From NCBI GenBank assembly GCA_017461505.1, contig JAFTXV010000011.1, positions 186,001 to 250,000 on the forward strand: a stretch of DNA of 64,000 nucleotides, in the 5' to 3' direction. The notes under the pieces are model-generated. The model was not told where the DNA came from, did not search any database, and was given only the letters and a program-made list of their open reading frames with translations. The position numbers and the translations under genes are program-made. This document shows positions 1-64,000 of the stretch, piece after piece (positions within the stretch are counted from its first letter, which is position 1; every line of letters starts with the position of its first letter). The DNA comes from Paludibacteraceae bacterium (GTDB lineage Bacteria; Bacteroidota; Bacteroidia; Bacteroidales; Paludibacteraceae).

Positions 1-484
1 CCTCAAACGAAGGATTCTCCGTAGTAGCACCTATCAGCGTAATCGTACCATCCTCCACTGCTCCTAGCAGACTATCCTGCTGCGACTTGGAGAAACGGTG
101 AATCTCATCAATGAATAATATTGCTCGTCTCTCACTCGACTCCCGACTCGTGACTCCCGAAGTTTGTGTCCCGATTCCCGATTCCTGACTCCCAAATAAT
201 CCGCTGTTCATCGCTGCGAATCTCTTCGCCTTATCAATGACCTCACGTACCTCTTTCACTCCGCTAGTCACAGCGGATAGGGTATAGAAGGGTCGCTCCA
301 ACTCCTGCGCAATGATACGAGCCAATGTGGTCTTACCCACACCCGGAGGACCCCATAAGATAAACGACGACAAGTTGCCGCGCTCTATCATCTGGCGAAG
401 GATTGCTCCTTCACCCACCAAATGGCGTTGCCCTATGTATTCCTTCAGCGTCTTCGGACGCAATCTTTCTGCCAATGGAAGCAT
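1..484 (-). CDS. rarA: Replication-associated recombination protein A (RarA/MgsA), 5' part only
   Basis: AAA+ ATPase of the clamp-loader clade that acts at stalled replication forks. The start is [19 protein letters not shown]. Walker A is [10 protein letters not shown] and the Walker B region is [15 protein letters not shown], followed by sensor-1-like [10 protein letters not shown] at the window edge, where the gene is cut off. Between the conserved KRFAAMN and [13 protein letters not shown] there are about 22 extra Ser/Gly-rich residues encoded by degenerate 7-bp repeats. I do not know this insert from other RarA proteins. The gene follows recN after a 40-bp heptamer spacer and is probably in the same operon. 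Confidence 0.93.
129..193 (-). repeat. Heptamer repeat block inside rarA
   Basis: On the coding strand this reads as about nine degenerate 7-bp units of the type GGAGTCA / GGAATCG / GAGTCG. It is translated in frame as a Ser/Gly/Thr-rich insert. The same unit type occurs at 40738-40775 (spacer) and 52318-52352 (inside the amidase gene). Confidence 0.8.
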
Positions 485-490
485 ATTTTC

Positions 491-530
491 CAGCCTTTAA
501 CCTCTAACCTTTAACCTCTAACCTCTAAAC
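491..530. repeat. Heptamer spacer between recN and rarA
   Basis: Degenerate 7-bp repeats of the form AACCTCT / AACCTTT fill the spacer. The block runs into the recN stop codon, so its GTTTAGA unit (minus strand) supplies the last Val codon and the TAG of recN. Confidence 0.85.
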
Positions 531-2081
531 AATTAACATCTTCTCAATCTCAGCAGCGTGCTCCTTTGGAGTCAAAGCACGGATATGAGTTTCCGTACGA
601 ACTGCCGTATCCTCTTTATACACCAAATAATGGTGTTCACCGCGGGCTGCCACTTGAGGGAGGTGAGTGATGGCTATAATCTGTCTCGCATCGGCCATCT
701 GACGCATGATCTCTCCCATCTGACTAGCAATACTGCCACTCACACCTGTATCAATCTCATCAAAGATAATAGTAGGCAATCCATTGCTGCTAGCAATCAA
801 TGCCTTGATACATAGCATCAGTCGGCTAATCTCACCACCCGAAGCTACCTCCGCTACACGACGAAGCGACTGATTTAAGTTAGCAGCAAACATAAACTGC
901 ACATTGTCTCGTCCCGTCTCAGTGAAGTCATCTGTGGGCTGTATATCCACCGCCACTTTGGCATGAGGTACCCCCAACTTTATCATCGCATTTACTAAAT
1001 TCAAAGCAATTTTATCACAAACACCTTGGCGTGAGTGAGTCAGTTGTGTAGCAACTTCGCCTAATAGCCTTTTCGCCTCATCGCCTTCTCGCTTCAATCT
1101 TTCCAGATCCTCGTCAATATTCTCTATCCGCTGTACCTGTTGAGCAAACTCATCACGCAGCGTGATGAGCTCTTCCACCGTCAGTACACGGTGCTTTTTC
1201 ATCAGTGTCTGCAACATACTGATGCGCTCTTGTACTTGCTCCAAACGCATAGGATCTCGTTCAGTACGGTCGTATATACGTTGTATATCGGATACAATAT
1301 CCTTAAGCTCAATCTCTACACTATCTAGGCGTTCTGCCAAAGTGGAGTCGGCATCGGCTAGTCGGGTGGAGTGGATCAAAGATAGCGCACCATTGTCGCT
1401 ATCCAACTGCTGCAGCGCTTGTGCCAAGGCAGCCTGTATCTCCTCGGCATGCGATAGACGATATTCTTCTTGCTCCAATTCCTCCATCTCGCCTGCAACA
1501 AGTTGTGCTTCCTCCAATTGGTTATACTGCCATTGCAGATAGTCGGCATCGGCTTGTGCTTTCTTGGCTAGGGCTTGCGCCTCGCGCAATGCAGCTGTGG
1601 CTTGCAAATAGGCAGTATATGCCGTGGCATATGCCTCACGCTCAGAGGCATTGCCTGCGATAGCATCCACCACTTGTATCTGAAAGAGGTCGTCACCAAT
1701 CAGCAGACTCTCGTGCTGCGAATGGATATCAATGAGCTCTCGCGCCAAGGCCTTCAGCTCTGCTTGAGTCACCACCTCGTCATTTACAAACGACCGCGAA
1801 CGCCCATTGCTACTGAGTTCACGACGAATGATGATCTCCTTACCTATCGCCTCTCCCCTTGTAGCTTTATCACCTAAGAACGTAGCTTCGATGATACACT
1901 TGTCCTCACCCTCGGTGATGGCTTTGGTATCGGCACGTGCACCCATAACCAAGTTGAGCGCACCCAAAATGATGCTCTTGCCCGCACCTGTCTCACCTGT
2001 CATCACAGAGAAACCCTCATGGAAATCAATATCCAAGTGGCTAATCAGCGCATAATTTCGTATGTGTAAATGCGTCAGCAT
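525..2081 (-). CDS. recN: DNA repair protein RecN
   Basis: SMC-like ATPase of double-strand-break repair. The N-terminal half-site has MLTHLHIRNYALISHLDIDF and Walker A GETGAGKS at about residues 29-36. The middle is a long coiled coil with many Glu, Gln and Ala residues (about 150-350). The C-terminal half-site has the ABC signature ASGGEISRLML and Walker B TIIFDEIDTGVSG. At 518 residues it is slightly shorter than the usual 550 or so. It lies between a small acidic protein gene and rarA on one strand with only repeat-filled spacers, which suggests a DNA-repair operon driven from the promoter at 2508. Confidence 0.97.
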   Translation of the reverse strand: MLTHLHIRNYALISHLDIDFHEGFSVMTGETGAGKSIILGALNLVMGARADTKAITEGEDKCIIEATFLGDKATRGEAIGKEIIIRRELSSNGRSRSFVNDEVVTQAELKALARELIDIHSQHESLLIGDDLFQIQVVDAIAGNASEREAYATAYTAYLQATAALREAQALAKKAQADADYLQWQYNQLEEAQLVAGEMEELEQEEYRLSHAEEIQAALAQALQQLDSDNGALSLIHSTRLADADSTLAERLDSVEIELKDIVSDIQRIYDRTERDPMRLEQVQERISMLQTLMKKHRVLTVEELITLRDEFAQQVQRIENIDEDLERLKREGDEAKRLLGEVATQLTHSRQGVCDKIALNLVNAMIKLGVPHAKVAVDIQPTDDFTETGRDNVQFMFAANLNQSLRRVAEVASGGEISRLMLCIKALIASSNGLPTIIFDEIDTGVSGSIASQMGEIMRQMADARQIIAITHLPQVAARGEHHYLVYKEDTAVRTETHIRALTPKEHAAEIEKMLIV

Positions 2082-2087
2082 TCCCCC

Positions 2088-2122
2088 ACCTCTAAACTCT
2101 AAACTCTAAACACTAAACAATC
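2088..2122. repeat. Heptamer spacer (TCTAAAC units)
   Basis: Four to five units of TCTAAAC / ACTAAAC form the whole spacer between the 2121-2477 gene and recN. Confidence 0.85.
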
Positions 2123-2477
2123 AATCCTCCTCCTCGTAATATCCCTGCTCAATACCATATTGCAATTCGCCATCCATGATGAGTTGCAATTGTTCGCTAG
2201 TGAGTGGACGACCCAATGCTTTGGTTTGCTCCAGGAGGTAGTTCAATTGCTCGGTCTCATCAATCTCACCCTCCAAATAGGTTACCTCGTCGGTATTATC
2301 TTCCTCTTCTAGAAGTCCTTGTGATACAAGGTAATCATCCATCAAGTCAAGCACCATCAGCACGTCAGCTTGGGTCATGTCTTGACGATCCTCAGCAGGG
2401 ATAAGATTCCAGATATACTCCAATTGTTGCTTCTCCTCAGCATCCATCAAACTGAGCTCAATATTCGAATTTGCCAT
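2121..2477 (-). CDS. Small acidic protein of unknown function
   Basis: I do not recognise the family. The product is 118 residues, strongly acidic, with no signal peptide and no Cys pairs, so it should be cytoplasmic. It has two helical, Gln/Glu/Leu-rich segments. The start MANSNIELSLMDAEEKQQLE (ATG at 2477) is chosen because the promoter at 2508-2539 puts the transcript start near 2501. The longer frame reaching 2510 would begin upstream of that. It is the first gene of the transcript leading into recN and rarA. Confidence 0.75.
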   Translation of the reverse strand: MANSNIELSLMDAEEKQQLEYIWNLIPAEDRQDMTQADVLMVLDLMDDYLVSQGLLEEEDNTDEVTYLEGEIDETEQLNYLLEQTKALGRPLTSEQLQLIMDGELQYGIEQGYYEEED

Positions 2478-2503
2478 AATAATGATGTGTTTTTTTGAAA
2501 TTG

Positions 2504-2535
2504 TTTGCAAAGTTACGATTTTTTTGCTACCTTTG
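2504..2535 (+). promoter_or_regulatory. Promoter for cdsA
   Basis: TTTG at 2504-2507, a 20-nt gap, then TACCTTTG at 2528-2535. Its -33 element abuts the -7 box of the opposite promoter, forming TTTGCAAA at both ends. The expected transcript start is near 2542, which supports the ATG at 2564 for cdsA. Confidence 0.87.
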
Positions 2536-2539
2536 CAAA
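2508..2539 (-). promoter_or_regulatory. Promoter for the 2121-2477/recN/rarA operon
   Basis: On the minus strand, TTTG (2536-2539), a 20-nt gap, then TAACTTTG (2508-2515). This is the Bacteroidota -33/-7 layout. It overlaps the divergent cdsA promoter almost completely. Confidence 0.85.
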
Positions 2540-2563
2540 TTATTTGATAAAAAAGATAGAAAT

Positions 2564-3409
2564 ATGAATAATTTTTTTAAGCGCACTCTCTCCGCGATTG
2601 TCTATGCGGGCTTGGTGTTAAGTAGTATATTGCTGGAGCCAGCATGTTTTGGTGGACACCCTTTGTTGTTTGGCGTACTGATGATGATACTTAGTGCATT
2701 AGCAGTACGTGAGTTTCATGCTTTGCTGGATTCAGATATCAAGATAACGACCTATGCGATGATAGCTAGTGTGTTGCTATTCTGCACGTTGTATTTCCTC
2801 TTCTATGGCGATATAGTATGGCGTACACTGCTCTTGGCTTATGTGGCTGTACTACTGATGGCGATGATTGTGCATCTCTTCCGTGCAGAGGTGAATCCTA
2901 TAGCATCTTGGGGCAACCTGTGTGCTGGTCAGCTAATGGTGGCGCTTCCTTTTGCGCTGATGAATGGCGTGATGATGTATAACAAATGGCTGATGTTAGC
3001 GGTGTTCATCTTGCTATGGGTGAACGATAGTGGTGCGTATATAGTAGGCAGTCTGACCGCCAAACGCAAGAATGGTAATCATAAAATGTTCCCGCGCGTG
3101 AGCCCTGCTAAGTCATGGGAAGGATTGATAGGTGGATTTGTCTTTGATCTGGTAGCTGGATATGTGTTCTTCCGCATAGGTTGGATGGGCGATATGAGTC
3201 TGGTAAATAGTTTGTTTTTTGCATTAGCAGCAGGCGGTTTCGGTACATTAGGCGACCTAATGGAGAGCCTCTTCAAGCGTAGCTTGGGAGTGAAAGATTC
3301 GGGTAAGTTTATGCCTGGCCATGGTGGTGTGTTGGATAGATTTGATAGTTTGCTCTTGGCAGTACCAGTAGTATATTTCTTCTTTGTATATTTACCAACC
3401 ATTCTCTAA
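2564..3409 (+). CDS. cdsA: Phosphatidate cytidylyltransferase (CDP-diglyceride synthase)
   Basis: Integral membrane enzyme making CDP-diacylglycerol from phosphatidate and CTP, the branch point of phospholipid synthesis. The 281-residue product has about eight hydrophobic segments. The family signature is near the C-terminus: SLFKRSLGVKDSGKFMPGHG then GVLDRFDS, with the K-D, PGHGG and D-R residues intact. The start MNNFFKRTLSAIVY is downstream of the mapped promoter; the longer open frame from 2495 is not used. The acyltransferase gene 35 bp downstream also acts on lipids. Confidence 0.96.
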   Translation: MNNFFKRTLSAIVYAGLVLSSILLEPACFGGHPLLFGVLMMILSALAVREFHALLDSDIKITTYAMIASVLLFCTLYFLFYGDIVWRTLLLAYVAVLLMAMIVHLFRAEVNPIASWGNLCAGQLMVALPFALMNGVMMYNKWLMLAVFILLWVNDSGAYIVGSLTAKRKNGNHKMFPRVSPAKSWEGLIGGFVFDLVAGYVFFRIGWMGDMSLVNSLFFALAAGGFGTLGDLMESLFKRSLGVKDSGKFMPGHGGVLDRFDSLLLAVPVVYFFFVYLPTIL

Positions 3410-3444
3410 CACTAAACAATAGCGCAGCGTTCACTAAACACAAA

Positions 3445-4308
3445 ATGCTCTTATTAATCCGTATATTCAGTGTCTTCCCACTATGGCTACTATATTTTCT
3501 GGCAGATACTTTGCTGTATCCGTTGGTACGCTATGTGGTGCGATATCGGATAAAAATAGTGCGAAAGAATATCCGATTATCTTTCCCTGAAAAGTCGGAG
3601 AAAGAGCAAAAGGCTATTGTCAACGCGTTTTACCACCACTTCGCAGATATTTTGGTAGAAATTATTTATGGCTATCGCGTAAGCGATGAGGAGATGCGTG
3701 AGCGTGTGGTATTTGAGAATATGGAGTTGCTTGAGGATTTAGCTCGCAAGAAACACGGAGTGATAGCTTACCTAGGGCATATGTGTAATTGGGAGTGGAT
3801 AGCCGATGTGGGAAAGCAGTTCTCGGATAAATCTATTGTGGAGTATAATGTGTATCGCAAGCAAAAGAACGAGAGAGCTGATAGAGCGATGTTGCTACTG
3901 CGTAGTAAGCGAGGTGGTGAATGTGTGGAAAAGCAACAATTATTACGTAAATTGGTGCAGCTTCGCCATGCTGATCATCCGTTTGTTATAGGATTGATAG
4001 CCGATCAGAAGCCTTCACCACGCAATGCGCATACGTGGACTACTTTTTTAAATCAAGATACAGCTTTCTTGGACGGTGGTGACGTACTGGCACGCAAGTT
4101 TGATTTGGGTGTGATTTATGCGAATATCACTTCGCCTAAGCGAGGATACTATCGTATCCATTTTGAGGTGATTACCGACAATCCTCAAGCAATGCCTGAG
4201 GACGAGATTACGCTCACTTATGCCCGATTGATTGAGCAAAATATCCGCCAACAACCAGAGCGTTGGCTTTGGACGCACAATAGATGGAAACATCAAAGAG
4301 AAAAATAA
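3445..4308 (+). CDS. LpxL/HtrB-family lipid A-type acyltransferase
   Basis: Inner-membrane acyltransferase of the lysophospholipid/lipid A late-acyltransferase family, 287 residues. It has an N-terminal hydrophobic anchor (MLLLIRIFSVFPLWLLYFLA), then the typical RIKIVRKNIRLSFPEKS segment. The catalytic H-x4-E motif appears as HMCNWEW, and IADQKPSP matches the conserved second block. The C-terminal RWLWTHNRWK is also typical. It follows cdsA by 35 bp, so the two probably share a transcript. Substrate cannot be fixed from sequence; a lipid A or aminolipid acceptor is likely. Confidence 0.9.
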   Translation: MLLLIRIFSVFPLWLLYFLADTLLYPLVRYVVRYRIKIVRKNIRLSFPEKSEKEQKAIVNAFYHHFADILVEIIYGYRVSDEEMRERVVFENMELLEDLARKKHGVIAYLGHMCNWEWIADVGKQFSDKSIVEYNVYRKQKNERADRAMLLLRSKRGGECVEKQQLLRKLVQLRHADHPFVIGLIADQKPSPRNAHTWTTFLNQDTAFLDGGDVLARKFDLGVIYANITSPKRGYYRIHFEVITDNPQAMPEDEITLTYARLIEQNIRQQPERWLWTHNRWKHQREK

Positions 4309-4390
4309 GAAATCATAGGGTGTTTTGGCACAGTTTTTGTAGTATGTAAAGTGATAAAAGAATATTAACCCTATAAAAACAAAAAACAAT

Positions 4391-4939
4391 ATGAATAAGA
4401 AATTTATTTGCCCTATTTGCGGCTATGTACACGAAGGAGCACCTGCACCAGAGCGTTGCCCACAATGCAAACAAGTAGTAACATGGAAAGAAGTGGATGA
4501 GTCTGCTGGTATCGCATTTGCATGCGAGCATATCATCGGTGTAGCTAAAGATACTGACGAGGAAATGATTAAGGACCTCAATGCGCACTTCATGGGTGAG
4601 GCTACTGAGGTAGGTATGTATCTCGCTATGTCTCGTCAAGCTGATCGTGAGGGTTATCCTGAGATTGCTGAGGCATTCAAGCGCTATGCTTGGGAAGAGG
4701 CTGAGCACTGCTCTAAGTTCGCAGAACTCTTGGGCGAGGTAGTATGGAGCACCAAAGAGAACCTCGAGAAGCGTATGATGGCTGAGGCAGGTGCTTGCGA
4801 AGACAAACTCCGTATTGCTAAGCGTGCAAAAGCAATGGATTGGGATGCTATCCACGACACCGTACACGAGATGGCTAAGGACGAGGCTCGTCACGGAAAA
4901 GGCTTCGAGGGCTTGTACAACCGCTATTTCAAAAAATAA
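4391..4939 (+). CDS. Reverse rubrerythrin (rubredoxin domain first)
   Basis: Peroxide-scavenging diiron protein of anaerobes. The 182 residues begin with a rubredoxin-like iron site, [20 protein letters not shown] (about residues 6-25), followed by a ferritin-like four-helix domain with metal ligands in [25 protein letters not shown] and [12 protein letters not shown]. In classical rubrerythrins the rubredoxin domain is C-terminal; here the order is reversed. It sits 82 bp after the acyltransferase gene. I see no clear TAnnTTTG promoter in that gap, so it may be read through or use another sigma factor. A hairpin terminator follows. Confidence 0.93.
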
Positions 4940-4981
4940 TAGGCGAAGAGGCTAAAAAGGCTATTAGGCTATAAGGCTGGA
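4940..4981. repeat. 8-bp repeat spacer
   Basis: About five degenerate units of the type AGGCTATT / AGGCTATA directly after the rubrerythrin stop codon. Confidence 0.6.
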
Positions 4982-4984
4982 AAT

Positions 4985-5020
4985 AAACAAGGACGCAAGC
5001 AATTGCGTCCTTGTTTGTTT
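4985..5020 (+). terminator. Rho-independent terminator
   Basis: Perfect 13-bp stem AAACAAGGACGCA / TGCGTCCTTGTTT around a 6-nt loop, followed by a T-rich stretch. It lies between convergent genes and could work for both. Confidence 0.85.
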
Positions 5021-5059
5021 TCTGCCTTTAACCCTTAAGGTTAATGTCGCTTAGTAAAC

Positions 5060-6904
5060 TTACTTCTGGAGCTTAACGACGATGCTGGAGAGTGGCTCAA
5101 TGACGATATCTTTTTCACTCAAGTCATAAATAATACCTGAAATAACATCCTCGCCTACAGGATTATACTTGCTGAGAATCTCTGCATAGTTAGCGGTTGG
5201 GATAGTACGATTATCCTCACTCGCATTAACGAACACAAAGACTGCCTCATTATCGTTATAGCGGAAGAAACCATAGGTGTTGTCGCGGCTCATAAAGTGC
5301 ATGGTGCGACCTGTATGGATCACAGGCTCACCCTTGCGCCATTGGAAGAGGCGACTCTGGTAGTCGAACATATATTGCATCTCCGATGTGACCTCTCCAT
5401 TCAGTGGCAAAGGCATACGCAGTGTAGAGTGACCTAGTGAACGATCTGAAGACTTCATACCATACTCATCTCCATAGAATACTTGAGGAATACCACGCAT
5501 GGTAGCAAGCAAAGTATAAGCTAGTTTTACACGGCGTGGATCTTGATCCTTTACTACATCAGTAATACGATCCATATCGTGGTTGCCAAGCATGATAAGA
5601 ATATTGTTTACGTCAGCGTAAAGGTAGTCCATAGCTATTGCATCATATACGCGAGTAAGACCATCACCCCATTGCTTGCCATCGTTCTCAAGTGCTTGAC
5701 GGATAGCCTCTTCCACAGGGAAGTCCATCACCGAAGGAAGATGACTATTAAATCCGTTATAATTATTCGCACCTCTTTGCCAATATGCTACTGCAGAAGC
5801 TGGACGTGTCCAACACTCACCTACAATATTCAGGTTAGGGTACTCATCCATGATAGCTTTTACCCATTCACTACCAGGAATCATCTCAATATATGGATAG
5901 GTGTCAACGCGCAAACCATCTAGATTAGCGTACTCAATCCACCAGATAGCCCATTGCTTGAAGTATTGCAAAAGGTCTGGATTCTCGAGGTTCATATCTG
6001 GCATAGGACGATCAAACCAACCGCGGTTGGATAACTGACGATCGTATTGCGAAGCGTTGATGTCGTAGTTCGCTGAGAATACGTTGTGGGTGTTGGTGAA
6101 TTTGTCGAATTGGTTAATCCAATCTTGGTATGGCAGGTCTTTCATCCACCAGTGGGTACCACCGCAGTGGTTGGGCACCATGTCCATGATAAATTTGATA
6201 CCTTTCTCGTGTGCTTTCTCTACCATCTCGCAATAGAGTTCGTTGCTACCATAGCGAGGATCAATATGGTAATAGTCGGAGCATGCATAACCATGGTATG
6301 ACCATGCCGCCTCGTTATCCTCCAAGAGTGGAGTAGGCCAAATAGCTGTAGCACCGAGTGCTGAGATATGGTCGAGTGAATTGATAATACCTTGGATATC
6401 ACCTCCAAAGCGACCGTGAACATTGTCTTTGTTGACAGGCTCTGCCATGCTAGCAACTGTATTATTGGTCTTGTCGCCATCCACAAAACGGTCAGACATG
6501 ATGAGGTAGATCATGTCGCTTGAGTTGAAGCCTTGGCGCTCTCGACTACCTTCGCGGCGGGTGTTGATGGTATAGTCCACACTCGTAGTACGTTTGCCCT
6601 TTTTGAGGGTGATGCGATAGGTGCCAGGCTCATTGACAGCCAAGTCCACAAAGAGGTAATTAGGGCTCTCAGCGTTGTGCTGACCCTTGACTTGCAAACC
6701 CAAGCATTCGCCTTTGACGATACGACCATTGTGCAATTGATTGATAGTGACTTGTGCATCTGCAAGGTCCTCACCATGAAGCATAAGAGTGAGTGGGCAG
6801 TTCATTTCTGTCCACCAGCAGAGCGGCTCAGCACGGTCGATACGTGGCTTTGCCTGCAAAGAAAGTGCACTGAACAGTGCGATGAATAAGAATAATTTTT
6901 TCAT
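5060..6904 (-). CDS. Secreted GH13 alpha-amylase / neopullulanase-like enzyme
   Basis: Hydrolyses alpha-glucans or cyclodextrins. The 614-residue product has a signal peptide (MKKLFLFIALFSALSLQAKP). It then has an N-terminal beta domain as in cyclomaltodextrinase/SusA enzymes (to about 115), a GH13 barrel and a C-terminal beta domain. Catalytic residues are visible: nucleophile D334 in LRVDTYPY, acid/base E363 in IVGECW and D443 in GNHDMDR. It resembles SusA, but no SusC/SusD pair or regulator lies nearby, so this is not a classic utilisation locus. The 70-bp gap to rnpB holds only 9-bp repeats and I see no standard promoter; it may be read through from rnpB. Confidence 0.93.
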   Translation of the reverse strand: MKKLFLFIALFSALSLQAKPRIDRAEPLCWWTEMNCPLTLMLHGEDLADAQVTINQLHNGRIVKGECLGLQVKGQHNAESPNYLFVDLAVNEPGTYRITLKKGKRTTSVDYTINTRREGSRERQGFNSSDMIYLIMSDRFVDGDKTNNTVASMAEPVNKDNVHGRFGGDIQGIINSLDHISALGATAIWPTPLLEDNEAAWSYHGYACSDYYHIDPRYGSNELYCEMVEKAHEKGIKFIMDMVPNHCGGTHWWMKDLPYQDWINQFDKFTNTHNVFSANYDINASQYDRQLSNRGWFDRPMPDMNLENPDLLQYFKQWAIWWIEYANLDGLRVDTYPYIEMIPGSEWVKAIMDEYPNLNIVGECWTRPASAVAYWQRGANNYNGFNSHLPSVMDFPVEEAIRQALENDGKQWGDGLTRVYDAIAMDYLYADVNNILIMLGNHDMDRITDVVKDQDPRRVKLAYTLLATMRGIPQVFYGDEYGMKSSDRSLGHSTLRMPLPLNGEVTSEMQYMFDYQSRLFQWRKGEPVIHTGRTMHFMSRDNTYGFFRYNDNEAVFVFVNASEDNRTIPTANYAEILSKYNPVGEDVISGIIYDLSEKDIVIEPLSSIVVKLQK

Positions 6905-6918
6905 TGTAGTGTGTTTTG

Positions 6919-6958
6919 ATTAAGGTCATTAAGGTCGTTAAAGTCCTTAAAGACGTTA
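6919..6958. repeat. 9-bp repeat block
   Basis: Four degenerate units of the type TTAAGGTCA / TTAAAGTCC between the amylase start and rnpB. Confidence 0.65.
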
Positions 6959-6974
6959 TTTGTTTGCAAAAAAA

Positions 6975-7324
6975 ATAGCGCACCTATAAGCCGGGTTCTG
7001 TACCGAATTTATAATTCTTAATTCAAAATTACTTTCGGTGTTCATCATTAATCTTGAGTGGCGTATTGCTACGCACTTCTGTTGCTTCCTACCCTCCAAC
7101 TCACGCGAGCAGCGCTCAGGCATTGGTATACTTGGAATTGCAGCCCATCGTATGCTCGTATCACATCCTCTTTGCAGATTACTCGTCTCTTTTGCAGGGA
7201 CCAAACATTGCTGCCTGACGGCCGTTAACCGCGATGGTGCTCTATGCTGCCCGGACTTTCCTCGTGATAGGGGATTAAAGCCACGGCTTTTCTTCCCTTA
7301 TCCCGCGATGAACCGGCACGCTAT
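6975..7324 (-). ncRNA. rnpB: RNase P RNA
   Basis: Catalytic RNA that matures tRNA 5' ends. On the minus strand it has the universal block GAGGAAAGTCCGGGC and the 3' block ACAGAACCCGGCTTA. The ends pair as a 10-bp P1 helix, ATAGCGTGCC with GGTGCGCTAT (two G-U pairs), which fixes the limits. A run of T follows the 3' end. Near the 3' end a heptamer block (7005-7032) forms an AT-rich insert in a variable hairpin. The 5' end lies one base after the tRNA-Gly 3' end. Confidence 0.95.
7005..7032 (-). repeat. Heptamer block inside rnpB
   Basis: About four 7-bp units of the type AATTTTG / AATTAAG / AATTATA within a hairpin closed by CCGAA / TTCGG, just before the conserved 3' ACAGAACCCGG block of RNase P RNA. 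Confidence 0.7.
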
Positions 7325-7325
7325 G

Positions 7326-7396
7326 AGCGGCATACGGGAATCGAACCCGCCTCCTCGGCTTGGGAAGCCGATGCACTACCGATGTGCTAATGCCGC
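7326..7396 (-). tRNA. tRNA-Gly (anticodon CCC)
   Basis: 71-nt cloverleaf. Acceptor GCGGCAT/ATGCCGC, anticodon stem TCGGC/GCCGA with loop TTCCCAA giving anticodon CCC, and T arm GGGTTCGATTCCC. The 3' CCA is not encoded. It is followed after one base by rnpB. Confidence 0.95.
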
Positions 7397-7411
7397 AAAC
7401 AATTTTCGCTG

Positions 7412-7443
7412 CAAAGGTAGTAAAAATATTGCACGTATGCAAA
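7412..7443 (-). promoter_or_regulatory. Promoter for tRNA-Gly/rnpB
   Basis: On the minus strand, TTTG (7440-7443), a 20-nt gap, then TACCTTTG (7412-7419), 15 bp before the tRNA. Confidence 0.85.
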
Positions 7444-7461
7444 TATTTTGCATGAAAGTAC

Positions 7462-7486
7462 AAAAAAAGACGACCATAAGTCGTCT
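7462..7486 (-). terminator. Terminator after tRNA-His
   Basis: On the minus strand, a perfect 7-bp stem AGACGAC / GTCGTCT with a 5-nt loop, followed by a T run. Confidence 0.85.
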
Positions 7487-7492
7487 CTTTTG

Positions 7493-7566
7493 GGTGACTA
7501 GTGGGGCTCGAACCCACGACACTCGGAACCACAATCCGATGCTCTGCCAGCTGAGCTATAGCCACC
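7493..7566 (-). tRNA. tRNA-His (anticodon GTG)
   Basis: 74 nt including the encoded G(-1), which faces C73, the hallmark of tRNA-His. Anticodon stem TCGGA/TCCGA with loop TTGTGGT gives anticodon GTG; T arm GGGTTCGAGCCCC. No encoded CCA. Own promoter and terminator. Confidence 0.96.
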
Positions 7567-7594
7567 ATATAGTGGTCTCTTTCAAAACTGGGTG

Positions 7595-7626
7595 CAAAGG
7601 TACTGCTTTTTTTTGATATGACCAAA
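7595..7626 (-). promoter_or_regulatory. Promoter for tRNA-His
   Basis: On the minus strand, TTTG (7623-7626), a 20-nt gap, then TACCTTTG (7595-7602). Confidence 0.82.
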
Positions 7627-7654
7627 TATTTCACAAAAAAAAATGAGCAGATTT

Positions 7655-8194
7655 TTACTTCTGCTCATTTTTTGAAGAAATACTATCGTTTCTTTGTTGT
7701 CTGAAGGATGTTACTTGCTGCTTGATCTTGCCCCACATTCTTTCAGATAGAGGTGTCGCCGCCGAATAGACTACAGACTGACGCTTCAAATCATCTTGCA
7801 AGAAGTGGAAATTGTCATCCAAGCGATGCAGACACAACACAATACACAACATGATAAGTCCCCATTTGATAATACCAAATAATGCTCCAAATAGTCGATT
7901 CACCCATCCTAGATTGACTGCTTTGAATAGTTTGGAAAGTAGTCGTGCAATGATATTAATAACGACTGTGATTCCTAGAAATAGGAGAACGTATGCAACG
8001 ACCGAACATACAGCTTCTGGCCATGTGAACTGCTGTAGAAGCCAAGCAGAAAACATGGCACCCAAGAAACGTGCACCTATATAACCGAAGATTAGTGATA
8101 GAATTGCACTGAGCTCGATAATAACCCCTCTCATCAGACCTCTAATGAGGCCGATGAGTAAGGGTAGAAGTATGAGAATATCAAGCCAAGACAT
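7655..8194 (-). CDS. cvpA: CvpA family membrane protein
   Basis: Inner-membrane protein of the colicin V production family, 179 residues. It has four hydrophobic segments and the family N-terminus (MSWLDILILLPLLIGLIRGLMRG with the conserved GxxxGxxRG pattern). The C-terminal 35 residues are polar. Its ATG overlaps the stop of the upstream lipoprotein gene by one base (TAATG), so translation is probably coupled. It is the last gene of the long minus-strand run that begins at rel. The molecular role of CvpA is not settled. Confidence 0.88.
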   Translation of the reverse strand: MSWLDILILLPLLIGLIRGLMRGVIIELSAILSLIFGYIGARFLGAMFSAWLLQQFTWPEAVCSVVAYVLLFLGITVVINIIARLLSKLFKAVNLGWVNRLFGALFGIIKWGLIMLCIVLCLHRLDDNFHFLQDDLKRQSVVYSAATPLSERMWGKIKQQVTSFRQQRNDSISSKNEQK

Positions 8195-9333
8195 TAGTTC
8201 TTAGAATATTCGTAACCAGGTTTGTAGTTACCATTCTCGTCATATAACCAGTGCTCTTCACCGTCATACAAACGCAAATCATCCACCGAACGGATGCTGA
8301 TAGACCAATCACTTGCCTCTGGTGGGTATCTGTTGTAATTCAAACCATTATCGTAATAGAAACCAAGGATACCTACCACATTGCCCCAATAATTATTGGC
8401 TGGCAAATAGAAATGCGCGTATTTAGCGTATTCAGAGGTAGAAACCAATGTCCAGTTGTCTTGTGCGTCCATGATTACTCGGCTTTGAGGATAATTCATG
8501 TTCTCTGTCGTAGGAGCAAAGACGTTGGCATTGCCATCTGTTTCTGGATCGCCCGTGGTGCAGTTGGTTGGAGTGCCGTTGTTATCATATTGCCCTGTGA
8601 AGTGCACATTTTCGATGCAAACCAATTTAGCATCCCATTCGCGTGCCTCAACGAGATCTGTAATGTGGTTGTAATCGGTGATTTGCAAGGTGTCGTAATA
8701 CAATTTGCTTTGATCTGGTGTGCCAATGCATTGGGTACGTGCTTTGAAGATAGCAAAAGGAATACGACCTGCAGCCCAACCCACTTTTTGTTCTGCTTTG
8801 TTGGCATAGATATTATTGTTGTAAGATGGCAAGCAGAGTTGTGGTTGGTTGGCGTAGCGACCGATAGCAAGACCGTCCACGCGAATCAGAATCTCTTGTC
8901 CCAATTGGTATAATCCACCGATAGAACCTGCATCTACAGACAGACGAATGGCTTGTTGTTTGCCATTGACCATTTGTTGGATACACAAAGTCTTGTAGAA
9001 GTTGCCTGCATAGTCATCCGTTGTTACGCGCCCGCGTATATATATAGGTGTGTCCGATACAGGGATGGTGTCGATAGTGAATAGATAATCGTCGCCTGCT
9101 TTCGAACGCTCGCGGTACAATTCAGGCATGCAATAGTTACCTTCTTTGGTCATAAAGGTATCTTTGAACTGCTCAATAGTAAGACATTTACCCTCTTTGA
9201 TCAATGTCTCTGCTTCTGTTTCTGATATATACAACTTAGTAGGCGCGTTAGGTGTACAAGCAGCACACAAAGCCACAATAGCAGTTGCAATTATGAATTT
9301 TGAATTATGAATGATGAATTTCATTGTTTTCAT
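8194..9333 (-). CDS. Predicted lipoprotein with DUF5689-like domain
   Basis: 379 residues. The N-terminus MKTMKFIIHNSKFIIATAIV then ALCAAC looks like a lipoprotein signal, with lipidation probable at the second Cys although the -3 position is Cys. The region to about residue 180 (YIRGRVTTDDYAGNFYKTLCIQ ... LSVDAG) resembles the OB-like DUF5689 domain of Bacteroidota. The rest has Asp/Asn-rich, beta-type sequence. It follows the TonB receptor gene by 5 bp and is probably its surface or periplasmic partner. ATG 9324 is a possible alternative start. Part of the signal peptide is encoded by 7-bp repeats. Confidence 0.75.
   Translation of the reverse strand: MKTMKFIIHNSKFIIATAIVALCAACTPNAPTKLYISETEAETLIKEGKCLTIEQFKDTFMTKEGNYCMPELYRERSKAGDDYLFTIDTIPVSDTPIYIRGRVTTDDYAGNFYKTLCIQQMVNGKQQAIRLSVDAGSIGGLYQLGQEILIRVDGLAIGRYANQPQLCLPSYNNNIYANKAEQKVGWAAGRIPFAIFKARTQCIGTPDQSKLYYDTLQITDYNHITDLVEAREWDAKLVCIENVHFTGQYDNNGTPTNCTTGDPETDGNANVFAPTTENMNYPQSRVIMDAQDNWTLVSTSEYAKYAHFYLPANNYWGNVVGILGFYYDNGLNYNRYPPEASDWSISIRSVDDLRLYDGEEHWLYDENGNYKPGYEYSKN
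9285..9321 (-). repeat. Heptamer block encoding part of a signal peptide
   Basis: Five units ATTCATC / ATTCATA / ATTCAAA / ATTCATA / ATTGCAA on the coding strand, translated as FIIHNSKFIIA within the lipoprotein signal sequence. Confidence 0.75.
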
Positions 9334-9338
9334 ACTGC

Positions 9339-12300
9339 TTAGAATTTATATTGGATATTGAGATAGAAGTTGGTTCCCCATGCGTAGTAGTACTTTGATG
9401 GGAATTTCCATGCGTTAGGACTGATAACTGACACAATCTTGCCATTGGTCATACCTTGTTTGGTTTGACGAGGCAAACGTGCTTGTTGGTAACCACCTGT
9501 CTTGAAGTGGGTATTGTTCAAGAGGTTGTTTACGGTCAAGTTGATGGAGATAGACTGACGGTTCTTGAGATAAATCAGTTTACCTACGCTCACGTCCACC
9601 AAGAAGCGATTCAGCACATTGCCGTCCACCAATGACTCTTGCATAGAATGTAAGCTGTATGGATAGTTCAGCACAGGTACACCGTACTTGTCGTACATGG
9701 CATTGCCTGCTTCATCTTTTGCGATAGCATTGATTTCTGGGTCGATATAGCTGCCATTCACATGACTACCGTCTGCGCGAACACCCGTGAACAATCCTTG
9801 CATACGGCGAGCAGGTGCATAGTCAAGGTAGCTCCAATCGAAGTAGTTGACGGTAATGTCCGCAAACCACATCTTTGGGTGGAAGAAACTGAGTTTCAAG
9901 CTGGCATTCACTTGTGGACCTGTAGCCACGCGCAGACCCTTGATGAGTACGCTATCGCGCAATTCAAAGATTGGTCCTTGGTTGAGGTCATCAGCTGCAC
10001 GGTCGCTTTCGTCTGCCAAAGCCATACCATTCTCGGCTGAGGTGATAGCGAGGGCATTGCTGGTGTAGCGGTAGTCACCTACGCTCACTACGCCTGTCAA
10101 GGTGAAGTACATACCCAGTTTGACTGCAGCAGCAGCTTCTATACCACAGTGGCGGCGGTTGATACCTGTCAGCGATTGGTTGACGAAGGTACGTGCCTCG
10201 TCATCGTAGTAACCATTGAGCTCAGTACCATTCCAGAAACGGGTATAGAAGGCAGTTACGCGACCACGAATGATTGGGTAGTTAAATGAATAAGTCAAGT
10301 CACCACCCGCAATCTTTTGGCTTGCTCCGAAGTACTCTTGCAGCCATGATGTACCATATTGTTGAGCATAGTATGCTGCATAGTCATGGCGGTAGATGTT
10401 CTCTACAGCGCGGTCGTGTACGCGAGGTGAGATATATGCATCGCGTCCAAGAGGTGCTTTGGTCTCAGCCATTGCGTTGAACTTAATCTGGTTGCGACCA
10501 TCAATCTTATAAGTTCCGCCCACTTTCACAGCTGGATCTACGAAGTGATGGGTATATCCAGCCAAACGAGTAGGCAGGGTAGAATAATCGCCATTGGCAG
10601 CCAATACTGCGGCAGCATTGTCTGCTAAGTAATACGTTGCATAATCTGGGTTAAGACGTGCCAAGTACCACGCACGACCATTGAGCATATCTGTGGTACG
10701 TTGGATGTTAGAGTAGGTAAATTGCAAACCGTAATAGAGGTCAAAAGCATTCCATTTCCACTCGTTTTGTGCCCAAATCTTGGTATTTATCATATTGATG
10801 CGGTAGTCATAGCCAAAGCGACCATTCTTGGTAACAGCTGCATTTGGGTTGCGCAAGTCGTTTTGCTTCACATTAGCAATGTCGGATTGGGTAAGACCGA
10901 TATTAGTTGCTAACTCCTTGATGTCGCGCTCAGCGAATGGATCCACGTCAATCCATTGGTTGCCACCCAGCAGGTCGTCCACGGTCTTGAAGTGAATACC
11001 TTGACTACCCTTCGCTTCTAAACCTGCAGTAATGGTTAGGTTATCCACAGAGGTATTGCGGTAGTTAAGGTTGATCATTCCTTCTTGGATATCGTTGTGA
11101 CGACGCTCTACGATATAGCGAGCCGAACCTTCAGGGTTGTTCGCATTGTTGGCAGTGTTGGCAGCATAGAGCGCATCCCAATCTATTTGAGTGGCTTTGT
11201 CGTCACGACTAGTCCAAAGATCTACGAGAGTATTGTAGGTGCTCATGTCGATAGATGGACCAACATATTGATTATCAATATAACTACCATTACCTAATGC
11301 TGTGCCATTCCAATCTGAACCGTTCCAAGTTTTGTCAATAAAGTTACCGTTTTTGTCAATCTGTCCGTCCCAGAGGAAGGATGGCAAGTTGCGGTAGTAG
11401 TCTGGTCGTGGGTCGGTAGCGTTGTAGAAAGTGAGCGCAGAGTTGGAGTACATAGAGTAGTGGTAGCCAATACCTGCCTTAAGGAAGTTTTCTTCATCAA
11501 TTTGCCAATCGAAACTAGCGATAGCTGTAGGATCGTAGGTGTGTACAATACGTGAGTTACGCACTTTGCCATCTTGGTAGCCCCAATATGGGTTGTAGTT
11601 GTTGTGTCCCCATGTGGTCTTGTTGTATTGGTTGGTGAGGTCATAGGTCTCTTGGGTGAGTGCAGATGACTGACCACGACGGGTTGGAGCACCAAAGGTG
11701 ATGAGTGATAGACGTTTGTCTTTGCCCCATTGTTTCTCAGCAGTGAAGAAGTAACCCACAGAAGAGTAGGAGATACCTTCACCAATCTGACCTTTGACAT
11801 CGATGTATGGAGTGTAACGCCATGCTAGTTGTGCAGCAAAAGCCCATCCATTTTCTAGCAATCCACTGGAGTAGGTAGCGCGTGCAGCACCTTTGTAATT
11901 GCGGTTGGTACCAGCAAGACCCACTTTCCATCCTTGTGCATAATTAGTAGCCGATTGGAGGTAGTTGGTGGACTTGCCCCATGAACCAAAGGTGAAGTTG
12001 CTAGCCTCCATGCCTTCTACTACTTCGCGGTAGCGGGTAGCGTCGTTCAAACCACCCATAGCAGAGAAGTTGAACTGACCACGCTCAGCAGAGTTAAAAG
12101 AGATACCTTCGATGTAGTTTTGCTCGTAGATTTGCTCATAACCACGTCCACGATAGCGGGCGTTGGACCATGCATAAGAGATGGTGGCATTAAATACGTC
12201 TTGACTAGCACTAGAAGCAGATGCCATAGCTTGGCTCTTACCCTCGTCGTCGTTGAGATCCATCTCCGAGAGGTTAAGTACAACCTCTTCGCGCATCTCT

Positions 12301-12614
12301 GCTGCCAAGTCGGTTTGTAGGGTTACATCACCCAAATCATTGATTTGGTTTTCAATGAGTTGTACGAGAATAATATCGGACATAAATCCGTATGCCTCCA
12401 CGATTACTTCTTCGTCGATGGCTTCGAGATAGGTGAGGGAGAACTTACCTTCTTCATTGGTAGTGGTGGTAACACCTTGATTTACCAATGTGACGGTAGC
12501 TCCTTCGATTGCTTGCTGTTCGACCGATACGAGTCGTCCTACCAATCTTGTCTGTGCATTCGCACCGACCAAAGTACAGATGGTTAGGATTACAGCGATA
12601 AGTGTTTTACGCAT
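9339..12614 (-). CDS. TonB-dependent outer membrane receptor with carboxypeptidase-like regulatory domain
   Basis: 1091-residue outer-membrane transporter. It has a signal peptide (MRKTLIAVILTICTLVGANA) and a CarboxypepD-reg-like domain (about 22-100: RLVGRLVSVEQQAIEGATVTLV). A plug region follows (IEGISFNSAERGQFNFSAMGGLND), then a long barrel rich in aromatic beta strands ending in a terminal Phe (YLNIQYKF). It is not a SusC with SusD partner; the following gene is a DUF5689-like lipoprotein. Substrate unknown. The gene starts 15 bp after asnS, so it appears to be in a housekeeping operon, which is unusual for a transporter of this class. Confidence 0.9.
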   Translation of the reverse strand: MRKTLIAVILTICTLVGANAQTRLVGRLVSVEQQAIEGATVTLVNQGVTTTTNEEGKFSLTYLEAIDEEVIVEAYGFMSDIILVQLIENQINDLGDVTLQTDLAAEMREEVVLNLSEMDLNDDEGKSQAMASASSASQDVFNATISYAWSNARYRGRGYEQIYEQNYIEGISFNSAERGQFNFSAMGGLNDATRYREVVEGMEASNFTFGSWGKSTNYLQSATNYAQGWKVGLAGTNRNYKGAARATYSSGLLENGWAFAAQLAWRYTPYIDVKGQIGEGISYSSVGYFFTAEKQWGKDKRLSLITFGAPTRRGQSSALTQETYDLTNQYNKTTWGHNNYNPYWGYQDGKVRNSRIVHTYDPTAIASFDWQIDEENFLKAGIGYHYSMYSNSALTFYNATDPRPDYYRNLPSFLWDGQIDKNGNFIDKTWNGSDWNGTALGNGSYIDNQYVGPSIDMSTYNTLVDLWTSRDDKATQIDWDALYAANTANNANNPEGSARYIVERRHNDIQEGMINLNYRNTSVDNLTITAGLEAKGSQGIHFKTVDDLLGGNQWIDVDPFAERDIKELATNIGLTQSDIANVKQNDLRNPNAAVTKNGRFGYDYRINMINTKIWAQNEWKWNAFDLYYGLQFTYSNIQRTTDMLNGRAWYLARLNPDYATYYLADNAAAVLAANGDYSTLPTRLAGYTHHFVDPAVKVGGTYKIDGRNQIKFNAMAETKAPLGRDAYISPRVHDRAVENIYRHDYAAYYAQQYGTSWLQEYFGASQKIAGGDLTYSFNYPIIRGRVTAFYTRFWNGTELNGYYDDEARTFVNQSLTGINRRHCGIEAAAAVKLGMYFTLTGVVSVGDYRYTSNALAITSAENGMALADESDRAADDLNQGPIFELRDSVLIKGLRVATGPQVNASLKLSFFHPKMWFADITVNYFDWSYLDYAPARRMQGLFTGVRADGSHVNGSYIDPEINAIAKDEAGNAMYDKYGVPVLNYPYSLHSMQESLVDGNVLNRFLVDVSVGKLIYLKNRQSISINLTVNNLLNNTHFKTGGYQQARLPRQTKQGMTNGKIVSVISPNAWKFPSKYYYAWGTNFYLNIQYKF

Positions 12615-12629
12615 AATATAACTGTTTGG

Positions 12630-14027
12630 TTAGAATTCGGCTGTTTTAGGAGTACGTGGGAATGGAATCACGTCGCGGATGTTTTGCATACCCGTAACGA
12701 ACAACATCAGTCGTTCAAAACCGAGGCCAAAACCTGCGTGAGGTGCAGCACCAAAGCGGCGAGTATCGAGATACCACCACATATCCTTCATAGGAATATC
12801 GCGGCGCTCAATCTCAGCATTGAGTTTGTCGAGAGACTCTTCACGTACACTACCGCCGATAATCTCACCGATTTGTGGGAAGAGTACGTCGGTACCTTGT
12901 ACGGTCTTGTCATCCTCGTTGATTTTCATATAGAAGGCCTTGATATCCTTTGGATAGTCGGACATGATGACTGGCTTATTGAAGTGCTCCTCTACGAGGT
13001 AACGCTCGTGCTCTGAAGCCAAGTCATCGCCCCAAGTGCATGGGAATTCAAACTTCTTGCCGTTCTTTACAGCTTCTTGCAGGATATTGATACCCTCGGT
13101 GTAAGTGAGGCGTACGAAGTCGGTCTTGATTACTGACTCTAGACGTGCGATAAGTCCCTTGTCCACAAATTGGTTGAGGAACTCCAAGTCATCCTTGCAG
13201 TGTTCCAATGCCCAGCGCACGCAGTATTTGATAAAGTCCTCTTCGAGGTCCATGAGTTCGTCTTTTTGGATGAATGCCACCTCTGGCTCAATCATCCAAA
13301 ACTCTGCCAAGTGGCGAGGGGTGTTGCTATTCTCCGCGCGGAAGGTAGGACCGAAGGTATAGATCTTACCGAGTGCCATAGCAGCCAACTCGCCCTCCAA
13401 CTGACCTGATACGGTAAGCGAGGTTTGCTTACCAAAGAAATCATCGGAGTAATCAATCTTGCCCTCTTCGTCTTTCTTGAGGTTGTAGAGGTTCTTAGTG
13501 GTCACTTGGAACATTTGTCCAGCACCCTCGCAGTCACTGGCAGTGATGATAGGGGTGTGGAAATAGAAGAACCCGTGCTCATGGAAGTATTGGTGAATAG
13601 CCATTGCCATATTGTGGCGGATGCGGAATACCGCACCAAAGGTGTTGGTACGTGGGCGCAAGTGTGCGATGGTACGCAAGTACTCCATGCTGAGTCCTTT
13701 CTTTTGCAATGGGTATTGCTCTGGGTCAGCGGTACCATATACTTCGAGCTCGGTTAATTGGATCTCTACGGCTTGTCCGCTACCTTGACTAGCAACGAGG
13801 TGACCCGTAGCTGAGATACATGAGCCAGTGGTGACTGGCTTGAGATTCTCCTCTGGGAATTGTGCCAAATCCACTACGATTTGGATGTTTTTGATTGTAG
13901 AACCGTCGTTGAGGGCAATGAAACTTACGTTCTTGTTGCCGCGACGGCTACGCACCCATCCTCTTACGTTGATGAGTTGTCCTTCTCCTGCAAGTTGCAG
14001 GGCGTTGATAATTTCTGTTCTTTTCAT
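12630..14027 (-). CDS. asnS: Asparaginyl-tRNA synthetase
   Basis: Class IIb synthetase charging tRNA-Asn, 465 residues, the usual length. An N-terminal OB-fold anticodon-binding domain ([25 protein letters not shown]) is followed by the catalytic core. Motif 2 region is [22 protein letters not shown]. Motif 3 is [20 protein letters not shown]. The C-terminus [15 protein letters not shown] is typical. It lies between dnaB and the TonB receptor gene on one strand. The 109-bp gap to dnaB holds 11-bp repeats and no recognisable promoter. Confidence 0.97.
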
Positions 14028-14086
14028 TATGTTTGTATATTATTCGTCGTTAGAATGCAGTTTGGTGTACTTGAGATGCTATAGAC

Positions 14087-14121
14087 TTAACCCGTCATGA
14101 ACCCGTCATGAACCCGTAAAA
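14087..14121. repeat. 11-bp repeat block
   Basis: Three units AACCCGTCATG / AACCCGTCATG / AACCCGTAAAA in the dnaB-asnS spacer. Confidence 0.8.
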
Positions 14122-14136
14122 GGTAAGACACTTCTT

Positions 14137-15675
14137 TTAGAACGGTGCAATATCATCATCTAGTTTTGCGCCTTCAGCCTCTTGTGGCAGCATATTCATC
14201 TTGCTGCTTTTGGTGGCGTAGGTAACATTGGCGTAAAGATCATCTTCAAACGCATCGTTCTCGTTTTGGAAGCGGGTGTACTTGCCAATGAAGCGTAGCC
14301 AAATCTCATCGGTGGCACCGTTACGGTGTTTTGCTACAATGATTTGTCCCAGTCCGCGCAAATCCTTGCCATTGCCATCGTCGTACAGTTTGTAGTACTC
14401 TGGACGGTGGATGAAGCAAACCATGTCGGCATCTTGCTCAATAGCACCTGACTCACGAAGGTCGGAGAGTAATGGCTTCTTGCCATCTACGTTGCTGTTG
14501 CTTGAGTCGCGTTTCTCTACCGCACGGCTGAGCTGACTCAGCGCTATCACTGGGATATCCAACTCTTTTGCCAATCCCTTGAGTGTACGTGAGATGATGC
14601 TCACCTCTTGCTCGCGGCTACCGAAGTTGGTACCATTGGCGTTCATGAGCTGCAGGTAGTCGATGATGATGATTTGTATCTTCTTGTCTTTCACCAATTT
14701 GCGTGCTTTGCTTCGGAGCTCAAATACGCTCAAACCAGGGGTGTCATCCACATAGATAGGTGCATTTTGTAGCACGCTGATGTTGTTCTCGAGTTTCTCC
14801 CATTCGGCTTTGCTGAGGCGTCCGTTGCGTATCTTGCTACCTTCTACCTCGCAAACGTTCATAATCAAACGGTTGACCAATTGCACGTTGCTCATCTCCA
14901 AGGAGAAGATAGCCACTGGGATATTGAAATCCACCGCCATATTCTTCGCCATTGAGAGCACAAATGCGGTCTTACCCATAGCAGGACGTGCAGCGATGAT
15001 GACGAGGTCGGACTTTTGCCAACCCGAGGTGATCTTATCCAATTCGGTGAAACCGCTAGGAATACCCGATATGTTGCCTTCGTTTTTGGAGGCTTTTTGC
15101 ATACGCTCAAATGCCTCTGTGATGACAGGGAAGATGTGTGTGACGTCACGTTTTTGCGAGCGTTGCGATATTTCGAAGATGCTAGCTTCGGCTTCTTGCA
15201 TGAGTTCGTCCACATCCTGTGTCTCGTCGTAACCTTTCTCCTCAATCTGGCATGCCATGCTGATGAGGTCACGTGCGGTAGCTTTTTGTGCCACAATCTG
15301 TGCGTGGTAGCGCAAGTGCGCTGCCGATGCCACACGCTGGGTGAGTTCGCTGAGGCGTACTACGCCGCCAGCTTGCTCCAGCAAGCCCATTGCCTTGAGT
15401 TGCTCGGCTACGGATAATATGTCGATAGGTGCATCTTTCGCAGAGAGAGTACGTACCGCTTCAAAGATATAGCGCAGTTGATCCGAGTAGAAAGACTCTG
15501 GGCGCAATAAGTCGGCAACGCTAGCAAAAGCGTCTTTCTCAATCATCAACGCACCAATCACCGACTCTTCTAGTTCGATAGCCTGTGGTGGTAGTTTACC
15601 TATCTCGTTGGCACCTACCTTAATGATGGTAGGTTGAGATGATTTGCGCTTGGTGTTATTTGTTGGTGTTGCCAT
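14137..15675 (-). CDS. dnaB: Replicative DNA helicase DnaB
   Basis: Hexameric fork helicase, 512 residues. It has an N-terminal primase-interaction domain (PPQAIELEESVIGALMIEKDAF), a RecA-like ATPase with Walker A ARPAMGKTAFVL, Walker B IIIIDYLQLM and an SQLSRAVEKR arginine-finger region. There is no sign of an intein. The start overlaps the meaB end by 20 bp. A Lys/Ser/Thr-rich N-terminal tail (MATPTNNTKRKSSQPTI) precedes the folded domain. Confidence 0.97.
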   Translation of the reverse strand: MATPTNNTKRKSSQPTIIKVGANEIGKLPPQAIELEESVIGALMIEKDAFASVADLLRPESFYSDQLRYIFEAVRTLSAKDAPIDILSVAEQLKAMGLLEQAGGVVRLSELTQRVASAAHLRYHAQIVAQKATARDLISMACQIEEKGYDETQDVDELMQEAEASIFEISQRSQKRDVTHIFPVITEAFERMQKASKNEGNISGIPSGFTELDKITSGWQKSDLVIIAARPAMGKTAFVLSMAKNMAVDFNIPVAIFSLEMSNVQLVNRLIMNVCEVEGSKIRNGRLSKAEWEKLENNISVLQNAPIYVDDTPGLSVFELRSKARKLVKDKKIQIIIIDYLQLMNANGTNFGSREQEVSIISRTLKGLAKELDIPVIALSQLSRAVEKRDSSNSNVDGKKPLLSDLRESGAIEQDADMVCFIHRPEYYKLYDDGNGKDLRGLGQIIVAKHRNGATDEIWLRFIGKYTRFQNENDAFEDDLYANVTYATKSSKMNMLPQEAEGAKLDDDIAPF

Positions 15676-16747
15676 ATTGCTTTAGTAGTTCGTATGCAGC
15701 GGTGAAACTGCTGATTTCATTGTTCAATACGCGTTGTTCGGTGCGTGCGATCATGCCTTCCATTACTTCGGATTTGTAGAAGCCGTCAAGCAGGTTCTGG
15801 TTGATGGTTTCGTACATCCAATACTTGGCTTGCTGTGTGCGCAGGTGCTCCAGATAACCGTTCTCGCGCGCGTACCTTATATAATCTTCCACCATCGTCC
15901 ATACATCGAGTATGCCATTGCCCTCTATTGCCGAGCAAGTGACGGCGTAGGGTTTCCATCCCGATTCGGTAGGAGGGAAGAGCGCCAGTGCATTTTTGAA
16001 ACTTACTCTCGCAGCCTCTGCACGTTCCACATTATTGCCGTCGCACTTATTGATGGCTATACCGTCAGCCATCTCCATGATACCACGTTTGATGCCTTGC
16101 AGTTCGTCGCCAGTACCTGTGACTTGGAGCAGCAAGAAGAAGTCCACCATGGAGTGTGCAGCCGTCTCGCTTTGTCCCACACCCACTGTTTCAACAATGA
16201 TGGTGTCGAATCCAGCAGCTTCGCATAGTACGATAGTCTCGCGTGTCTTGCGCGCCACACCGCCTAGACTGCCCGCCGATGGGCTAGGGCGGATAAAAGC
16301 GTTGTTCTCCACGGAGAGTTGGTTCATGCGTGTCTTGTCGCCTAGGATACTACCTTTGCTTCGCTCTGAAGATGGGTCGATGGCCAATACGGCGAGGTGT
16401 TTGCCCATATGACAAAGCTCGGTGCCGAGTGCCTCAATGAAGGTGGATTTGCCTGCACCTGGCACACCTGTGATACCCAATCGGATGGCATTGCCGGCGT
16501 AGGGTAGGCATTTCTCGATGACTTGTTGGGCAATGACTTGGTCGCTAGGTAGGTTGCTCTCTATGAGGGTGACTGCCTGGCTGAGCAAACGCATATCGCC
16601 ACGCAAGATACCTGCTACATATTCGTCGGCGCTCAATACCTGTTTGCGTCGGCGGAAAGTAGCATATGGATTGACACTAGGCAGGTTTTCTACACCTGCG
16701 TTCACGGTCAAACCCTTGTATTCGCTGCTGTTTTCTGGATGTTTCAT
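15656..16747 (-). CDS. meaB: Methylmalonyl-CoA mutase-associated GTPase MeaB
   Basis: G3E-family GTPase that loads and protects the adenosylcobalamin-dependent methylmalonyl-CoA mutase. P-loop GVPGAGKST, the ETVGVGQSE switch block and NKCD specificity motif are intact. Start at ATG 16747 (MKHPENSSEYKG) gives a one-base TAATG overlap with the DUF1573 gene, the same junction type as at 8194; an in-frame ATG at 16762 is possible. Length about 363 residues. The mutase genes are not in the window, so the partner must lie elsewhere. Confidence 0.93.
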   Translation of the reverse strand: MKHPENSSEYKGLTVNAGVENLPSVNPYATFRRRKQVLSADEYVAGILRGDMRLLSQAVTLIESNLPSDQVIAQQVIEKCLPYAGNAIRLGITGVPGAGKSTFIEALGTELCHMGKHLAVLAIDPSSERSKGSILGDKTRMNQLSVENNAFIRPSPSAGSLGGVARKTRETIVLCEAAGFDTIIVETVGVGQSETAAHSMVDFFLLLQVTGTGDELQGIKRGIMEMADGIAINKCDGNNVERAEAARVSFKNALALFPPTESGWKPYAVTCSAIEGNGILDVWTMVEDYIRYARENGYLEHLRTQQAKYWMYETINQNLLDGFYKSEVMEGMIARTEQRVLNNEISSFTAAYELLKQYGNTNK

Positions 16748-17826
16748 TATTCTACTACCCATTCCACACGCAGTCTGATGACAGAGTGCGCAGGATCGTT
16801 GGTGATAACAGTGATGATACGTGTATAGGTACCTGCTGCCATGTTGGCGGTGTTCAAATCGAACTTGAGGTCGGCTTTCTTGCCACCCTTGATGGCTAAC
16901 TTAGGTGCATACGCATTGATATCTTTGTCGTTGGAAATCACACGACGTATAACCAATGGGTTGAGACCCACGTTGGAGAGTGTGATTTTAGAGGCAATCT
17001 TCTTGCCAGTCTTGATGGTACCGAGGTTGGTAGTTGCTGCATATTCCACGATAGGAGCTTGTTGACGCTCCTCCACGGTCATCTTAGAGAAGTCTTCCTT
17101 GAGGTCAGCTTTCAAGGTGATGGCATACTCATCTGTGAGTTTCTTCTCTCCATTTACCATGACGTACATAGTAGCATTTACTGGACCATAGAGTGGGCAG
17201 TCGCTTGATTGCAATGCAATTTGAATCTTACCTGTCTCGTTAGGTTGCAAGTCTTTCTTGGTTACTTGTGGCGCGAAGTAGTTGTCTTGGTCGCGGGTCA
17301 GCAAGTCCACGGTGATAGGTTTGTCGGTAGTATTGGCATACTCGATATAGAGCATCTTGTTGCTACCTTTTACGACAGCATCGAAGTTGAGTACTTTCTT
17401 TTTGAGACGCAACTCACCCATGGCGATAGGATATTGCACGGTTGGTTTCACTGGTTTTGGAATCACCTCACCCTTGATATAAAGTTTAGTAGTAGGTTCT
17501 GCTGCGTTGCTAGTCACAGTAACTGTCTTTTGGAAACGACCTGGACGACCATTAGGGTTGTATGTTACGGTGATATTGCCTTTTGCACCTGGCTCGATTG
17601 GCTCGCGAGTCCATTTAGGGGTGGTGCATCCACAACTAGCGCGCACGTTGGTCAATACCAATGGTACCATACCTTCGTTGGTGAATTCGAATACGGTTGT
17701 TACTCGACCATCTGCTTCGTTGATTTTTCCGAAGTCGTGGGTGGTCTTCTCAAATGTAATCACTGGCTGTTGTGCCATCATGCTGATGCTTACGAGCATG
17801 CAGCTCAATAAAAATAACTTTTTCAT
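16747..17826 (-). CDS. Secreted DUF1573 protein with three Ig-like (ASH-type) repeats
   Basis: 359 residues with signal peptide MKKLFLLSCMLVSISMMAQ. The first repeat has the full DUF1573 pattern: FEKTTHDFGKINE ... FTNEGMVPLVLTNVRASCGCTTPKW ... GAKGNITVTYNP. Two further weaker repeats follow (about 135-235 and 255-359), each an Ig/ASH-like beta sandwich with an FDLNTANMAAGTYTRIITVITNDP-type ending. Probably periplasmic or surface-associated. Function unknown in the family. It lies 35 bp after rel in the same run. Confidence 0.9.
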   Translation of the reverse strand: MKKLFLLSCMLVSISMMAQQPVITFEKTTHDFGKINEADGRVTTVFEFTNEGMVPLVLTNVRASCGCTTPKWTREPIEPGAKGNITVTYNPNGRPGRFQKTVTVTSNAAEPTTKLYIKGEVIPKPVKPTVQYPIAMGELRLKKKVLNFDAVVKGSNKMLYIEYANTTDKPITVDLLTRDQDNYFAPQVTKKDLQPNETGKIQIALQSSDCPLYGPVNATMYVMVNGEKKLTDEYAITLKADLKEDFSKMTVEERQQAPIVEYAATTNLGTIKTGKKIASKITLSNVGLNPLVIRRVISNDKDINAYAPKLAIKGGKKADLKFDLNTANMAAGTYTRIITVITNDPAHSVIRLRVEWVVE

Positions 17827-17861
17827 CTTTCTTATTTTTTATTTTTCAGTTTTCAGTTTTC

Positions 17862-19628
17862 TTATACTATTTCCAATACCGTCACCGATGTTATGCGTTC
17901 GATGGAGCGTAATTTCATACTAATTTGACTGACTACCTTCTGCTTGAATACTACCAATTCTACGTTGCATTGGAAGTAGTTGTCTTCTGAAGTTACGTGC
18001 AGGTCGCGCAGATTGGCTTTGTATTCGTTGCATATAATATCCAAAATACGCATTAGCACGCCAAACGAGTCTTCTCCTTTGATTTGTATTTTAGCTGTTC
18101 GATATTTAGCTTCTTCAGATGTTAGTTTGTCCAAGAAACTGCGATTCTTCTTGAAGTATTTCTTGATATTATCTTTTGCTTTTGCAGTCACGGCAATCTC
18201 TAGCCATTCGGGCTCTGGCTTTTGCTTTTTGGAGGTCAGAATCTCCACTTGGTCGCCACTTTGCAGGATATAACTGATAGAACGAGCCGTGCGGTTGACG
18301 TTTGCCCCAATACAGTGCTCTCCTAGATCTGTGTGCAGTTGATACGCTAAGTCTAGTACTGTAGCGCCTTGCGCGAGGGTGCGAATGTCGCCCTTCGGGG
18401 TAAATACGAACACTTCATGCGCAAAGAGGTTGAGCTTGAAGGTATCAAGGAAGGCGATAGCATCCGGATCAGGATTGGCGAGTACGTCTTTAATTTCTTT
18501 GAGCCATTTGTCTAATTCTCCGCCGCTGTTCTCGCCTGTCTTGTAGCGCCAGTGGGCAGCCAATCCGTGCTCTGCCAACTCGTGCATACGAGTGGTGCGA
18601 ATCTGCACTTCTATCCATTGACCACTTTGTCCCATTACGGTCACATGCAGTGCCTCATAACCATTGGCTTTAGGCATGGATATCCAGTCGCGTATACGCT
18701 CTGGGTGAGGACGATATATCTCGGTAATGGCGGAGTAAATCATCCAACATTGGTCTTTCTCCGAGAAGTCAGCATTTGGTTCAAATACGATACGCGCTGC
18801 CAAGAGGTCGTATATCTGCTCGAAAGGTACGCCCTTCTTGATCATTTTCTTATATACCGAATAGACAGACTTGGTACGGCAAAAGAGGGTGTAGTTGTAT
18901 CCCATCATGCTGAGTTTCTTGCGGATAGGTGCCGCAAAACTCTCGAAGTTCTCCATTTGCATCTCTTTGTTTGCATGGAGTTTGGCTTCTATCTCAGCAT
19001 ATTGCTCTGGGTATTCGTATTTGAAACTGAGGTCTTCGAGTTCGGTTTTGATGGGGAATAATCCCAATCGGTGCGCCATAGGGGCGTAGATGTATTGCGT
19101 TTCAGCAGCAATCTTTCGTTGCTTTTCGGGAGGTTGAGCTGCCAGTGTACGCATATTGTGCAGACGGTCAGCTAGTTTGACTAGCATCACGCGTATATCT
19201 TCTGACATCGTGAGCACGAGTTTGCGCACGTTCTCGGCTTGCTTCATCGCTTTGTCGGCAAAGACCCCACCTGAGAGCTTAGTCAATCCTTCTACAATAC
19301 TCGCAATCTTATCTCCAAACAGGTGCTTGATATTATCCACGGTGTAGTCGGTGTCTTCTACCACATCGTGCAGCAGTGCGGCGCATATACTGGTACTACC
19401 GAGTCCTATTTCTTTCACCACGATGCGTGCTACAGAGAGCGGGTGCATGATATATGGTTCGCCTGATAGACGTCGCACCCCTCCGTGTGCTTGTTTGGCA
19501 AGATGGTACGCACGGATGATGAGCTCGGTGCGCTGACTATGCATCGAGTTCATATAGTCTTGTAGCAGTGCCTGAAACTCTTGTTCGATTAGGCGCTCTT
19601 CTTCGGGTGTGAAATCACTTACGACCAT
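17862..19628 (-). CDS. rel: Short bifunctional (p)ppGpp synthetase/hydrolase (Rel/SpoT type)
   Basis: Stringent-response enzyme. Hydrolase HD domain: IMHPLSVARIVV and LLHDVVEDT, followed by LADRLHNMRTL. The synthetase domain includes YDLLAARIVFEP and EALHVTVMG. TGS domain at about 385-450 (VFVFTPKGDIRTLAQGATVLDLAYQLHTDLG) and a terminal ACT-like domain (DSFGVLMRILDIICNEYKANLRDL). At 588 residues it is well short of the usual 700-750. The TGS and ACT domains are joined by a linker much shorter than usual, so the helical and zinc-finger regions appear reduced. It has its own promoter and heads the long operon. Confidence 0.92.
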   Translation of the reverse strand: MVVSDFTPEEERLIEQEFQALLQDYMNSMHSQRTELIIRAYHLAKQAHGGVRRLSGEPYIMHPLSVARIVVKEIGLGSTSICAALLHDVVEDTDYTVDNIKHLFGDKIASIVEGLTKLSGGVFADKAMKQAENVRKLVLTMSEDIRVMLVKLADRLHNMRTLAAQPPEKQRKIAAETQYIYAPMAHRLGLFPIKTELEDLSFKYEYPEQYAEIEAKLHANKEMQMENFESFAAPIRKKLSMMGYNYTLFCRTKSVYSVYKKMIKKGVPFEQIYDLLAARIVFEPNADFSEKDQCWMIYSAITEIYRPHPERIRDWISMPKANGYEALHVTVMGQSGQWIEVQIRTTRMHELAEHGLAAHWRYKTGENSGGELDKWLKEIKDVLANPDPDAIAFLDTFKLNLFAHEVFVFTPKGDIRTLAQGATVLDLAYQLHTDLGEHCIGANVNRTARSISYILQSGDQVEILTSKKQKPEPEWLEIAVTAKAKDNIKKYFKKNRSFLDKLTSEEAKYRTAKIQIKGEDSFGVLMRILDIICNEYKANLRDLHVTSEDNYFQCNVELVVFKQKVVSQISMKLRSIERITSVTVLEIV

Positions 19629-19670
19629 GGTTGAATGACATTAAAATGACACTAACGTACAAATAGCCTG

Positions 19671-19702
19671 CAAAGGTACATCTTTTTTTGTAAATATGCA
19701 AA
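19671..19702 (-). promoter_or_regulatory. Promoter for the rel operon
   Basis: On the minus strand, TTTG (19699-19702), a 20-nt gap, then TACCTTTG (19671-19678). The transcript start near 19664 supports the ATG at 19628. No other promoter of this type is visible before cvpA. Confidence 0.87.
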
Positions 19703-20072
19703 TATTTTTATAAAAAAATAAACTATCGTTATTCTATAGGTGTCGTATGGTTTTGTGGGGTGTAGATGGGTGCGCAGCTTTTGTGGATTATTGTGTCGTA
19801 GATTGTTGGTGAATGTTGTGGTGATGTTGTGGCTATATTGTTGTGATGTTATGGTAATCTCTGCTGAATAACTAACTAATAACTAACTAATGACTAACTA
19901 ATCACTAACTAATAACTAACTAATCACTAAGTAAAGGTAAGGAAAAGAAAAGAGAATGTAAGGATGATGGTTGTGGATGGAAGTTGTAGATGAAAGTTGT
20001 GGACGGAAGGGGTCTGGTAGAGGTTTGTGAAGGGTGTGATAGAAATGAAAATTAATTTTTTTTGTACAAAGG
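19703..20072. repeat. Gene-free spacer with 11- and 13-bp tandem repeats
   Basis: This 370-bp stretch between the divergent rel and 20173 operons has no convincing gene. 19802-19855 holds about five degenerate 11-bp units (TGTTGTGGTGA type). 19870-19933 holds about six units of another 11-mer (ACTAACTAATN). 19966-20010 holds about three 13-bp units (GTTGTGGATGGAA type). Confidence 0.75.
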
Positions 20073-20073
20073 C

Positions 20074-20104
20074 TTGCGTATGTTGATTATATTTAGTAAC
20101 TTTG
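20074..20104 (+). promoter_or_regulatory. Promoter of the 12-gene envelope operon
   Basis: TTG (20074-20076), a 20-nt gap, then TAACTTTG (20097-20104). It is the only promoter of this type I see before the terminator at 35347, so all genes from 20173 to 35322 probably share it. Confidence 0.8.
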
Positions 20105-20172
20105 CAGCCCGTATTGTATAATGTTATGTTGTGCGTGATATTGTGCGATGTGTGAAATGATGATTAGGAAAA

Positions 20173-22653
20173 ATGCTACAGTTTTGTTGTGATATTATGA
20201 GGCGATTAAGCGAAAGGGCGGTATGCGTGGCGGTATTGCTAGGCGTGTCGGTATTGGTGTGTGCGACACCGCGCTGGGTGCGTCATTTGCCAAAGGCAGA
20301 GAATGCGACGTATCGTTATGTGGTGGAGTCGGCTACGGCAGCGAGTGAGGATGCTGCTCGTAATAAGGCGATGGGTATGGTGTTGCAGCATAGCATTATG
20401 TCGTTGGGTTTGGCTTTTAACTCGCAAGATGTGGAGAACGCGATAACGACAGGAAAGTTGCAAAGTCTGGTGTCGGAGTTTAAGGTGCCCGTGAATGAGG
20501 TATGTAGGTACCGTGAAGAGTTGTCGAATGGTGGTGTGCGCGTGTACTTGTTGTGTCAGGTGGCTGTAGCGGGAAATATAGCTGTTCAGTTTACGGAGTT
20601 TCGTCATTGCGGTGATGTGGGTTCGGATGAAGTGGGTGAGGTAAGTTTGCGTCCAGATGAGTGGAGCTACTATGAGTCGGATGCTTATTTTTCGGCATTT
20701 GAGGAGATGGATATAGAGTCCGGTAAGGCCGGTAAGGAGTGTGTGCAGGGTTTGGAGAGGAGCGTGAAGCAGCAGTTGGTGGATGATTTGCAGTTGAAGG
20801 ATAGTGCGTTGATAGCTATGATTGATGCGAAGACGTATATCACAAAGAAAGTGGGTTATGCAGTGGCTTTTGTGAAGCGTGAGATCATTACTGATAAATA
20901 CGATATGCATATTGAGGATGAGTTGGACGTATGTTACAATTATCTGAAGAATGCAGATAGTTATATGGCAGAAGGTAATATGGCAGAGGCTCGTGCGATA
21001 TTGCTTCGTGCAGAGGAGAAATTGGCGAGCATAGATCCTTATTTGTCGTTTATGAATGCGTATTCCGCGTCTCGTTCGGTGAGCCGATATGTGGAAGATC
21101 GCAAGGATTTTTCGAAGCAAGTGCATGAGAAGTTAGATAAGACGATAACGGGAAGTGTGAAGGCGAAGGAGAATAAGGTGCAGGAGTATGTGTTGATGGC
21201 TCAGGAGATGCTGGATCGTGGTTCGGTGGGTGATGGCTTGCGTTATCTGTATGCTGCTCAGATGTTTTGGGCTGATCTGAAGCACAATGGTCATATTATG
21301 ATTACAGATTCGGAGACGGGTATGCAAGTGAATGCGAATGTGTATTTGCAAAGTAAGATTAAAGAGGTGCTGAAGGATGTGCAAGTGACATGCGATGGGT
21401 ATGTGAATGATAATACATCGGAGGTGAAGTTGAGTTTCCGTTATAAGGATGAGCCTATTACGAGCATGAACTATACATATAATGCGAACTTGGGTTGGAG
21501 TGATGTATATACGGCGAAGGATGGTTGGTCTTACCTATTCTTGCCCGAGAGCAATAGACCCTCTGTGATAAAGATTCGTTTGGATTATCGCTATGAAGAT
21601 GAGGCGAATTTCGACTCGGAACTGCCACTGTTGATTAGCAAGTATAAGGCTAGATTCGACTATGACATGGTGGCGATGAGTAATGTGGAGATGGCCGTGA
21701 GACCAGTGGTGAAGTCGAGTGTGGTAGAGGATAATGGGGCGAAGAATTCTACGGATATGCATCAGAATATCGTGGTGAAGCGTATTGAGGAGCAGGAGCA
21801 TAAGGTGGAAGTGATGGACTCGTTATTTTATCAAGCGATTGTGCTAGATGTGTGTGAGGCAATAAAGAGTCATGCGGATAACTACGATGAGATGTCGAAG
21901 TATTTTACTCCTGATGGTTATCGGCAATATGAGCGTCTGATTAAATACGGCAATGCGCGCGTGATAAGCACAGAAGGTTGCAGATATGTGACACTGGGTG
22001 ACGAGGTGCAATGTCGTAGTGTGCCGATGCAGTTTACGTTTTCGAAGGGTAAGACCCAGTTGGAGAGCGTGGTATTTGTGTTTGATAAGACCAAGAAGAT
22101 AGACGGTGTGCAGTTTGCTTTGGAGGAGCGTGCTGCGCGTAACATCATGGGTAATACAGATATAGATGAGACAGCTCGTTTGGCGTTGATTAACTTCATG
22201 GAGAACTACAAGACGGCGTTCTCGTTGCAGCGTTGGGATTATATAGAGTCGATCTTCTCGGATGATGCAGTGATCATCACAGGTCGTAAGTTGATGAAGA
22301 GCGAGCAGGGTACGGATATGTCTTTGCAGTTGCACGGGTATGTGTATAACAAGATGTCGAAGGGTGAGTATATCAATCGCTTGAAGCGCACCAAGAAAGA
22401 GTGGATCAATATCAAGTTTGGCAACACAAAGGTAGAGCAGAGTCAACAGAGCAGTATGTACGGCATCTGTTTGTTGCAAGACTACTATTCGTCGAACTAT
22501 GGTGATCACGGTTACTTGTTCTTGTTGATAGATGCGACTGATGAGAAGTATCCGTTGATAAAAGTGCGTACATGGCAGCCAGAGTCGGCGGGTAGTACAC
22601 CATTTACGATGGGCGATTATGACCGTTTAACGAACGGTATGATAAATAAATAA
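20173..22653 (+). CDS. Secreted LPP20-like protein with C-terminal NTF2-like region
   Basis: 826 residues; I do not recognise the full-length family. It has a signal sequence (MRRLSERAVCVAVLLGVSVLVCATPRWV; ATG 20197 is as plausible a start as 20173). An LPP20/FlgO-like region follows (YRYVVESATAASEDAARNKAMGMVLQHSI, about 45-150). A helical middle section contains TPR-like stretches (YMAEGNMAEARAILLRAEEKL, LDRGSVGDGLRYLYAAQMF). The C-terminal part (about 680-800: FMENYKTAFSLQRWDYIESIFSDDAVIITG ... LLQDYYSSNYGDHGYLFLLIDA) looks like an NTF2/SnoaL-type fold. First gene of the operon; likely periplasmic. Confidence 0.75.
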   Translation: MLQFCCDIMRRLSERAVCVAVLLGVSVLVCATPRWVRHLPKAENATYRYVVESATAASEDAARNKAMGMVLQHSIMSLGLAFNSQDVENAITTGKLQSLVSEFKVPVNEVCRYREELSNGGVRVYLLCQVAVAGNIAVQFTEFRHCGDVGSDEVGEVSLRPDEWSYYESDAYFSAFEEMDIESGKAGKECVQGLERSVKQQLVDDLQLKDSALIAMIDAKTYITKKVGYAVAFVKREIITDKYDMHIEDELDVCYNYLKNADSYMAEGNMAEARAILLRAEEKLASIDPYLSFMNAYSASRSVSRYVEDRKDFSKQVHEKLDKTITGSVKAKENKVQEYVLMAQEMLDRGSVGDGLRYLYAAQMFWADLKHNGHIMITDSETGMQVNANVYLQSKIKEVLKDVQVTCDGYVNDNTSEVKLSFRYKDEPITSMNYTYNANLGWSDVYTAKDGWSYLFLPESNRPSVIKIRLDYRYEDEANFDSELPLLISKYKARFDYDMVAMSNVEMAVRPVVKSSVVEDNGAKNSTDMHQNIVVKRIEEQEHKVEVMDSLFYQAIVLDVCEAIKSHADNYDEMSKYFTPDGYRQYERLIKYGNARVISTEGCRYVTLGDEVQCRSVPMQFTFSKGKTQLESVVFVFDKTKKIDGVQFALEERAARNIMGNTDIDETARLALINFMENYKTAFSLQRWDYIESIFSDDAVIITGRKLMKSEQGTDMSLQLHGYVYNKMSKGEYINRLKRTKKEWINIKFGNTKVEQSQQSSMYGICLLQDYYSSNYGDHGYLFLLIDATDEKYPLIKVRTWQPESAGSTPFTMGDYDRLTNGMINK

Positions 22654-22729
22654 TGTATATAGGAGAAAGCCGAAAAGCCTGTGAAGTGAGTAGGCATGAA
22701 TGATACAACAACTTTAAATTATCAAGACA

Positions 22730-23305
22730 ATGAAAAAGATTCTATTGGCAATGTTTGTAGTAGCATTGTGCGCAAGTTGCGCAAGTAAGAAGCAAACCCC
22801 ATTGGCACAAAATCCTGGTTATCAACGTGTAGCTATTGAAGTTCCATGTGCAGAGGCAGGTTTTGACGATGCTGCTTATTTCCGTGGTACAGGTACATCT
22901 ACAGCTGTAAACCAACAAAATGCTCGTCGTGCAGCATTGCAACAAGCAAAGGCAATGGTACGTGAGAAATTGGGTGGCTTCGTACAAGGTTTGTCAACTG
23001 ACTACAGCCGCAATGTGACTGGTGAAGCAGCTGCTTCTAAGGTACAAAGTTTGATTGAAGGCGAGTTCGCTACTTTGGTAGAGCGCGAGTTGAACGATGC
23101 AGAGCAAATTTGCGAGAAGGGCTTTGTATTGCAAGACGGCTTGTTTGAGTACTGGATTGGTATTCAAATCCCAAAACAAAAATTGGTGGATGATTTGACC
23201 AGCCGTTTGGATGCAAACGAGGAATTGGAGATCGAGTTTAATCGTGAGGAGTTCCGTAAGTTTGCTGAGGACAAGATGAAACGCATGCAAGAAGCTAAGA
23301 AATAA
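22730..23305 (+). CDS. LPP20-like lipoprotein (operon copy 1)
   Basis: 191 residues. Lipoprotein signal MKKILLAMFVVALCASC with Cys lipidation site after a VALCAS segment. The core YFRGTGTSTAVNQQNARRAALQQAKAMVREKLGGFVQG matches the LPP20 pattern of a short beta strand followed by a helix of Ala-rich repeats. The C-terminal 40 residues are a charged helix (EFRKFAEDKMKRMQEAKK). It resembles the last operon gene at 34786, so the operon is bracketed by related lipoproteins. Role unknown; an outer-membrane assembly role is possible by analogy with CsgG/FlgO-type proteins. Confidence 0.82.
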   Translation: MKKILLAMFVVALCASCASKKQTPLAQNPGYQRVAIEVPCAEAGFDDAAYFRGTGTSTAVNQQNARRAALQQAKAMVREKLGGFVQGLSTDYSRNVTGEAAASKVQSLIEGEFATLVERELNDAEQICEKGFVLQDGLFEYWIGIQIPKQKLVDDLTSRLDANEELEIEFNREEFRKFAEDKMKRMQEAKK

Positions 23306-23320
23306 TATGACGCTGACCAT

Positions 23321-23356
23321 CCCCTCCTTTTAAAGGAGGGGGGGGAGCGGTTTTTT
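23321..23356 (+). terminator. Hairpin with U-tract inside the operon (possible attenuator)
   Basis: CCCCTCCT/AGGAGGGG stem with a TTTA loop, then a G-rich stretch and six T. If active it would lower expression of genes after the first two. Confidence 0.4.
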
Positions 23357-23425
23357 GGTGAATGTCGGTTAATGGCGGTGAATATCGGTTAATATCGGTT
23401 AATGTCGGTTAATGGCGGTGAAAGG
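23357..23425. repeat. 10-bp repeat block
   Basis: Seven degenerate units GGTGAATGTC / GGTTAATGGC / GGTTAATATC just before the PEVK-protein gene. The GGTGAATGTC word recurs inside the subtilase gene (49243-49310). Confidence 0.8.
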
Positions 23426-23433
23426 TTGAAGTT

Positions 23434-25158
23434 ATGAAAAAAGTATATTTGCTATTGATATTGTTGGTGGGAATGGTATTGAGTGGCTATGCTCAGTCAA
23501 AAAGTTTTGAAGAAATTCAAAAACGCCAACGTGAACGTTTTGCGCAAATGAAAAGCGCACAACAGGCGGAGTTTGATGCATTCCGCAAAGAGTGCAATGA
23601 CCGTTATTCCGAAATGATGCGAAAAAACTGGGAACAGTTTAATGCCTTTCCTGCTGTGGAACCTAAAGAGGAAAAACCAGTGCCTCCAGTGGTGTATGAA
23701 GAGCCAGCACCACAACCCGAGGTGAAACCAGAGGAGAAGCCAGCACCACAACCCGAGGTGAAACCAGAGGAGAAGCCTGTACCACAGCCTGAGGTGAAAC
23801 CAGAGGAGAAACCTGCACCACAGCCTGAGGTGAAACCAGAGGAGAAGCCAGCACCACAGCCTGAGGTGAAACCAGAAGAGAAGCCTGCACCACAGCCTGA
23901 GGTGAAACCAGAGGAGAAACCTGCGCCACAGCCTGAGGTGAAACCAGAAGAGAAGCCAGCACCTAAAGAAGAGGATAAGCCTATTGCGGTGAAGGAAGAT
24001 GTGATAGTGATACCTAAGCCAGCTCCTCAACCACAGCCACTAGCGCCTGTGGCACCCAAAGAGGAGATACCATTTGAGAGAGTGTCGGTGTCGTTCTATG
24101 GCACATTGGTCAGTATTGGATTCCCCGTTTCGGATGACTTGAAATTACAAGAGATTACAGAAAAACACTTAGCAGATACTTGGACAAGTCTGTCGGATGA
24201 GAAGTACGATATTACCATCGACAATGCGCTTTCTGTGCGCAAAAACTTAGCACTATGCGACTGGGCATATATAGAGATGCTCGGTGCGGTGTGCGAAAAG
24301 AAATATGGCAAGACGAATGAGGCTGTGCTGATGCAGGGATATGTATTGTCGCAGTCGGGTTATAAGATTCGTTTGGCATATGAGGGAAGTAAGTTGTATT
24401 TGTTGGTAGCTAGCCAATACAATATTTTATCTATGTCGTATTTTATGATCGGTGGTACGAAGTTCTACCCACTGAACTGCAATACGAAGAAGTTGCATAT
24501 CTGTGAGGCATCCTTCGAAAAAGAGAAGTCGATTTCGTTGCAGATGCGTAGCGAGCAGAAATTAGACGACGAAGCTACCACACCACGAAAATTATCATCG
24601 AAGTACGGCGTGATAGTGGATGTGGCGGTGAATAAAAATAATATCGATTTCTACAACGATTATCCATCGGCATACGTGGGTGATAACTCGGCTACTCGCT
24701 GGGCAGTGTATGCGAATACGCCCTTGGAGAAATCGGTAAAAAATGCGTTGTATCCTACATTAAAGCGTAGTATAGAGAATCTGAGCGAGCGTGATGCAGT
24801 GAATAAACTGCTGAACTTCGTGCAGACTGCATTGAAGTATGAGTATGACGATAAGGTGTGGGGTGGAGATCGCGTGTTCTTTGCGACGGAGACCTTGCAT
24901 TACCCCTATGCAGACTGCGAGGATAGAAGTATCTTGTTCTCGCGATTGGTGCGTGATTTGCTAGGTTTGGATGTGGTGCTGATTTATTATCCAGGTCACT
25001 TGGCAACTGCGGTAAATTTCGCGCAAGAGGTCAATGGTGATTATTTGCAGTACAAGGGCAAGCGATATGTGGTATGTGACCCAACCTATATTGGTGCACC
25101 TGTAGGCAAGACCATGCCTGGGATGAATAATCAAGAGGCACAAATAATAGCATTGTAA
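23434..25158 (+). CDS. Secreted protein with PEVK-type repeat stalk and transglutaminase-like domain
   Basis: 574 residues. Signal peptide MKKVYLLLILLVGMVLSGYAQ; a charged helix (SFEEIQKRQRERFAQMKSAQ); then seven 12-residue units PAPQPEVKPEEK (nt 23704-23955), a stiff Pro/Glu/Lys stalk such as is used to span the periplasm. The C-terminal half ends in a transglutaminase/protease-like core: YPYADCEDRSILFSRLVRDLLG (C495), YYPGHLATAV (H522) and VVCDPTYIG (D549), a plausible Cys-His-Asp triad. Enzymatic activity is inferred only from these motifs. Confidence 0.82.
   Translation: MKKVYLLLILLVGMVLSGYAQSKSFEEIQKRQRERFAQMKSAQQAEFDAFRKECNDRYSEMMRKNWEQFNAFPAVEPKEEKPVPPVVYEEPAPQPEVKPEEKPAPQPEVKPEEKPVPQPEVKPEEKPAPQPEVKPEEKPAPQPEVKPEEKPAPQPEVKPEEKPAPQPEVKPEEKPAPKEEDKPIAVKEDVIVIPKPAPQPQPLAPVAPKEEIPFERVSVSFYGTLVSIGFPVSDDLKLQEITEKHLADTWTSLSDEKYDITIDNALSVRKNLALCDWAYIEMLGAVCEKKYGKTNEAVLMQGYVLSQSGYKIRLAYEGSKLYLLVASQYNILSMSYFMIGGTKFYPLNCNTKKLHICEASFEKEKSISLQMRSEQKLDDEATTPRKLSSKYGVIVDVAVNKNNIDFYNDYPSAYVGDNSATRWAVYANTPLEKSVKNALYPTLKRSIENLSERDAVNKLLNFVQTALKYEYDDKVWGGDRVFFATETLHYPYADCEDRSILFSRLVRDLLGLDVVLIYYPGHLATAVNFAQEVNGDYLQYKGKRYVVCDPTYIGAPVGKTMPGMNNQEAQIIAL
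23704..23955 (+). repeat. Seven 36-bp coding repeats (PAPQPEVKPEEK)
   Basis: Seven near-identical 36-bp units encode PAPQPEVKPEEK (one PVPQ variant). Copy number could vary by slippage or recombination without breaking the frame. Confidence 0.95.
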
Positions 25159-25179
25159 TCAATAAACACATCATTATAT

Positions 25180-25683
25180 ATGCGTACGTTTATAAAAATT
25201 ATTTTGATAGTAGCGGCTATAGCAGCGTTGGCTATAGGCGGATATTATCTGTATGAGCGTTTTTATAAGGGCGATGAAGGAATGGTAGAGGCCATCGATG
25301 TAGAGGATAATACCGAGCCAACCCACGGGTTGGTGATGTTTGAAGAGATAGAACTAGATACGCTGATGCTAGGTAGATGGCAACATACTGTGGACACTGG
25401 GTGGTATAGGGTATATACTACTGAGCCTGCTGGTGAAGACTATTACTGGGGTCGTGAGTGGAATACAGATGAGGATATCTTTGAGGAAGATTTGCAGCCC
25501 TATGGTAATGGTTGGTTTAAGTGGAAAAAAGAGGGCAATGAATTGCTGGAGGTGCATATGACAGATAATCGTGGTGCAGCGGTACCACGCGAGTATCAGA
25601 TGCTGAAACTAGATGGCAAAGTGATGAATTGTCGTGAGACGTTGGATAGAGAGAAGCATTCGTTTAGAAAAATAGGAGATTAA
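25180..25683 (+). CDS. Membrane-anchored lipocalin-like protein
   Basis: 167 residues. One N-terminal hydrophobic segment (IKIILIVAAIAALAIGGYYLY) acts as an uncleaved anchor. An acidic linker and a small beta-rich domain follow (LDTLMLGRWQHTVDTGWYRVYTTEP ... NGWFKWKKEGNELLEVHMTDNRGAAVPREYQMLKLDG), which looks like the short lipocalin-like domains of Bacteroidota. No function can be named. It sits 21 bp after the transglutaminase-like gene and 4 bp before the zinc-ribbon protease gene. Confidence 0.72.
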   Translation: MRTFIKIILIVAAIAALAIGGYYLYERFYKGDEGMVEAIDVEDNTEPTHGLVMFEEIELDTLMLGRWQHTVDTGWYRVYTTEPAGEDYYWGREWNTDEDIFEEDLQPYGNGWFKWKKEGNELLEVHMTDNRGAAVPREYQMLKLDGKVMNCRETLDREKHSFRKIGD

Positions 25684-25687
25684 CGAT

Positions 25688-27517
25688 ATGAGTGGAATTG
25701 TACGATTTTGCCCTGAGTGTGGCACAAAATTAGAGGAAGTATTTGCATTTTGCCCCGAGTGCGGTGCGAAGTTGGCAGGTATATTCCCTGTTGCGCAACC
25801 GTCTGCTGAGACAGCCACAGCAACAACGACGGATGATGCTCGTCCGTCAACCACTTTTAATGGTAGTATAGACGCGAATGGCGAGGCACCAGAGATGCCT
25901 GTTGCACCACAAGAAGAGGAAGCACCAGTACAAGCTCGTGGTTTTATCTTGACCAACTTGGTGAGTCTGGCTAAACGTTGGCATACGAATGTAAGTACCG
26001 TGGCAGCTGTGATCGATTGGTATGTGAAGAATATGCGTAAGTTGGGCGTGGTGTATAAGGTGTTGGATGCGAGCGATTATACGTATTTGAAGAAACCAAT
26101 ATTTGGTAATCCAAAGCACGTATCGTTGGGACCTGCCAATAGTTGGCATGAGTATGCCGATATTTTGAAGGATCAACATGATGCCGAGGTACGTGATAAA
26201 AAGCCCGAGACGGAATATGTATTTATCATAGGTAGCGATAAGGAAGTGCCAATGCCTACCTTGCCTAACTTTGTGTCCAATGATGATAGAAGTTTCGACA
26301 CAGACTTGCTATACGCCTATCCTTATGGTCAAGAGATGGAACGCAAGTTGATGTCGCAAGATATCTTCAAATACGATGCATTGTTCTATGTGGGGCGTTT
26401 GCCGTTTGCTGTAGATAGTACGCTGCAGGATATGGAAGATTATATGGTGCGCGTACTAGAGAATCGTTGTTCAGTGGATGTACGCGAGGCGTATGCTCAG
26501 TGTGATCCTCACTGGCGTAATGTGACGATGACCATTACGGATGATCTGGCACAATACGGTATATTCCCTCGTTATTCATCGGATATGCCAAGTGAGTTGT
26601 TATACCAAGGTCGCATATTTACCACACCGATGGTGATTATTCACCCTCAGACTCGTGAGCAGTTGCCACCCGTGTTTAATAAAGAAGCGAATTATATCTT
26701 CTTTAATATGCATGGTGGTGGCACTCGTGATGCGCGTGGTTTCTATGGTTATTCAGATGAGATGGGTGGCGAAGGTATTTGTCCAGAGGTATTGTCAACA
26801 GCGACAGAACCTAATATGTTGTTTACGCAGGCGTGCTATGGCGGTAAATTTATAGGTTATGCTAAACGTGAATGTATGCTATTGACGGCATTAAATACGA
26901 ACACGCTGACGTATGTAGGTTCATCGCGTATAGCATATGGCGATGGTGACCAACATGGTGGTAATATATCGGCATCGGATGTGTTGGCCAAAGCGTTTAA
27001 CTTCTATGTTATGCGTGGTTTTACGGCTGGTGCAGCGTTCTTCCAAGCTCGTATTCATACGTTTAAGAATCGTCCGGGGTGCCCTATACATGCGCTGACC
27101 ATATGTGAGTTTAACCTATATGGAGATCCGATGATGCACGTTCGTAAGTCTGAGGATAGTTATAAGATGGTAAGTAGTAAAGCGGCTGTTTTGCGTCCGC
27201 ATGAGATGGTAGGTGTTGTACGTGAGGAAGTACTGATGAATAAATCGGTAGGTGGCCAACAAAGTCTATTGCAACAAGTACGTTCTGCCGTTGACAAGAA
27301 TATCATGGATATCTCAGCATCAATAGCAAAGACGTTGTATTCGCAATATGGTATTCCTGCTCGTGAGCCAGCGATTATCAGTCGTAGAACCTACGCAGAT
27401 GGTCATAAGGAGTTGAGTTTTACTTATAAGCAACCAATTGAGGAAGGCTTGACCAATGATGTGATGGCGATTACATCAGATAAGGGCGATTTGCAACGCG
27501 TGATGACAACCAAATAA
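25688..27517 (+). CDS. Zinc-ribbon protein with gingipain-type (C25, clan CD) cysteine protease domain
   Basis: 609 residues with no signal peptide. The N-terminus is a zinc ribbon, FCPECGTKLEEVFAFCPECGAKL (Cys 8, 11, 22, 25), followed by a Pro/Ala/Glu linker to about 80. The protease domain carries the clan CD dyad: H342 in IFFNMHGGG and C383 in LFTQACYGG, each after a hydrophobic strand as in peptidase C25. A C-terminal region (500-609) follows. Gingipains are secreted, but this protein lacks an export signal and should face the cytoplasm unless exported otherwise. The next gene (27549) and the one at 29436 share the N-terminal zinc ribbon. Confidence 0.85.
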   Translation: MSGIVRFCPECGTKLEEVFAFCPECGAKLAGIFPVAQPSAETATATTTDDARPSTTFNGSIDANGEAPEMPVAPQEEEAPVQARGFILTNLVSLAKRWHTNVSTVAAVIDWYVKNMRKLGVVYKVLDASDYTYLKKPIFGNPKHVSLGPANSWHEYADILKDQHDAEVRDKKPETEYVFIIGSDKEVPMPTLPNFVSNDDRSFDTDLLYAYPYGQEMERKLMSQDIFKYDALFYVGRLPFAVDSTLQDMEDYMVRVLENRCSVDVREAYAQCDPHWRNVTMTITDDLAQYGIFPRYSSDMPSELLYQGRIFTTPMVIIHPQTREQLPPVFNKEANYIFFNMHGGGTRDARGFYGYSDEMGGEGICPEVLSTATEPNMLFTQACYGGKFIGYAKRECMLLTALNTNTLTYVGSSRIAYGDGDQHGGNISASDVLAKAFNFYVMRGFTAGAAFFQARIHTFKNRPGCPIHALTICEFNLYGDPMMHVRKSEDSYKMVSSKAAVLRPHEMVGVVREEVLMNKSVGGQQSLLQQVRSAVDKNIMDISASIAKTLYSQYGIPAREPAIISRRTYADGHKELSFTYKQPIEEGLTNDVMAITSDKGDLQRVMTTK

Positions 27518-27548
27518 TAAGAATATTCACCATAAAACACTTGAAGAT

Positions 27549-29156
27549 ATGAGTTATTGTACAAAATGTGGCAACGAACTGAAAGAAGGTGCTAAGTTCT
27601 GTGTATATTGCGGCGAGAAATTGGCTCCTGCTCCACAACCAACAGTAGAAACTCCAGCGCCAGTAGAAGAGGTAGCAGATGAGAAATTGGATATACAAGA
27701 GGGCGATTTGCAATCGGCAAGTCGACGTGTGTATTGGGATATACAGGCAGGTCAAGTAGCACGCATAGTTAAGTCAAGCGATTTGGCTAAGTTTAAGAAT
27801 ATCAAAGGTATTGTAATCTCCGAGGGTACTACTGCCTATGTGCGCGTGAACGGCAAGACAGTACTGAGTTTGGAAGGTGGCGTATATGACTTTAAGCAAA
27901 GCAAACCCAATCCTAAAGAGAGTGGTTTGACACATGCGTGGAGCGTTATCAAGAATATATTCTCTAGCAAAAAGCCATTAACGGCAGAGGAAGAGAAAGC
28001 GATCGTGGAGAATATTTGCAAAGAGAACGACTTTACTATTATCGTATTGGTAAACAAAGCGTTTCAATTGTTGGTTGGAGCAAAACAGGGTAGTTTGGAC
28101 GACTATAAGAACTTTGTTCCAATGCAAATACAAACTCGTCATTATACCCTGCAAGTAGGTGTAAATGCTTATTTCCAAATACAAGATAAAGAGCAATTCA
28201 TCTTGCATTGGTTGACAGATAAGGCCGAATTGACCACTGCACATTTGGTGGATGAGTTGAGCGATATCATCCGTACCCGTTTGGCAGCATGCTTGGATGA
28301 TACTGTTTGGGAGGGCAACAAAATACCGGATGACTTACGTCGTGCTCTGAAAGATCAACTGAATGAGAATGCCGTGAATGAGTATTTCGGTTTGAGTATT
28401 GCGCGTGTGGTGGAAATCACTGCAGTGAGTGAGGATTTGGAGCGATTCCGTCAATTGAGCAATGAGATGTATCTTAGTGAACAAGAGTTGGATTATCTCA
28501 AACGTACCAACGACTTCAAGAATCGCTTGGCAGAAGTGCAAAATGCGCAACAGATTCACGAGGCACGCACAGGGGTGGAGTTGCAACGTGAGTTGGATAA
28601 TATCAACAAGGATAATTTGTTGCGCGAAGACGAACTAGAGAAGTTCAAGTTGATACTTGAGAGCGAACGTCGCTTGCGTGAGGCGCGCAGCAAAGAGGAG
28701 GAAGATAAGGTCATGGCAGAGATACGCCAAGCAGGTTTACTCCGTGAGATTGACTACAAACGTCTAGAGCAAGAGGCTGATATCGAGAGAAGACGTCGCG
28801 AAGCTGACTTTGAGTTTGAACAACAACAACGTCAAGAGGCTTTAAAAGCAGAGCATCGTCAACGTCAGTTTGAGCAGTTTATGGCTATGGAAAGTGCAGC
28901 CAATCAACATGAAGAGGAGATGGCACGCATCCAAGCTGCAGGTAATCAGCAATGGTCAGAGCGCTTGCACCAACAGCAACAAGCACAAAACGATCAAATG
29001 ATGCAACTGCTACAAACCATGGCAGGCGCACGTGCTCCACAACCTACCTATCAGGCACAACCATCAGCCACACCAACCAAGTTCTGTCCAGAGTGTGGCA
29101 AGCGTATATCTGTAGATAGCAAACATTGTCCTGAATGTGGCGCAAAACAACTATAA
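27549..29156 (+). CDS. SPFH (band 7) protein with zinc ribbons at both ends
   Basis: 535 residues, no signal or TM segment. It has an N-terminal ribbon CTKCGNELKEGAKFCVYC (Cys 4, 7, 18, 21). An SPFH/virion-core-like domain (about 55-290: YWDIQAGQVARIVKSSDLAKF ... FSIARVVEITAVSEDL type) follows. A long charged coiled coil (300-450) and a Gln-rich stretch lead to a C-terminal ribbon FCPECGKRISVDSKHCPEC (Cys 513, 516, 527, 530). SPFH proteins scaffold membrane microdomains or oligomeric rings. Here it follows the zinc-ribbon protease by 31 bp and is probably its partner. Confidence 0.88.
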   Translation: MSYCTKCGNELKEGAKFCVYCGEKLAPAPQPTVETPAPVEEVADEKLDIQEGDLQSASRRVYWDIQAGQVARIVKSSDLAKFKNIKGIVISEGTTAYVRVNGKTVLSLEGGVYDFKQSKPNPKESGLTHAWSVIKNIFSSKKPLTAEEEKAIVENICKENDFTIIVLVNKAFQLLVGAKQGSLDDYKNFVPMQIQTRHYTLQVGVNAYFQIQDKEQFILHWLTDKAELTTAHLVDELSDIIRTRLAACLDDTVWEGNKIPDDLRRALKDQLNENAVNEYFGLSIARVVEITAVSEDLERFRQLSNEMYLSEQELDYLKRTNDFKNRLAEVQNAQQIHEARTGVELQRELDNINKDNLLREDELEKFKLILESERRLREARSKEEEDKVMAEIRQAGLLREIDYKRLEQEADIERRRREADFEFEQQQRQEALKAEHRQRQFEQFMAMESAANQHEEEMARIQAAGNQQWSERLHQQQQAQNDQMMQLLQTMAGARAPQPTYQAQPSATPTKFCPECGKRISVDSKHCPECGAKQL

Positions 29157-29181
29157 TGAACCCCCAAAAAGATTGGTAGTT

Positions 29182-29418
29182 ATGGAAGAGATTATTGGAA
29201 CCGTGCATCTGCAAGTGAGCAACGTAGGCTCTAAGTCAGAAGGATTATATGCCCATTTGGTATTGGAGTCGGGAGATGACTATATACTCTATCAAGCAGG
29301 GCACTTGGCTATGGAGGAGGCCTATTTTAAGGCGTTTGATGGCCAACAAGTAAAAGTGCTGGGTGAAATAGAACCAGAAATGAACTATATACGTGTTGAA
29401 AATATACAAACCATTTAA
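29182..29418 (+). CDS. Small OB-fold-like protein
   Basis: 78 residues from ATG 29182 (MEEIIGTVHLQVSNVGSKSEG). The pattern of five strands with YAHLVLESGDDYILYQAG and QQVKVLGEIEPEMNYIRVENI suggests a small OB-like barrel, as in proteins of the DUF4131/tOB type, but I cannot name the family. An upstream in-frame start would overlap the ribbon of the SPFH gene; the ATG at 29182 avoids this. It lies between the SPFH and the TM zinc-ribbon genes. Confidence 0.65.
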   Translation: MEEIIGTVHLQVSNVGSKSEGLYAHLVLESGDDYILYQAGHLAMEEAYFKAFDGQQVKVLGEIEPEMNYIRVENIQTI

Positions 29419-29435
29419 TTCAATAGAAGAATCTT

Positions 29436-30503
29436 ATGTCAACTTATAAATGCCCAGAGTGTGGCAATCCAATTAATTTGAATGAACGTCATTGCGCGAA
29501 TTGCGATTACGATGTTACCGATAGCGAGTATGCAGCACTTGTGCCTGCACAACCAACAGCACCCGTAGTGGAAAAACCAAAGGCACCTCAAGTGTCAGCA
29601 CCTCAACGTCCAGTAGCTGCATCAGGTATAGATTCCATAATGGCGCATGGTAGTGTGGATGCATCGTCGCATACTACGCATACCGAGGATAAATCTACAC
29701 ATAATATAGATAACTCACAAACGGTGAATAACACCAATCAAACGGTTACGAATACCTTCATCATTATGGGTGGTGGTCCTGCACCTATTCCACAAAATAT
29801 TGATCCACAAACAGCTGAAGCATTGAAGCAGGCGCAGCAAGCGCAAGCACAGCAAGCAGCTCAACAGCAGGCGCAACAAGAAGCCGTTCCTACTTTTAGT
29901 GCGTATGCTCAACCACAAGCGGCAGCACCTGCGCAAGAGGGCTCCAAAGGGATAGGTTCGATAGATGGCACTATCACCAAGAATCAGAAGAAAGGTAATA
30001 AGGGATGGATTGCTATTGTGGCAGCCGTGATAGTGGTGGTTGTAGTGGCTGTGGTGCTACTTGGTGGCAAAGAGGAACAAGAAACGGAAGCTCAAGCGAC
30101 TACTAATACTACTACCGTTGTGACGAAGACGAATAAGGCCGCTGCACCAAAAACAACTACCGCAACTTCGCAAGAGGTAAGCGCACAGAAAGTAGCAGCA
30201 GCTCCTACTACTAATAAGACTGCAACAGCAGCAAAACCAAAGCCTAAAGAGCCTACATTGGCTGAGATGACTCCTGCTCAAGCATATACCAAGGGAATGC
30301 AACTATTTGACAAAGGTAATTACGACCAAGCCATTGCTCACCTAGAAAAAGCGGCCAATGCCAACCATGCTGATGCTGCATATCAGTTGGGTGAGATGTA
30401 TCTGAGTGGAGTAGGCGTAGATGCCAATAAAGAGACGGCCATTCGCTGGTATAAAGTAGCTGCCAAGGCAGGACACAAACAAGCAAAACGTAAACTATTC
30501 TAA
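29436..30503 (+). CDS. Zinc-ribbon, single-TM protein with Sel1 repeats
   Basis: 355 residues. It has an N-terminal zinc ribbon CPECGNPINLNERHCANC (Cys 6, 9, 20, 23), a low-complexity Thr/Asn/Gln/Ala-rich linker and one TM helix near 190-211 (WIAIVAAVIVVVVVAVVLLGG). A Thr/Ala/Lys-rich periplasmic stretch leads to C-terminal Sel1/TPR repeats (AYTKGMQLFDKGNYDQAIAHLEKAANANHADAAYQLGEMYLSGVGVD). The layout fits a bridge: ribbon in the cytoplasm, Sel1 repeats in the periplasm. It could link the cytoplasmic ribbon proteins to the exported ones. Confidence 0.85.
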   Translation: MSTYKCPECGNPINLNERHCANCDYDVTDSEYAALVPAQPTAPVVEKPKAPQVSAPQRPVAASGIDSIMAHGSVDASSHTTHTEDKSTHNIDNSQTVNNTNQTVTNTFIIMGGGPAPIPQNIDPQTAEALKQAQQAQAQQAAQQQAQQEAVPTFSAYAQPQAAAPAQEGSKGIGSIDGTITKNQKKGNKGWIAIVAAVIVVVVVAVVLLGGKEEQETEAQATTNTTTVVTKTNKAAAPKTTTATSQEVSAQKVAAAPTTNKTATAAKPKPKEPTLAEMTPAQAYTKGMQLFDKGNYDQAIAHLEKAANANHADAAYQLGEMYLSGVGVDANKETAIRWYKVAAKAGHKQAKRKLF

Positions 30504-30515
30504 ATCAATACTGAT

Positions 30516-31076
30516 ATGAAGCGTTTATTATTATCTATGGCGGTAGTATGTATGAGTGCTATGGTATGGGCACAGACTACTACTGATGCAGCTCCAATGA
30601 CTGCGGTAGATTCTTTGGCTGCGAAAATCATTATTATCCCTCATATCGCGATTACGAGTGACATACCAGCACCTGCACAAGGATTGATGATGGATCGGAT
30701 GAAGCGTATATTGCTGAAGAATGGTATTGTGGATACCAGCGACCGCTCACGCTTTGTACTGACAGTAAAGTCGAATGTGACCGATGGTGAGTGGACTGCT
30801 ACCGTACCTCCTAAGTATGGTATGGTGGTGGAATTTACATTCTATGTAGGTGATGTGGAGTCGGGTATCTTGTATGGTAGTCATAGTATTCGTAAGAAGG
30901 TGGTAGCTGATAGCGAAGAGGATGCTTACATGCAAGCGGTAAAGGGTATTCGCGTATCCGATCCTGCATTTAAAGTATTGATAGACAAGGCAAAAGTACG
31001 AATCGTGGAGACCTTGGATGCACGCGATGAAAAATTAGTAATAGAAGGTAGCGATTATGAAATCAATTGGTGGTAA
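30516..31076 (+). CDS. Secreted protein of unknown function
   Basis: 186 residues with signal peptide MKRLLLSMAVVCMSAMVWAQ. I do not recognise the family. The mature part has alternating strands and helices (AKIIIIPHIAITSDIPAPAQGLMMDRMKRILLKNGIVDTSDRSRFVLTVKSNVTD), similar in layout to the N-terminal part of CsgG/FlgO-like outer-membrane proteins, but this is only a resemblance. The 3' end overlaps the next gene by 20 bp, so translation may be coupled. Confidence 0.7.
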   Translation: MKRLLLSMAVVCMSAMVWAQTTTDAAPMTAVDSLAAKIIIIPHIAITSDIPAPAQGLMMDRMKRILLKNGIVDTSDRSRFVLTVKSNVTDGEWTATVPPKYGMVVEFTFYVGDVESGILYGSHSIRKKVVADSEEDAYMQAVKGIRVSDPAFKVLIDKAKVRIVETLDARDEKLVIEGSDYEINWW

Positions 31077-31965
31077 ATATGGGCTATTGCTTGTGGTATT
31101 GGCATGCTTGATTCCTACTCAAGTGTTGATGGCCAAGAAACCGAAATGGCTGCACACTATGCAACAGGATTATATCATTGTTTCGGCAGAGGATGCATCG
31201 TTGGAGCAAGCTAAAGAGAAAGCGATGAACGTGGTGCGTCAGGAGATTATGAATTCAATAGCACAACATGTAAGTTCGAGTACTCAAATGACATTGCGCG
31301 AGTTGGAAGTGAACAACCAATATACGGAGATGTCACAGTATATAACTTCGATGGCTGCAGAGTCGGTGGATTATCCATTTCTGAATGGTATATCTCCATC
31401 CATGGTGGAAGAGGTGTATATAGAGAAAGCGAAGAAGAATAAGCAAAAGATCTATCGTTATCATGTGAAGTATCCTTATTCGAAGCTGGACTTGCTGGAT
31501 AGAGTAGAGCAATTCTTGGCATATGAGAATGATTTGCAGACGAAAATGAATCGCTTTGTAGCAGATGACTTTACGACTGCCACTTCGGTAGAGGAAATGC
31601 AGCAACGCAAAGCCGATTTGCAGGTGTATCAATCTAGTTTACCCAAGACCGATGCCCGCCGTGCTCAGTGCGACAAGTTGCTATTGCGCTACGACGACAT
31701 GATTCGCAGCGTACGTATCTCGGTGGATGCTGTATCACAAACAGAGATGCTCGTGTCATTGCGCTATGGCGACAATATAGTGACGATTAACAAAGCACCT
31801 AAATTGCGTTCGGAGTGCTTGATGAATGTGGCATCGCAATTACGCGACAAGCAATGGGTAATCACTTATGACTACAGTGGTTGTTATGCCGATGAGGCCA
31901 ATGCAGCCGAACTATCCTATACTATCCAAGGTAAGAAAATCACACAAACTGTATATGTTAAATAA
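31057..31965 (+). CDS. Secreted LPP20-like protein
   Basis: 302 residues. Signal sequence GKYGLLLVVLACLIPTQVLMA, then KKPKWLHTMQQDYIIVSAEDASLEQAKEKAMNVVRQEIMNSIAQHV, the same strand-plus-helix layout as the N-terminal region of the 20173 protein (PRWVRHLPKAENATYRYVVESATAASEDAARNKAM). A helical segment and a C-terminal beta domain (about 225-302) follow. It is probably periplasmic. The shared N-terminal region with the first operon gene suggests internal duplication within the operon. Confidence 0.72.
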   Translation: MKSIGGKYGLLLVVLACLIPTQVLMAKKPKWLHTMQQDYIIVSAEDASLEQAKEKAMNVVRQEIMNSIAQHVSSSTQMTLRELEVNNQYTEMSQYITSMAAESVDYPFLNGISPSMVEEVYIEKAKKNKQKIYRYHVKYPYSKLDLLDRVEQFLAYENDLQTKMNRFVADDFTTATSVEEMQQRKADLQVYQSSLPKTDARRAQCDKLLLRYDDMIRSVRISVDAVSQTEMLVSLRYGDNIVTINKAPKLRSECLMNVASQLRDKQWVITYDYSGCYADEANAAELSYTIQGKKITQTVYVK

Positions 31966-31978
31966 TTAAAATTGTAGT

Positions 31979-33355
31979 ATGAAAAAACTATCTCTTTTAT
32001 TTGTTGCACTATTGGCAACTACTTTCGCTTTCTCTGCTCCTGTAGATGCTGAAAAAGTGGGTACCTATCACCGTAGTTCGTTGGTAGTGATGCCAATCAT
32101 TCACATGCAAGACTCTTTTTCCAACGAACTAGTCAATGCAGCATTGACAATGCCTTTCCCTGATCGTTACGATAAGCTTCAATTTATGGATAATCCCAAT
32201 GATTTTATTGTGAAGTTGGACAACCATTGCAACCTCAAGCAAGTGAAAGATACGACTGCCTATAAGATGTATGCAGTAGCTTTGGAGCAAGCACAGATTG
32301 CCAAATATATGGTAGCAGCTTGGTTTAACTACAACGATTCTACGGGCTTTAATACCCATTATATTGCAGAGAAGGGTAACTACGATGCTTCGGTGTTGGC
32401 ACAAGAGTTGGCTGCAGGAACTATCAGTGGCGCTGTGAATATTGCAGATGCTAGTGATGAGTTGATTAGCAAGTCATTTGTCTTGGTCAATGATATGGCA
32501 TATATCAACCATGCAGCGCGTGCGGAATTGGCTTCGGATATCTTAGAGGGTATTCAAGCGGCTGCTCAAGCGACTACCGAGGCCGGAAAGACGATCTCAA
32601 ACATGCAAACGGGTATTGGTTTGCTGGATGGCATCACCGGACTCGTAGGTGGCGCAGTGGCTTTGGCAGGTGCTGCTACTGCTTTGGCAGCTGATGTAAC
32701 ACAAACAGTTAACGAACTGCTTGATATTGAGGGGTTTGCTGTTATGGAATGTACCTACCTCTATCAATTGGTATGGGACGAAGAGACACAAAATACATTC
32801 TATTCTAAATACTATACCGAAACTGCTGATTCTGCAAGAGTAGCTGCTTTCTGGGCAGATAATACTACTTTCAAGATGAAGTATGTAGGTATGATGCCAA
32901 CTACTACCAACAATGCTACAGCCTTCCATGCTGGTGAGTATGCCCACTTATCTCAAGAGGAGCAAATCACTATCACCTGCTCTCGTACCCAAGACGATGC
33001 CATCAATAATTTGCAGAGTGAATACGAGGATTTCCGCGTATATACTCCGATCACAGAGGTTGTAACGAATCCTAAGGGTAAGGTGATTGGTATAGTTGCA
33101 CCTATTGGCATGAAAGAGGGGGTAAGTCCCAAGAAGAAATACAACCTCATGGAGCAAACGATGGTCAACGGGCGTACGGTCTATAAGTTAGTAGAAGCCA
33201 ATCTAAAGCCAGATAAGGAAATCTGGGACAACCGCTACGTAGGTGAGTCTGAAGCGGAAGGGACTGGTACTCAAGGTACGATGTTCAAGACCTTGAAGCA
33301 AGTCTATCCTGGTATGCTTTTGATGGAGAGCAAAAAGAAACAAAAAAGTAAGTAA
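31979..33355 (+). CDS. Secreted protein of unknown function with hydrophobic mid-section
   Basis: 458 residues with signal peptide MKKLSLLFVALLATTFAFS. I do not recognise it. A Gly/Ala-rich hydrophobic stretch near 210-240 (GLLDGITGLVGGAVALAGAATALAADV) could insert in a membrane or form a helical hairpin, as in some pore-forming or secretin-associated proteins. The C-terminus is charged (LLMESKKKQKSK). It starts 13 bp after the LPP20-like gene and ends 12 bp before the next secreted-protein gene. Confidence 0.7.
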   Translation: MKKLSLLFVALLATTFAFSAPVDAEKVGTYHRSSLVVMPIIHMQDSFSNELVNAALTMPFPDRYDKLQFMDNPNDFIVKLDNHCNLKQVKDTTAYKMYAVALEQAQIAKYMVAAWFNYNDSTGFNTHYIAEKGNYDASVLAQELAAGTISGAVNIADASDELISKSFVLVNDMAYINHAARAELASDILEGIQAAAQATTEAGKTISNMQTGIGLLDGITGLVGGAVALAGAATALAADVTQTVNELLDIEGFAVMECTYLYQLVWDEETQNTFYSKYYTETADSARVAAFWADNTTFKMKYVGMMPTTTNNATAFHAGEYAHLSQEEQITITCSRTQDDAINNLQSEYEDFRVYTPITEVVTNPKGKVIGIVAPIGMKEGVSPKKKYNLMEQTMVNGRTVYKLVEANLKPDKEIWDNRYVGESEAEGTGTQGTMFKTLKQVYPGMLLMESKKKQKSK

Positions 33356-33367
33356 TACAATACGATT

Positions 33368-34765
33368 ATGAAAGCAATCTTTTTATCATTCGTTCTATTG
33401 TTCTCGGCTGTCTGCTCAACCGCTTCAGCGCAAGCGCAGAAGAAAGCTAACAAAGATACCGAGCAATGGCGATATGAGGTGCAAGCCAGTGTAGGGCAGG
33501 CACCCAAAGGTACAGCGATTATGCGCGTGTGGACCTACTCCAAGAATCCACAAGTGGCTATCATGCAAGCCGGTAAGAATGCAGTACATGCTATTCTCTT
33601 CACCGGTATTGCACCTACCAATGATAAGTTGCGCTTGCCTGGCGTACCAGCCATCATCAATGACCCAACGATTGAGACGCAACATGCCGAGTATTTCAAA
33701 ACCTTCTTTGCGGATGGTGGTCCATATCAACGCTATGTATCCTTTATGGCCAATGGAGTACCTGATCAAGTGATCAAGATAGGCAAGGAGTATAAAGTGG
33801 CTATCAATGTCACAGTACAAGTGGATGTATTGCGTCAACGCCTGATGGATGATAATATCTTGCCTAAGATGGCAGAAAATATTGGTAAAGTGCCTACCAT
33901 CATGGTGGTACCAAGCGACCAATGGTGTTACGAGAAAGGCTATGTGACCACACTTGGGAATCATACCTATCCTGACTATGCTCTGGCACTTCGTAGTGAT
34001 AAGGAGTTGTTGCAAGTGATCACGGTGATCAACGAACTCTTCTCGCGTCGCAATTTTCCATTGAAGAATCTGGAGTCAACGTTGAAAACCCTTGAAAATC
34101 AAGCAGTAGAAGATGCAGTGATGACCAATAAATCTGGTGCGGAATTGCTGGTATCTCCAATTGATGAACTCAAGAATGTGGCGCATGCTGATATTTGGGT
34201 ACAAATTAATTGGTCAGAGAACCTAGTTGCTGGTGGTAGCAAAAAGGCGTTGTCGGTGGTGATGCAAGGCTTGGATGCGTATAATGACAAGCAGGTGGCG
34301 GGTGCTTCAGGTACGGGCAATGCGGTGTTCACTTCGCAAGCACAAACCTCCATCATGCTTGAGGAATTGCTGGTAGGACATATGGAGCCATTTGCCAAAC
34401 AACTTACCAACTATTTCAAGACCTTGGAAGAGGATGGACGTCCCATCGTAGCACACATCAAGGTGTTCGACGATTTTGATGGTGACCTCGAAAATGACTA
34501 CGATGGCTATGAACTAGGTGAAATCATCGAAGAGTGGATGGCAGATAATACAGTAAAGGGTAAGTTCAATACCGTGATTGCTACCGAAAATCACATGCTC
34601 TTTGAGAATGTATGCATCCCATTGCAAAACGAGAAAGGACGTGATATGGATGCTCGCAGATGGATGCGCGAGTTGCAACGTATGTTGCGTGATCAATACG
34701 AAATCGAATCTAAACTCACCACCAAAGGGCTAGGCGAGGCTACACTGATTCTAGGAAGTAAATAA
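33368..34765 (+). CDS. Secreted protein, possibly DUF6175 family
   Basis: 465 residues. Signal peptide MKAIFLSFVLLFSAVCSTASAQ. The mature part has Rossmann-like or CsgG-like alternation (IMRVWTYSKNPQVAIMQAGKNAVHAILFTGI, TIMVVPSDQWCYEKGY, AELLVSPIDELKNVAHADIWVQINWS). An acidic Asp-rich loop (VFDDFDGDLENDYDG) lies near 360. It resembles the Bacteroidota DUF6175 family, but I am not certain. Function unknown; the context suggests an envelope complex with the neighbouring LPP20-like lipoproteins. Confidence 0.68.
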   Translation: MKAIFLSFVLLFSAVCSTASAQAQKKANKDTEQWRYEVQASVGQAPKGTAIMRVWTYSKNPQVAIMQAGKNAVHAILFTGIAPTNDKLRLPGVPAIINDPTIETQHAEYFKTFFADGGPYQRYVSFMANGVPDQVIKIGKEYKVAINVTVQVDVLRQRLMDDNILPKMAENIGKVPTIMVVPSDQWCYEKGYVTTLGNHTYPDYALALRSDKELLQVITVINELFSRRNFPLKNLESTLKTLENQAVEDAVMTNKSGAELLVSPIDELKNVAHADIWVQINWSENLVAGGSKKALSVVMQGLDAYNDKQVAGASGTGNAVFTSQAQTSIMLEELLVGHMEPFAKQLTNYFKTLEEDGRPIVAHIKVFDDFDGDLENDYDGYELGEIIEEWMADNTVKGKFNTVIATENHMLFENVCIPLQNEKGRDMDARRWMRELQRMLRDQYEIESKLTTKGLGEATLILGSK

Positions 34766-34785
34766 TTGATAAATAGTATTTTAGT

Positions 34786-35322
34786 ATGAAACGATTAGTA
34801 TATACCTTGCTGATAGCATTGGTTTGCGTAGGTTGCAAGAGCAATCAAAACCTTATTAATGGCAACGAACAACTGCTGACCGTCCCTTGTGCTTCCATCG
34901 TAAGCGACCAGTTCGCTACACGCGCTTTGGGTACCGCCAATTCCACCAACTTGCAAAATGCCAAGGACAAAGCCATTGCCGTAGCTCGCAGAGAACTAGT
35001 GAGCAGTATGCAAACATCTGTGCAACGTATCATTGACACCTATGCCACTTCCTACGAAGAAGATATGTCCGCACGTTTTCAGTCTTATACCAAGGATGTA
35101 TCGCGTTTGACTAGCAATCAAATGTTGGTGGGTAGCACCATCGCATGCGAGAAGATAACCCAATCTGTGGATAAAAAGACCAAGAATGTGATTTACCACG
35201 CCTATGTGGTAGTAGAGGTAGATAATGCACAATTGCAAAAGACTGCGCAACAACAAATCTTGCAGTCATTGCCTGAGACCGATGCCTTGCGTAATATCTT
35301 CCGCGAGGGAATGGGAAAATAA
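34786..35322 (+). CDS. LPP20-like lipoprotein (operon copy 2)
   Basis: 178 residues. Lipoprotein signal MKRLVYTLLIALVCVGC with a clear lipobox (VCVGC). The core ATRALGTANSTNLQNAKDKAIAVARRELVSSMQTSVQRII aligns by eye with RGTGTSTAVNQQNARRAALQQAKAMVREKL of the 22730 lipoprotein. Last gene of the operon, followed by a strong terminator. Confidence 0.8.
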   Translation: MKRLVYTLLIALVCVGCKSNQNLINGNEQLLTVPCASIVSDQFATRALGTANSTNLQNAKDKAIAVARRELVSSMQTSVQRIIDTYATSYEEDMSARFQSYTKDVSRLTSNQMLVGSTIACEKITQSVDKKTKNVIYHAYVVVEVDNAQLQKTAQQQILQSLPETDALRNIFREGMGK

Positions 35323-35346
35323 ACGCAACAAGATAATGCTAACAAC

Positions 35347-35378
35347 AAAAAATCGCAGCTATTACGCTGCGATTTTTT
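35347..35378 (+). terminator. Bidirectional terminator
   Basis: Stem AATCGCAG / CTGCGATT with flanking A and T runs, between the convergent envelope operon and the glutamine synthetase gene. It can serve both strands. Confidence 0.85.
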
Positions 35379-35391
35379 GTGTATGTATAGA

Positions 35392-37581
35392 TCATCGGAT
35401 GAAGAGTAACTCGCGATACTTGGGCAGTGTCCACAATTGGTCATCAATCCACATCTCAAGTTCATCCACATGCTTGCGGATATCTTCCATGATAGGCACT
35501 ACCGTATCATGGAAAGCTAGTGCGCGTTCGCGCTGATTATCAATATGATTGGCTGTCACACGTAGCTTCGTCATCTTGTCCACATCGGCGATGATGGCGC
35601 TGGCATGCGCCTCTATGCGACGCACCAACGATGCATCTTGTTCATTGAGTGCCATGGCTTCCCTCGCCTCAAAGACTTGCTTGGTGTGCATCATCTTCTC
35701 CAGCAATACCGACTGATAACGCTTGGCAGCGGGTAATACGTGATTGATAACCAAATCGCCCAGCACACGGCTCTCAATCTGCAATTTAAGCGAGTAGTTT
35801 TCCCATTTCACCTCGCAGCGAGATTCCAACTCTGCAGGGGATAATACGTTGGTGGTGCTAAACATCTTCACTGCGGATTCCGACAAGTATTGGTCAATGA
35901 TTAGTGGCACACTGGTCTCGCAGTCTAGTCCGCGTTTTTGCGCTTCCTCTTTCCACTCATCGCTATAGCCATTGCCGTCAAAGCGGATAGCTTCACACTC
36001 GTTGATATAGCGTTTGATCACGGAGAACAACGCTTTCTCTTTGGCTTCACCACGTTCAATGAGTCCGTCCACTTCCTCGCGGAAGAGCGTCAATTGCTCT
36101 GCTACGGCTGAGTTGAGCGCCAAGACGGCTGCCGAACAGTTGGCACTGGAACCTACGGCACGGAACTCAAATCGGTTACCCGTGAAGGCAAAAGGCGAAG
36201 TACGGTTGCGATCGGTATTGTCCAAAAGAATCTCAGGGATATTACCTACACCCAACTTCATCTCTTTCTTGGCGTTGATGATGATACCTTTGTCCACATC
36301 TGCCTTCTTGATTTGATTCAAAGCTTCGGTCAGTTGTGTGCCTAAGAACACGGATATGATGGCAGGTGGTGCCTCGTTGGCGCCCAAACGATGGGCATTG
36401 GTGGCAGAGGCAATAGTGGCTTTAAGTAACGCGTTGTGGCGGTGTACTGCCTTAAGTACGTTGACTAGGAAGGTCACAAACTGCAAGTTCTGATATGGGT
36501 TCTTTCCTGGGGCAAATAGGTTGATGCCGGTGTTGGTACCCAGTGACCAGTTGCAGTGCTTGCCGCTACCGTTCACACCGCCATAGGGCTTCTCGTGCAG
36601 TAGTACGCGGAAGTGATGATGGCGTGCCACTTGCTCCATGAGCGACATGAGTAATTGGTTGTGGTCGCTACCTAGATTGGCTTCTTCGTAGATAGGCGCC
36701 AACTCAAACTGGTTAGGAGCCACCTCGTTATGGCGAGTCTTCACGGGAATACCCAACTTCTGCGCTTCGATCTCCAGCTCGGTCATGAAGGCCAACACGC
36801 GCTCTGGGATGATGCCAAAGTAGTGGTCGTCAAGCTGCTGATTCTTGCTTGAATAGTGTCCCATGAGCGTGCGACCGGTCATCACTAAGTCCGGACGAGC
36901 AGCAAACAGACTCTCATCTACCAGGAAGTATTCTTGCTCCCAACCTAGGTAGGTAGTGACGTGCTTCACATTTCGGTCGAAATAGTTGGCTACCGCCACC
37001 GCTGCTTTGTTCATCGCGCTGATCGAACGGAGTAGGGGGGTCTTGTAGTCCAGTGCCTCGCCCGTGTATGCGACAAAGATAGTAGGAATACACAATCGAT
37101 CACCTATCACAAAGGCAGGCGATGATGGGTCCCATGCCGAGTATCCACGTGCTTCAAAGGTATTGCGAATGCCACCAGAAGGGAAAGAGGACGCATCTGG
37201 CTCTTGCTGATAGAGTACGGAACCCGAGAAGTTCTCCATGGGCTTGCCTTCGCTGTCAAAATCAAAGAAGGCATCGTGCTTTTCGGCAGTACCTCCAGTC
37301 AGCGGTTGAAACCAGTGGGTGTAGTGGGTAGCACCGTGTTCCATCGCCCATTTCTTCATACCTATTGCTACACTATTGGCAATGTCACGGCTGAGGGTCT
37401 TCTCATTGTCCATCAATTCGAAAAGCTCGTCGAGTATATTGCTTGCGATATACTCTTTCATCTTCTCACGTGTGAATACCTTTTGGGCAAAAATCACACT
37501 AGCTTTTTCTGTAGGAGCCTCTACCATCACTGGTTTGTGCTCCCACGCCATTTTTAACGCATCAAAACGAATGTTCGACAT
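35392..37581 (-). CDS. glnN: Glutamine synthetase type III
   Basis: Assimilates ammonia into glutamine. This is the large GSIII form common in Bacteroidota. From ATG 37581 (MSNIRFDALKMAWEHKPVMVEAP) the product is 729 residues, the normal length. GSIII signatures are present: KRHNEVAPNQFELAPIYEEAN-like TRHNEVAPNQFELAPIYEEA, NGSGKHCNWSLGTNTG and the LGANEAPPAIISVFLG block. The longer frame to 37635 is rejected because the promoter (37633-37664) puts the transcript start near 37626. Confidence 0.97.
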   Translation of the reverse strand: MSNIRFDALKMAWEHKPVMVEAPTEKASVIFAQKVFTREKMKEYIASNILDELFELMDNEKTLSRDIANSVAIGMKKWAMEHGATHYTHWFQPLTGGTAEKHDAFFDFDSEGKPMENFSGSVLYQQEPDASSFPSGGIRNTFEARGYSAWDPSSPAFVIGDRLCIPTIFVAYTGEALDYKTPLLRSISAMNKAAVAVANYFDRNVKHVTTYLGWEQEYFLVDESLFAARPDLVMTGRTLMGHYSSKNQQLDDHYFGIIPERVLAFMTELEIEAQKLGIPVKTRHNEVAPNQFELAPIYEEANLGSDHNQLLMSLMEQVARHHHFRVLLHEKPYGGVNGSGKHCNWSLGTNTGINLFAPGKNPYQNLQFVTFLVNVLKAVHRHNALLKATIASATNAHRLGANEAPPAIISVFLGTQLTEALNQIKKADVDKGIIINAKKEMKLGVGNIPEILLDNTDRNRTSPFAFTGNRFEFRAVGSSANCSAAVLALNSAVAEQLTLFREEVDGLIERGEAKEKALFSVIKRYINECEAIRFDGNGYSDEWKEEAQKRGLDCETSVPLIIDQYLSESAVKMFSTTNVLSPAELESRCEVKWENYSLKLQIESRVLGDLVINHVLPAAKRYQSVLLEKMMHTKQVFEAREAMALNEQDASLVRRIEAHASAIIADVDKMTKLRVTANHIDNQRERALAFHDTVVPIMEDIRKHVDELEMWIDDQLWTLPKYRELLFIR

Positions 37582-37632
37582 ATTTTTACGCTGATTTTGT
37601 ATTTTAATCGGATTAAAATCGAAAAACTGCCG

Positions 37633-37664
37633 CAAAAGTACTTCTTTTTTTTGAATTATGCAAG
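37633..37664 (-). promoter_or_regulatory. Promoter for glnN
   Basis: On the minus strand, TTG-type -33 (CAAG on plus, 37661-37664), a 20-nt gap, then TACTTTTG (37633-37640). Confidence 0.75.
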
Positions 37665-37758
37665 TAAATTGTTGTTTTTTGTGTGAATATACATATTTTT
37701 TGTTTTTTTTTGTTATGCTATGTTAGAAAACATCAAGTGTAAAGTTTCGATGGAATAA

Positions 37759-37790
37759 TTTGCATATCTAAAAAAAAAATACTACCTTTG
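37759..37790 (+). promoter_or_regulatory. Promoter for serA
   Basis: TTTG (37759-37762), a 20-nt gap, then TACCTTTG (37783-37790), 37 bp before the serA ATG. Confidence 0.87.
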
Positions 37791-37827
37791 CGCCGTTAAA
37801 TAAAATCACCAAATAAAAATAATTCGT

Positions 37828-38748
37828 ATGAAAGTACTTGTAGCAACTGAGAAACCTTTTGCCAAAGTGGCAGTAGATGGTATTCGTGAAGTCGTAGAGC
37901 AGGCTGGTTATCAGCTTGTGTTATTGGAGAAATACACCGCCAAGGAGCAATTGCTGGAGGCTGTGGCAGATGCCGATGCGCTGATTATCCGTTCGGATAA
38001 TGTGGATGCAGAGGTGTTGGATGCTGCTAAGCAGTTGAAGATAGTGGTACGTGCGGGTGCGGGTTATGATAATATAGACCTCGCAGCAGCTACCGCCCAC
38101 AATGTAGTGGCGATGAATACGCCTGGTCAGAACTCGAATGCTGTGGCAGAATTGGCATTGGGCATGATGGTGATGGCAGTTCGCAATATGTACAATGGTA
38201 CGAGCGGTACGGAGTTGAAAGGCAAGAAATTGGGTATCCATGCATATGGCAATGTGGGTCGTAACGTAGCACGCATCGCTAAGGGTTTTGGTATGGATAT
38301 CTATGCATACGACGCTTATTGCCCAGACGAGGTGATGGTGGCAGAAGGCGTGACTCCTTTGCATTCGGCTCAGGAGCTTTATGCTACTTGCGATGTAGTG
38401 AGTTTGCATATCCCTGCTACCCCAGAGACGAAGGGTAGTATCAACTATGCATTGCTCCAGAATATGCCTAAGGGTGGTTTGCTGGTGAATACCGCCCGCA
38501 AGGAAGTGATCAATGAGGACGAACTGATTCAGTTTATGCAAGAGCGTGCTGACTTCCGCTATGTGACAGACGTGATGCCAGCGGCTGATCAGAAGATGCA
38601 CGAGTTGTTTGAGGGACGCTATTTCGCTACACCAAAGAAGATGGGGGCTCAAACCGCAGAGGCCAATATCAATGCCGGTATCGCAGCTGCGAAACAAATC
38701 GTTGATTTTATTCAAAACGGAAACACTCGTTTCCAAGTAAATAAATGA
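37828..38748 (+). CDS. serA: D-3-phosphoglycerate dehydrogenase, short form
   Basis: First enzyme of serine synthesis, NAD-dependent. 306 residues, with no C-terminal ACT/ASB domain. Rossmann motif in LGIHAYGNVGRNVARIAKGFGMDIYAYD, Arg of the active site in LVNTARKEVINEDEL, and RAGAGYDNIDLAAA. The usual neighbour serC is absent, but glyA, which uses the serine made here, is also in this window. The stop overlaps the next ATG by four bases (ATGA). Confidence 0.9.
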   Translation: MKVLVATEKPFAKVAVDGIREVVEQAGYQLVLLEKYTAKEQLLEAVADADALIIRSDNVDAEVLDAAKQLKIVVRAGAGYDNIDLAAATAHNVVAMNTPGQNSNAVAELALGMMVMAVRNMYNGTSGTELKGKKLGIHAYGNVGRNVARIAKGFGMDIYAYDAYCPDEVMVAEGVTPLHSAQELYATCDVVSLHIPATPETKGSINYALLQNMPKGGLLVNTARKEVINEDELIQFMQERADFRYVTDVMPAADQKMHELFEGRYFATPKKMGAQTAEANINAGIAAAKQIVDFIQNGNTRFQVNK

Positions 38749-40040
38749 GAAGAATAGTAATAGCATCTATATTTGCATTGTTATCACTACTTTCCTACGC
38801 GCTGCATGTGGAGTGCGTAGGCAATGCTACGCTGTTGACCCAGAGTAGGGATACGCTTTTTCTGTTTGAGAAAGAGCCAGAGTTGAGCTGCAAACTAGGT
38901 GCAGTGGATTGGTATCGCTTACCCGATACGATCACGCCTGTCGCTTCGGGTGTGGATTATCTCTATGCTGAGCATGGTGAGGGATATATGATCAAGTTGG
39001 GCGAGCTACGCGAGGTGTTTTGGGTGTTTGATTACGATAGTTTGCGTGCCGATATTACGGCCATTGATGCCGCATTATCTTGCTCGGAGACCGAATTGCA
39101 CTTGGAGGGTACCATACCTCCGATGCAATATACCAATCTGCAAGGCAAGCGCTGCACGTATCCTCGTCAGTGCCGTGTGAACTATATGGATGCCATGTGG
39201 AGCACGGATAGCGAAGCATGGGTGGATTCCCTGGCGCAGCAAGAAGCGGACTTTAGGCAGACGATTGTGGTGGGTGCGAGTCCGGTGGCTACTGATTTTA
39301 CGATCAGCGACCCTTTGGCTGCTCTGCTAGAACTCAGCGAAGATTCCCTTCGTTCGTCGGTGTATGCGCCGATGGCATTGAAAGCTAATCCTTTGGCCAT
39401 AGTGACCACACGCGGCAAAGAAGGCGACCCAAGCAATGAGGTAGAGCGTCCGATAGATCCTTCGGAGTTGATTCGTCGCTCTGCGCCATTGATTGTTACC
39501 TTCCGTGCCAATGCACTCAATGCGGATTACTATCAATGGAATATCTACCGCGGATCCGATCGTATCTTGCAGCGCAATGAAGCGCAACACCAATATACCT
39601 TCACCGAACCAGGTAACTATCGTGCAGTGGTGGGTATGAGTAATAGCCATGGGTGTCAATTGGATTCGGTGGAGTTTCTTATCTCGGTAAGCGAATCGAT
39701 GTTGACTGTGCCTAATGTGTTTACGCCTAATGGCGATGGCATGAACGATGAATTTAGGGTGGTGTATCGTTCGATTAAGGAGTTTCATGGTTGGGTGTAC
39801 AACCGCTGGGGACATAAAGTATATGAATGGACCGACCCATCTAAAGGTTGGGATGGTACCATCGGTGGCAAACCTGCAGCAGAGGGCGCATACTACTATG
39901 TGATACGTGCACTAGGTACAGATGCCGAATCGGACTATATGCTGAAACCTGTATATACCAAGAAACTGAAAAAGCAGGAGTTGCCAATAGGTGTATATCA
40001 GTTATCGGGTGATATCAATCTGATTCGTGGAGGAAAGTAG
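38745..40040 (+). CDS. Secreted protein with gliding-motility (T9SS type B) C-terminal domain
   Basis: 431 residues. Signal peptide MRRIVIASIFALLSLLSYA. A PKD-like middle domain (LIVTFRANALNADYYQWNIYRGSDRILQ ... YTFTEPGNYRAVVGMSNSHGC) precedes the CHU_C-type sorting domain: VPNVFTPNGDGMNDEFRVVY, YNRWGHKVYEW, GWDGTIGGKPAAEGAYYYVI. This marks export through the type IX system. An extra 50 residues follow the sorting domain, which is usually terminal, so cleavage or anchoring may differ. Confidence 0.87.
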   Translation: MRRIVIASIFALLSLLSYALHVECVGNATLLTQSRDTLFLFEKEPELSCKLGAVDWYRLPDTITPVASGVDYLYAEHGEGYMIKLGELREVFWVFDYDSLRADITAIDAALSCSETELHLEGTIPPMQYTNLQGKRCTYPRQCRVNYMDAMWSTDSEAWVDSLAQQEADFRQTIVVGASPVATDFTISDPLAALLELSEDSLRSSVYAPMALKANPLAIVTTRGKEGDPSNEVERPIDPSELIRRSAPLIVTFRANALNADYYQWNIYRGSDRILQRNEAQHQYTFTEPGNYRAVVGMSNSHGCQLDSVEFLISVSESMLTVPNVFTPNGDGMNDEFRVVYRSIKEFHGWVYNRWGHKVYEWTDPSKGWDGTIGGKPAAEGAYYYVIRALGTDAESDYMLKPVYTKKLKKQELPIGVYQLSGDINLIRGGK

Positions 40041-40112
40041 GAGCCAGAGTTGATAAGTTGACATTCAACCATAAACTCCTAAACTGATAAACATCTAAAC
40101 TAGGCAAAAGGC

Positions 40113-40733
40113 ATGAAGAGGACGAGATCGATATATCAAGCAGCATGGCAAGGGCTATCATTGTCAAAGATCGACCAACTGATGGCAGCGATGCCTATGG
40201 CTGGTAAGATTGATACACTGAATTGGGTGGAGCAGTATCCTGCTGCGCCGCAGACAAATTTCACCTTGGCGCATACCGATGAGATACTCTATGTGCGCTT
40301 TGAGGTGAAAGGCGAAGTGCCCTTGGCTACCAAGACCCACGACCTCGAACTGGTGAATGAAGATGCCTGCGTGGAGATGTTTATTGCCAATCAGGATAAC
40401 ACCCACTACTGGAACTTTGAGTTCAACCCTGCTGGCGTATGCAATGCCTCCCACCGCAAAGAGCGTAAGGTGGATGTTGTTCGACTCAACGCAGAGCAAC
40501 TATCTTCCATACAACGATACGGACACCAACTATGCGCTGCACACTGGACCCTACTCGTTGGCATACCACTTGCACTTATAGACCTTGATCTCAATAAAGA
40601 GCATAGTCGTCGCGCGAACTTTTATAAATGTGGCGATAAGACACCAATGAAGCACTATGCTTCGTGGAATCCGATAGAGGCTCCAGCACCTGCGTTCCAC
40701 TTGCCAGAGTATTTTGGCGAGCTGCAATTTTAG
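40113..40733 (+). CDS. CBM9-like carbohydrate-binding family protein
   Basis: 206 residues without a signal peptide. The pattern ILYVRFEVKGEVPLATKTHDLELVNEDACVEMFIANQD and YWNFEFNPAGVCNASHRKERK matches the family 9-like fold found in Bacteroidota, where a Cys/Val-Glu-x-Phe strand precedes a YxxFExNPxG loop. Likely binds a glycan, but it may be cytoplasmic. It lies 72 bp after the T9SS cargo gene. Confidence 0.8.
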   Translation: MKRTRSIYQAAWQGLSLSKIDQLMAAMPMAGKIDTLNWVEQYPAAPQTNFTLAHTDEILYVRFEVKGEVPLATKTHDLELVNEDACVEMFIANQDNTHYWNFEFNPAGVCNASHRKERKVDVVRLNAEQLSSIQRYGHQLCAAHWTLLVGIPLALIDLDLNKEHSRRANFYKCGDKTPMKHYASWNPIEAPAPAFHLPEYFGELQF

Positions 40734-40737
40734 TATT

Positions 40738-40775
40738 GGGAATCGGGATACAGGACTCCGGACGCTGGGAATAGA
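40738..40775. repeat. Heptamer spacer (GGGAATC units)
   Basis: Five degenerate 7-bp units GGGAATC / GGGATAC / AGGACTC / CGGACGC / TGGGAAT between the CBM9-like gene and the peptidase gene; the same unit family as inside rarA. Confidence 0.75.
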
Positions 40776-40801
40776 AATTGACTCAAAATAAAACCAACAA
40801 T

Positions 40802-42928
40802 ATGAAAAAATCAATCATCACTATGGCTGCAATGGCAGTAACATTGTTGGCTAGTGCCAACCCATTCTTCCATTACAAAGAGTGGAAGACCCCACACGGA
40901 ACCTATCCGTTTAATGACATCCGTCCTGAGCACTACATGCCTGCTTTTGAAGAGGGTATCAAGCAAGGATTGGCAGAGATCGATGCTATCGTAAACAATC
41001 CTGCTGCTCCTACCTTCAAGAACACCATCGAGGCATACGAGAAATCAGGCGAATTGCTGAACATCGTGGCAGGTTGTTTCTACAACCTCACCTCAGCTGA
41101 GACCAATGACGAACTCCAAGCTATCGCCATGGAGCTCTCGCCAAAGATGTCGGAGTATTCAGCTACTATCCGTCTCAATGAGGGACTTTTTGATCGTATC
41201 AAAGCTGTATATGAGCAAAAAGATAAACTCAAGCTCAATCCTGCACAGCAAAAATTGCTAGAGGATATCTATGAGTCCTTTGCTAACAACGGCGCAAACC
41301 TCAATGCAGAGCAAAAGCAAGTGTATAAGGAGCTCAGCGCAAAACTCTCTCAGCTCACCCTTGTATATGGTCAGAACGTATTGAAAGCGACCAACGCATG
41401 GACTATGCTCATCACCAACGAGGCTGACTTGGCAGGTTTGAAGGACGATACTAAGACTATGCTCAAAGCCAATGCCGAGAAGAAAGGCATGGAAGGTTGG
41501 CTGCTCGACCTCAAGCCAACTACCTATATCCCTGTGATGGAGGACTGCCAAAACCGCGATATCCGTCGTGAGTTATACACTGCATACAACAGTCGTTGCA
41601 TCGGTGGAGAGTTTGATAACACACAGATTATCATCGACATCGTGAATACTCGCCTTGTGTTGGCACAACTCTTTGAGAAGGCTTGCCATGCCGATAAATC
41701 GCTCACCAAGACTTGCGCCGAGAGCAAGGAGAATGTGATGAATTTCCTCGACCAACTCCGCGATAGCTATATGTCAGTGGCTCAACAAGAAGTGGCTGAA
41801 TTGCAAGAGTTTGCCAAAGGCAAAGGCTTCTATGCTATGCTCCAACCATGGGACTTTAGCTTCTATAGCAAGCAACTCAAGGAGGAGAAATATGCCATCT
41901 CCGACGACTTGCTTCGTCCATACTTCAAGAAGGAGAACGTGGTTGAAGGTGTGTTCGGACTCGCAAAACGCCTCTATGGGGTGACCTTCAAGGAGAATAA
42001 GAATATCCAAGTCTATCACCCAGAAGTGACCGCCTACGAGGTGTTTGACCAAAAAGGCAAGTTCCTCGCTGTCTATTATGCGGACTTCCACCCACGTGAG
42101 GGCAAACGCGGTGGCGCATGGATGAACAACTTCCAAGAGCAATACATGGAGGGCAAGAAGAATCATCGTCCTCATGTGGTGAACGTGATGAACTTTACAC
42201 GTGCAACAGAGACTAAGCCAGCCTTGTTCTCATATGACGAGGTGGAGACTTTCCTCCACGAGTTTGGTCATGGTCTCCACGGTATGCTCACCCAATGCCA
42301 ATATGCTGCGCAGAATGGAACGAATGTACCACGTGACTTTGTGGAACTCCCTAGCCAATTCAACGAGAACTTCCTCGCAGAGAAAGAGTTCCTCGACACC
42401 TTCGCTAAGCACTATGAGACAGGCGAGACTATCCCACAAGAGTTGATTGACAAGATCCAAGCAGCTGCCAACTACCATGTGGCATATGCATGCGTGCGCC
42501 AACTCTCTTTTGGCTACCTCGATATGGCATGGCATACGCTCACTGCTCCATTCGAAGTGCCTAGCAATATGACTGCTGCTGAGGCAGTTGTCAATTTTGG
42601 TGACAAGGCAATGGCTAGCGTGCAAGTGCTCCCATTGGTGGCAGGTACCCATATGGAGTATGCCTTCACCCATATCTTCTCGGGTGGTTACGCAGCAGGT
42701 TACTACAGCTATAAGTGGTCTGAACTCTTGGATGCGGATGCTTACTCGGTCTTCCAAGCAGCCAAAGCTAAGAATGGTAGCATCTTCGACAAGAAAGCAG
42801 CTGAGCTCTATCGCAAGAACATCTTGGAGAAGGGTGGCAGTGCCAAGCCAATGGACTTGTACCGTGCTTTCCGCGGTGGTGAACCAAGTATTGATGCGCT
42901 GCTCAAGCGCGACGGTATCAAGAAGTAA
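40802..42928 (+). CDS. dcp: M3 family metallopeptidase (peptidyl-dipeptidase Dcp type), secreted
   Basis: Zinc peptidase that removes C-terminal dipeptides or degrades oligopeptides. 708 residues from ATG 40802 (MKKSIITMAAMAVTLLASANP), which gives a signal peptide; the 40778 start would add eight polar residues in front. The zinc motif is H486-E-F-G-H490 in FLHEFGHGLHGML, with the downstream FSGGYAAGYYSYKWSELLDADAYSVF block typical of M3A enzymes. A terminator follows closely. Confidence 0.94.
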   Translation: MKKSIITMAAMAVTLLASANPFFHYKEWKTPHGTYPFNDIRPEHYMPAFEEGIKQGLAEIDAIVNNPAAPTFKNTIEAYEKSGELLNIVAGCFYNLTSAETNDELQAIAMELSPKMSEYSATIRLNEGLFDRIKAVYEQKDKLKLNPAQQKLLEDIYESFANNGANLNAEQKQVYKELSAKLSQLTLVYGQNVLKATNAWTMLITNEADLAGLKDDTKTMLKANAEKKGMEGWLLDLKPTTYIPVMEDCQNRDIRRELYTAYNSRCIGGEFDNTQIIIDIVNTRLVLAQLFEKACHADKSLTKTCAESKENVMNFLDQLRDSYMSVAQQEVAELQEFAKGKGFYAMLQPWDFSFYSKQLKEEKYAISDDLLRPYFKKENVVEGVFGLAKRLYGVTFKENKNIQVYHPEVTAYEVFDQKGKFLAVYYADFHPREGKRGGAWMNNFQEQYMEGKKNHRPHVVNVMNFTRATETKPALFSYDEVETFLHEFGHGLHGMLTQCQYAAQNGTNVPRDFVELPSQFNENFLAEKEFLDTFAKHYETGETIPQELIDKIQAAANYHVAYACVRQLSFGYLDMAWHTLTAPFEVPSNMTAAEAVVNFGDKAMASVQVLPLVAGTHMEYAFTHIFSGGYAAGYYSYKWSELLDADAYSVFQAAKAKNGSIFDKKAAELYRKNILEKGGSAKPMDLYRAFRGGEPSIDALLKRDGIKK

Positions 42929-42952
42929 AATTCTTCCTACATGGTATAATAT

Positions 42953-42984
42953 AAAAGGTTGTCCCTATTTTGGGACAACCTTTT
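42953..42984 (+). terminator. Rho-independent terminator
   Basis: Perfect stem AAAAGGTTGTCCC / GGGACAACCTTTT with a 6-nt loop, between convergent genes. It may also serve the S41 protease gene on the other strand. Confidence 0.88.
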
Positions 42985-43007
42985 ATTATGTGGTATGTAT
43001 CTCATTG

Positions 43008-44552
43008 TTATTGGAAGGCTTGGATAGCTTGCTTGAGTTGCTCATCAAAGCGTAGCACGTAGGCGTAGTGTCCGCGATGATAGTAGTAGCGCTTCACGAT
43101 TTCGCTGCCCAACATCTTCTCTACTTCCTGACGATTGCGCGCAATAGCCTGACGATAATCCACCGTCAAACGTGGTTTAAACGCCTCTAAATCAGCGAGT
43201 AGGGTAGAATCAATATCTTCCTGCTGAGCCATCTTGATGAGTTCGCCCAAATTGCGTCCGGTCTCAGTCTCATAGGTAAACTGCTTCTCGTCGAGGAAAC
43301 GGCAGAAGTCCTCTACATCTTGATCCGTCAATTCAAACTCTTCGGCTGGGGCGATATGCTCATGTTCGCGACGATACTGAGTAGCATAGTCGAAGAACAT
43401 ATGGTCGCGATAGAGGTTGTAGCAGATATCCAGTTTTTGCGAGTCGGTCAGCACCACATCGGGCAATATGCCGCCCGCGGTGTCGCGATGCAACTGATTA
43501 CCTTTCTGACGCTCAGCATAATCTATGGCTTGGATACAACGACCCGAGGGTAGGTAGTACTTGGAGGTAGTCACCTTCAGGTGTCCGCCGTATGCCACAG
43601 GGCGTATGTTCTGCACCAGTCCTTTGCCAAACGTACGTTCGCCCACGATAGTGGCGCGTTTCAGATCCTGCAATGCACCCGACACAATCTCTGCAGCCGA
43701 AGCCGACTGATTATCCACCAGCACTACGATTGGCATATCTGGGAAGATAGGAGATGTTTGGGTGGTATAGGATCGGCATGTTTTCTCTACTTTGCCCTTG
43801 GTCGAAACCACTTCTGTACCTTTAGGCACAAAGAATCCTACCATCTGTATCGCTTCGTCAATGATACCCCCTCCGTTGCCGCGCAGGTCAATCACTAGCT
43901 TCTGTATCTTATTGGTTTGCACCAGTTGATCCAGTGCAATTAGGAATTCTTGTGCCGAGTTGGTAGTAAACTCTGAGAAGGCGATATAGCCCACCGAATC
44001 GTTGATGGCGGTGGCATAGCTCACGGCAGGTAGGTGGATGTCGCGGCGTTTCAACTCTTTGGTAATCAATATGCTATCGCGCTCCACTACAACGGTCAAA
44101 CTGGTACCTGGCTTGCCACGTAGTTTATCGCTCACATCTTTGGTGGTCTTGCCGTGGCAGTCCATACCGTCCACTGTGACGAATCGGTCGCCTGCCATCA
44201 GTCCGCTCTCGGCGGCAGGCATTCCCTCGTATGGATCACTCACATATACATTGCTGTCGCGTTGCATGATGATCGCACCAATGCCGCCATACTTGCCAGT
44301 GGTCATCATGCGCAGGTTATCGTCCTCACTCTTAGGCATATAGACCGTGTAAGGATCCACTTGACGCAGCATGGCATTGATGCTGGTCTTGATAAGCTCG
44401 TCGTAGTTGAGCGTGTCCACATAGTTGATGTCCAACTGACGCATCACATCGGTGTAGATGGTCAGATTCTTGTCGATACGTGTGGTGGGCGACTCTGCTA
44501 ACATGGGCATGCCCATGAATATACACCATATATATATAATAACTTTTTTCAT
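43008..44552 (-). CDS. S41 family C-terminal processing peptidase
   Basis: Periplasmic serine protease with a PDZ domain, 514 residues. Signal MKKVIIYIWCIFMGMPMLAE. PDZ at about 85-165 (GGIGAIIMQRDSNVYVSDPYEGMPAAESGLMAGDRFVTVDG). The S41 core has VIDLRGNGGGIIDEAI and the catalytic Ser in VLVDNQSASAAEIVSGAL. A Lys partner is expected about 25 residues on, in GERTFGKGLVQ. Last gene of the long minus-strand run that starts with the amidase. Confidence 0.93.
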   Translation of the reverse strand: MKKVIIYIWCIFMGMPMLAESPTTRIDKNLTIYTDVMRQLDINYVDTLNYDELIKTSINAMLRQVDPYTVYMPKSEDDNLRMMTTGKYGGIGAIIMQRDSNVYVSDPYEGMPAAESGLMAGDRFVTVDGMDCHGKTTKDVSDKLRGKPGTSLTVVVERDSILITKELKRRDIHLPAVSYATAINDSVGYIAFSEFTTNSAQEFLIALDQLVQTNKIQKLVIDLRGNGGGIIDEAIQMVGFFVPKGTEVVSTKGKVEKTCRSYTTQTSPIFPDMPIVVLVDNQSASAAEIVSGALQDLKRATIVGERTFGKGLVQNIRPVAYGGHLKVTTSKYYLPSGRCIQAIDYAERQKGNQLHRDTAGGILPDVVLTDSQKLDICYNLYRDHMFFDYATQYRREHEHIAPAEEFELTDQDVEDFCRFLDEKQFTYETETGRNLGELIKMAQQEDIDSTLLADLEAFKPRLTVDYRQAIARNRQEVEKMLGSEIVKRYYYHRGHYAYVLRFDEQLKQAIQAFQ

Positions 44553-44590
44553 TCTCTAAATACTAAACACTAAACTCTAAACTACTCTCA
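44553..44590. repeat. Heptamer spacer (ACTAAAC units)
   Basis: About five units of CTCTAAA / TACTAAA / CACTAAA fill the coaD-S41 gap. Confidence 0.8.
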
Positions 44591-44595
44591 ACTCC

Positions 44596-45033
44596 CTATG
44601 GTATCATTGCCGAAATATCCTTGCCATAGGCATGCAGTTCGCGTACGAGCGACGAGGATATATGAGCCAATTCGGGTCGGGTATAGAGCACTACGGTTTC
44701 GATGCCCGATAATTGCTTGTTTGCTTCGGCTATATCTCGCTCATATTCAAAATCTTTCACCGACCTCACTCCACGCAAGATATACTTGGCATTGTATTGC
44801 GCAGCAAAGTCGATGGTCAATCCTTCGTACACTTCCACCTTTACGCGTGGCTCATGGGCAAAGGCCTGCTGGATGGCTGCTAGGCGTTCTTCAAGCGAGA
44901 AAGTGGTGGTCTTTTGGCTGTTCTTACCAATACCTATCACAATCTCGTCAAAGATATCCAATCCGCGCACCACTATATCGTAGTGCCCAATAGTAAATGG
45001 GTCAAAACTTCCCGGAAAAATGGCTCTCTTCAT
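44596..45033 (-). CDS. coaD: Phosphopantetheine adenylyltransferase
   Basis: Fourth step of coenzyme A synthesis. 145 residues. The nucleotidyltransferase start MKRAIFPGSFDPFTIGHYDIV includes the TxGH-type motif (TIGH), and ISSSLVRELHAYGKD is the ISSTxVR equivalent. LRGVRSVKDFEYERDIA is also typical. It sits with yigZ and glyA on the minus strand with heptamer spacers on both sides. Confidence 0.95.
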   Translation of the reverse strand: MKRAIFPGSFDPFTIGHYDIVVRGLDIFDEIVIGIGKNSQKTTTFSLEERLAAIQQAFAHEPRVKVEVYEGLTIDFAAQYNAKYILRGVRSVKDFEYERDIAEANKQLSGIETVVLYTRPELAHISSSLVRELHAYGKDISAMIP

Positions 45034-45072
45034 TCTCTATTCACTAAACTCTAAACTACTCTCATCACTAAA
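45034..45072. repeat. Heptamer spacer
   Basis: Degenerate CACTAAA / CTCTAAA units. The block supplies the Val codon and TAG stop (GTT TAG) of the YigZ-like gene. Confidence 0.78.
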
Positions 45073-45460
45073 CCCTCCCTATCACGCTATAGTCTTTGAG
45101 CGCATCGATGGTAGCTTCTCTATAAGCCACCATCAGTCCGCCCGTACCTAGCAATGTGCCTCCAAAATAGCGCACCACTACCACCAAGATATTATCTAGG
45201 TTTCTTGCGTCGATGCTTCGTAGGATGGGCATACCGGCTGTGCCATGTGGTTCGCCATCATCCTTGGTGCGCCAGAGGTTTTCGCCCAGGCGATAGGCGT
45301 AGCACACGTGGCGCGCATCGTGGTACTTCTTTTTGTACCACTTGATGCGCTCCTTGGCATGCTCTTCGTCCTTGATAGGCTCTGCAAAGGATAGAAACTT
45401 GCTGCCTCTATCCTTGAAGATGCCTTTAGTGGCTATGGTGAATGGGATTCTCTCCGCCAT
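45068..45460 (-). CDS. YigZ/IMPACT family protein, N-terminal domain only
   Basis: 130 residues. The UPF0029/IMPACT core is clear: SKFLSFAEPIKDEEHAKERIKWYKKKYHDARHVCYAYRLG and DDGEPHGTAGMPILRSI, then VVVRYFGGTLLGTGGLMVAYREA. Family members are usually about 200 residues with a C-terminal DUF1949 domain. Here the protein ends right after the core, in a heptamer block that provides the last codon and the stop. The C-terminal domain may have been lost when the repeat arose. Confidence 0.9.
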   Translation of the reverse strand: MAERIPFTIATKGIFKDRGSKFLSFAEPIKDEEHAKERIKWYKKKYHDARHVCYAYRLGENLWRTKDDGEPHGTAGMPILRSIDARNLDNILVVVVRYFGGTLLGTGGLMVAYREATIDALKDYSVIGRV

Positions 45461-45465
45461 GAATG

Positions 45466-45501
45466 CTTAATTGCTAATTCTAGATTCTTAATTCCAAATT
45501 A
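45466..45501. repeat. Heptamer spacer (TTAATTC units)
   Basis: TTAATTG / CTAATTC / TAGATTC / TTAATTC / CAAATTA, filling the glyA-yigZ gap and reaching into the glyA stop codon. Confidence 0.82.
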
Positions 45502-46779
45502 CCACGCAAACAATGGATATTTCACCATCTCTGCATTCACCTCAGCACGTACTGCTGCGATGTTCTCCTCCGACTCTGGATTGCTCAGTACGCGGTCGAT
45601 GAGCTCCACGATCCATGCCATCTTGTCCTCTTTCAATCCGCGAGTAGTGATAGCAGGTGTACCAAAGCGAAGTCCACTAGTTTGGAAAGCGCTGCGTGAG
45701 TCGAATGGCACCATGTTCTTGTTGGTGGTAATGTCAGCTGCCACGAGGGCTTTCTCTGCCACCTTACCAGTCAACTCAGGATACTTGGTGCGCAAGTCCA
45801 CGAGCATGGAGTGGTTGTCCGTACCGTCGGAGATGATCTTATAGCCTTTCTCCATCAATGCTTGAGCCATCGCTGCAGCGTTCTTCTTTACTTGCACTTG
45901 ATACTCCTTAAACTCAGGTTGCAATGCTTCGCCAAATGCCACCGCTTTGGCAGCAATCACGTGCTCCAATGGACCACCTTGTGTGCCTGGGAATACGGCT
46001 GAGTCGAGCAATGCGGACATCATCTTCACTTCGCCCTTTGGTGTGGTCTTGCCCCATGGGTTAGGAAAGTCCTTGCCCATCAAGATGATACCGCCACGAG
46101 GACCACGCAGGGTCTTATGGGTGGTAGAGGTCACGATATGTGCGTGCTTCACTGGGTTCTCCAATAGTCCTGCTGCAATGAGTCCCGCAGGGTGAGCCAT
46201 ATCTACCATGAAGAGTGCACCAATCTCGTCTGCCACACGGCGGATGCGTGCATAATCCCACTCGCGGCTGTATGCACTAGCGCCTGCGATGATGAGTTTA
46301 GGCTTATGCTCGCGTGCCACTTGCTCGAGTTGGTCATAGTCCACGCGACCGGTGTCTTCCTTCACGTTGTACTCCAATGCGTTGAACATCAAGCCCGAGA
46401 AGTTGACTGGCGAACCGTGGCTGAGGTGACCACCGTGGCTGAGGTTAAGACCTAGGAAGGTGTCGCCTGCCTTCAGACATGCCATGAATACGGCCATATT
46501 AGCTTGTGCACCTGAGTGAGGTTGCACGTTGGCATACTCTGCGCCGAAGAGCTCACAGAGGCGTTGACGTGCGATATTCTCGCTCTCATCCACTACCTCG
46601 CAGCCGCCGTAGTAGCGCTTGCCTGGATAACCCTCGGCATATTTGTTGGTGAGTACACTGCCCATGGCTTGCATGACTTGCTCGCTTACGAAGTTTTCAC
46701 TGGCAATCAACTCGATGCCCTTCATCTGACGCTCTTTCTCGCGATCAATGATGTCAAAAATTACGGAATCTTTTGTCAT
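45499..46779 (-). CDS. glyA: Serine hydroxymethyltransferase
   Basis: PLP enzyme that converts serine and tetrahydrofolate to glycine and methylene-THF. 426 residues, full length. The PLP-lysine motif is [20 protein letters not shown], with [19 protein letters not shown] near the N-terminus and the substrate loop [15 protein letters not shown]. It lies between the cupin-phosphomannose isomerase gene and yigZ. Confidence 0.97.
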
Positions 46780-46808
46780 ATTCTATATTGTTTTTGTTAA
46801 TAATATTC

Positions 46809-46846
46809 TTCTCGCCTCTAACCTCTAACCTTTAACCTCTAAACAT
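46809..46846. repeat. Heptamer spacer (AACCTCT units)
   Basis: Five AACCTCT-type units. The block supplies GTT TAG, the last codon and stop, of the isomerase gene. Confidence 0.85.
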
Positions 46847-48215
46847 CACTCATATGGAAGAACTGCGATATCAACCTGCGGAACGTACTTGGGTTGCTGT
46901 TATTGATATACGACTCCAGCAGTTTCACCTCTTGACTCACGGGGATGATGTCATAATCAGCTATGGCAGCCGGAATGAGACAGGATTGTCCTTCTTGCAA
47001 TGTGATTTCATCTTGCGTGCTGCGAATGCGTACCGTACATGCCCCCTTGGTGCAGGTCTGTATCACAAACGAATCATAGCTCACCATATTGCGGTGTATC
47101 GGTTGGGTGATCGACACCACGCGCACGCTGAAGTGCTCCGTATCCAAACATGGATTAGCCCGATCGATATGGTCGGTATAGCTGTTCTTATACGCTTTAT
47201 ACACCTGAAAATCCAGTGCTTTTGCCGCCAAATCAGTATGCAGTTCGCGTGGCTTGCCATCTAGTCCCATCCTACCATAGTCGTAGATGCGGTAGGTTCT
47301 ATCCGACGACTGCTGTACCTCCACTAGCATCACCCCTTTGCCGATAGCGTGTACGCGTCCAGCGGGGATATAAAACACATCTCCCGTACGTATCTCATGT
47401 TTCGCCAGCGCCTCCATGATACTGCCGTCTGCCACGCGCTTGGCATATTCCTCTGCAGATAGCTCCTCTTTGAAACCGGCATAGATATACGCATCTTTCT
47501 CGGCATCCACCACATACCACATCTCCGTTTTGCCTCTATCCTTGTGTTCGCGCATTGCCATCGTATCATCAGGATGCACCTGCACGCTTAGATCCGATTT
47601 TGTGTCAATAAACTTCACTAGCAGTGGCAACTGGTTGTCATATTTCTTGGCTACTGCCTTTCCTAGTATAGCTTCGGGCATTTTGGCTATCACTTCACGC
47701 AACTCATATCCTGCCCATGTGCCATTGGCGATCACCGATGGCAATAGCTCGTGGGTGGACACTTCCCAGCTCTCACCGATATTCTCCTGCAAGGGTAGTT
47801 TCTTCCATTCGGTCAGTCGTTTGCCTCCCCATACCATGGTGCGCAGGTTAGGCTCGAAGAGGATAGGGTATAGCTTGGTGCGTTGCGATTCGATCACACA
47901 TCCCATCGCCAGCATACGCACATCGGTGATGGCATGTAGTTCGTAGGACTTCAGATGTTCTACAAATACAAAATCCTCTGCTTGGCAGTGATTTACCTCG
48001 CCATCTATTGTGATGTCAATCTCGCCGTCCAAGATATAGAACGCATCTTGCAAATCAGGGTGAATGTGCTGTGCACTCTTCTCGCCTGCTTTCAGTTCAA
48101 TCACGGCTATCTGCGTGATGCTACATCCGCTTTCTCTCGAAGAGAGCAGCACGCGCTTCAATCCCATCTCATACGAGGTACCGGCGGGTTGGATGTCCTT
48201 CAAATGTCTATGCAT
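46839..48215 (-). CDS. manA: Cupin domain fused to class I mannose-6-phosphate isomerase
   Basis: 458 residues. Residues 1-112 are a small cupin (AGEKSAQHIHPDLQDAFYILDGEIDITIDGE, with metal-type H50 and H52). From about 115 a class I phosphomannose isomerase begins (LYPILFEPNLRTMVWGGKRLTEW). It has the zinc motif SVQVHPDD and the GRVHAIGKGVMLVEVQQSSDRTYRIYDYGR block. The usual isomerase in this group is about 320 residues and stands alone, so the N-terminal cupin is an extra domain. It supplies mannose-6-phosphate for GDP-mannose, the substrate of gmd and fcl downstream in the window. Confidence 0.92.
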   Translation of the reverse strand: MHRHLKDIQPAGTSYEMGLKRVLLSSRESGCSITQIAVIELKAGEKSAQHIHPDLQDAFYILDGEIDITIDGEVNHCQAEDFVFVEHLKSYELHAITDVRMLAMGCVIESQRTKLYPILFEPNLRTMVWGGKRLTEWKKLPLQENIGESWEVSTHELLPSVIANGTWAGYELREVIAKMPEAILGKAVAKKYDNQLPLLVKFIDTKSDLSVQVHPDDTMAMREHKDRGKTEMWYVVDAEKDAYIYAGFKEELSAEEYAKRVADGSIMEALAKHEIRTGDVFYIPAGRVHAIGKGVMLVEVQQSSDRTYRIYDYGRMGLDGKPRELHTDLAAKALDFQVYKAYKNSYTDHIDRANPCLDTEHFSVRVVSITQPIHRNMVSYDSFVIQTCTKGACTVRIRSTQDEITLQEGQSCLIPAAIADYDIIPVSQEVKLLESYINNSNPSTFRRLISQFFHMSDV

Positions 48216-48219
48216 AGGT

Positions 48220-49614
48220 CTATTGTTTGCTTATTTTGTTACCTAAAATGGTGTAGTATTCCTTGTTGTACAGGATGTATAGTTGTCCATCCTTTATGAT
48301 TTTCGTGGCTTGTGGTGCATGGGTTACGGTGTTGGTGCCAGTTGCTAGCTGATACGCCATCCATGCATCGGGTATGCCATAGCCATATTGCTCGTGGGGT
48401 TGAGTATATCGGTTTGCCGAACGGATGATACGCTCGCGTATCTCCATATTGGTGGCATCGGGCGATGCTGACCATAGACATGCTGCCATACCTGCTATCA
48501 ACGGACACGCAAAACTTGTGCCATTGCCCCCCATGATACTATCGTTCTCCGGATGTATGATGCTCGTCCCTTTGCCCATGGCGCATACCTCGGGTTTCAC
48601 CCTGCCGTCAGCCGACGGACCATACGATGAGAAGGCGGCTATCTGCCCATCCACATCCACTGCTCCCACTGTCAGCACACTATCCGCATCGGCTGGGGTG
48701 GAGAGGTAGTGCCAATCCTTGTTGCCATCATTGCCTGCGGCTACTACCAGCAGCATCCCTTTTCGTGCAGCAATCACGGCGGATTGCGCCGCGCGCGAAG
48801 TGCGTCCGTCCATATCAGCGTACTGCAAGTCCATCTGCGCGTCATCAAACGTGGTATAACCCAGCGAGGTACTCACGATATGCAGTCCCATCGAATCTGC
48901 CATCTCTATGGCTACCACCCAATTGTCTATCTCTTTTGGACTCTCCGTGTACTCTTCTTCGGTGCGGAAAAGATAGTATTCCGCCTCTGTTGCTGCACCC
49001 GTATAATTATCTTGTGTGGCCATGATGGTGCTTAGGCACATGGTGCCATGATCACCTATGCTGTTAAACATCTCTTCCTCATCATCCGTTAGGTCTGCAT
49101 AGCCTAGGCATTGACCTTGTGGTAGCGACAGCATACTGTTGGCACGATAGAACCCTCCGTCGGCAATGCCTATACGTATGCCTTTGCCTTTGTATCCCGC
49201 TTGGTGCAATGGCAGCAGATTCAGCTGATCCAACTGCTCTCCCGCCTCATCAACATTCACCGCTTCACCGACATTCACTGCTTCACCGACATTCACCGCT
49301 TCACCTAATAACCTCATCGCCTCATCCCCTCTCGTCTTCTCTGCACTCTCCACAAACTCGCATGCCTTGATAGTCTTCATCACCTCTTCGCTGGCTTCCA
49401 CGGTGGCGCCGTTCATCCATCGGGATGTATGCAATACGGTAGCTCCTAGGGCTTGCACCGAGTCCAGATATATGGGCGACACCTCATAGTCGAGCGAGTC
49501 GATGGCTATTCCCCTTGCCTCACGCATCTCCATAGCCGTTGGGCTCAGGCACACACGCTCCGCGCCCACCTTATCGGTGAACTGCAAAAAGAATATGCTC
49601 AATAATACCATCAT
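48220..49614 (-). CDS. Secreted subtilisin-like serine protease (S8)
   Basis: 464 residues. Signal MMVLLSIFFLQFTDKVGA, a propeptide-like region, then the S8 catalytic domain with D152 (GIADGGF), H189 (GDHGTM), N295 (AAGND) and S367 (GNGTSFACPL). The C-terminus (ATKIIKDGQLYILYNKEYYTILGNKISKQ) looks like a short T9SS type A tail. Residues 104-125 (GEAVNVGEAVNVGEAVNVDEAG), between propeptide and protease domain, come from an in-frame DNA repeat. Confidence 0.93.
   Translation of the reverse strand: MMVLLSIFFLQFTDKVGAERVCLSPTAMEMREARGIAIDSLDYEVSPIYLDSVQALGATVLHTSRWMNGATVEASEEVMKTIKACEFVESAEKTRGDEAMRLLGEAVNVGEAVNVGEAVNVDEAGEQLDQLNLLPLHQAGYKGKGIRIGIADGGFYRANSMLSLPQGQCLGYADLTDDEEEMFNSIGDHGTMCLSTIMATQDNYTGAATEAEYYLFRTEEEYTESPKEIDNWVVAIEMADSMGLHIVSTSLGYTTFDDAQMDLQYADMDGRTSRAAQSAVIAARKGMLLVVAAGNDGNKDWHYLSTPADADSVLTVGAVDVDGQIAAFSSYGPSADGRVKPEVCAMGKGTSIIHPENDSIMGGNGTSFACPLIAGMAACLWSASPDATNMEIRERIIRSANRYTQPHEQYGYGIPDAWMAYQLATGTNTVTHAPQATKIIKDGQLYILYNKEYYTILGNKISKQ
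49243..49310 (-). repeat. 18-bp repeat inside the subtilase gene
   Basis: Three to four units of about 18 bp, each GGTGAAGCG plus GTGAATGTC, encoding GEAVNV. The GGTGAATGTC word is the same as in the non-coding 10-bp repeat at 23357-23425. Confidence 0.8.
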
Positions 49615-49690
49615 GCCTCTCGCCTTTCGCCTCTCGCCTCTCGCCTCTCGCCTTTCGCCTCTAACCTCTAAACTGTAGCGCAGCGTCCTC
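49615..49690. repeat. Heptamer spacer (CGCCTCT units)
   Basis: About eight units CGCCTCT / CGCCTTT then AACCTCT, ending in TGTAGCGCAGCGTCC, a word that recurs at 3420 and in the 59521/59944 repeats. Confidence 0.87.
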
Positions 49691-49707
49691 TACCCCAAAA
49701 AACACTT

Positions 49708-51114
49708 TCACTTCTTCTCCAGCAGCACCACATTCTCCACATGGTGCGTATGAGGGAACATATCCACCGGTTGAACTTTCACCACGCGGTATTTCGCATC
49801 CAGCATATTCAGGTCGCGTGCCTGCGTAGCAGGGTTGCAACTCACATACACGATGCGCTTTGGTTCTGCAAAGAGGATGGTGTTTATCACATCCTCATGC
49901 ATTCCCGCACGTGGTGGGTCGGTGATGATCACATCCGGACGACCATACTGCGCGATGAAGTCCTCGTTGAGAATATCCTTCATATCGCCTGCGAAGAATA
50001 GGGTATTATCCAACTTATTTATCTTCGCATTCACTTTCGCATCCTCAATCGCTTCGGGCACATACTCTATACCAATCACCTGACGGGCTTGGTGTGCCAC
50101 GAAGTTGGCGATGGTACCCGTACCTGTATAGAGGTCGAAGACCAGTTCCTCGCCTGTCAGTCCCGCAAACTCGCGTGCTACCTTGTAGAGCTCGTAGGCC
50201 TGCAAGGTGTTGGTTTGATAGAACGACTTAGGACCTACCTTGAATTGCAGATTCTCCATTTGCTCCATGATATGGTCTTGGCCGTGGAAGACCATCACAT
50301 CTTGGTCGCCTATCGTGTCGTTGAACTTACGATTCACCACATACAGCAGACTGATGATCTCTGGGAAACTGTCGCGAATATACTCCATCACGCGCATATC
50401 GGGTTCGTCTGCCCATACCACGATGAGCATGATCTCACCTTGGTGGTTCGAGCGCAGGATGAGTGTACGCAACTGTCCTTGGTGGGTGTGCTCGTTGTAG
50501 AAGGTAATGCCCAATCCTCGTGCATACTCACGGATGCCATTGCGGATGCGGTTGTTGATCGCTGGCATCAAGTGACACTCGGTGATGTCCAGCACCTTAT
50601 CAAAGCAGTTAGGGATATGAAAACCCAGTCCGTGGGTGTTATCCACGTTCTCCAGTCCACCGGCGGCGCGGATCGTGTCCCAACTCAGCCATTTGCGGTC
50701 GGAGAAGGTAAACTCCAACTTGTTGCGGTATTCGTATATCTCTTTGCTGCCGAGGATAGGGGATATCTCGGGCAGTTCTACCTTACCAATACGGGTCAGG
50801 TTGTCGATGATCTGCTGTTGTTTGTAGCGCAATTGTTCCTCGTAGGGGAGTATCTGCCACTTGCATCCGCCACACTCGCCGTAGTGCTTACATACAGGCT
50901 CGCAGCGCACGGGTGAAGGCTTCACCACACGCTCCACGCGACCTTCCATAAACGAGTGTTTCTTGCGGGTCACTTGTATATCCACGATGTCACCAGGCAC
51001 GCAGTAGGGCACAAACAGCACCATATCATCCACGCGCGTCAGGGCTTTGCCTTCAGCCGCGATGCCTGTAATCTCAATGTTTTCCAACAACGGTAAGTTC
51101 TTTTTCTTTTTCAT
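49708..51114 (-). CDS. rlmD: 23S rRNA (uracil-5-)-methyltransferase RlmD family
   Basis: SAM-dependent RNA methyltransferase, 468 residues. It has a TRAM domain (IEITGIAAEGKALTRVDDMVLFVPYCVPGDIVDIQVTRKK). The Fe-S cluster cysteines are in CEPVCKHYGECGGCKWQ. The SAM-binding motif is FDLYTGTGTIANFVA. The catalytic Cys motif is IVYVSCNPATQARDL. In Bacteroidota this gene may serve as RlmD or RlmC; the exact uridine is not resolvable here. Confidence 0.94.
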   Translation of the reverse strand: MKKKKNLPLLENIEITGIAAEGKALTRVDDMVLFVPYCVPGDIVDIQVTRKKHSFMEGRVERVVKPSPVRCEPVCKHYGECGGCKWQILPYEEQLRYKQQQIIDNLTRIGKVELPEISPILGSKEIYEYRNKLEFTFSDRKWLSWDTIRAAGGLENVDNTHGLGFHIPNCFDKVLDITECHLMPAINNRIRNGIREYARGLGITFYNEHTHQGQLRTLILRSNHQGEIMLIVVWADEPDMRVMEYIRDSFPEIISLLYVVNRKFNDTIGDQDVMVFHGQDHIMEQMENLQFKVGPKSFYQTNTLQAYELYKVAREFAGLTGEELVFDLYTGTGTIANFVAHQARQVIGIEYVPEAIEDAKVNAKINKLDNTLFFAGDMKDILNEDFIAQYGRPDVIITDPPRAGMHEDVINTILFAEPKRIVYVSCNPATQARDLNMLDAKYRVVKVQPVDMFPHTHHVENVVLLEKK

Positions 51115-51174
51115 ATCTCTAATCTCTAACCTCTAACCTCTAATCTCTAACCTCTAACCTCTAACCTCTAACCC
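51115..51174. repeat. Heptamer spacer (CTAACCT units)
   Basis: Eight near-perfect 7-bp units TAACCTC / TAATCTC form the whole spacer between the amidase and rlmD genes. This is the cleanest heptamer array in the window. Confidence 0.92.
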
Positions 51175-51179
51175 CCACA

Positions 51180-54100
51180 CTACCTCATCACCCATTCCAT
51201 ACTCTCTCTGTACAGCTCCTCAAACTCATACGCACTCTCCAGCATGATGCTCCAGCAGAGCGTCCTCTCGCCTTTCGCCTCTAACCTTTCGCCTTTCGCC
51301 TGCGGGGTCCCCGAAAAATCTGCCGATTTTTGGGGTGCTCCATACCCAATCGCCGCTGCCACATTCGCCTCTGGGAAACGAGCTACGACTACACCGCCCT
51401 CTGCGGGATAGATACCGTCTGCGTTCTCGGTATGCAGCATGGTCTCGTTGGGTTCTGTGCGGAAACTGTAGTTGCCTTTCCCTAGCAGACGCTCCACGCG
51501 CAGCTTGCCCGTCTTCGAGGCGTGGGTCGTGCGGAACTCGTAGTGCAATTGCTCCTTCACAAACGCCTTATCCTCCTCGCTCGTCATGTCGCTGGCGATA
51601 TGTGCGCCCGACAGCAGCAGTCTTCCGCCCGCTTGCAGGTAGTTTGTCAGCGCATGGCGCAGGTTCGCGGGCATACAGTGGAACGAGGTGTCCTTGCCCA
51701 GTACAGTCGTCTTCTGCTTGCCCAGTATCACATCCACGGCATCATATCCCGCGATGCTATCTAGTGCCGCCACGCTCGTGGTGACATACGAATACCCCAT
51801 CTTCTGGAGCACCTTGCCGTGCATCACAGGATAGTCGAAGGTGTTACCCACGCTAGGATGATCCATATGGTCGCTGTGGCACATGCCCCAACCGCAGTTG
51901 TCATCGGTCACCCACTCGTTGCGGCTGTCGTAGTCATATACCTCGCCTATATAGTTCACGCCTTTGCCGTATGGCACCGCATGGCTCATCGGACGAATAC
52001 CGCCATAGATGCTGTCGCTCCACCATTCGGGTCCGCTCACGCGATCAAAACCGTTCACAATCAGCACACGGCCTTTCTCTTCGGGAGCAATATATGCCGT
52101 TAGCACTTCGCTCTTCATGCTCAGTCCACCTGCATTGCCAGCTGCTACGCAGATATCGTAGCGCTTGCCTGGCTCCGGTGTCCAACGATATTTATTGCTA
52201 TTCACGCGCACACCGTTGTCCCAATCTCCCTCGTCCGTGCGGGTATATACGATATAGTAACTAGGCACCGCCGTTGGCTCCAGCTTATCCTCTGTTGCCT
52301 CCCACGTTACTGTGATATGTCCTGATTCCTGACTCCTGACTCCTTGCTCCATTCTCATCTCCATACTATTCACTGGCAATGGCTGCACCACATACTCCGT
52401 ACCATATTGCTCGTGCATGAAACGCAAGATCGATTTGTACATCGCACGTGAGATAACGAACCTTACGCGAGGATCCAAACCATACTTCATATCGGTCATG
52501 TTCTGGTGCGAGAGCAACTCGAGTAGCACCGCAGGCACTTTCGGATGACGCACTTCGGCGTACGACGAGTTGTCCAATTGTCGGCGAGTCCATTCTGGCG
52601 CATATAGTTGGCGCATATCCTCCACAATCTGTGTTTGCATATAGTCTGCCAAGTCGCGATTCAGTATGCGACTTTTGCCCGTAGGGTAGGTCTTGCATTT
52701 CTCGTCATCGTGATCCTTGTAGATAATAAGCGTGCCTATCACATCCTTTTTCACGCCCGCATCGGTATGGAAGGCCAGCGACATATGCACTGGGATATTC
52801 AGTCCTGCTTGCTTGGGGTTCGCAGCACTTCCGCCGGCAAGGTAGTTCACCCATATGCCACGTGATGCATAGTCGTCCACATAGTCGTTCTTGCTGTCCG
52901 TGTAGTTGTAGATGCTGTCTGGGATACCCGCATACTGCATCCAGTAGCGTGCGGCTTCGATATATCGTGGCAAACCGCTGGTCACCGCATTGGCTTGATT
53001 CTGAGCCAATTCCTCCTGATATTGCAGGCTGTCCACGATTACTTGCTCGTCGGGTAGGGTGTTCGACGATTTCACGTTCTCATAACTATCAGGTTGCTTA
53101 TAACGTGCTACGCTTCCCATACCACCACCAAACTTCACCGCGTCGGTAGTCACCACCTCCTTGCCGTTGCCCACGGGTGCTACGCTCACGTAGTTCTTCT
53201 CCTTCTCGCCATCAAAGGCGAAGGTACCCAGATACACCCATGTACCGCCACCCATCTTCTGATTGACCGAGAAGGTGGTCTTTTGTCCCTTGTGCACCAC
53301 GGTATATTGCGCCTTGCTCGTGCTGTTGGGCAAGGTCTTATAACTCACATATACGGCATAATCCCCCTCTTCCAGTTCCGGTATATACTTAGCCTCTAAC
53401 CTCTCACCTTTCGCCTCATTGCCTTTCGCCTCTAACCTCTCACCTTTCAGTTTTCCGTTTTCACCTCTCACCTGCGGGGTCCCCGAAAAATCTGCCGATT
53501 TTTGGGGTGCACTTTTCGCCTCCACCAAATACCCACCTCTCTCAAACGGGTTCTCGCCTTCCATCAATACGCCATCCTCATCTTCTCCCCATCCTTTGCC
53601 ATCACCTATCTCCCATATTTCAACTACAGGCGCAGCCGATCTACCATCTACAGCCACTTCAGTGGCGATCTGCAGCGAAGCATCATCCACCACCACTTCT
53701 CTGACCTGCGTATCCCTCTCGCGAGGTTGCACCACTATCGCACCTGCGTTCTCCAGCATCGGCACCAAGAATGGCATGGTGTAACTGGTTGTATATAAAT
53801 CCTCCACCGTGCTCCATACCTTGGCTCTTTGCCAGCGCCATGATTCGCTAGGTTGGTGAAAGTATTGCCCGTGGCTACCCCATAGGGCAATATGCTTGCC
53901 CTCTAGACCCTGTTTGGCGGTATATGGACGCGAGGTGTTGGTTACCCACTGTGTCGTTGCGGGTAGGGTATAACGTGCGTTCTTGGCGCGATGGCGGTAT
54001 AGCGATGTCACTAGTTCGCCTATCTCATAGTCGCCTGTATAGAGGGTTACCTTGCCTTGGTGGTTGCCTAGCACTACTTGGCTCACTAGCAATCGCAACT

Positions 54101-54320
54101 CACGCACATCATTGGGCGTGAGCGATAGCTGCCCCAGCGTGCCGTTGGTATATACCCATACCAATTGGTTTCTCACCCGCACACGCTGTACGTTCACGTT
54201 GCCCACATAGGCTTTGCTCTTGGCGTATGCGGTCAGGGTGTCTGCTAGTGCTTGTTTATTCAGGGCATAGGCTGTGATGCCCATCCAGATGCTTAGTAAT
54301 AGGATTATGATTCGTTTCAT
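51180..54320 (-). CDS. Large secreted N-acetylmuramoyl-L-alanine amidase-like protein with golvesin-type and fnIII regions
   Basis: 1046 residues from ATG 54320 (MKRIIILLLSIWMGITAYALN), a signal peptide start; the promoter at 54345 rules out the 54404 start. Residues about 315-430 are a golvesin/xanthan-lyase C-terminal-type beta domain (YAVYVSYKTLPNSTSKAQYTVVH). An amidase_3 domain (about 470-660: NIPVHMSLAFHTDAG ... VPAVLLELLSHQNMTDM) carries His and Glu zinc-site residues. An fnIII domain follows, then a Rossmann-like C-terminal region. Likely a cell-wall hydrolase. Repeat DNA inserts three times in frame (about residues 271-310, 657-667 and 994-1020). Confidence 0.88.
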   Translation of the reverse strand: MKRIIILLLSIWMGITAYALNKQALADTLTAYAKSKAYVGNVNVQRVRVRNQLVWVYTNGTLGQLSLTPNDVRELRLLVSQVVLGNHQGKVTLYTGDYEIGELVTSLYRHRAKNARYTLPATTQWVTNTSRPYTAKQGLEGKHIALWGSHGQYFHQPSESWRWQRAKVWSTVEDLYTTSYTMPFLVPMLENAGAIVVQPRERDTQVREVVVDDASLQIATEVAVDGRSAAPVVEIWEIGDGKGWGEDEDGVLMEGENPFERGGYLVEAKSAPQKSADFSGTPQVRGENGKLKGERLEAKGNEAKGERLEAKYIPELEEGDYAVYVSYKTLPNSTSKAQYTVVHKGQKTTFSVNQKMGGGTWVYLGTFAFDGEKEKNYVSVAPVGNGKEVVTTDAVKFGGGMGSVARYKQPDSYENVKSSNTLPDEQVIVDSLQYQEELAQNQANAVTSGLPRYIEAARYWMQYAGIPDSIYNYTDSKNDYVDDYASRGIWVNYLAGGSAANPKQAGLNIPVHMSLAFHTDAGVKKDVIGTLIIYKDHDDEKCKTYPTGKSRILNRDLADYMQTQIVEDMRQLYAPEWTRRQLDNSSYAEVRHPKVPAVLLELLSHQNMTDMKYGLDPRVRFVISRAMYKSILRFMHEQYGTEYVVQPLPVNSMEMRMEQGVRSQESGHITVTWEATEDKLEPTAVPSYYIVYTRTDEGDWDNGVRVNSNKYRWTPEPGKRYDICVAAGNAGGLSMKSEVLTAYIAPEEKGRVLIVNGFDRVSGPEWWSDSIYGGIRPMSHAVPYGKGVNYIGEVYDYDSRNEWVTDDNCGWGMCHSDHMDHPSVGNTFDYPVMHGKVLQKMGYSYVTTSVAALDSIAGYDAVDVILGKQKTTVLGKDTSFHCMPANLRHALTNYLQAGGRLLLSGAHIASDMTSEEDKAFVKEQLHYEFRTTHASKTGKLRVERLLGKGNYSFRTEPNETMLHTENADGIYPAEGGVVVARFPEANVAAAIGYGAPQKSADFSGTPQAKGERLEAKGERTLCWSIMLESAYEFEELYRESMEWVMR
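51262..51300 (-). repeat. Heptamer tail, amidase copy A
   Basis: On the coding strand, GGCGAAA / GGCGAAA / GGTTAGA / GGCGAAA / GGCGAGA units directly after palindrome copy A, translated as KGERLEAKGER. Confidence 0.85.
51301..51338 (-). repeat. Palindromic coding element, copy A
   Basis: 38-bp element with an imperfect inverted repeat (CCCCGAAAAATC / GATTTTTGGGG, 4-nt centre), encoding APQKSADFSGTPQ in frame near the amidase C-terminus. Copy B at 53473-53510 is identical apart from the flanks and has the same orientation and reading frame. Confidence 0.88.
52318..52352 (-). repeat. Heptamer block inside the amidase gene
   Basis: GGAGCAA / GGAGTCA / GGAGTCA / GGAATCA / GGACATA on the coding strand, translated as EQGVRSQESGH between amidase_3 and fnIII. 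Confidence 0.85.
53391..53472 (-). repeat. Heptamer tail, amidase copy B
   Basis: About eleven degenerate 7-bp units (GGTGAGA / GGTTAGA / GGCGAAA types) after palindrome copy B. Translation: RGENGKLKGERLEAKGNEAK, then GERLEAK. Just before the golvesin-like domain. Confidence 0.87.
53473..53510 (-). repeat. Palindromic coding element, copy B
   Basis: Same 38-bp inverted-repeat element as copy A, in frame at about residues 271-283 (SAPQKSADFSGTPQV), again followed by a heptamer tail. Confidence 0.88.
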
Positions 54321-54344
54321 TGCTAGTATGGCTAAATTATCGCA

Positions 54345-54376
54345 CAAAGGTACGAAAACTCTCGCACATACGCAAG
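54345..54376 (-). promoter_or_regulatory. Promoter for the amidase-to-S41 operon
   Basis: On the minus strand, CTTG (54373-54376), a 20-nt gap, then TACCTTTG (54345-54352). The transcript start near 54338 fixes the amidase start at 54320. No other such promoter is visible down to 43008. Confidence 0.8.
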
Positions 54377-54404
54377 CGAACGCGCGCTTTTTATTGAAAA
54401 ACAT

Positions 54405-54432
54405 CGCCTCTAAACTCTAAACTCTAAACTTT
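54405..54432. repeat. Heptamer spacer (TCTAAAC units)
   Basis: Three to four TCTAAAC units between the divergent amidase and gmd promoters. Confidence 0.85.
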
Positions 54433-54443
54433 TACCTAAAATA

Positions 54444-54475
54444 TTTGCGTATATGCAAATTTTTTACTACCTTTG
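54444..54475 (+). promoter_or_regulatory. Promoter for gmd
   Basis: TTTG (54444-54447), a 20-nt gap, then TACCTTTG (54468-54475), 78 bp before the gmd ATG. Confidence 0.87.
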
Positions 54476-54553
54476 CACGATAATAGGATAATTGCGTTTG
54501 CAAGCGAGCGACTCGTCTGACTCGTCCGACCGAAACAAACAACAATAAAATAT

Positions 54554-55657
54554 ATGAAAACAGCATTAATAACTGGCGTAACTGGCCAAGACGGCTCATA
54601 CTTGAGCGAATTTCTCTTAGACAAGGGCTACGAGGTGCATGGTATCATCCGTCGTAGCTCGGTGGATTATCGTGAGCGCATTGCGCATCTTGAAGGGCAA
54701 CCTCATTTCCATCTCCATTATGCCGACATGTCAGACTCGATGGGTCTGATCAAGGTTATCGGCAAAGTGCGTCCCGATGAGATCTATAACCTCGCCGCAC
54801 AGAGCCATGTGCAAGTCAGCTTCGACTCGCCTGAGTTCACCGCCGACATCGATGCCGTAGGTGTACTGCGCATCTTGGAGGCTGTTCGTGCCTGCGGACT
54901 CGCTGACACCTGTCGCATCTACCAGGCATCCACCTCCGAGCTTTACGGCAAAGTGGAGGAGGTGCCACAAAACGAGAACACACCTTTCCACCCATACTCG
55001 CCATATGCTGTGGCGAAACTCTATGGCTACTGGATCGTGAAGGAGTACCGCGAGGCGTATAACATGTTCTGCTGCTCGGGTATATTGTTCAACCACGAGT
55101 CGGAGCGCCGTGGTGAGACTTTCGTAACCCGTAAGATCACCTTGGCGGCTGCGCGTATCGCGCAGGGCAAGCAAGATAAGCTCTACTTAGGCAACCTCTC
55201 GTCGCTGCGCGACTGGGGCTATGCGAAGGACTATGTGGAGTGCATGTGGCTCATCCTCCAACACGAGACCCCAGAGGACTTTGTGATTGCTACAGGCGAA
55301 CAGCACTCGGTGCGCGAGTTCTGCGACTTGGCGTTCAAGGAGGTGGGTATCACCTTGGAGTTCCGCGGCGAAGGTGCGGATGAGAAGGGCGTGTGCGTAG
55401 CAGGACCTGAGCACTTAGTGGGCAAGACCTTGATCGAGGTAAGTGCGGACTTCTACCGTCCAACGGACGTGGTGAACCTGTGGGGTGACCCAACGAAAGC
55501 GAAGAAAGCCTTGGGCTGGAACCCAGCGAAGACGAGCTTCGAGGAGCTGGTAAGACTGATGGTGCGCCACGATATGCAGAAGGTGGCAGCCGACCACGCC
55601 GCAGAGCAAGCGCGCGTGAACCTTGCCGAGTACCTCGAACGCGGAATTGTGAAATAA
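54554..55657 (+). CDS. gmd: GDP-mannose 4,6-dehydratase
   Basis: SDR enzyme, first step from GDP-mannose to GDP-fucose. 367 residues. NADP motif [34 protein letters not shown] with the SDR Tyr-x3-Lys, and [17 protein letters not shown]. The codons are richer in C/G at third position than in most of the window. The pathway partner fcl is 715 bp downstream, separated by a four-helix-bundle gene. manA upstream in the window could help supply the substrate. Confidence 0.97.
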
Positions 55658-55667
55658 ACCCAAGGAT

Positions 55668-55722
55668 ATTGGTGGCAGTCCGACAAGTCAGACATGTCAG
55701 ACAAGTCGGACAAGTCAGACAA
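55668..55722. repeat. Left flank of four-helix cassette: TGGTGGCAGTC plus 9-bp repeats
   Basis: TGGTGGCAGTC followed by about five 9-bp units GTCCGACAA / GTCAGACAT. The same arrangement flanks the other side at 56301-56359. Confidence 0.82.
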
Positions 55723-55750
55723 AATAGCCACCACGCAGAATTATACAACA

Positions 55751-56359
55751 ATGAATACAGGATTCTTGCCACAGGGAGGCGGATACAAAAAGCTGAGAGT
55801 GTATCAAGTCACGGAGATAATCTATGATCTGACTTACCACTTTACGCGACGCTTTTTGCGTGCAGGAGATCGTACTGTGGATCAGATGGTACAGGCGGCA
55901 CGCAGCGGCAAGCAGAACATCGCAGAGGGTAGTGCCGCATCAAGTACATCACGTGAAACGGAGATAAAGTTAACTAATGTGGCCAAAGCTAGTCTAGAGG
56001 AACTACTCATGGATTATGAGGATTATCTTCGTGTGAATGGCTTGTGTATTTGGAGCGAGCAACATCCGAGGTACCATCAAATGCGTGAGTATGCAAAGAG
56101 CGACAAGTTTCACGGTGAATACACAACCCTGTATGAGAGATTGAATGCAGAAGAGTACTGCAATCTGTGTGTTACACTAATTAATCAAGCGACCTATATG
56201 TTGCGACGCTTGATTGATAAGCAACAGCAACTGTTTGTAGAACAAGGTGGTATTCGCGAGCAAATGACTCGCGCAAGACTAGAATATAGAAACAAGAATA
56301 ATGGTGGCAGTCAATTGCCAAGAAAAAATAGGTCCGACAAGTCCGACATGTCCGACTAA
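55751..56359 (+). CDS. Four-helix-bundle protein (23S rRNA intervening-sequence family), extended
   Basis: 203 residues. The core KKLRVYQVTEIIYDLTYHFTRRF ... QMVQAARSGKQNIAEGSAASSTSRETEIKLTNVAKASLEELLMDYEDYL matches the small four-helix proteins first found in rRNA intervening sequences. It is longer than the usual 120 residues. The last eight residues and the stop (SDKSDMSD) are encoded by the right-hand 9-bp repeat. ATG 55751 is chosen because an earlier start (55694) would translate the left repeat. Function unknown. It interrupts the gmd-fcl pair. Confidence 0.85.
   Translation: MNTGFLPQGGGYKKLRVYQVTEIIYDLTYHFTRRFLRAGDRTVDQMVQAARSGKQNIAEGSAASSTSRETEIKLTNVAKASLEELLMDYEDYLRVNGLCIWSEQHPRYHQMREYAKSDKFHGEYTTLYERLNAEEYCNLCVTLINQATYMLRRLIDKQQQLFVEQGGIREQMTRARLEYRNKNNGGSQLPRKNRSDKSDMSD
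56301..56359. repeat. Right flank of four-helix cassette
   Basis: TGGTGGCAGTC (56302-56312), then after 19 bp three 9-bp units GTCCGACAA / GTCCGACAT / GTCCGACTA, then AAATAACCA. The left flank ends in AAATAGCCA. The repeat also encodes the C-terminus of the enclosed gene. Confidence 0.82.
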
Positions 56360-56372
56360 ATAACCAAAGTAT

Positions 56373-57314
56373 ATGAAAAAAGAATCCAAAATATACGTAG
56401 CCGGACATCGCGGCATGGTAGGCTCCGCCATCGTGCGTGAGCTCACTCGCCAAGGCTACACCAACATCATCACCCGCACCCATGCGGAGCTAGACCTCTG
56501 TCGCCAAGACGCCGTAGAGGCGTTCTTTGCTAGTGAGCAACCCGAATACGTCTTCCTCGCTGCCGCCAAAGTAGGCGGCATCGTGGCTAACCAATCGGCT
56601 CTCGCCGACTTTATGTATGACAACATGATCCTCGAGATGAACGTCATCCACTCGGCTTGGCAGAACGGCTGCAAGAAACTATTGTTTCTCGGCTCGAGCT
56701 GCATCTATCCTCGCCTAGCTCCACAGCCTATGACCGAGAGCTGTCTGCTAACCGGCGAGTTGGAGAAGACCAACGAGGCTTATGCCCTAGCAAAGATCTC
56801 TGGACTGAAGTACTGCGAGTTCCTCAATCGCCAGTATGGCACGGACTATATCTCGGTGATGCCAACGAACCTCTATGGTCCTAACGACAACTACCACCCA
56901 GAGCACTCGCACGTGCTGCCTGCCTTGATCCGTCGCTTCCATGAAGCGAAAGAGAGTGGGGCAGAACAGGTCACTTGCTGGGGCGATGGTAGCCCATTGC
57001 GTGAGTTCCTATATGTGGACGATCTGGCGAACCTATGCGTGTTCCTGATGAACAACTATAGCGGCAATGAGACGGTGAATGCCGGTACGGGTAAGGAACT
57101 GACTATCAAAGCCCTGACCGAGCTGGTAGCCAAGACCGTGGGCTATGAAGGAAGGATAGAGTGGGATACCACAAGGCCAAACGGCACACCTCGCAAACTA
57201 TTGGATGTGAGCAAGGCGGAGGCATTGGGCTGGAAGTACAAGACGGAGTTGGAAGAGGGCATAAAACTGGCGTATAAAGATTTCTTGGAGAACCCCATGC
57301 GCGCAGAGCGCTGA
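56373..57314 (+). CDS. fcl: GDP-L-fucose synthase
   Basis: SDR epimerase/reductase giving GDP-L-fucose, 313 residues. [19 protein letters not shown] has the NADP motif; [13 protein letters not shown] and [17 protein letters not shown] are the family blocks, and [16 protein letters not shown] has the Tyr-x3-Lys pair. C-terminal [20 protein letters not shown] is typical. It completes the GDP-fucose pathway with gmd. No promoter lies between the two. Confidence 0.97.
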
Positions 57315-57323
57315 CGTTTATGT

Positions 57324-57380
57324 TGAACGAATGAAGGAGTGAACGAATCGCTAAACACTAACTCGCCAAACATTAAACGT
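57324..57380. repeat. 8-bp repeat spacer
   Basis: Degenerate GAACGAAT / GAAGGAGT / GAACGAAT / CGCTAAAC units between fcl and the next promoter; the GAACGAAT word recurs at 59041-59136. Confidence 0.72.
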
Positions 57381-57383
57381 AAA

Positions 57384-57415
57384 TTTGCATAATTCAAAAG
57401 TTTTTTGTAACTTTG
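57384..57415 (+). promoter_or_regulatory. Promoter for the DUF3791 gene
   Basis: TTTG (57384-57387), a 20-nt gap, then TAACTTTG (57408-57415), 23 bp before the ATG. Confidence 0.87.
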
Positions 57416-57437
57416 CAGCGATAAATAACATAAGAAT

Positions 57438-57854
57438 ATGAGTGCATCTATTATTCCATTGAAAATATCACAATTGGCGTTGCTTGTTTCGCAGCGCAAG
57501 CATATCCCCGTGAGAGCTGCGTTGGGCTATATTTATGACTCGCCCTTTTATACAAAGTTATACGATGAAAATGCCAAGTGGTGGTATCTGGATACAGAAT
57601 CACTTTATCGTTTGTTGGAACAAAGTTGGTTGTCACAAGGGCGTATTGTATCGAATAATGTAATCGTATTTTTGACTTTCTGTGCGGAAAATTATGCAAA
57701 AAAACATGATATGACCTCATTGGAGGCATACGCTCTCTTTCGCCGTTATGGAGTGGATGAATATCTGGTCAATGGATTTGACATGCTCCATACACAAGGT
57801 GAGGACATGATCTTGCAGGATATAGAGATCTTTATTAACAATAGAAAAAAGTAA
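57438..57854 (+). CDS. DUF3791 protein (possible antitoxin of DUF3990)
   Basis: 138 residues. The C-terminal half (VSNNVIVFLTFCAENYAKKHDMTSLEAYALFRRYGVDEYLVNGFDMLHTQGEDMILQDIEIFINN) matches the DUF3791 pattern. The N-terminal half (KISQLALLVSQRKHIPVRAALGYIYDSPFYTKLYDENAKWWYLDTESLYRLL) looks like a related helical unit. In many genomes DUF3791 genes sit next to DUF3990 genes, which suggests a toxin-antitoxin-like pair. Here a GxxExxY gene lies between them. Confidence 0.8.
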   Translation: MSASIIPLKISQLALLVSQRKHIPVRAALGYIYDSPFYTKLYDENAKWWYLDTESLYRLLEQSWLSQGRIVSNNVIVFLTFCAENYAKKHDMTSLEAYALFRRYGVDEYLVNGFDMLHTQGEDMILQDIEIFINNRKK

Positions 57855-57870
57855 TTTGAAACAAAAATAC

Positions 57871-57884
57871 GGGCTTTAAAGCCC
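57871..57884. terminator. Short palindrome after DUF3791 gene
   Basis: GGGCTTTAAAGCCC, a perfect 14-bp palindrome 17 bp after the stop. Possible weak terminator; the tract that follows is AT-rich rather than a clean T run. Confidence 0.4.
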
Positions 57885-57989
57885 TATATAAATAATTAAA
57901 AATCATTGGGATAATCCTTTTGTCTTTGCTCAAATGAATGCAACCAAGTTGCATTGGTGAGCAAGCACAAAAGAAATATTGGAGAAAAA

Positions 57990-58388
57990 ATGACTAAGTC
58001 AACAGATATACAATTTCAGCAGGAAGTTTTTGATATAATTGGTGCTGCTATGGAAGTGCAGAATCATTTAGGACGAGGCTTTTTGGAGTTGGTGTACCAT
58101 GATGCGTTGAATGTTGAATTAGGGTTACGTGGAATTCCTTTTGAAACAGAGAAATTAATTACAATCACTTATAAAGGACATTTACTTGATCGAACATACA
58201 AAGCTGATCTAGTATGCTATGACAATATAGTTGTAGAACTCAAATCTGTTGAAAAATTAAGAACTGAGCATACTGCACAACTATTAAACTATCTAAAAGC
58301 AACCAACTTACCACTAGGTATATTGATTAACTTTGGAGAAGTGCCTTTGAAATACAAAATTGTTCCTAATTATATCAACCAAAAATAA
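57990..58388 (+). CDS. GxxExxY protein
   Basis: 132 residues from ATG 57990, which has GGAG eight bases upstream. The motif is in HLGRGFLELVYHDALNVEL (GxGFLExVY), followed by GIPFETEKLITITYKG and YKADLVCYDNIVVELKSVEKL, with a PD-(D/E)xK-like acidic/Lys pattern (D..ELKS) ending in NYLKATNLPLGILINFGE. These proteins are common in Bacteroidota; their function is unknown, and a nuclease-like fold is often suspected. It sits between DUF3791 and DUF3990. Confidence 0.87.
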   Translation: MTKSTDIQFQQEVFDIIGAAMEVQNHLGRGFLELVYHDALNVELGLRGIPFETEKLITITYKGHLLDRTYKADLVCYDNIVVELKSVEKLRTEHTAQLLNYLKATNLPLGILINFGEVPLKYKIVPNYINQK

Positions 58389-58394
58389 TTTTGT

Positions 58395-58432
58395 TTTGCA
58401 TACTTAAGCAGTTACTGCTTCTTATATGCAAA
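58395..58432. promoter_or_regulatory. Nested inverted repeat before the DUF3990 gene
   Basis: Outer arms TTTGCATA / TATGCAAA enclose inner arms AAGCAG / CTGCTT. Candidate operator or terminator hairpin in the 155-bp gap between the GxxExxY and DUF3990 genes. Confidence 0.5.
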
Positions 58433-58543
58433 CATAAAATATGATCCTAGATTTTTGAATATTTATATAGCGTAGAGCAGCGAAGCGTATTTGTGTTAAT
58501 AAAAAAAGTAATCCTCGAATTGTCACAAAATAGATTAAGCAAA

Positions 58544-59032
58544 ATGAAACTATATCATGGTTCAATAGTAACAGTGAAGAAACCAAGTCTTCGTCAAGGT
58601 AGGCCCAATACCGATTATGGCAAGGGCTTTTATACTACAGTTGATTTCGACCAAGCAGCTCGTTGGGCGCGTATTCGTCGTGATCGTGCAGGTAGTGGAA
58701 ATGCTGTAGTATCAGTATATGAGGTGGATGATAATCTATTGAAGGATGCAGCTTTGAAAATAATGGAGTATAATGGGGCAACCAAAGAGTGGTTGGATTT
58801 TGTTGTTGCTAATCGCCGCTTTGCTCCGTTGCACGATTATGATATTGTGTTGGGTCCTGTAGCGAATGATAACTTGTATGCTACCATTAGTTTGTATGAG
58901 AATAGGGAGTTGAGCGCAGAAGCTGCTGTAGTGCAACTGAAAACACATGTGTTGTTTAATCAAGTCTCGTTTCATACGGACAAAGCGTTATTGCAATTGC
59001 GTTTTGTGGAATCAATAATTGTAGATAAGTGA
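58544..59032 (+). CDS. DUF3990 protein (ADP-ribosyltransferase-like, possible toxin)
   Basis: 162 residues. MKLYHGSIVTVKKPSLRQGRPNTDYGKGFYTTVDFDQAARWA matches the start of DUF3990, with the YHG and GxGFYTT motifs of the ADP-ribosyltransferase fold. DYDIVLGPVANDNLYATISLYE and QVSFHTDKALLQLRF follow. ATG 58544 is used because it places YHGS at the N-terminus as in the family. Likely modifies a target with ADP-ribose and pairs with DUF3791; toxicity is inferred. Confidence 0.85.
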   Translation: MKLYHGSIVTVKKPSLRQGRPNTDYGKGFYTTVDFDQAARWARIRRDRAGSGNAVVSVYEVDDNLLKDAALKIMEYNGATKEWLDFVVANRRFAPLHDYDIVLGPVANDNLYATISLYENRELSAEAAVVQLKTHVLFNQVSFHTDKALLQLRFVESIIVDK

Positions 59033-59040
59033 TACGTGCT

Positions 59041-59136
59041 AATGAGCGAATGAACGAGTGAAGGAATTAGCGAGTGAACGAATGAGCGAATTAAGGACTT
59101 AACGAATTAGGGAGTGAACGAATTAACGATTGAAAG
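59041..59136. repeat. 8-bp repeat array
   Basis: About twelve degenerate 8-bp units of the type AATGAGCG / AGTGAACG / AATTAACG. The 3' end encodes the first residues of the winged-helix fragment. Confidence 0.85.
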
Positions 59137-59383
59137 TACATTGAAAAGTACGGAGAAAACTACGGAAAGCATCGCAGAAAACATCGTAGAAAATTTATCT
59201 GCGATGCGTGGGAATATCGTAAAAATCCTATGGAAGAATCCTAGGGCGACTGCGCAATCTATCTCTAAGGAGGTTGGAATTGCGCCAAGGAATGTGCAGG
59301 AGCATCTTAAATATTTGCAAGAAGCAGGCATTCTTCGTCGGGTAGGTCCAAACAAAGGTGGTCATTGGGAGATATTGGGTTGA
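59114..59383 (+). pseudogene. Winged-helix C-terminal fragment of an ATP-binding/Fic-type regulator
   Basis: 90-codon frame with only a GTG start inside the 8-bp repeat. The coded part (TTESIAENIVENLSAMRGNIVKILWKNPRATAQSISKEVGIAPRNVQEHLKYLQEAGILRRVGPNKGGHWEIL) is typical of the last 80 residues of AlbA_2/ATP-binding regulators or Fic proteins, where a winged helix ends in RVGPDKGGYWEI. The rest of such a gene is missing, so I call it a remnant. It could still be expressed as a small DNA-binding protein. Confidence 0.7.
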
Positions 59384-59416
59384 GGACGGAGGCCTTGCCT
59401 CCTGCAGGACGGCATT
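59384..59416. repeat. Hairpin-prone repeat (GACGGAGGC type)
   Basis: GGAGGC-CTT-GCCTCC stem, then CTGCAGGACGG. The GTCCTG / CCGTCC words recur in the 59521 and 59944 repeats in the other orientation. Confidence 0.6.
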
Positions 59417-59430
59417 GAGGATGCCTATAG

Positions 59431-59525
59431 GTGAAAAAAGAATTTAAAAAGTTAGAAACAATATAATAAACGAGGAAGCAAAGATGCTGACAGGATTAAT
59501 CAACAAACGCAAAGCCGCACTGTAG
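59431..59525 (+). pseudogene. Remnant 3' end of a four-helix-bundle gene
   Basis: Copies the last part of the intact gene at 59589-59948, ending in EEAKMLTGLINKRKAAL and the same TAG. The 5' half of the remnant (59431-59471) is diverged; the 3' half is nearly identical. Confidence 0.85.
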
Positions 59526-59581
59526 CGCCAGCGTCCTGTAGGCCTCCGACCGTCCTGTAGCAACGCGTCCTCTAAACTAAC
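59472..59581 (+). repeat. 110-bp direct repeat, copy 1
   Basis: Matches 59895-60004 at a shift of 423 bp with about three mismatches. It contains the C-terminal codons of a four-helix gene, the TGTAGCGCCAGCGTCC word and a TCTAAAC end, and stops just before an ATG. Confidence 0.92.
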
Positions 59582-59588
59582 ACAAAAT

Positions 59589-59948
59589 ATGAACAACTTT
59601 AGAACTTTAAAAGCATATACCAATGCGAAGGATTTGGTTAAACAGGTGTACGCGTTTCTAAAGCAGTTTCCTCGTGAAGAGCAATATGCATTGTGTGATC
59701 AATTGCGCAGGGCTGTAATATCCATACCTTCCAATATCGCTGAAGGTTCTGGGCGAATGTCTGCTAAGGATCAAGCGCATTTTTATTCGATCGCGTATGG
59801 TTCGTTGATGGAGGTTCTTGCTCAATTAGATGTTGCATGTGATTTGGGATATATAACGAAAGAAGAATTTAAAAGTTTTGAAATAATAATTGATGAGGAA
59901 GCAAAGATGCTGACAGGATTAATCAACAAACGCAAAGCCGCCCTGTAG
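59589..59948 (+). CDS. Four-helix-bundle protein (23S rRNA intervening-sequence family)
   Basis: 119 residues, the usual length. MNNFRTLKAYTNAKDLVKQVYAFLKQFPREEQYALCDQLRRAVISIPSNIAEGSGRMSAKDQAHFYSIAYGSLMEVLAQLDVACDLGYIT shows the full family pattern including SIPSNIAEGSGR. Function unknown. It is bracketed by the two 110-bp direct repeats, so recombination could delete it cleanly. Second protein of this family in the region (see 55751). Confidence 0.93.
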   Translation: MNNFRTLKAYTNAKDLVKQVYAFLKQFPREEQYALCDQLRRAVISIPSNIAEGSGRMSAKDQAHFYSIAYGSLMEVLAQLDVACDLGYITKEEFKSFEIIIDEEAKMLTGLINKRKAAL

Positions 59949-60004
59949 CGCCAGCGTCCTGTAGGTCTCCGACCGTCCTGTAGCAACGCGTCCTCTAAAC
60001 TAAT
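59895..60004 (+). repeat. 110-bp direct repeat, copy 2
   Basis: Copy 2 of the repeat at 59472-59581. It covers the end of the intact four-helix gene and reaches to 8 bp before the Wzt-like ATG. Confidence 0.92.
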
Positions 60005-60011
60005 ACGAAGT

Positions 60012-61316
60012 ATGACAGCAATCGAATTCAACCACGTCGGCAAACAATACCGCCTGGGCCTCGTGTCCACAGGCACCATCAGCCATGACCTCAACCGCTG
60101 GTGGCAGACCGCCATCCTCCGCAAAGAGGACCCCTACCTGAAGATCGGCTCGGTCAACGACCGCACCGCGAAAGCCGACTCTGACTATGTCTGGGCGCTC
60201 CGCGATATTGACTTCAAGGTCGAGCAGGGCGACGTCGTCGGCATCATCGGCAAGAACGGTGCTGGCAAGAGTACGCTCCTCAAACTCCTCAGTAAAGTCA
60301 CAGGTCCTACTGTGGGCACTATCCGCGCGAGGGGCAGAATAGCCAGCCTCTTGGAGGTCGGTACGGGCTTCCACCAGGAGATGACGGGTCGTGAGAATAT
60401 CTTCATGAACGGCGCTATCTTGGGCATGACCAAACAGGAGATCCAATCTAAGCTGGACGAGATCGTGGATTTCTCTGGCTGCGAGAGGTATCTAGATACT
60501 CCGGTGAAGCGCTATAGCTCAGGTATGATGGTCCGTTTGGGTTTCGCTGTGGCCGCACACTTAGACCCCGAGATCTTGGTGGTGGACGAAGTCCTCGCCG
60601 TCGGCGACGCCGAGTTCCAAAAGAAAGCCATCGGCAAGATGCAAGACGTCTCCCGCGGTGAAGGTAGAACGGTGCTCTTCGTGAGTCATAATATGGCAAG
60701 TCTGAAGAGTCTTTGCAAAAGTGGAGTGGTGCTGCATAATGGTTCTATATTGAAGTTGGGTACAGCTGACGAATGTGTAGATTATTATTTGAGTAATAAT
60801 ATCTCTGAGTTTGTAAATTATGTAGAAACAAATGACTCTTATCGTGGTGGCGGAACCATGCGTGAACTAGAGTATATTAGTGTTCGTATGTTGAATGACG
60901 TGGAGAATATGTCTACTGAGGAATCGATGGAGTTTGAGATGGTCATCAAGCGTAATGTGATGTCTATTAAACAGTGTCAGTTTGGAATAGTTATTCGAGA
61001 TAATTCTGATACTCCTGTTGGAGCTTCTTATTCAGATCCGGTACAACTACCTGATGGTGCAGAAATCATGCGTGTTCGAGTATCATTTCCACATCATCAA
61101 TTAACTAGAGGACGTTACTACTTGAATTTCAATATGTCTAATTTTGATTATTCGTCGGTTATTCGTGATTACGATGTAGTTCATAAAGTTATATCTTTTG
61201 AAGTAAGATATGTTGATGCTGCTCATACCCGTCCTTTTGTAATCTGGCCTGGTTTAGGTGGATGTGCATATAGAGAATCTAAAGTACTAGTAGAAGCGAT
61301 TGATGCAAACAAGTAG
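60012..61316 (+). CDS. Wzt-like ABC transporter ATPase with C-terminal glycan-binding domain
   Basis: Exports polysaccharide with a Wzm-type permease. 434 residues. ATPase: Walker A GIIGKNGAGKST, signature KRYSSGMMVRLGFAVA, Walker B EILVVDEVLAVGDAEF, H-loop FVSHNM. From about 270 a Wzt_C-like domain (YISVRMLNDVENMSTEESMEFEMVIKRN ... YYLNFNMSNFDYSSVIRDYDVVHKVISFEV). No permease gene lies next to it. Codon use changes sharply near 60690: third positions are mostly C/G before and A/T after, so the binding domain was probably exchanged. Confidence 0.93.
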   Translation: MTAIEFNHVGKQYRLGLVSTGTISHDLNRWWQTAILRKEDPYLKIGSVNDRTAKADSDYVWALRDIDFKVEQGDVVGIIGKNGAGKSTLLKLLSKVTGPTVGTIRARGRIASLLEVGTGFHQEMTGRENIFMNGAILGMTKQEIQSKLDEIVDFSGCERYLDTPVKRYSSGMMVRLGFAVAAHLDPEILVVDEVLAVGDAEFQKKAIGKMQDVSRGEGRTVLFVSHNMASLKSLCKSGVVLHNGSILKLGTADECVDYYLSNNISEFVNYVETNDSYRGGGTMRELEYISVRMLNDVENMSTEESMEFEMVIKRNVMSIKQCQFGIVIRDNSDTPVGASYSDPVQLPDGAEIMRVRVSFPHHQLTRGRYYLNFNMSNFDYSSVIRDYDVVHKVISFEVRYVDAAHTRPFVIWPGLGGCAYRESKVLVEAIDANK

Positions 61317-61323
61317 TGTAAAT

Positions 61324-61638
61324 ATGATTGTTAATGCTATGTTTGTATTTATGATGTTTGGCAAATTGCATATCAATAGTGTGTGGATTAATAGCATAGC
61401 AACCTCAATGTTTGCTGTGTATATTATTCATTGTCAACCGATGATTCATAATATATTTGTGATGGGCGCTTTGCGAAATGTGCTGAATTTTTCTCGGGGG
61501 GGGGTATTCGTAAAACTATTAGTACTAACGATAGGTATTATGCTAATGTGTGTGTTAATTGATAAATGTTTAACGCCGTATTGGAAAGTACAAAATAAAC
61601 TACTGACAAAGTATTTAGGAGATAAGAAATTGTATTGA
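61324..61638 (+). pseudogene. C-terminal fragment of an acyltransferase_3 (O-acetylase) gene
   Basis: 104 codons with three hydrophobic helices. SIATSMFAVYIIHCQPMIHNIF and LLVLTIGIMLMCVLIDKCLTPYW match the last helices of membrane O-acetyltransferases, whose full length is about 330-380. The catalytic N-terminal part is missing. A run of nine G (61496-61504) lies in frame in this fragment. It directly follows the ATPase gene with AT-rich composition. Confidence 0.75.
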
Positions 61639-61771
61639 CCTTTTATGATGCCGTTCAGGCGATACTTATTTCCTCATTGAATATTTGTTCGTATTTGAGA
61701 GGGAGAGAGGTTGTAGACCTATATAAATGATTGTTTTATAGTTTAGTACACAACAATAATATAAATAAAAA
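61639..61771. other. AT-rich spacer, nothing recognised
   Basis: 133 bp between the acyltransferase fragment and the DUF262 gene. I see no repeat array of the usual kind. A weak TAGTTTAG at 61739 lacks a -33 box at the usual 20-nt distance. Confidence 0.6.
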
Positions 61772-63154
61772 ATGAAACTAGTACTACATTTTAAAGATTT
61801 AGGATTGCAAACCTTGTTTTTGCAGCCATCGAAACATGATGAAGCATCTAATCAGGATTATCTCTTGATTAGATCAATATCTGATATTGAAAATCCATTG
61901 ATGATGTTGCGATTGAATAGCCAGAATAAGTTTGAAGTTCAATCTATATCTGCTTTAATTGATGATTCAGATATAGAGTCTAAACTTGACGCCTTTGCTG
62001 TGGACTTAGTAGAGGCTTTACAACAAGGTATTGATTTGTCTGCCGAAGATATTCCAGAGCAAATTGAACAAGAACAACCCTATAACCCTGATTTGATTCG
62101 TGTCGATACTTCTACTATGTCTTTGAGACAAGTGTACGATATGATAAGAGACAATGATATTGATTTATCACCAGATTTTCAACGTAATATAGTTTGGGAT
62201 CAAATCCGTAAAAGTCGATTGATAGAATCTATACTATTGAGAATACCTCTTCCCGTATTTTATTTCTCTGCAAATGATAGAGGACAATTAGCTGTCGTTG
62301 ATGGCTTGCAAAGGTTGACAGCTATCAAAGAATTTATGGAAAATAAATTATGTTTGCGTGGTTTAGAATATTTAAATATTGATGGCGCAACATATACTGG
62401 AAAAAATAAATTGGATGACAAATTATATAGACGATTTAATTTAACTCAAATAACCACTAATATAATAGATTCCAAATCTCCAACAAGAGCAAAGTATGAT
62501 ATTTTTCGTAGATTGAATACAGGAGGAAGACCATTAAATTCTCAAGAACTAAGGAATTGTTTATCTCCAGAACCATTAAGAAATACCTTACGGCTAATGG
62601 CAAAGAGTGCGTGTTTTCGTGACGCGATGACTAATAGTGTATCAGATGTCCGAATGGAAGCACAAGAATATGCTCTGAGATTTATTTATTTTAGAGATTT
62701 ATATTTACACAATCATAATGGAGTAGAAGCATATCCAGGTACAATGGATGATACATTGGATGCGTTTGTGGATAATGTACAACAAAATGATAACTTTCCA
62801 TTTGATGCATATATCCAAGATTTTGAAAAAGCGATGATTAACGCTAAATATTTGTTTGGCAGACATGCCTTTCGTAAAGTATATGAAACTACATCATATG
62901 ATGGCGTGCGTTCTGTTGTCAATAAGGCATTATTCATAAGTTGGGCTGTTTGCTTGGCAGACTATGATCCTGAATTTATTGCTGATAAATTTCTAGAGTT
63001 AAGTTGGGTGTCTATATTAGGACAAGAAATTTCTTCTGATGAGACATATAATTATTTACTCTCGTACGGAACAAATGGATGGAAGAACATAATTTATTCT
63101 TTCGCTAAAGCCAAAGAAATAATTAATAGCAAATTGGTTGACGTGGATGCGTAG
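61772..63154 (+). CDS. DUF262 (GmrS-N/ParB-like) protein
   Basis: 460 residues. The DUF262 core is MSLRQVYDMIRDNDIDLSPDFQRNIVWDQIRKSRLIESILLRIPLPVFYFS and VVDGLQRLTAIKEF, where DGQQR/DGLQR is the family hallmark of ParB/Srx-like NTP-dependent proteins. IFRRLNTGGRPLNSQELRNCL follows. An N-terminal extension of about 110 residues precedes it and resembles nothing I know. The gene overlaps the next ATPase gene by eight bases. DUF262 proteins occur in type IV restriction (GmrSD) and other defence genes. AT-rich like its partner. Confidence 0.9.
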   Translation: MKLVLHFKDLGLQTLFLQPSKHDEASNQDYLLIRSISDIENPLMMLRLNSQNKFEVQSISALIDDSDIESKLDAFAVDLVEALQQGIDLSAEDIPEQIEQEQPYNPDLIRVDTSTMSLRQVYDMIRDNDIDLSPDFQRNIVWDQIRKSRLIESILLRIPLPVFYFSANDRGQLAVVDGLQRLTAIKEFMENKLCLRGLEYLNIDGATYTGKNKLDDKLYRRFNLTQITTNIIDSKSPTRAKYDIFRRLNTGGRPLNSQELRNCLSPEPLRNTLRLMAKSACFRDAMTNSVSDVRMEAQEYALRFIYFRDLYLHNHNGVEAYPGTMDDTLDAFVDNVQQNDNFPFDAYIQDFEKAMINAKYLFGRHAFRKVYETTSYDGVRSVVNKALFISWAVCLADYDPEFIADKFLELSWVSILGQEISSDETYNYLLSYGTNGWKNIIYSFAKAKEIINSKLVDVDA

Positions 63155-64000
63155 TATATTAGAAATAAAAAACTTTAAATGTTTTGTCTCTCAACAGATA
63201 AATATGTCAGCGTTGACAATTCTAGTGGGGGGGAATGGTATGGGAAAAAGTACCATCGTACAATCGTTATTACTATTGCGTCAATGCTTTGAAAAAAGAA
63301 AAGAGATATTATTAAACGGTGTTTATGATTTATCGTTGGGTACTTTTGACTCAATAATAAATTCTGAGGCCACTGATAACGTACTTTCTTTCACTATTTA
63401 TGATGAAACGGTACAAATTGTGGCGGATGCAAAATTGTCTGTTGATGAAACGAGTAGTGATAATATGATGATGAATATGCTAGATGGAAATTTTTCCGGG
63501 AAAAAAGTAGGATTATTAGCTCCATACTTTTATTATTTGTCTGCAGAACGTTTAGGACCTAGAATGTCTCAGAGAAATACCTCATTAACATATCCAAATA
63601 CGGGTGTCCATGGTGAATATACAGCCCAAATATTATACAATTCTCGCTTTGATAAGATATCGGAAAAAAGACAAAATCAAATTGAGAAGTCTCCCTTTTT
63701 GCACAAACAAGTAAATGCTTGGCTTAATACCATTATACCTAATGTAGAGGTGAAGGCCGAATCTAATTTTAGTATGCAAGTATCTCAGATTTTACTAAAA
63801 AATTCAGTATGTAATGATTACTTACAATCTACTAATATTGGCTTTGGAATTAGTTATGCATTACCAATTATAGTAACAGGTTTAATCGCTCAAGAGGGGA
63901 GTTTTTTGATTGTTGAAAATCCTGAAGCTCACTTACACCCTGCAGCACAATCTGCGATGGGGAAATTTTTAGCAATGCTGGCTAATAGTGGTTTGTATGT
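63147..64000 (+). CDS. AAA (SMC-like, DUF3696-type) ATPase, 5' part
   Basis: Open to the window end (284 codons). MRSILEIKNFKCFVSQQINMSALTILVGGNGMGKSTIVQSLLLLRQ gives the ABC/SMC-type Walker A (GGNGMGKST). YLSAERLGPR and the Walker B region FLIVENPEAHLHPAAQSAMGKFL match the DUF3696/OLD-like family seen in defence pairs. The ATG lies inside the end of the DUF262 gene, so translation is probably coupled. The C-terminus is beyond the window. Confidence 0.92.
   Translation, partial: MRSILEIKNFKCFVSQQINMSALTILVGGNGMGKSTIVQSLLLLRQCFEKRKEILLNGVYDLSLGTFDSIINSEATDNVLSFTIYDETVQIVADAKLSVDETSSDNMMMNMLDGNFSGKKVGLLAPYFYYLSAERLGPRMSQRNTSLTYPNTGVHGEYTAQILYNSRFDKISEKRQNQIEKSPFLHKQVNAWLNTIIPNVEVKAESNFSMQVSQILLKNSVCNDYLQSTNIGFGISYALPIIVTGLIAQEGSFLIVENPEAHLHPAAQSAMGKFLAMLANSGLY

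Follow-up and report, generated by a model that had tools for sequence, protein, structure and literature searches.

SPFH proteins are described in PMC2636767 as repeatedly paired with proteases. In partnerships of the HflKC-FtsH and stomatin-NfeD/ClpP type the SPFH protein has been suggested to act as a membrane scaffold for proteolysis, and the scaffold gene adjoins the protease gene. The locus described here, which lies in a window of 64,000 nucleotides (the whole stretch of DNA analysed) from a Paludibacteraceae bacterium, resembles these in both respects. The partner is however a clan CD peptidase of family C25 with a zinc ribbon rather than FtsH or NfeD, and the pair is joined to a set of outer-membrane proteins. 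In the PspA-YdjGHI system of B. subtilis, membrane proteins encoded in the same operon are reported to recruit YdjI to the membrane (PMC8581546). YdjI-type SPFH proteins (Pfam Band_7_1) were the better aligned with the gene 6 product of the two SPFH groups compared, and the gene 8 product, with its zinc ribbon and transmembrane (TM) segment, is a candidate counterpart of the recruiting proteins. The locus differs in that a PspA/ESCRT-III Pfam match was absent among the 13 proteins, and in having a protease and an outer-membrane module.

With the flagellar H-ring or basal disk (FlgO, FlgP and FlgT; FlgP and PflB in C. jejuni), loci of this kind share LPP20-type outer-membrane lipoproteins and an inner-membrane-anchored repeat protein, and their LpoB/FlgT_C-like periplasmic protein may be a third common part. 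A ring-forming hairpin insert is given as a feature of FlgP and FlgT in PMC12222027. No flagellar gene was however found among the conserved families, similarity to FlgT was weak, and the cytosolic SPFH protein and caspase-like protease set the locus apart. Gingipain-type peptidases of family C25 are secreted. The gene 5 product shares with them a Pfam C25 match over the cut-off and a His-Cys dyad, but it is without a signal peptide, carries a zinc ribbon and is encoded in an operon with an SPFH protein. Finally, the exported part of the locus (module P below) is the same as a DUF6175/LPP20 operon of Bacteroidales that is also found without the cytosolic part (module C); the locus differs from this standalone operon by joining it to module C and to a transglutaminase-like protein. 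Nothing mentioning DUF6175, nor SPFH jointly with LPP20, was found in the open literature searched. The view of the first-pass annotation that no described system has this set is supported within that scope, and the gene set is apparently undescribed, as is the standalone operon as far as the term DUF6175 could be searched.

Gene content and transcription signals

The locus comprises 13 co-directional, closely packed open reading frames on the + strand spanning 20173-35322, one more than the 12 first counted. It is flanked on the opposite strand by relA/spoT upstream (17862-19628) and glutamine synthetase III downstream (35392-37635). Small gaps or overlaps had been claimed throughout; intergenic distances are indeed -20 to 31 nt, except for 76 nt between genes 1 and 2 and 128 nt between genes 2 and 3. 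A promoter, apparently of the Bacteroidetes type, was recognized by eye at 20074..20104 (TTG at 20074-20076, 20 nt, then TAACTTTG at 20097-20104), and a pattern search returned its -7 box as a TANNTTTGC match at 20097. The block ends in a Rho-independent terminator at about 35344..35378 (hairpin-T, dG -23.5, z -5.8). The proposal of one promoter and one strong terminator is nevertheless doubtful given a second strong hairpin at 23311-23349 (dG -25.5, z -3.2). The latter is followed by GU6, and the whole element (23311..23356) is a probable terminator or attenuator. It is present at one place in the genome assembly (81.85% complete), and the gap between genes 2 and 3 (23306-23433) contains no TANNTTTGC box. 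Because of the strong hairpin plus U6, a transcription break between genes 2 and 3 is likely, which counts against a single transcript. The first-pass annotation had staked its single-system idea on continuity between 23305 and 23434; a break is probable there from the hairpin, and the idea survives in changed form.

Upstream of module C lie four genes encoding an exported or membrane-anchored set. Gene 1 (20173..22653, 826 aa) encodes an exported protein with an LPP20-like N-terminus and a remainder without assigned family. Its N-terminus matched gene 10 weakly by blastp (about 4e-5 to 1e-4), and the gene is window-specific, with no homologue in the other 65 loci described below. Gene 2 (22730..23305, 191 aa) encodes an LPP20-type lipoprotein, the first copy of family E, and matched the family E protein of locus L058 by blastp (2.2e-17) and the family E profile at 9.9e-44, a profile that includes gene 2 itself. 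The exported product of gene 3 (23434..25158, 574 aa) has PEVK-type repeats and a transglutaminase-like domain. The Pfam transglutaminase match was just 0.038, below the cut-off; the predicted triad Cys495-His522-Asp549 is invariant in 9 of 9 aligned sequences. Gene 4 (25180..25683, 167 aa) encodes a protein with an N-terminal membrane anchor that is likewise window-specific. The label "lipocalin-like" given to it earlier found no support, as neither a Pfam family nor a homologue in the 65 loci was detected.

Gene 5 (25688..27517, 609 aa) encodes an N-terminal zinc ribbon followed by a C25 peptidase domain (Pfam 5.7e-10; 39.4 bits against a cut-off of 23) with His342 and Cys383. The predicted His, Gly and Cys residues, including the His-Cys dyad and presumably catalytic as in the rest of the family, are kept in 65 of the 65 C25 proteins found. 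Fifty-eight of these carry the N-terminal zinc ribbon, and a simple hydropathy rule found no hydrophobic segment at the N-terminus of any of them; Peptidase_C25 was matched in 22 of 27 gene 5 family members. The product of gene 6 (27549..29156, 535 aa) reads zinc ribbon, SPFH, coiled coil (by eye) and zinc ribbon, with ribbons at both termini; the N-terminal one is found in 64 of 66 SPFH proteins. Profile comparison places this protein in the SPFH superfamily, YdjI type: hhalign gave a probability of 92.5% (P 5e-7) for its family against the YdjI-type family and 32% against generic Band_7. The SPFH label is thus carried by profiles, since gene 6 has no Pfam SPFH label, Band_7 was matched in just 1 of 27 family members (E 0.0029), and a sequence search of solved structures with gene 6 returned no SPFH structure. 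No informative solved structure was matched by profiles of SPFH, C25, gene 3 or DUF6175 either. Gene 7 (29182..29418, 78 aa), called OB-like in the first-pass annotation, belongs to a family found in 45 of the 65 loci and in the window. Gene 8 (29436..30503, 355 aa) encodes a zinc ribbon, an Asn-rich stretch, a TM segment and Sel1 repeats (4.4e-12), and its product is predicted more clearly than any other member to traverse the inner membrane. Among the 61 members of its family, 58 have the ribbon and 52 an internal hydrophobic segment. The zinc ribbons first noted in genes 5, 6 and 8 were borne out by a Pfam scan, that of gene 8 below the cut-off.

The remaining five genes make up module P. 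Gene 9 (30516..31076, 186 aa), gene 10 (31057..31965, 302 aa, LPP20-like), gene 11 (31979..33355, 458 aa, no assigned family, of the beta type of module P) and gene 12 (33368..34765, 465 aa, DUF6175 at Pfam 1.9e-93) encode exported proteins, and gene 13 (34786..35322, 178 aa) an LPP20-type lipoprotein that is the second copy of family E. Gene 13 matched locus L025 by blastp (2.8e-77) and the family E profile, in which it is included, at 2.8e-47. Gene 10 matched the family D profile at 1.3e-4, and its family was paired with the family D N-terminus at 98.7% in profile comparison. The LPP20-like proteins of the window thus number four (genes 1, 2, 10 and 13, starting at 20173, 22730, 31057 and 34786) and not three as first stated, the first of them weakly, by its N-terminus and via gene 10. 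None of the four has an LPP20 Pfam match of its own. The LPP20 Pfam family was matched by family D (9e-11) and by 8 of 24 family E proteins at 0.05 (best 1.4e-5), and family E matched the H. pylori LPP20 structure at E 0.02. Family B proteins of other loci gave matches to LpoB (14/25), FlgT_C (8/25), LptE (2/25) and CsgG (2/25), and a weak match to PDB FlgT (E 0.14). A profile search found no clear family B protein in the window.

A rare and conserved set of two modules

When 84,980 species genomes were scanned by pattern for the SPFH protein, 65 relatives were found and hence, with the window, 66 loci, of which 56 are non-distant (types I-III, window included) and ten distant. The locus is a conserved two-module gene set, rare yet well conserved. 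Module C comprises the C25-zinc ribbon, SPFH-zinc ribbon, small (supposedly OB-like) and zinc ribbon-TM-Sel1 proteins and is cytosolic and inner-membrane; module P comprises the LPP20-type lipoproteins, DUF6175 and, in most loci, an LpoB/FlgT_C-like protein, and is periplasmic and outer-membrane. Of the 56 non-distant loci, 52 have the SPFH/C25 pair together with the exported set, and in the other four the contig ends less than 2 kb downstream. These 52 informative loci have both modules on the same strand and within about 10 kb. The full complement of seven families (C25, SPFH, gene 8, B, DUF6175, D and E) is present in 33 loci, 27 of which share one order with median gaps of 4 to 45.5 nt, and the two modules remain joined through several rearranged orders. 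As C25, SPFH and zinc-ribbon genes accompany an LPP20-type set in dozens of loci and in several orders, the linkage is not accidental, in agreement with the co-occurrence expected by the first-pass annotation.

Within module C, C25 adjoins SPFH directly in 63 of 66 loci and is apart in two; in the remaining one (L043) the lytic transglycosylase (SLT), SPFH and module P are retained and C25 was not found. In the genus the two are found in exactly the same 4 of 37 genomes. Over 63 loci the C25 and SPFH trees are correlated with a Mantel r of 0.92 (0 of 999 shuffles); the correlation is weaker between SPFH and DUF6175 (r 0.37-0.52) and between SPFH and B (0.47). A wall-type enzyme is encoded in 38 of the 56 non-distant loci, as an MltC-like lytic transglycosylase in 30 and a transglutaminase-like protein, as in the window, in 8, and never as both; several of the 18 loci with neither are cut short upstream. 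In type I loci the gene for the lytic enzyme immediately precedes that for C25, with a median gap of 22.5 nt in 26 loci. Type I loci occur in Butyricimonas synergistica DSM 23225, Mediterranea massiliensis and Bacteroides caecigallinarum; the contig of the last ends after gene 8.

The single linked system proposed at first therefore holds in so far as the linkage recurs, but the modules are not indivisible and genes 1 and 4 are confined to the window. Module P is much commoner than C, DUF6175 being found in 91 of 393 genomes of the order against 3 of 393 for SPFH, and 16 P neighbourhoods lacked any C25, SPFH or gene 7 match. Many genomes have P but not C, so P also has a separate function. The ten distant loci have C without P. 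The P module of the window is of a different lineage from that of the locus closest by SPFH, indicating that P partners are exchanged. As a transglutaminase-like protein ends a P locus (L102) without any C match, it may belong with P rather than C.

Readings of the combined locus

The C and P parts may form a trans-envelope machine, as the first-pass annotation inferred. The reading we tentatively prefer, which falls short of an even chance, is an envelope-coupled SPFH-protease, caspase-like and cytosolic, with an exchangeable outer part. The P proteins would assemble at the outer membrane or cell wall, and the wall enzyme would remodel peptidoglycan to let this assembly extend through the wall. 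The inner membrane would be crossed by the Sel1 protein, the zinc ribbon of which may combine with those of SPFH and C25 into a membrane-bound SPFH scaffold that holds the protease. The protease would then be switched on against cytosolic or membrane targets when the envelope assembly is altered, be it by damage, by attack or by its own completion.

It is unlikely, though worth weighing first, that C is instead an SPFH-protease quality control unit degrading damaged membrane or cytosolic proteins, and P an independent envelope-maintenance operon (LpoB-like activation of cell-wall synthases, LPP20 lipoproteins), the two sharing envelope stress and no contact. The standalone occurrence and exchange of P, the LpoB-type domain in over half of the B proteins and the probable terminator within the operon all fit such a division. 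It is opposed by the compact same-strand arrangement that persists through rearrangements, by the predicted span of gene 8 across the inner membrane and by the lytic enzyme immediately upstream of C25 in type I loci.

Distinctly less expected is a surface-structure or secretion machine with P as an H-ring-like collar through the outer membrane, a lytic enzyme opening the wall, SPFH as inner-membrane base and C25 processing or releasing cargo. LPP20 and FlgT_C-like members and the MltC-like enzyme would suit it, and the Vibrio H-ring proteins FlgO, FlgP and FlgT are reported to aid outer-membrane penetration (PMC7990780). A cytosolic protease would however be an odd processor of exported cargo, no cargo gene is obvious, and no ATPase or export channel was matched by Pfam in the 13 window proteins or the scanned L041 proteins, CsgG in two B proteins being the exception.

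We regard as improbable an anti-phage or anti-competitor system in which attack is sensed by the envelope part and answered by C25 with growth arrest or death. Occurrence is patchy (4 of 61 relatives, leaving out G048, which matches by zinc ribbons only; 3 of 393 in the order), and caspase-like peptidases are described as common in conflict systems (PMC7159879). When single query proteins were used for the count, the neighbours of the ten distant SPFH-C25 loci included BrxL in two cases (in one of them the match covers just 90 residues), kinases in three and a reverse transcriptase of the DRT type in one. Flanks of type I-III loci, taken alone, would argue otherwise: no PADLOC model matched more than two of 120 flanking proteins (drawn from 174 picked) at 1e-20. 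Of the 28 models matched there, the 25 listed are candidate PDC models together with a GlgB-like one and a type I specificity subunit. Metabolic or housekeeping functions account for most of the 25 commonest Pfam families, out of 112, in these flanks taken alone. A PADLOC 2023 scan of six window proteins gave nothing for genes 5, 6, 10 and 12 and weak matches for genes 3 (0.03) and 8 (best 8.6e-4). Gene 6 was without a match in plasmids, gene 5 in phages, and the SPFH family in viral contigs by pattern scan. Chance adjacency of unrelated genes, to which the window-only genes 1 and 4 and the exported set found alone elsewhere might point, is next to negligible, as it is contradicted for C and P as groups by the recurrence of the arrangement across dozens of loci, among which SPFH identity falls as low as 28%.

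The envelope-coupled SPFH-protease could, in its fullest and rather doubtful form, be an undescribed trans-envelope machine of Bacteroidales. A flagellum-independent, H-ring-like collar would connect across the wall, by way of a single inner-membrane protein, with a ring of SPFH protein in the cytosol that holds a caspase-like protease. The protease would execute the response, and the outer part would serve as a sensor or port that can be replaced. Three separately studied subjects are joined at the locus, namely SPFH scaffolds with proteases, bacterial clan CD (caspase-like) proteases, and non-flagellar outer-membrane proteins of the LPP20/FlgT type. Through its exchanges of outer module the locus provides a natural experiment that could show which outer part is required by the protease module, and since type I loci are present in named isolates, tests are possible. 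The 13-gene block of the window is one version of a rare conserved set, the exported members of which partly resemble parts of the flagellar collar.

Gene order in the locus and its relatives

Thirteen co-directional open reading frames were found at 20173–35322 on the forward strand, where the first-pass annotation had counted 12 genes, and both flanks, relA/spoT and glutamine synthetase III, lie on the opposite strand. Intergenic gaps spanned −20 to 31 nt with the exception of 76 nt between genes 1 and 2 and 128 nt between genes 2 and 3. The order is gene 1, an LPP20 lipoprotein (family E), a transglutaminase-like protein (gene 3), gene 4, a C25 peptidase (gene 5), an SPFH protein (gene 6), gene 7, a Sel1 repeat protein (gene 8), genes 9, 10 and 11, DUF6175 (gene 12) and a second E protein (gene 13). 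Genes 5–8 are termed module C and the exported set is termed module P, which in relatives also includes family B (LpoB/FlgT_C-like) and family D (LPP20, 446 aa). The relA/spoT block and glutamine synthetase III are also present in the two nearest relatives, genomes G014 and G025, beside different neighbors; as these neighbors differ and some contigs end nearby, a clean empty site cannot be claimed.

The operon had been described as having one promoter and one terminator. A promoter of the Bacteroidetes type, assigned on its consensus, was indeed found upstream of gene 1 and a strong terminator downstream of gene 13, but a second hairpin (dG −25.5, z −3.2) followed by GU6 lies in the 128-nt gap, within which no TANNTTTGC box was found. 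Judged from the sequence, a partial or full transcription break at this hairpin is likely. The hairpin occurs at a single place in the window's own genome, and the idea of a dispersed repeat was rejected on this basis. The idea that this terminator biologically splits off gene 2 is weakened by the seven type II loci described below, as these keep the same order of E, transglutaminase-like protein, C25, SPFH, gene 7 (in 7/7) and gene 8. Several short direct repeats of the TCGGTTAATGGCGGTGAA type were observed immediately 3′ of the hairpin (23357–23425), and a AACTAACTAAT-type repeat array upstream of the gene 1 promoter (19870–19935).

In order to recover relatives, the SPFH alignment was scanned over 84,980 species genomes using a single nine-residue pattern. 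This resulted in 75 matching stretches and 65 SPFH loci, and relatives are missed because the scan is based on one pattern. In 64 of these loci the title gives Bacteroidales or a genus or family within that order. Only L075 differs, a type IV locus on a 1.78 Mb contig titled Pseudoflavonifractor whose SPFH protein groups with that of L083 (titled Muribaculaceae, same isolate series); the record is possibly mislabeled. Family profiles built from the 65 loci were used to map them, and L021–L024 were dropped before locus counts, conservation counts and tree correlations as they stem from the same genomes as L057 and L062.

Four types of gene order were distinguished. Type I, the commonest, reads lytic transglycosylase, C25, SPFH, gene 7, gene 8, B, DUF6175, D and E, and the transglycosylase is missing from the loci nearest to the window (L025–L034). 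Type II (7 loci, Alistipes/Rikenellaceae titles) reads B, DUF6175, gene 9, x, gene 10, E, transglutaminase-like protein, C25, SPFH, gene 7 and gene 8. Type III reads B, DUF6175, D, E, C25, SPFH and gene 8, followed in three loci by the transglycosylase, which in two of the three is on the other strand. Type IV comprises 10 distant loci with SPFH then C25 and no P genes. Additional orders were observed in L062, L067 and L070. A search for co-occurrence of the C25, SPFH and LPP20-type genes, proposed in the first-pass annotation, bore out their association: P genes accompany SPFH and C25 in 52 of the 56 non-type-IV loci (window counted), and in the remaining four the contigs stop within 2 kb downstream. 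All seven core families were present in 33/56 loci, and 27 share one order. C25 and SPFH are direct neighbors in 63/66 loci; they are separated in L075 and L083, and C25 was not found in L043, a type I locus with the transglycosylase immediately before SPFH. The transglycosylase was present in 30/56 loci (28 on the same strand) and the transglutaminase-like protein in 8/56, never both (0/56), while 18/56 had neither, several of these being cut short upstream.

Domains of the cytoplasmic and exported proteins

The zinc ribbons noted earlier in the three proteins at 25688, 27549 and 29436 were recovered at the N-terminus of gene 5, at each end of gene 6, and ahead of the TM helix and Sel1 repeats of gene 8. 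Each zinc-ribbon cysteine of the C25 proteins was found in 54–60 of the 65 sequences, and His342, Gly343 and Cys383 are conserved in 65/65. In the SPFH proteins the N-terminal ribbon was present in 64/66 and the C-terminal ribbon in 54/66. The SPFH assignment of gene 6 itself comes from profile comparison: Pfam labeled 1/27 family members (E 0.0029) and sequence search of solved structures gave no SPFH label, but the family profile (27 members) matched a 13-member profile of YdjI-type SPFH proteins from this taxonomic order (92.5%, P 5e-7), versus only 32% for generic Band_7; ORFs that had under three relatives (3/16 YdjI-type and 1/24 Band_7) were left out of this comparison. By a simple hydropathy rule, which also marks an internal hydrophobic stretch in 22/66 SPFH proteins and under-calls signal peptides (e.g., 11/31 transglycosylases), an N-terminal hydrophobic segment was found in 0/65 C25 and 0/66 SPFH proteins and an internal one in 52/61 gene 8 proteins. 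Between the zinc ribbon and TM helix of gene 8 (29436–30503) lies an Asn/Thr/His-rich stretch like THNIDNSQTVNNTNQTVTNTF, also seen in L025, L041 and L063, and a comparable stretch occurs in a repeat protein of the distant locus L084; such stretches may serve as assembly motifs of a beta-rich or amyloid-like kind.

The Cys-His-Asp triad of gene 3 (23434–25158) is invariant in 9/9 aligned sequences. This protein also carries a run of near-identical PAPQPEVKPEEK repeats, a form not seen in its eight aligned relatives. Profiles of C25, gene 3 and DUF6175 gave no informative match to solved structures, and no support was found for the lipocalin-like label of gene 4. Four LPP20-like proteins were counted rather than the three first proposed, the one at 20173 by weak similarity only. 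E matched the H. pylori LPP20 structure at E 0.02 and D an LPP20-family structure at E 0.008. In profile comparison the N-terminus of D matched E at 94.8% and gene 10 at 98.7% (reversed controls ≤1%), and gene 10 matched E directly at only 10.5%. The 25 B proteins matched LpoB (14), FlgT_C (8), CsgG (2) and LptE (2), with a weak match to Vibrio FlgT structures (E 0.14). A clear B protein is absent from the window, whose gene 9 matches the B profile only at 0.0066. A match of 63–74% in profile comparison is suggestive of a relationship between the DUF6175 C-domain and the B N-domain; neither the D C-terminus nor gene 11 matched B or DUF6175, and the N-domain of DUF6175 matched neither D nor E.

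Distribution of the modules and exchange of partners

SPFH proteins were detected in at least 3 of 393 order genomes sampled (up to three candidates scored per genome) and DUF6175 in 91, including all three with SPFH. Across the phylum the SPFH profile found only the window's own genome among 395, a weak negative since at most two candidates were scored per genome. Within the window's genus, DUF6175 was present in 29/37 genomes and C25 and SPFH in the same 4/37. C25, SPFH and gene 7 had no match anywhere in 16 further DUF6175 neighborhoods, some on short contigs. Their exported operons took more than one form. In one, gene 11 precedes DUF6175 (often as two or three split genes) and gene 9, and some examples also carry E and gene 10. 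A second form reads B, DUF6175, D, E, and a third B, DUF6175, gene 9, gene 10. L105, close to a contig end, looks like the P portion of type II. A gene 3 relative closes the P-type locus L102 (5005–6771), with no C match in 20 kb, and the transglutaminase-like protein may therefore belong to module P. In L191 (G026:C6), from a genome in which C25 and SPFH were not detected, window-type DUF6175 and genes 10 and 9 adjoin an N stretch and the contig end, and module C may be absent merely from the assembly. Based on these counts, module P is common and found without C; module C is rare and in most cases joined to P.

The C25 and SPFH trees were closely correlated (Mantel r 0.92, 63 loci). Correlations were 0.74 for SPFH–E, 0.47 for SPFH–B, 0.37–0.52 for SPFH–DUF6175 and 0.81 for B–DUF6175, with 0/999 shuffles as high in every case. 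The window SPFH protein is 79% identical to that of L025, and its DUF6175 is 19% identical to that of L025, 61% to L028 and 40% to the standalone operon L115. In the DUF6175 tree, which left out 6/102 sequences lacking a domain match of more than 200 residues (L034, L043, L061, L066, L089 and L103), the window, L028–L031 and L191 fall within a clade of standalone copies, away from the genus's own. In the SPFH tree, L025, L026 and L027, which carry the other P type, fall among this same group. On these FastTree topologies the P type would need to have changed at least twice.

Rival roles, precedents and a proposed mechanism

In favor of an anti-phage or defense role are the type IV loci, whose neighbors include BrxL in 2/10 loci (one match spanning 90 residues only), kinases in 3/10 and a DRT reverse transcriptase in 1/10. 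For types I–III a defense island was rejected: flanking genes looked mostly metabolic or housekeeping among the best 25 of 28 models and 25 of 112 families, as sampled from 120 of 174 picked proteins (150–899 aa, 43 loci) with no control set. One query per collection returned no relatives of gene 6 on plasmids, of gene 5 in phages or of the SPFH family on viral contigs, which likewise speaks against defense, and mobility by these routes was rejected. Among distant loci, L077 (L013/L014) has PP2C, a 1403-aa fusion of FtsW/RodA with a penicillin-binding protein, a Ser/Thr kinase and BrxL ahead of its SPFH–C25 pair. In L084 (9545–20401, Prevotella pectinovora), consecutive genes encode SPFH, C25, a pair of repeat proteins with zinc ribbons and a reverse transcriptase of the DRT type (UG26).

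The comparison established the linkage of the genes and the topology signals of their products, together with conservation of catalytic-type residues, the alternation of two wall-type enzymes and exchange of module P. A mechanism consistent with these would place modules C and P in contact, with gene 8 as the bridge; the wall-type enzyme would open or remodel peptidoglycan, and the envelope part would switch the protease. Transglutaminase-fold enzymes are able to cut wall cross-links. Precedents are found in published accounts: YdjI relies on membrane proteins encoded in its own operon (PMC8581546), SPFH–protease pairing (PMC2636767) parallels the SPFH and C25 pair, and LPP20, FlgP and FlgT share a common fold, FlgP and FlgT forming outer-membrane-associated rings (PMC12222027, PMC7990780) that offer a precedent for the LPP20-type proteins of module P. 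In the open PMC literature, with subscription journals largely outside its scope, no paper was found for "DUF6175" or for "SPFH" with "LPP20", and none among the matches listed in broader searches describes the gene set in its title or abstract start.

The locus is conserved and real, and undescribed as far as searched. Of the single trans-envelope machine first proposed, the linkage of C with P is borne out (52/56 loci); P is common without C, and P types have been exchanged. The proposal is better redrawn as a rare protease–SPFH module docked onto an exchangeable, independently common envelope module.
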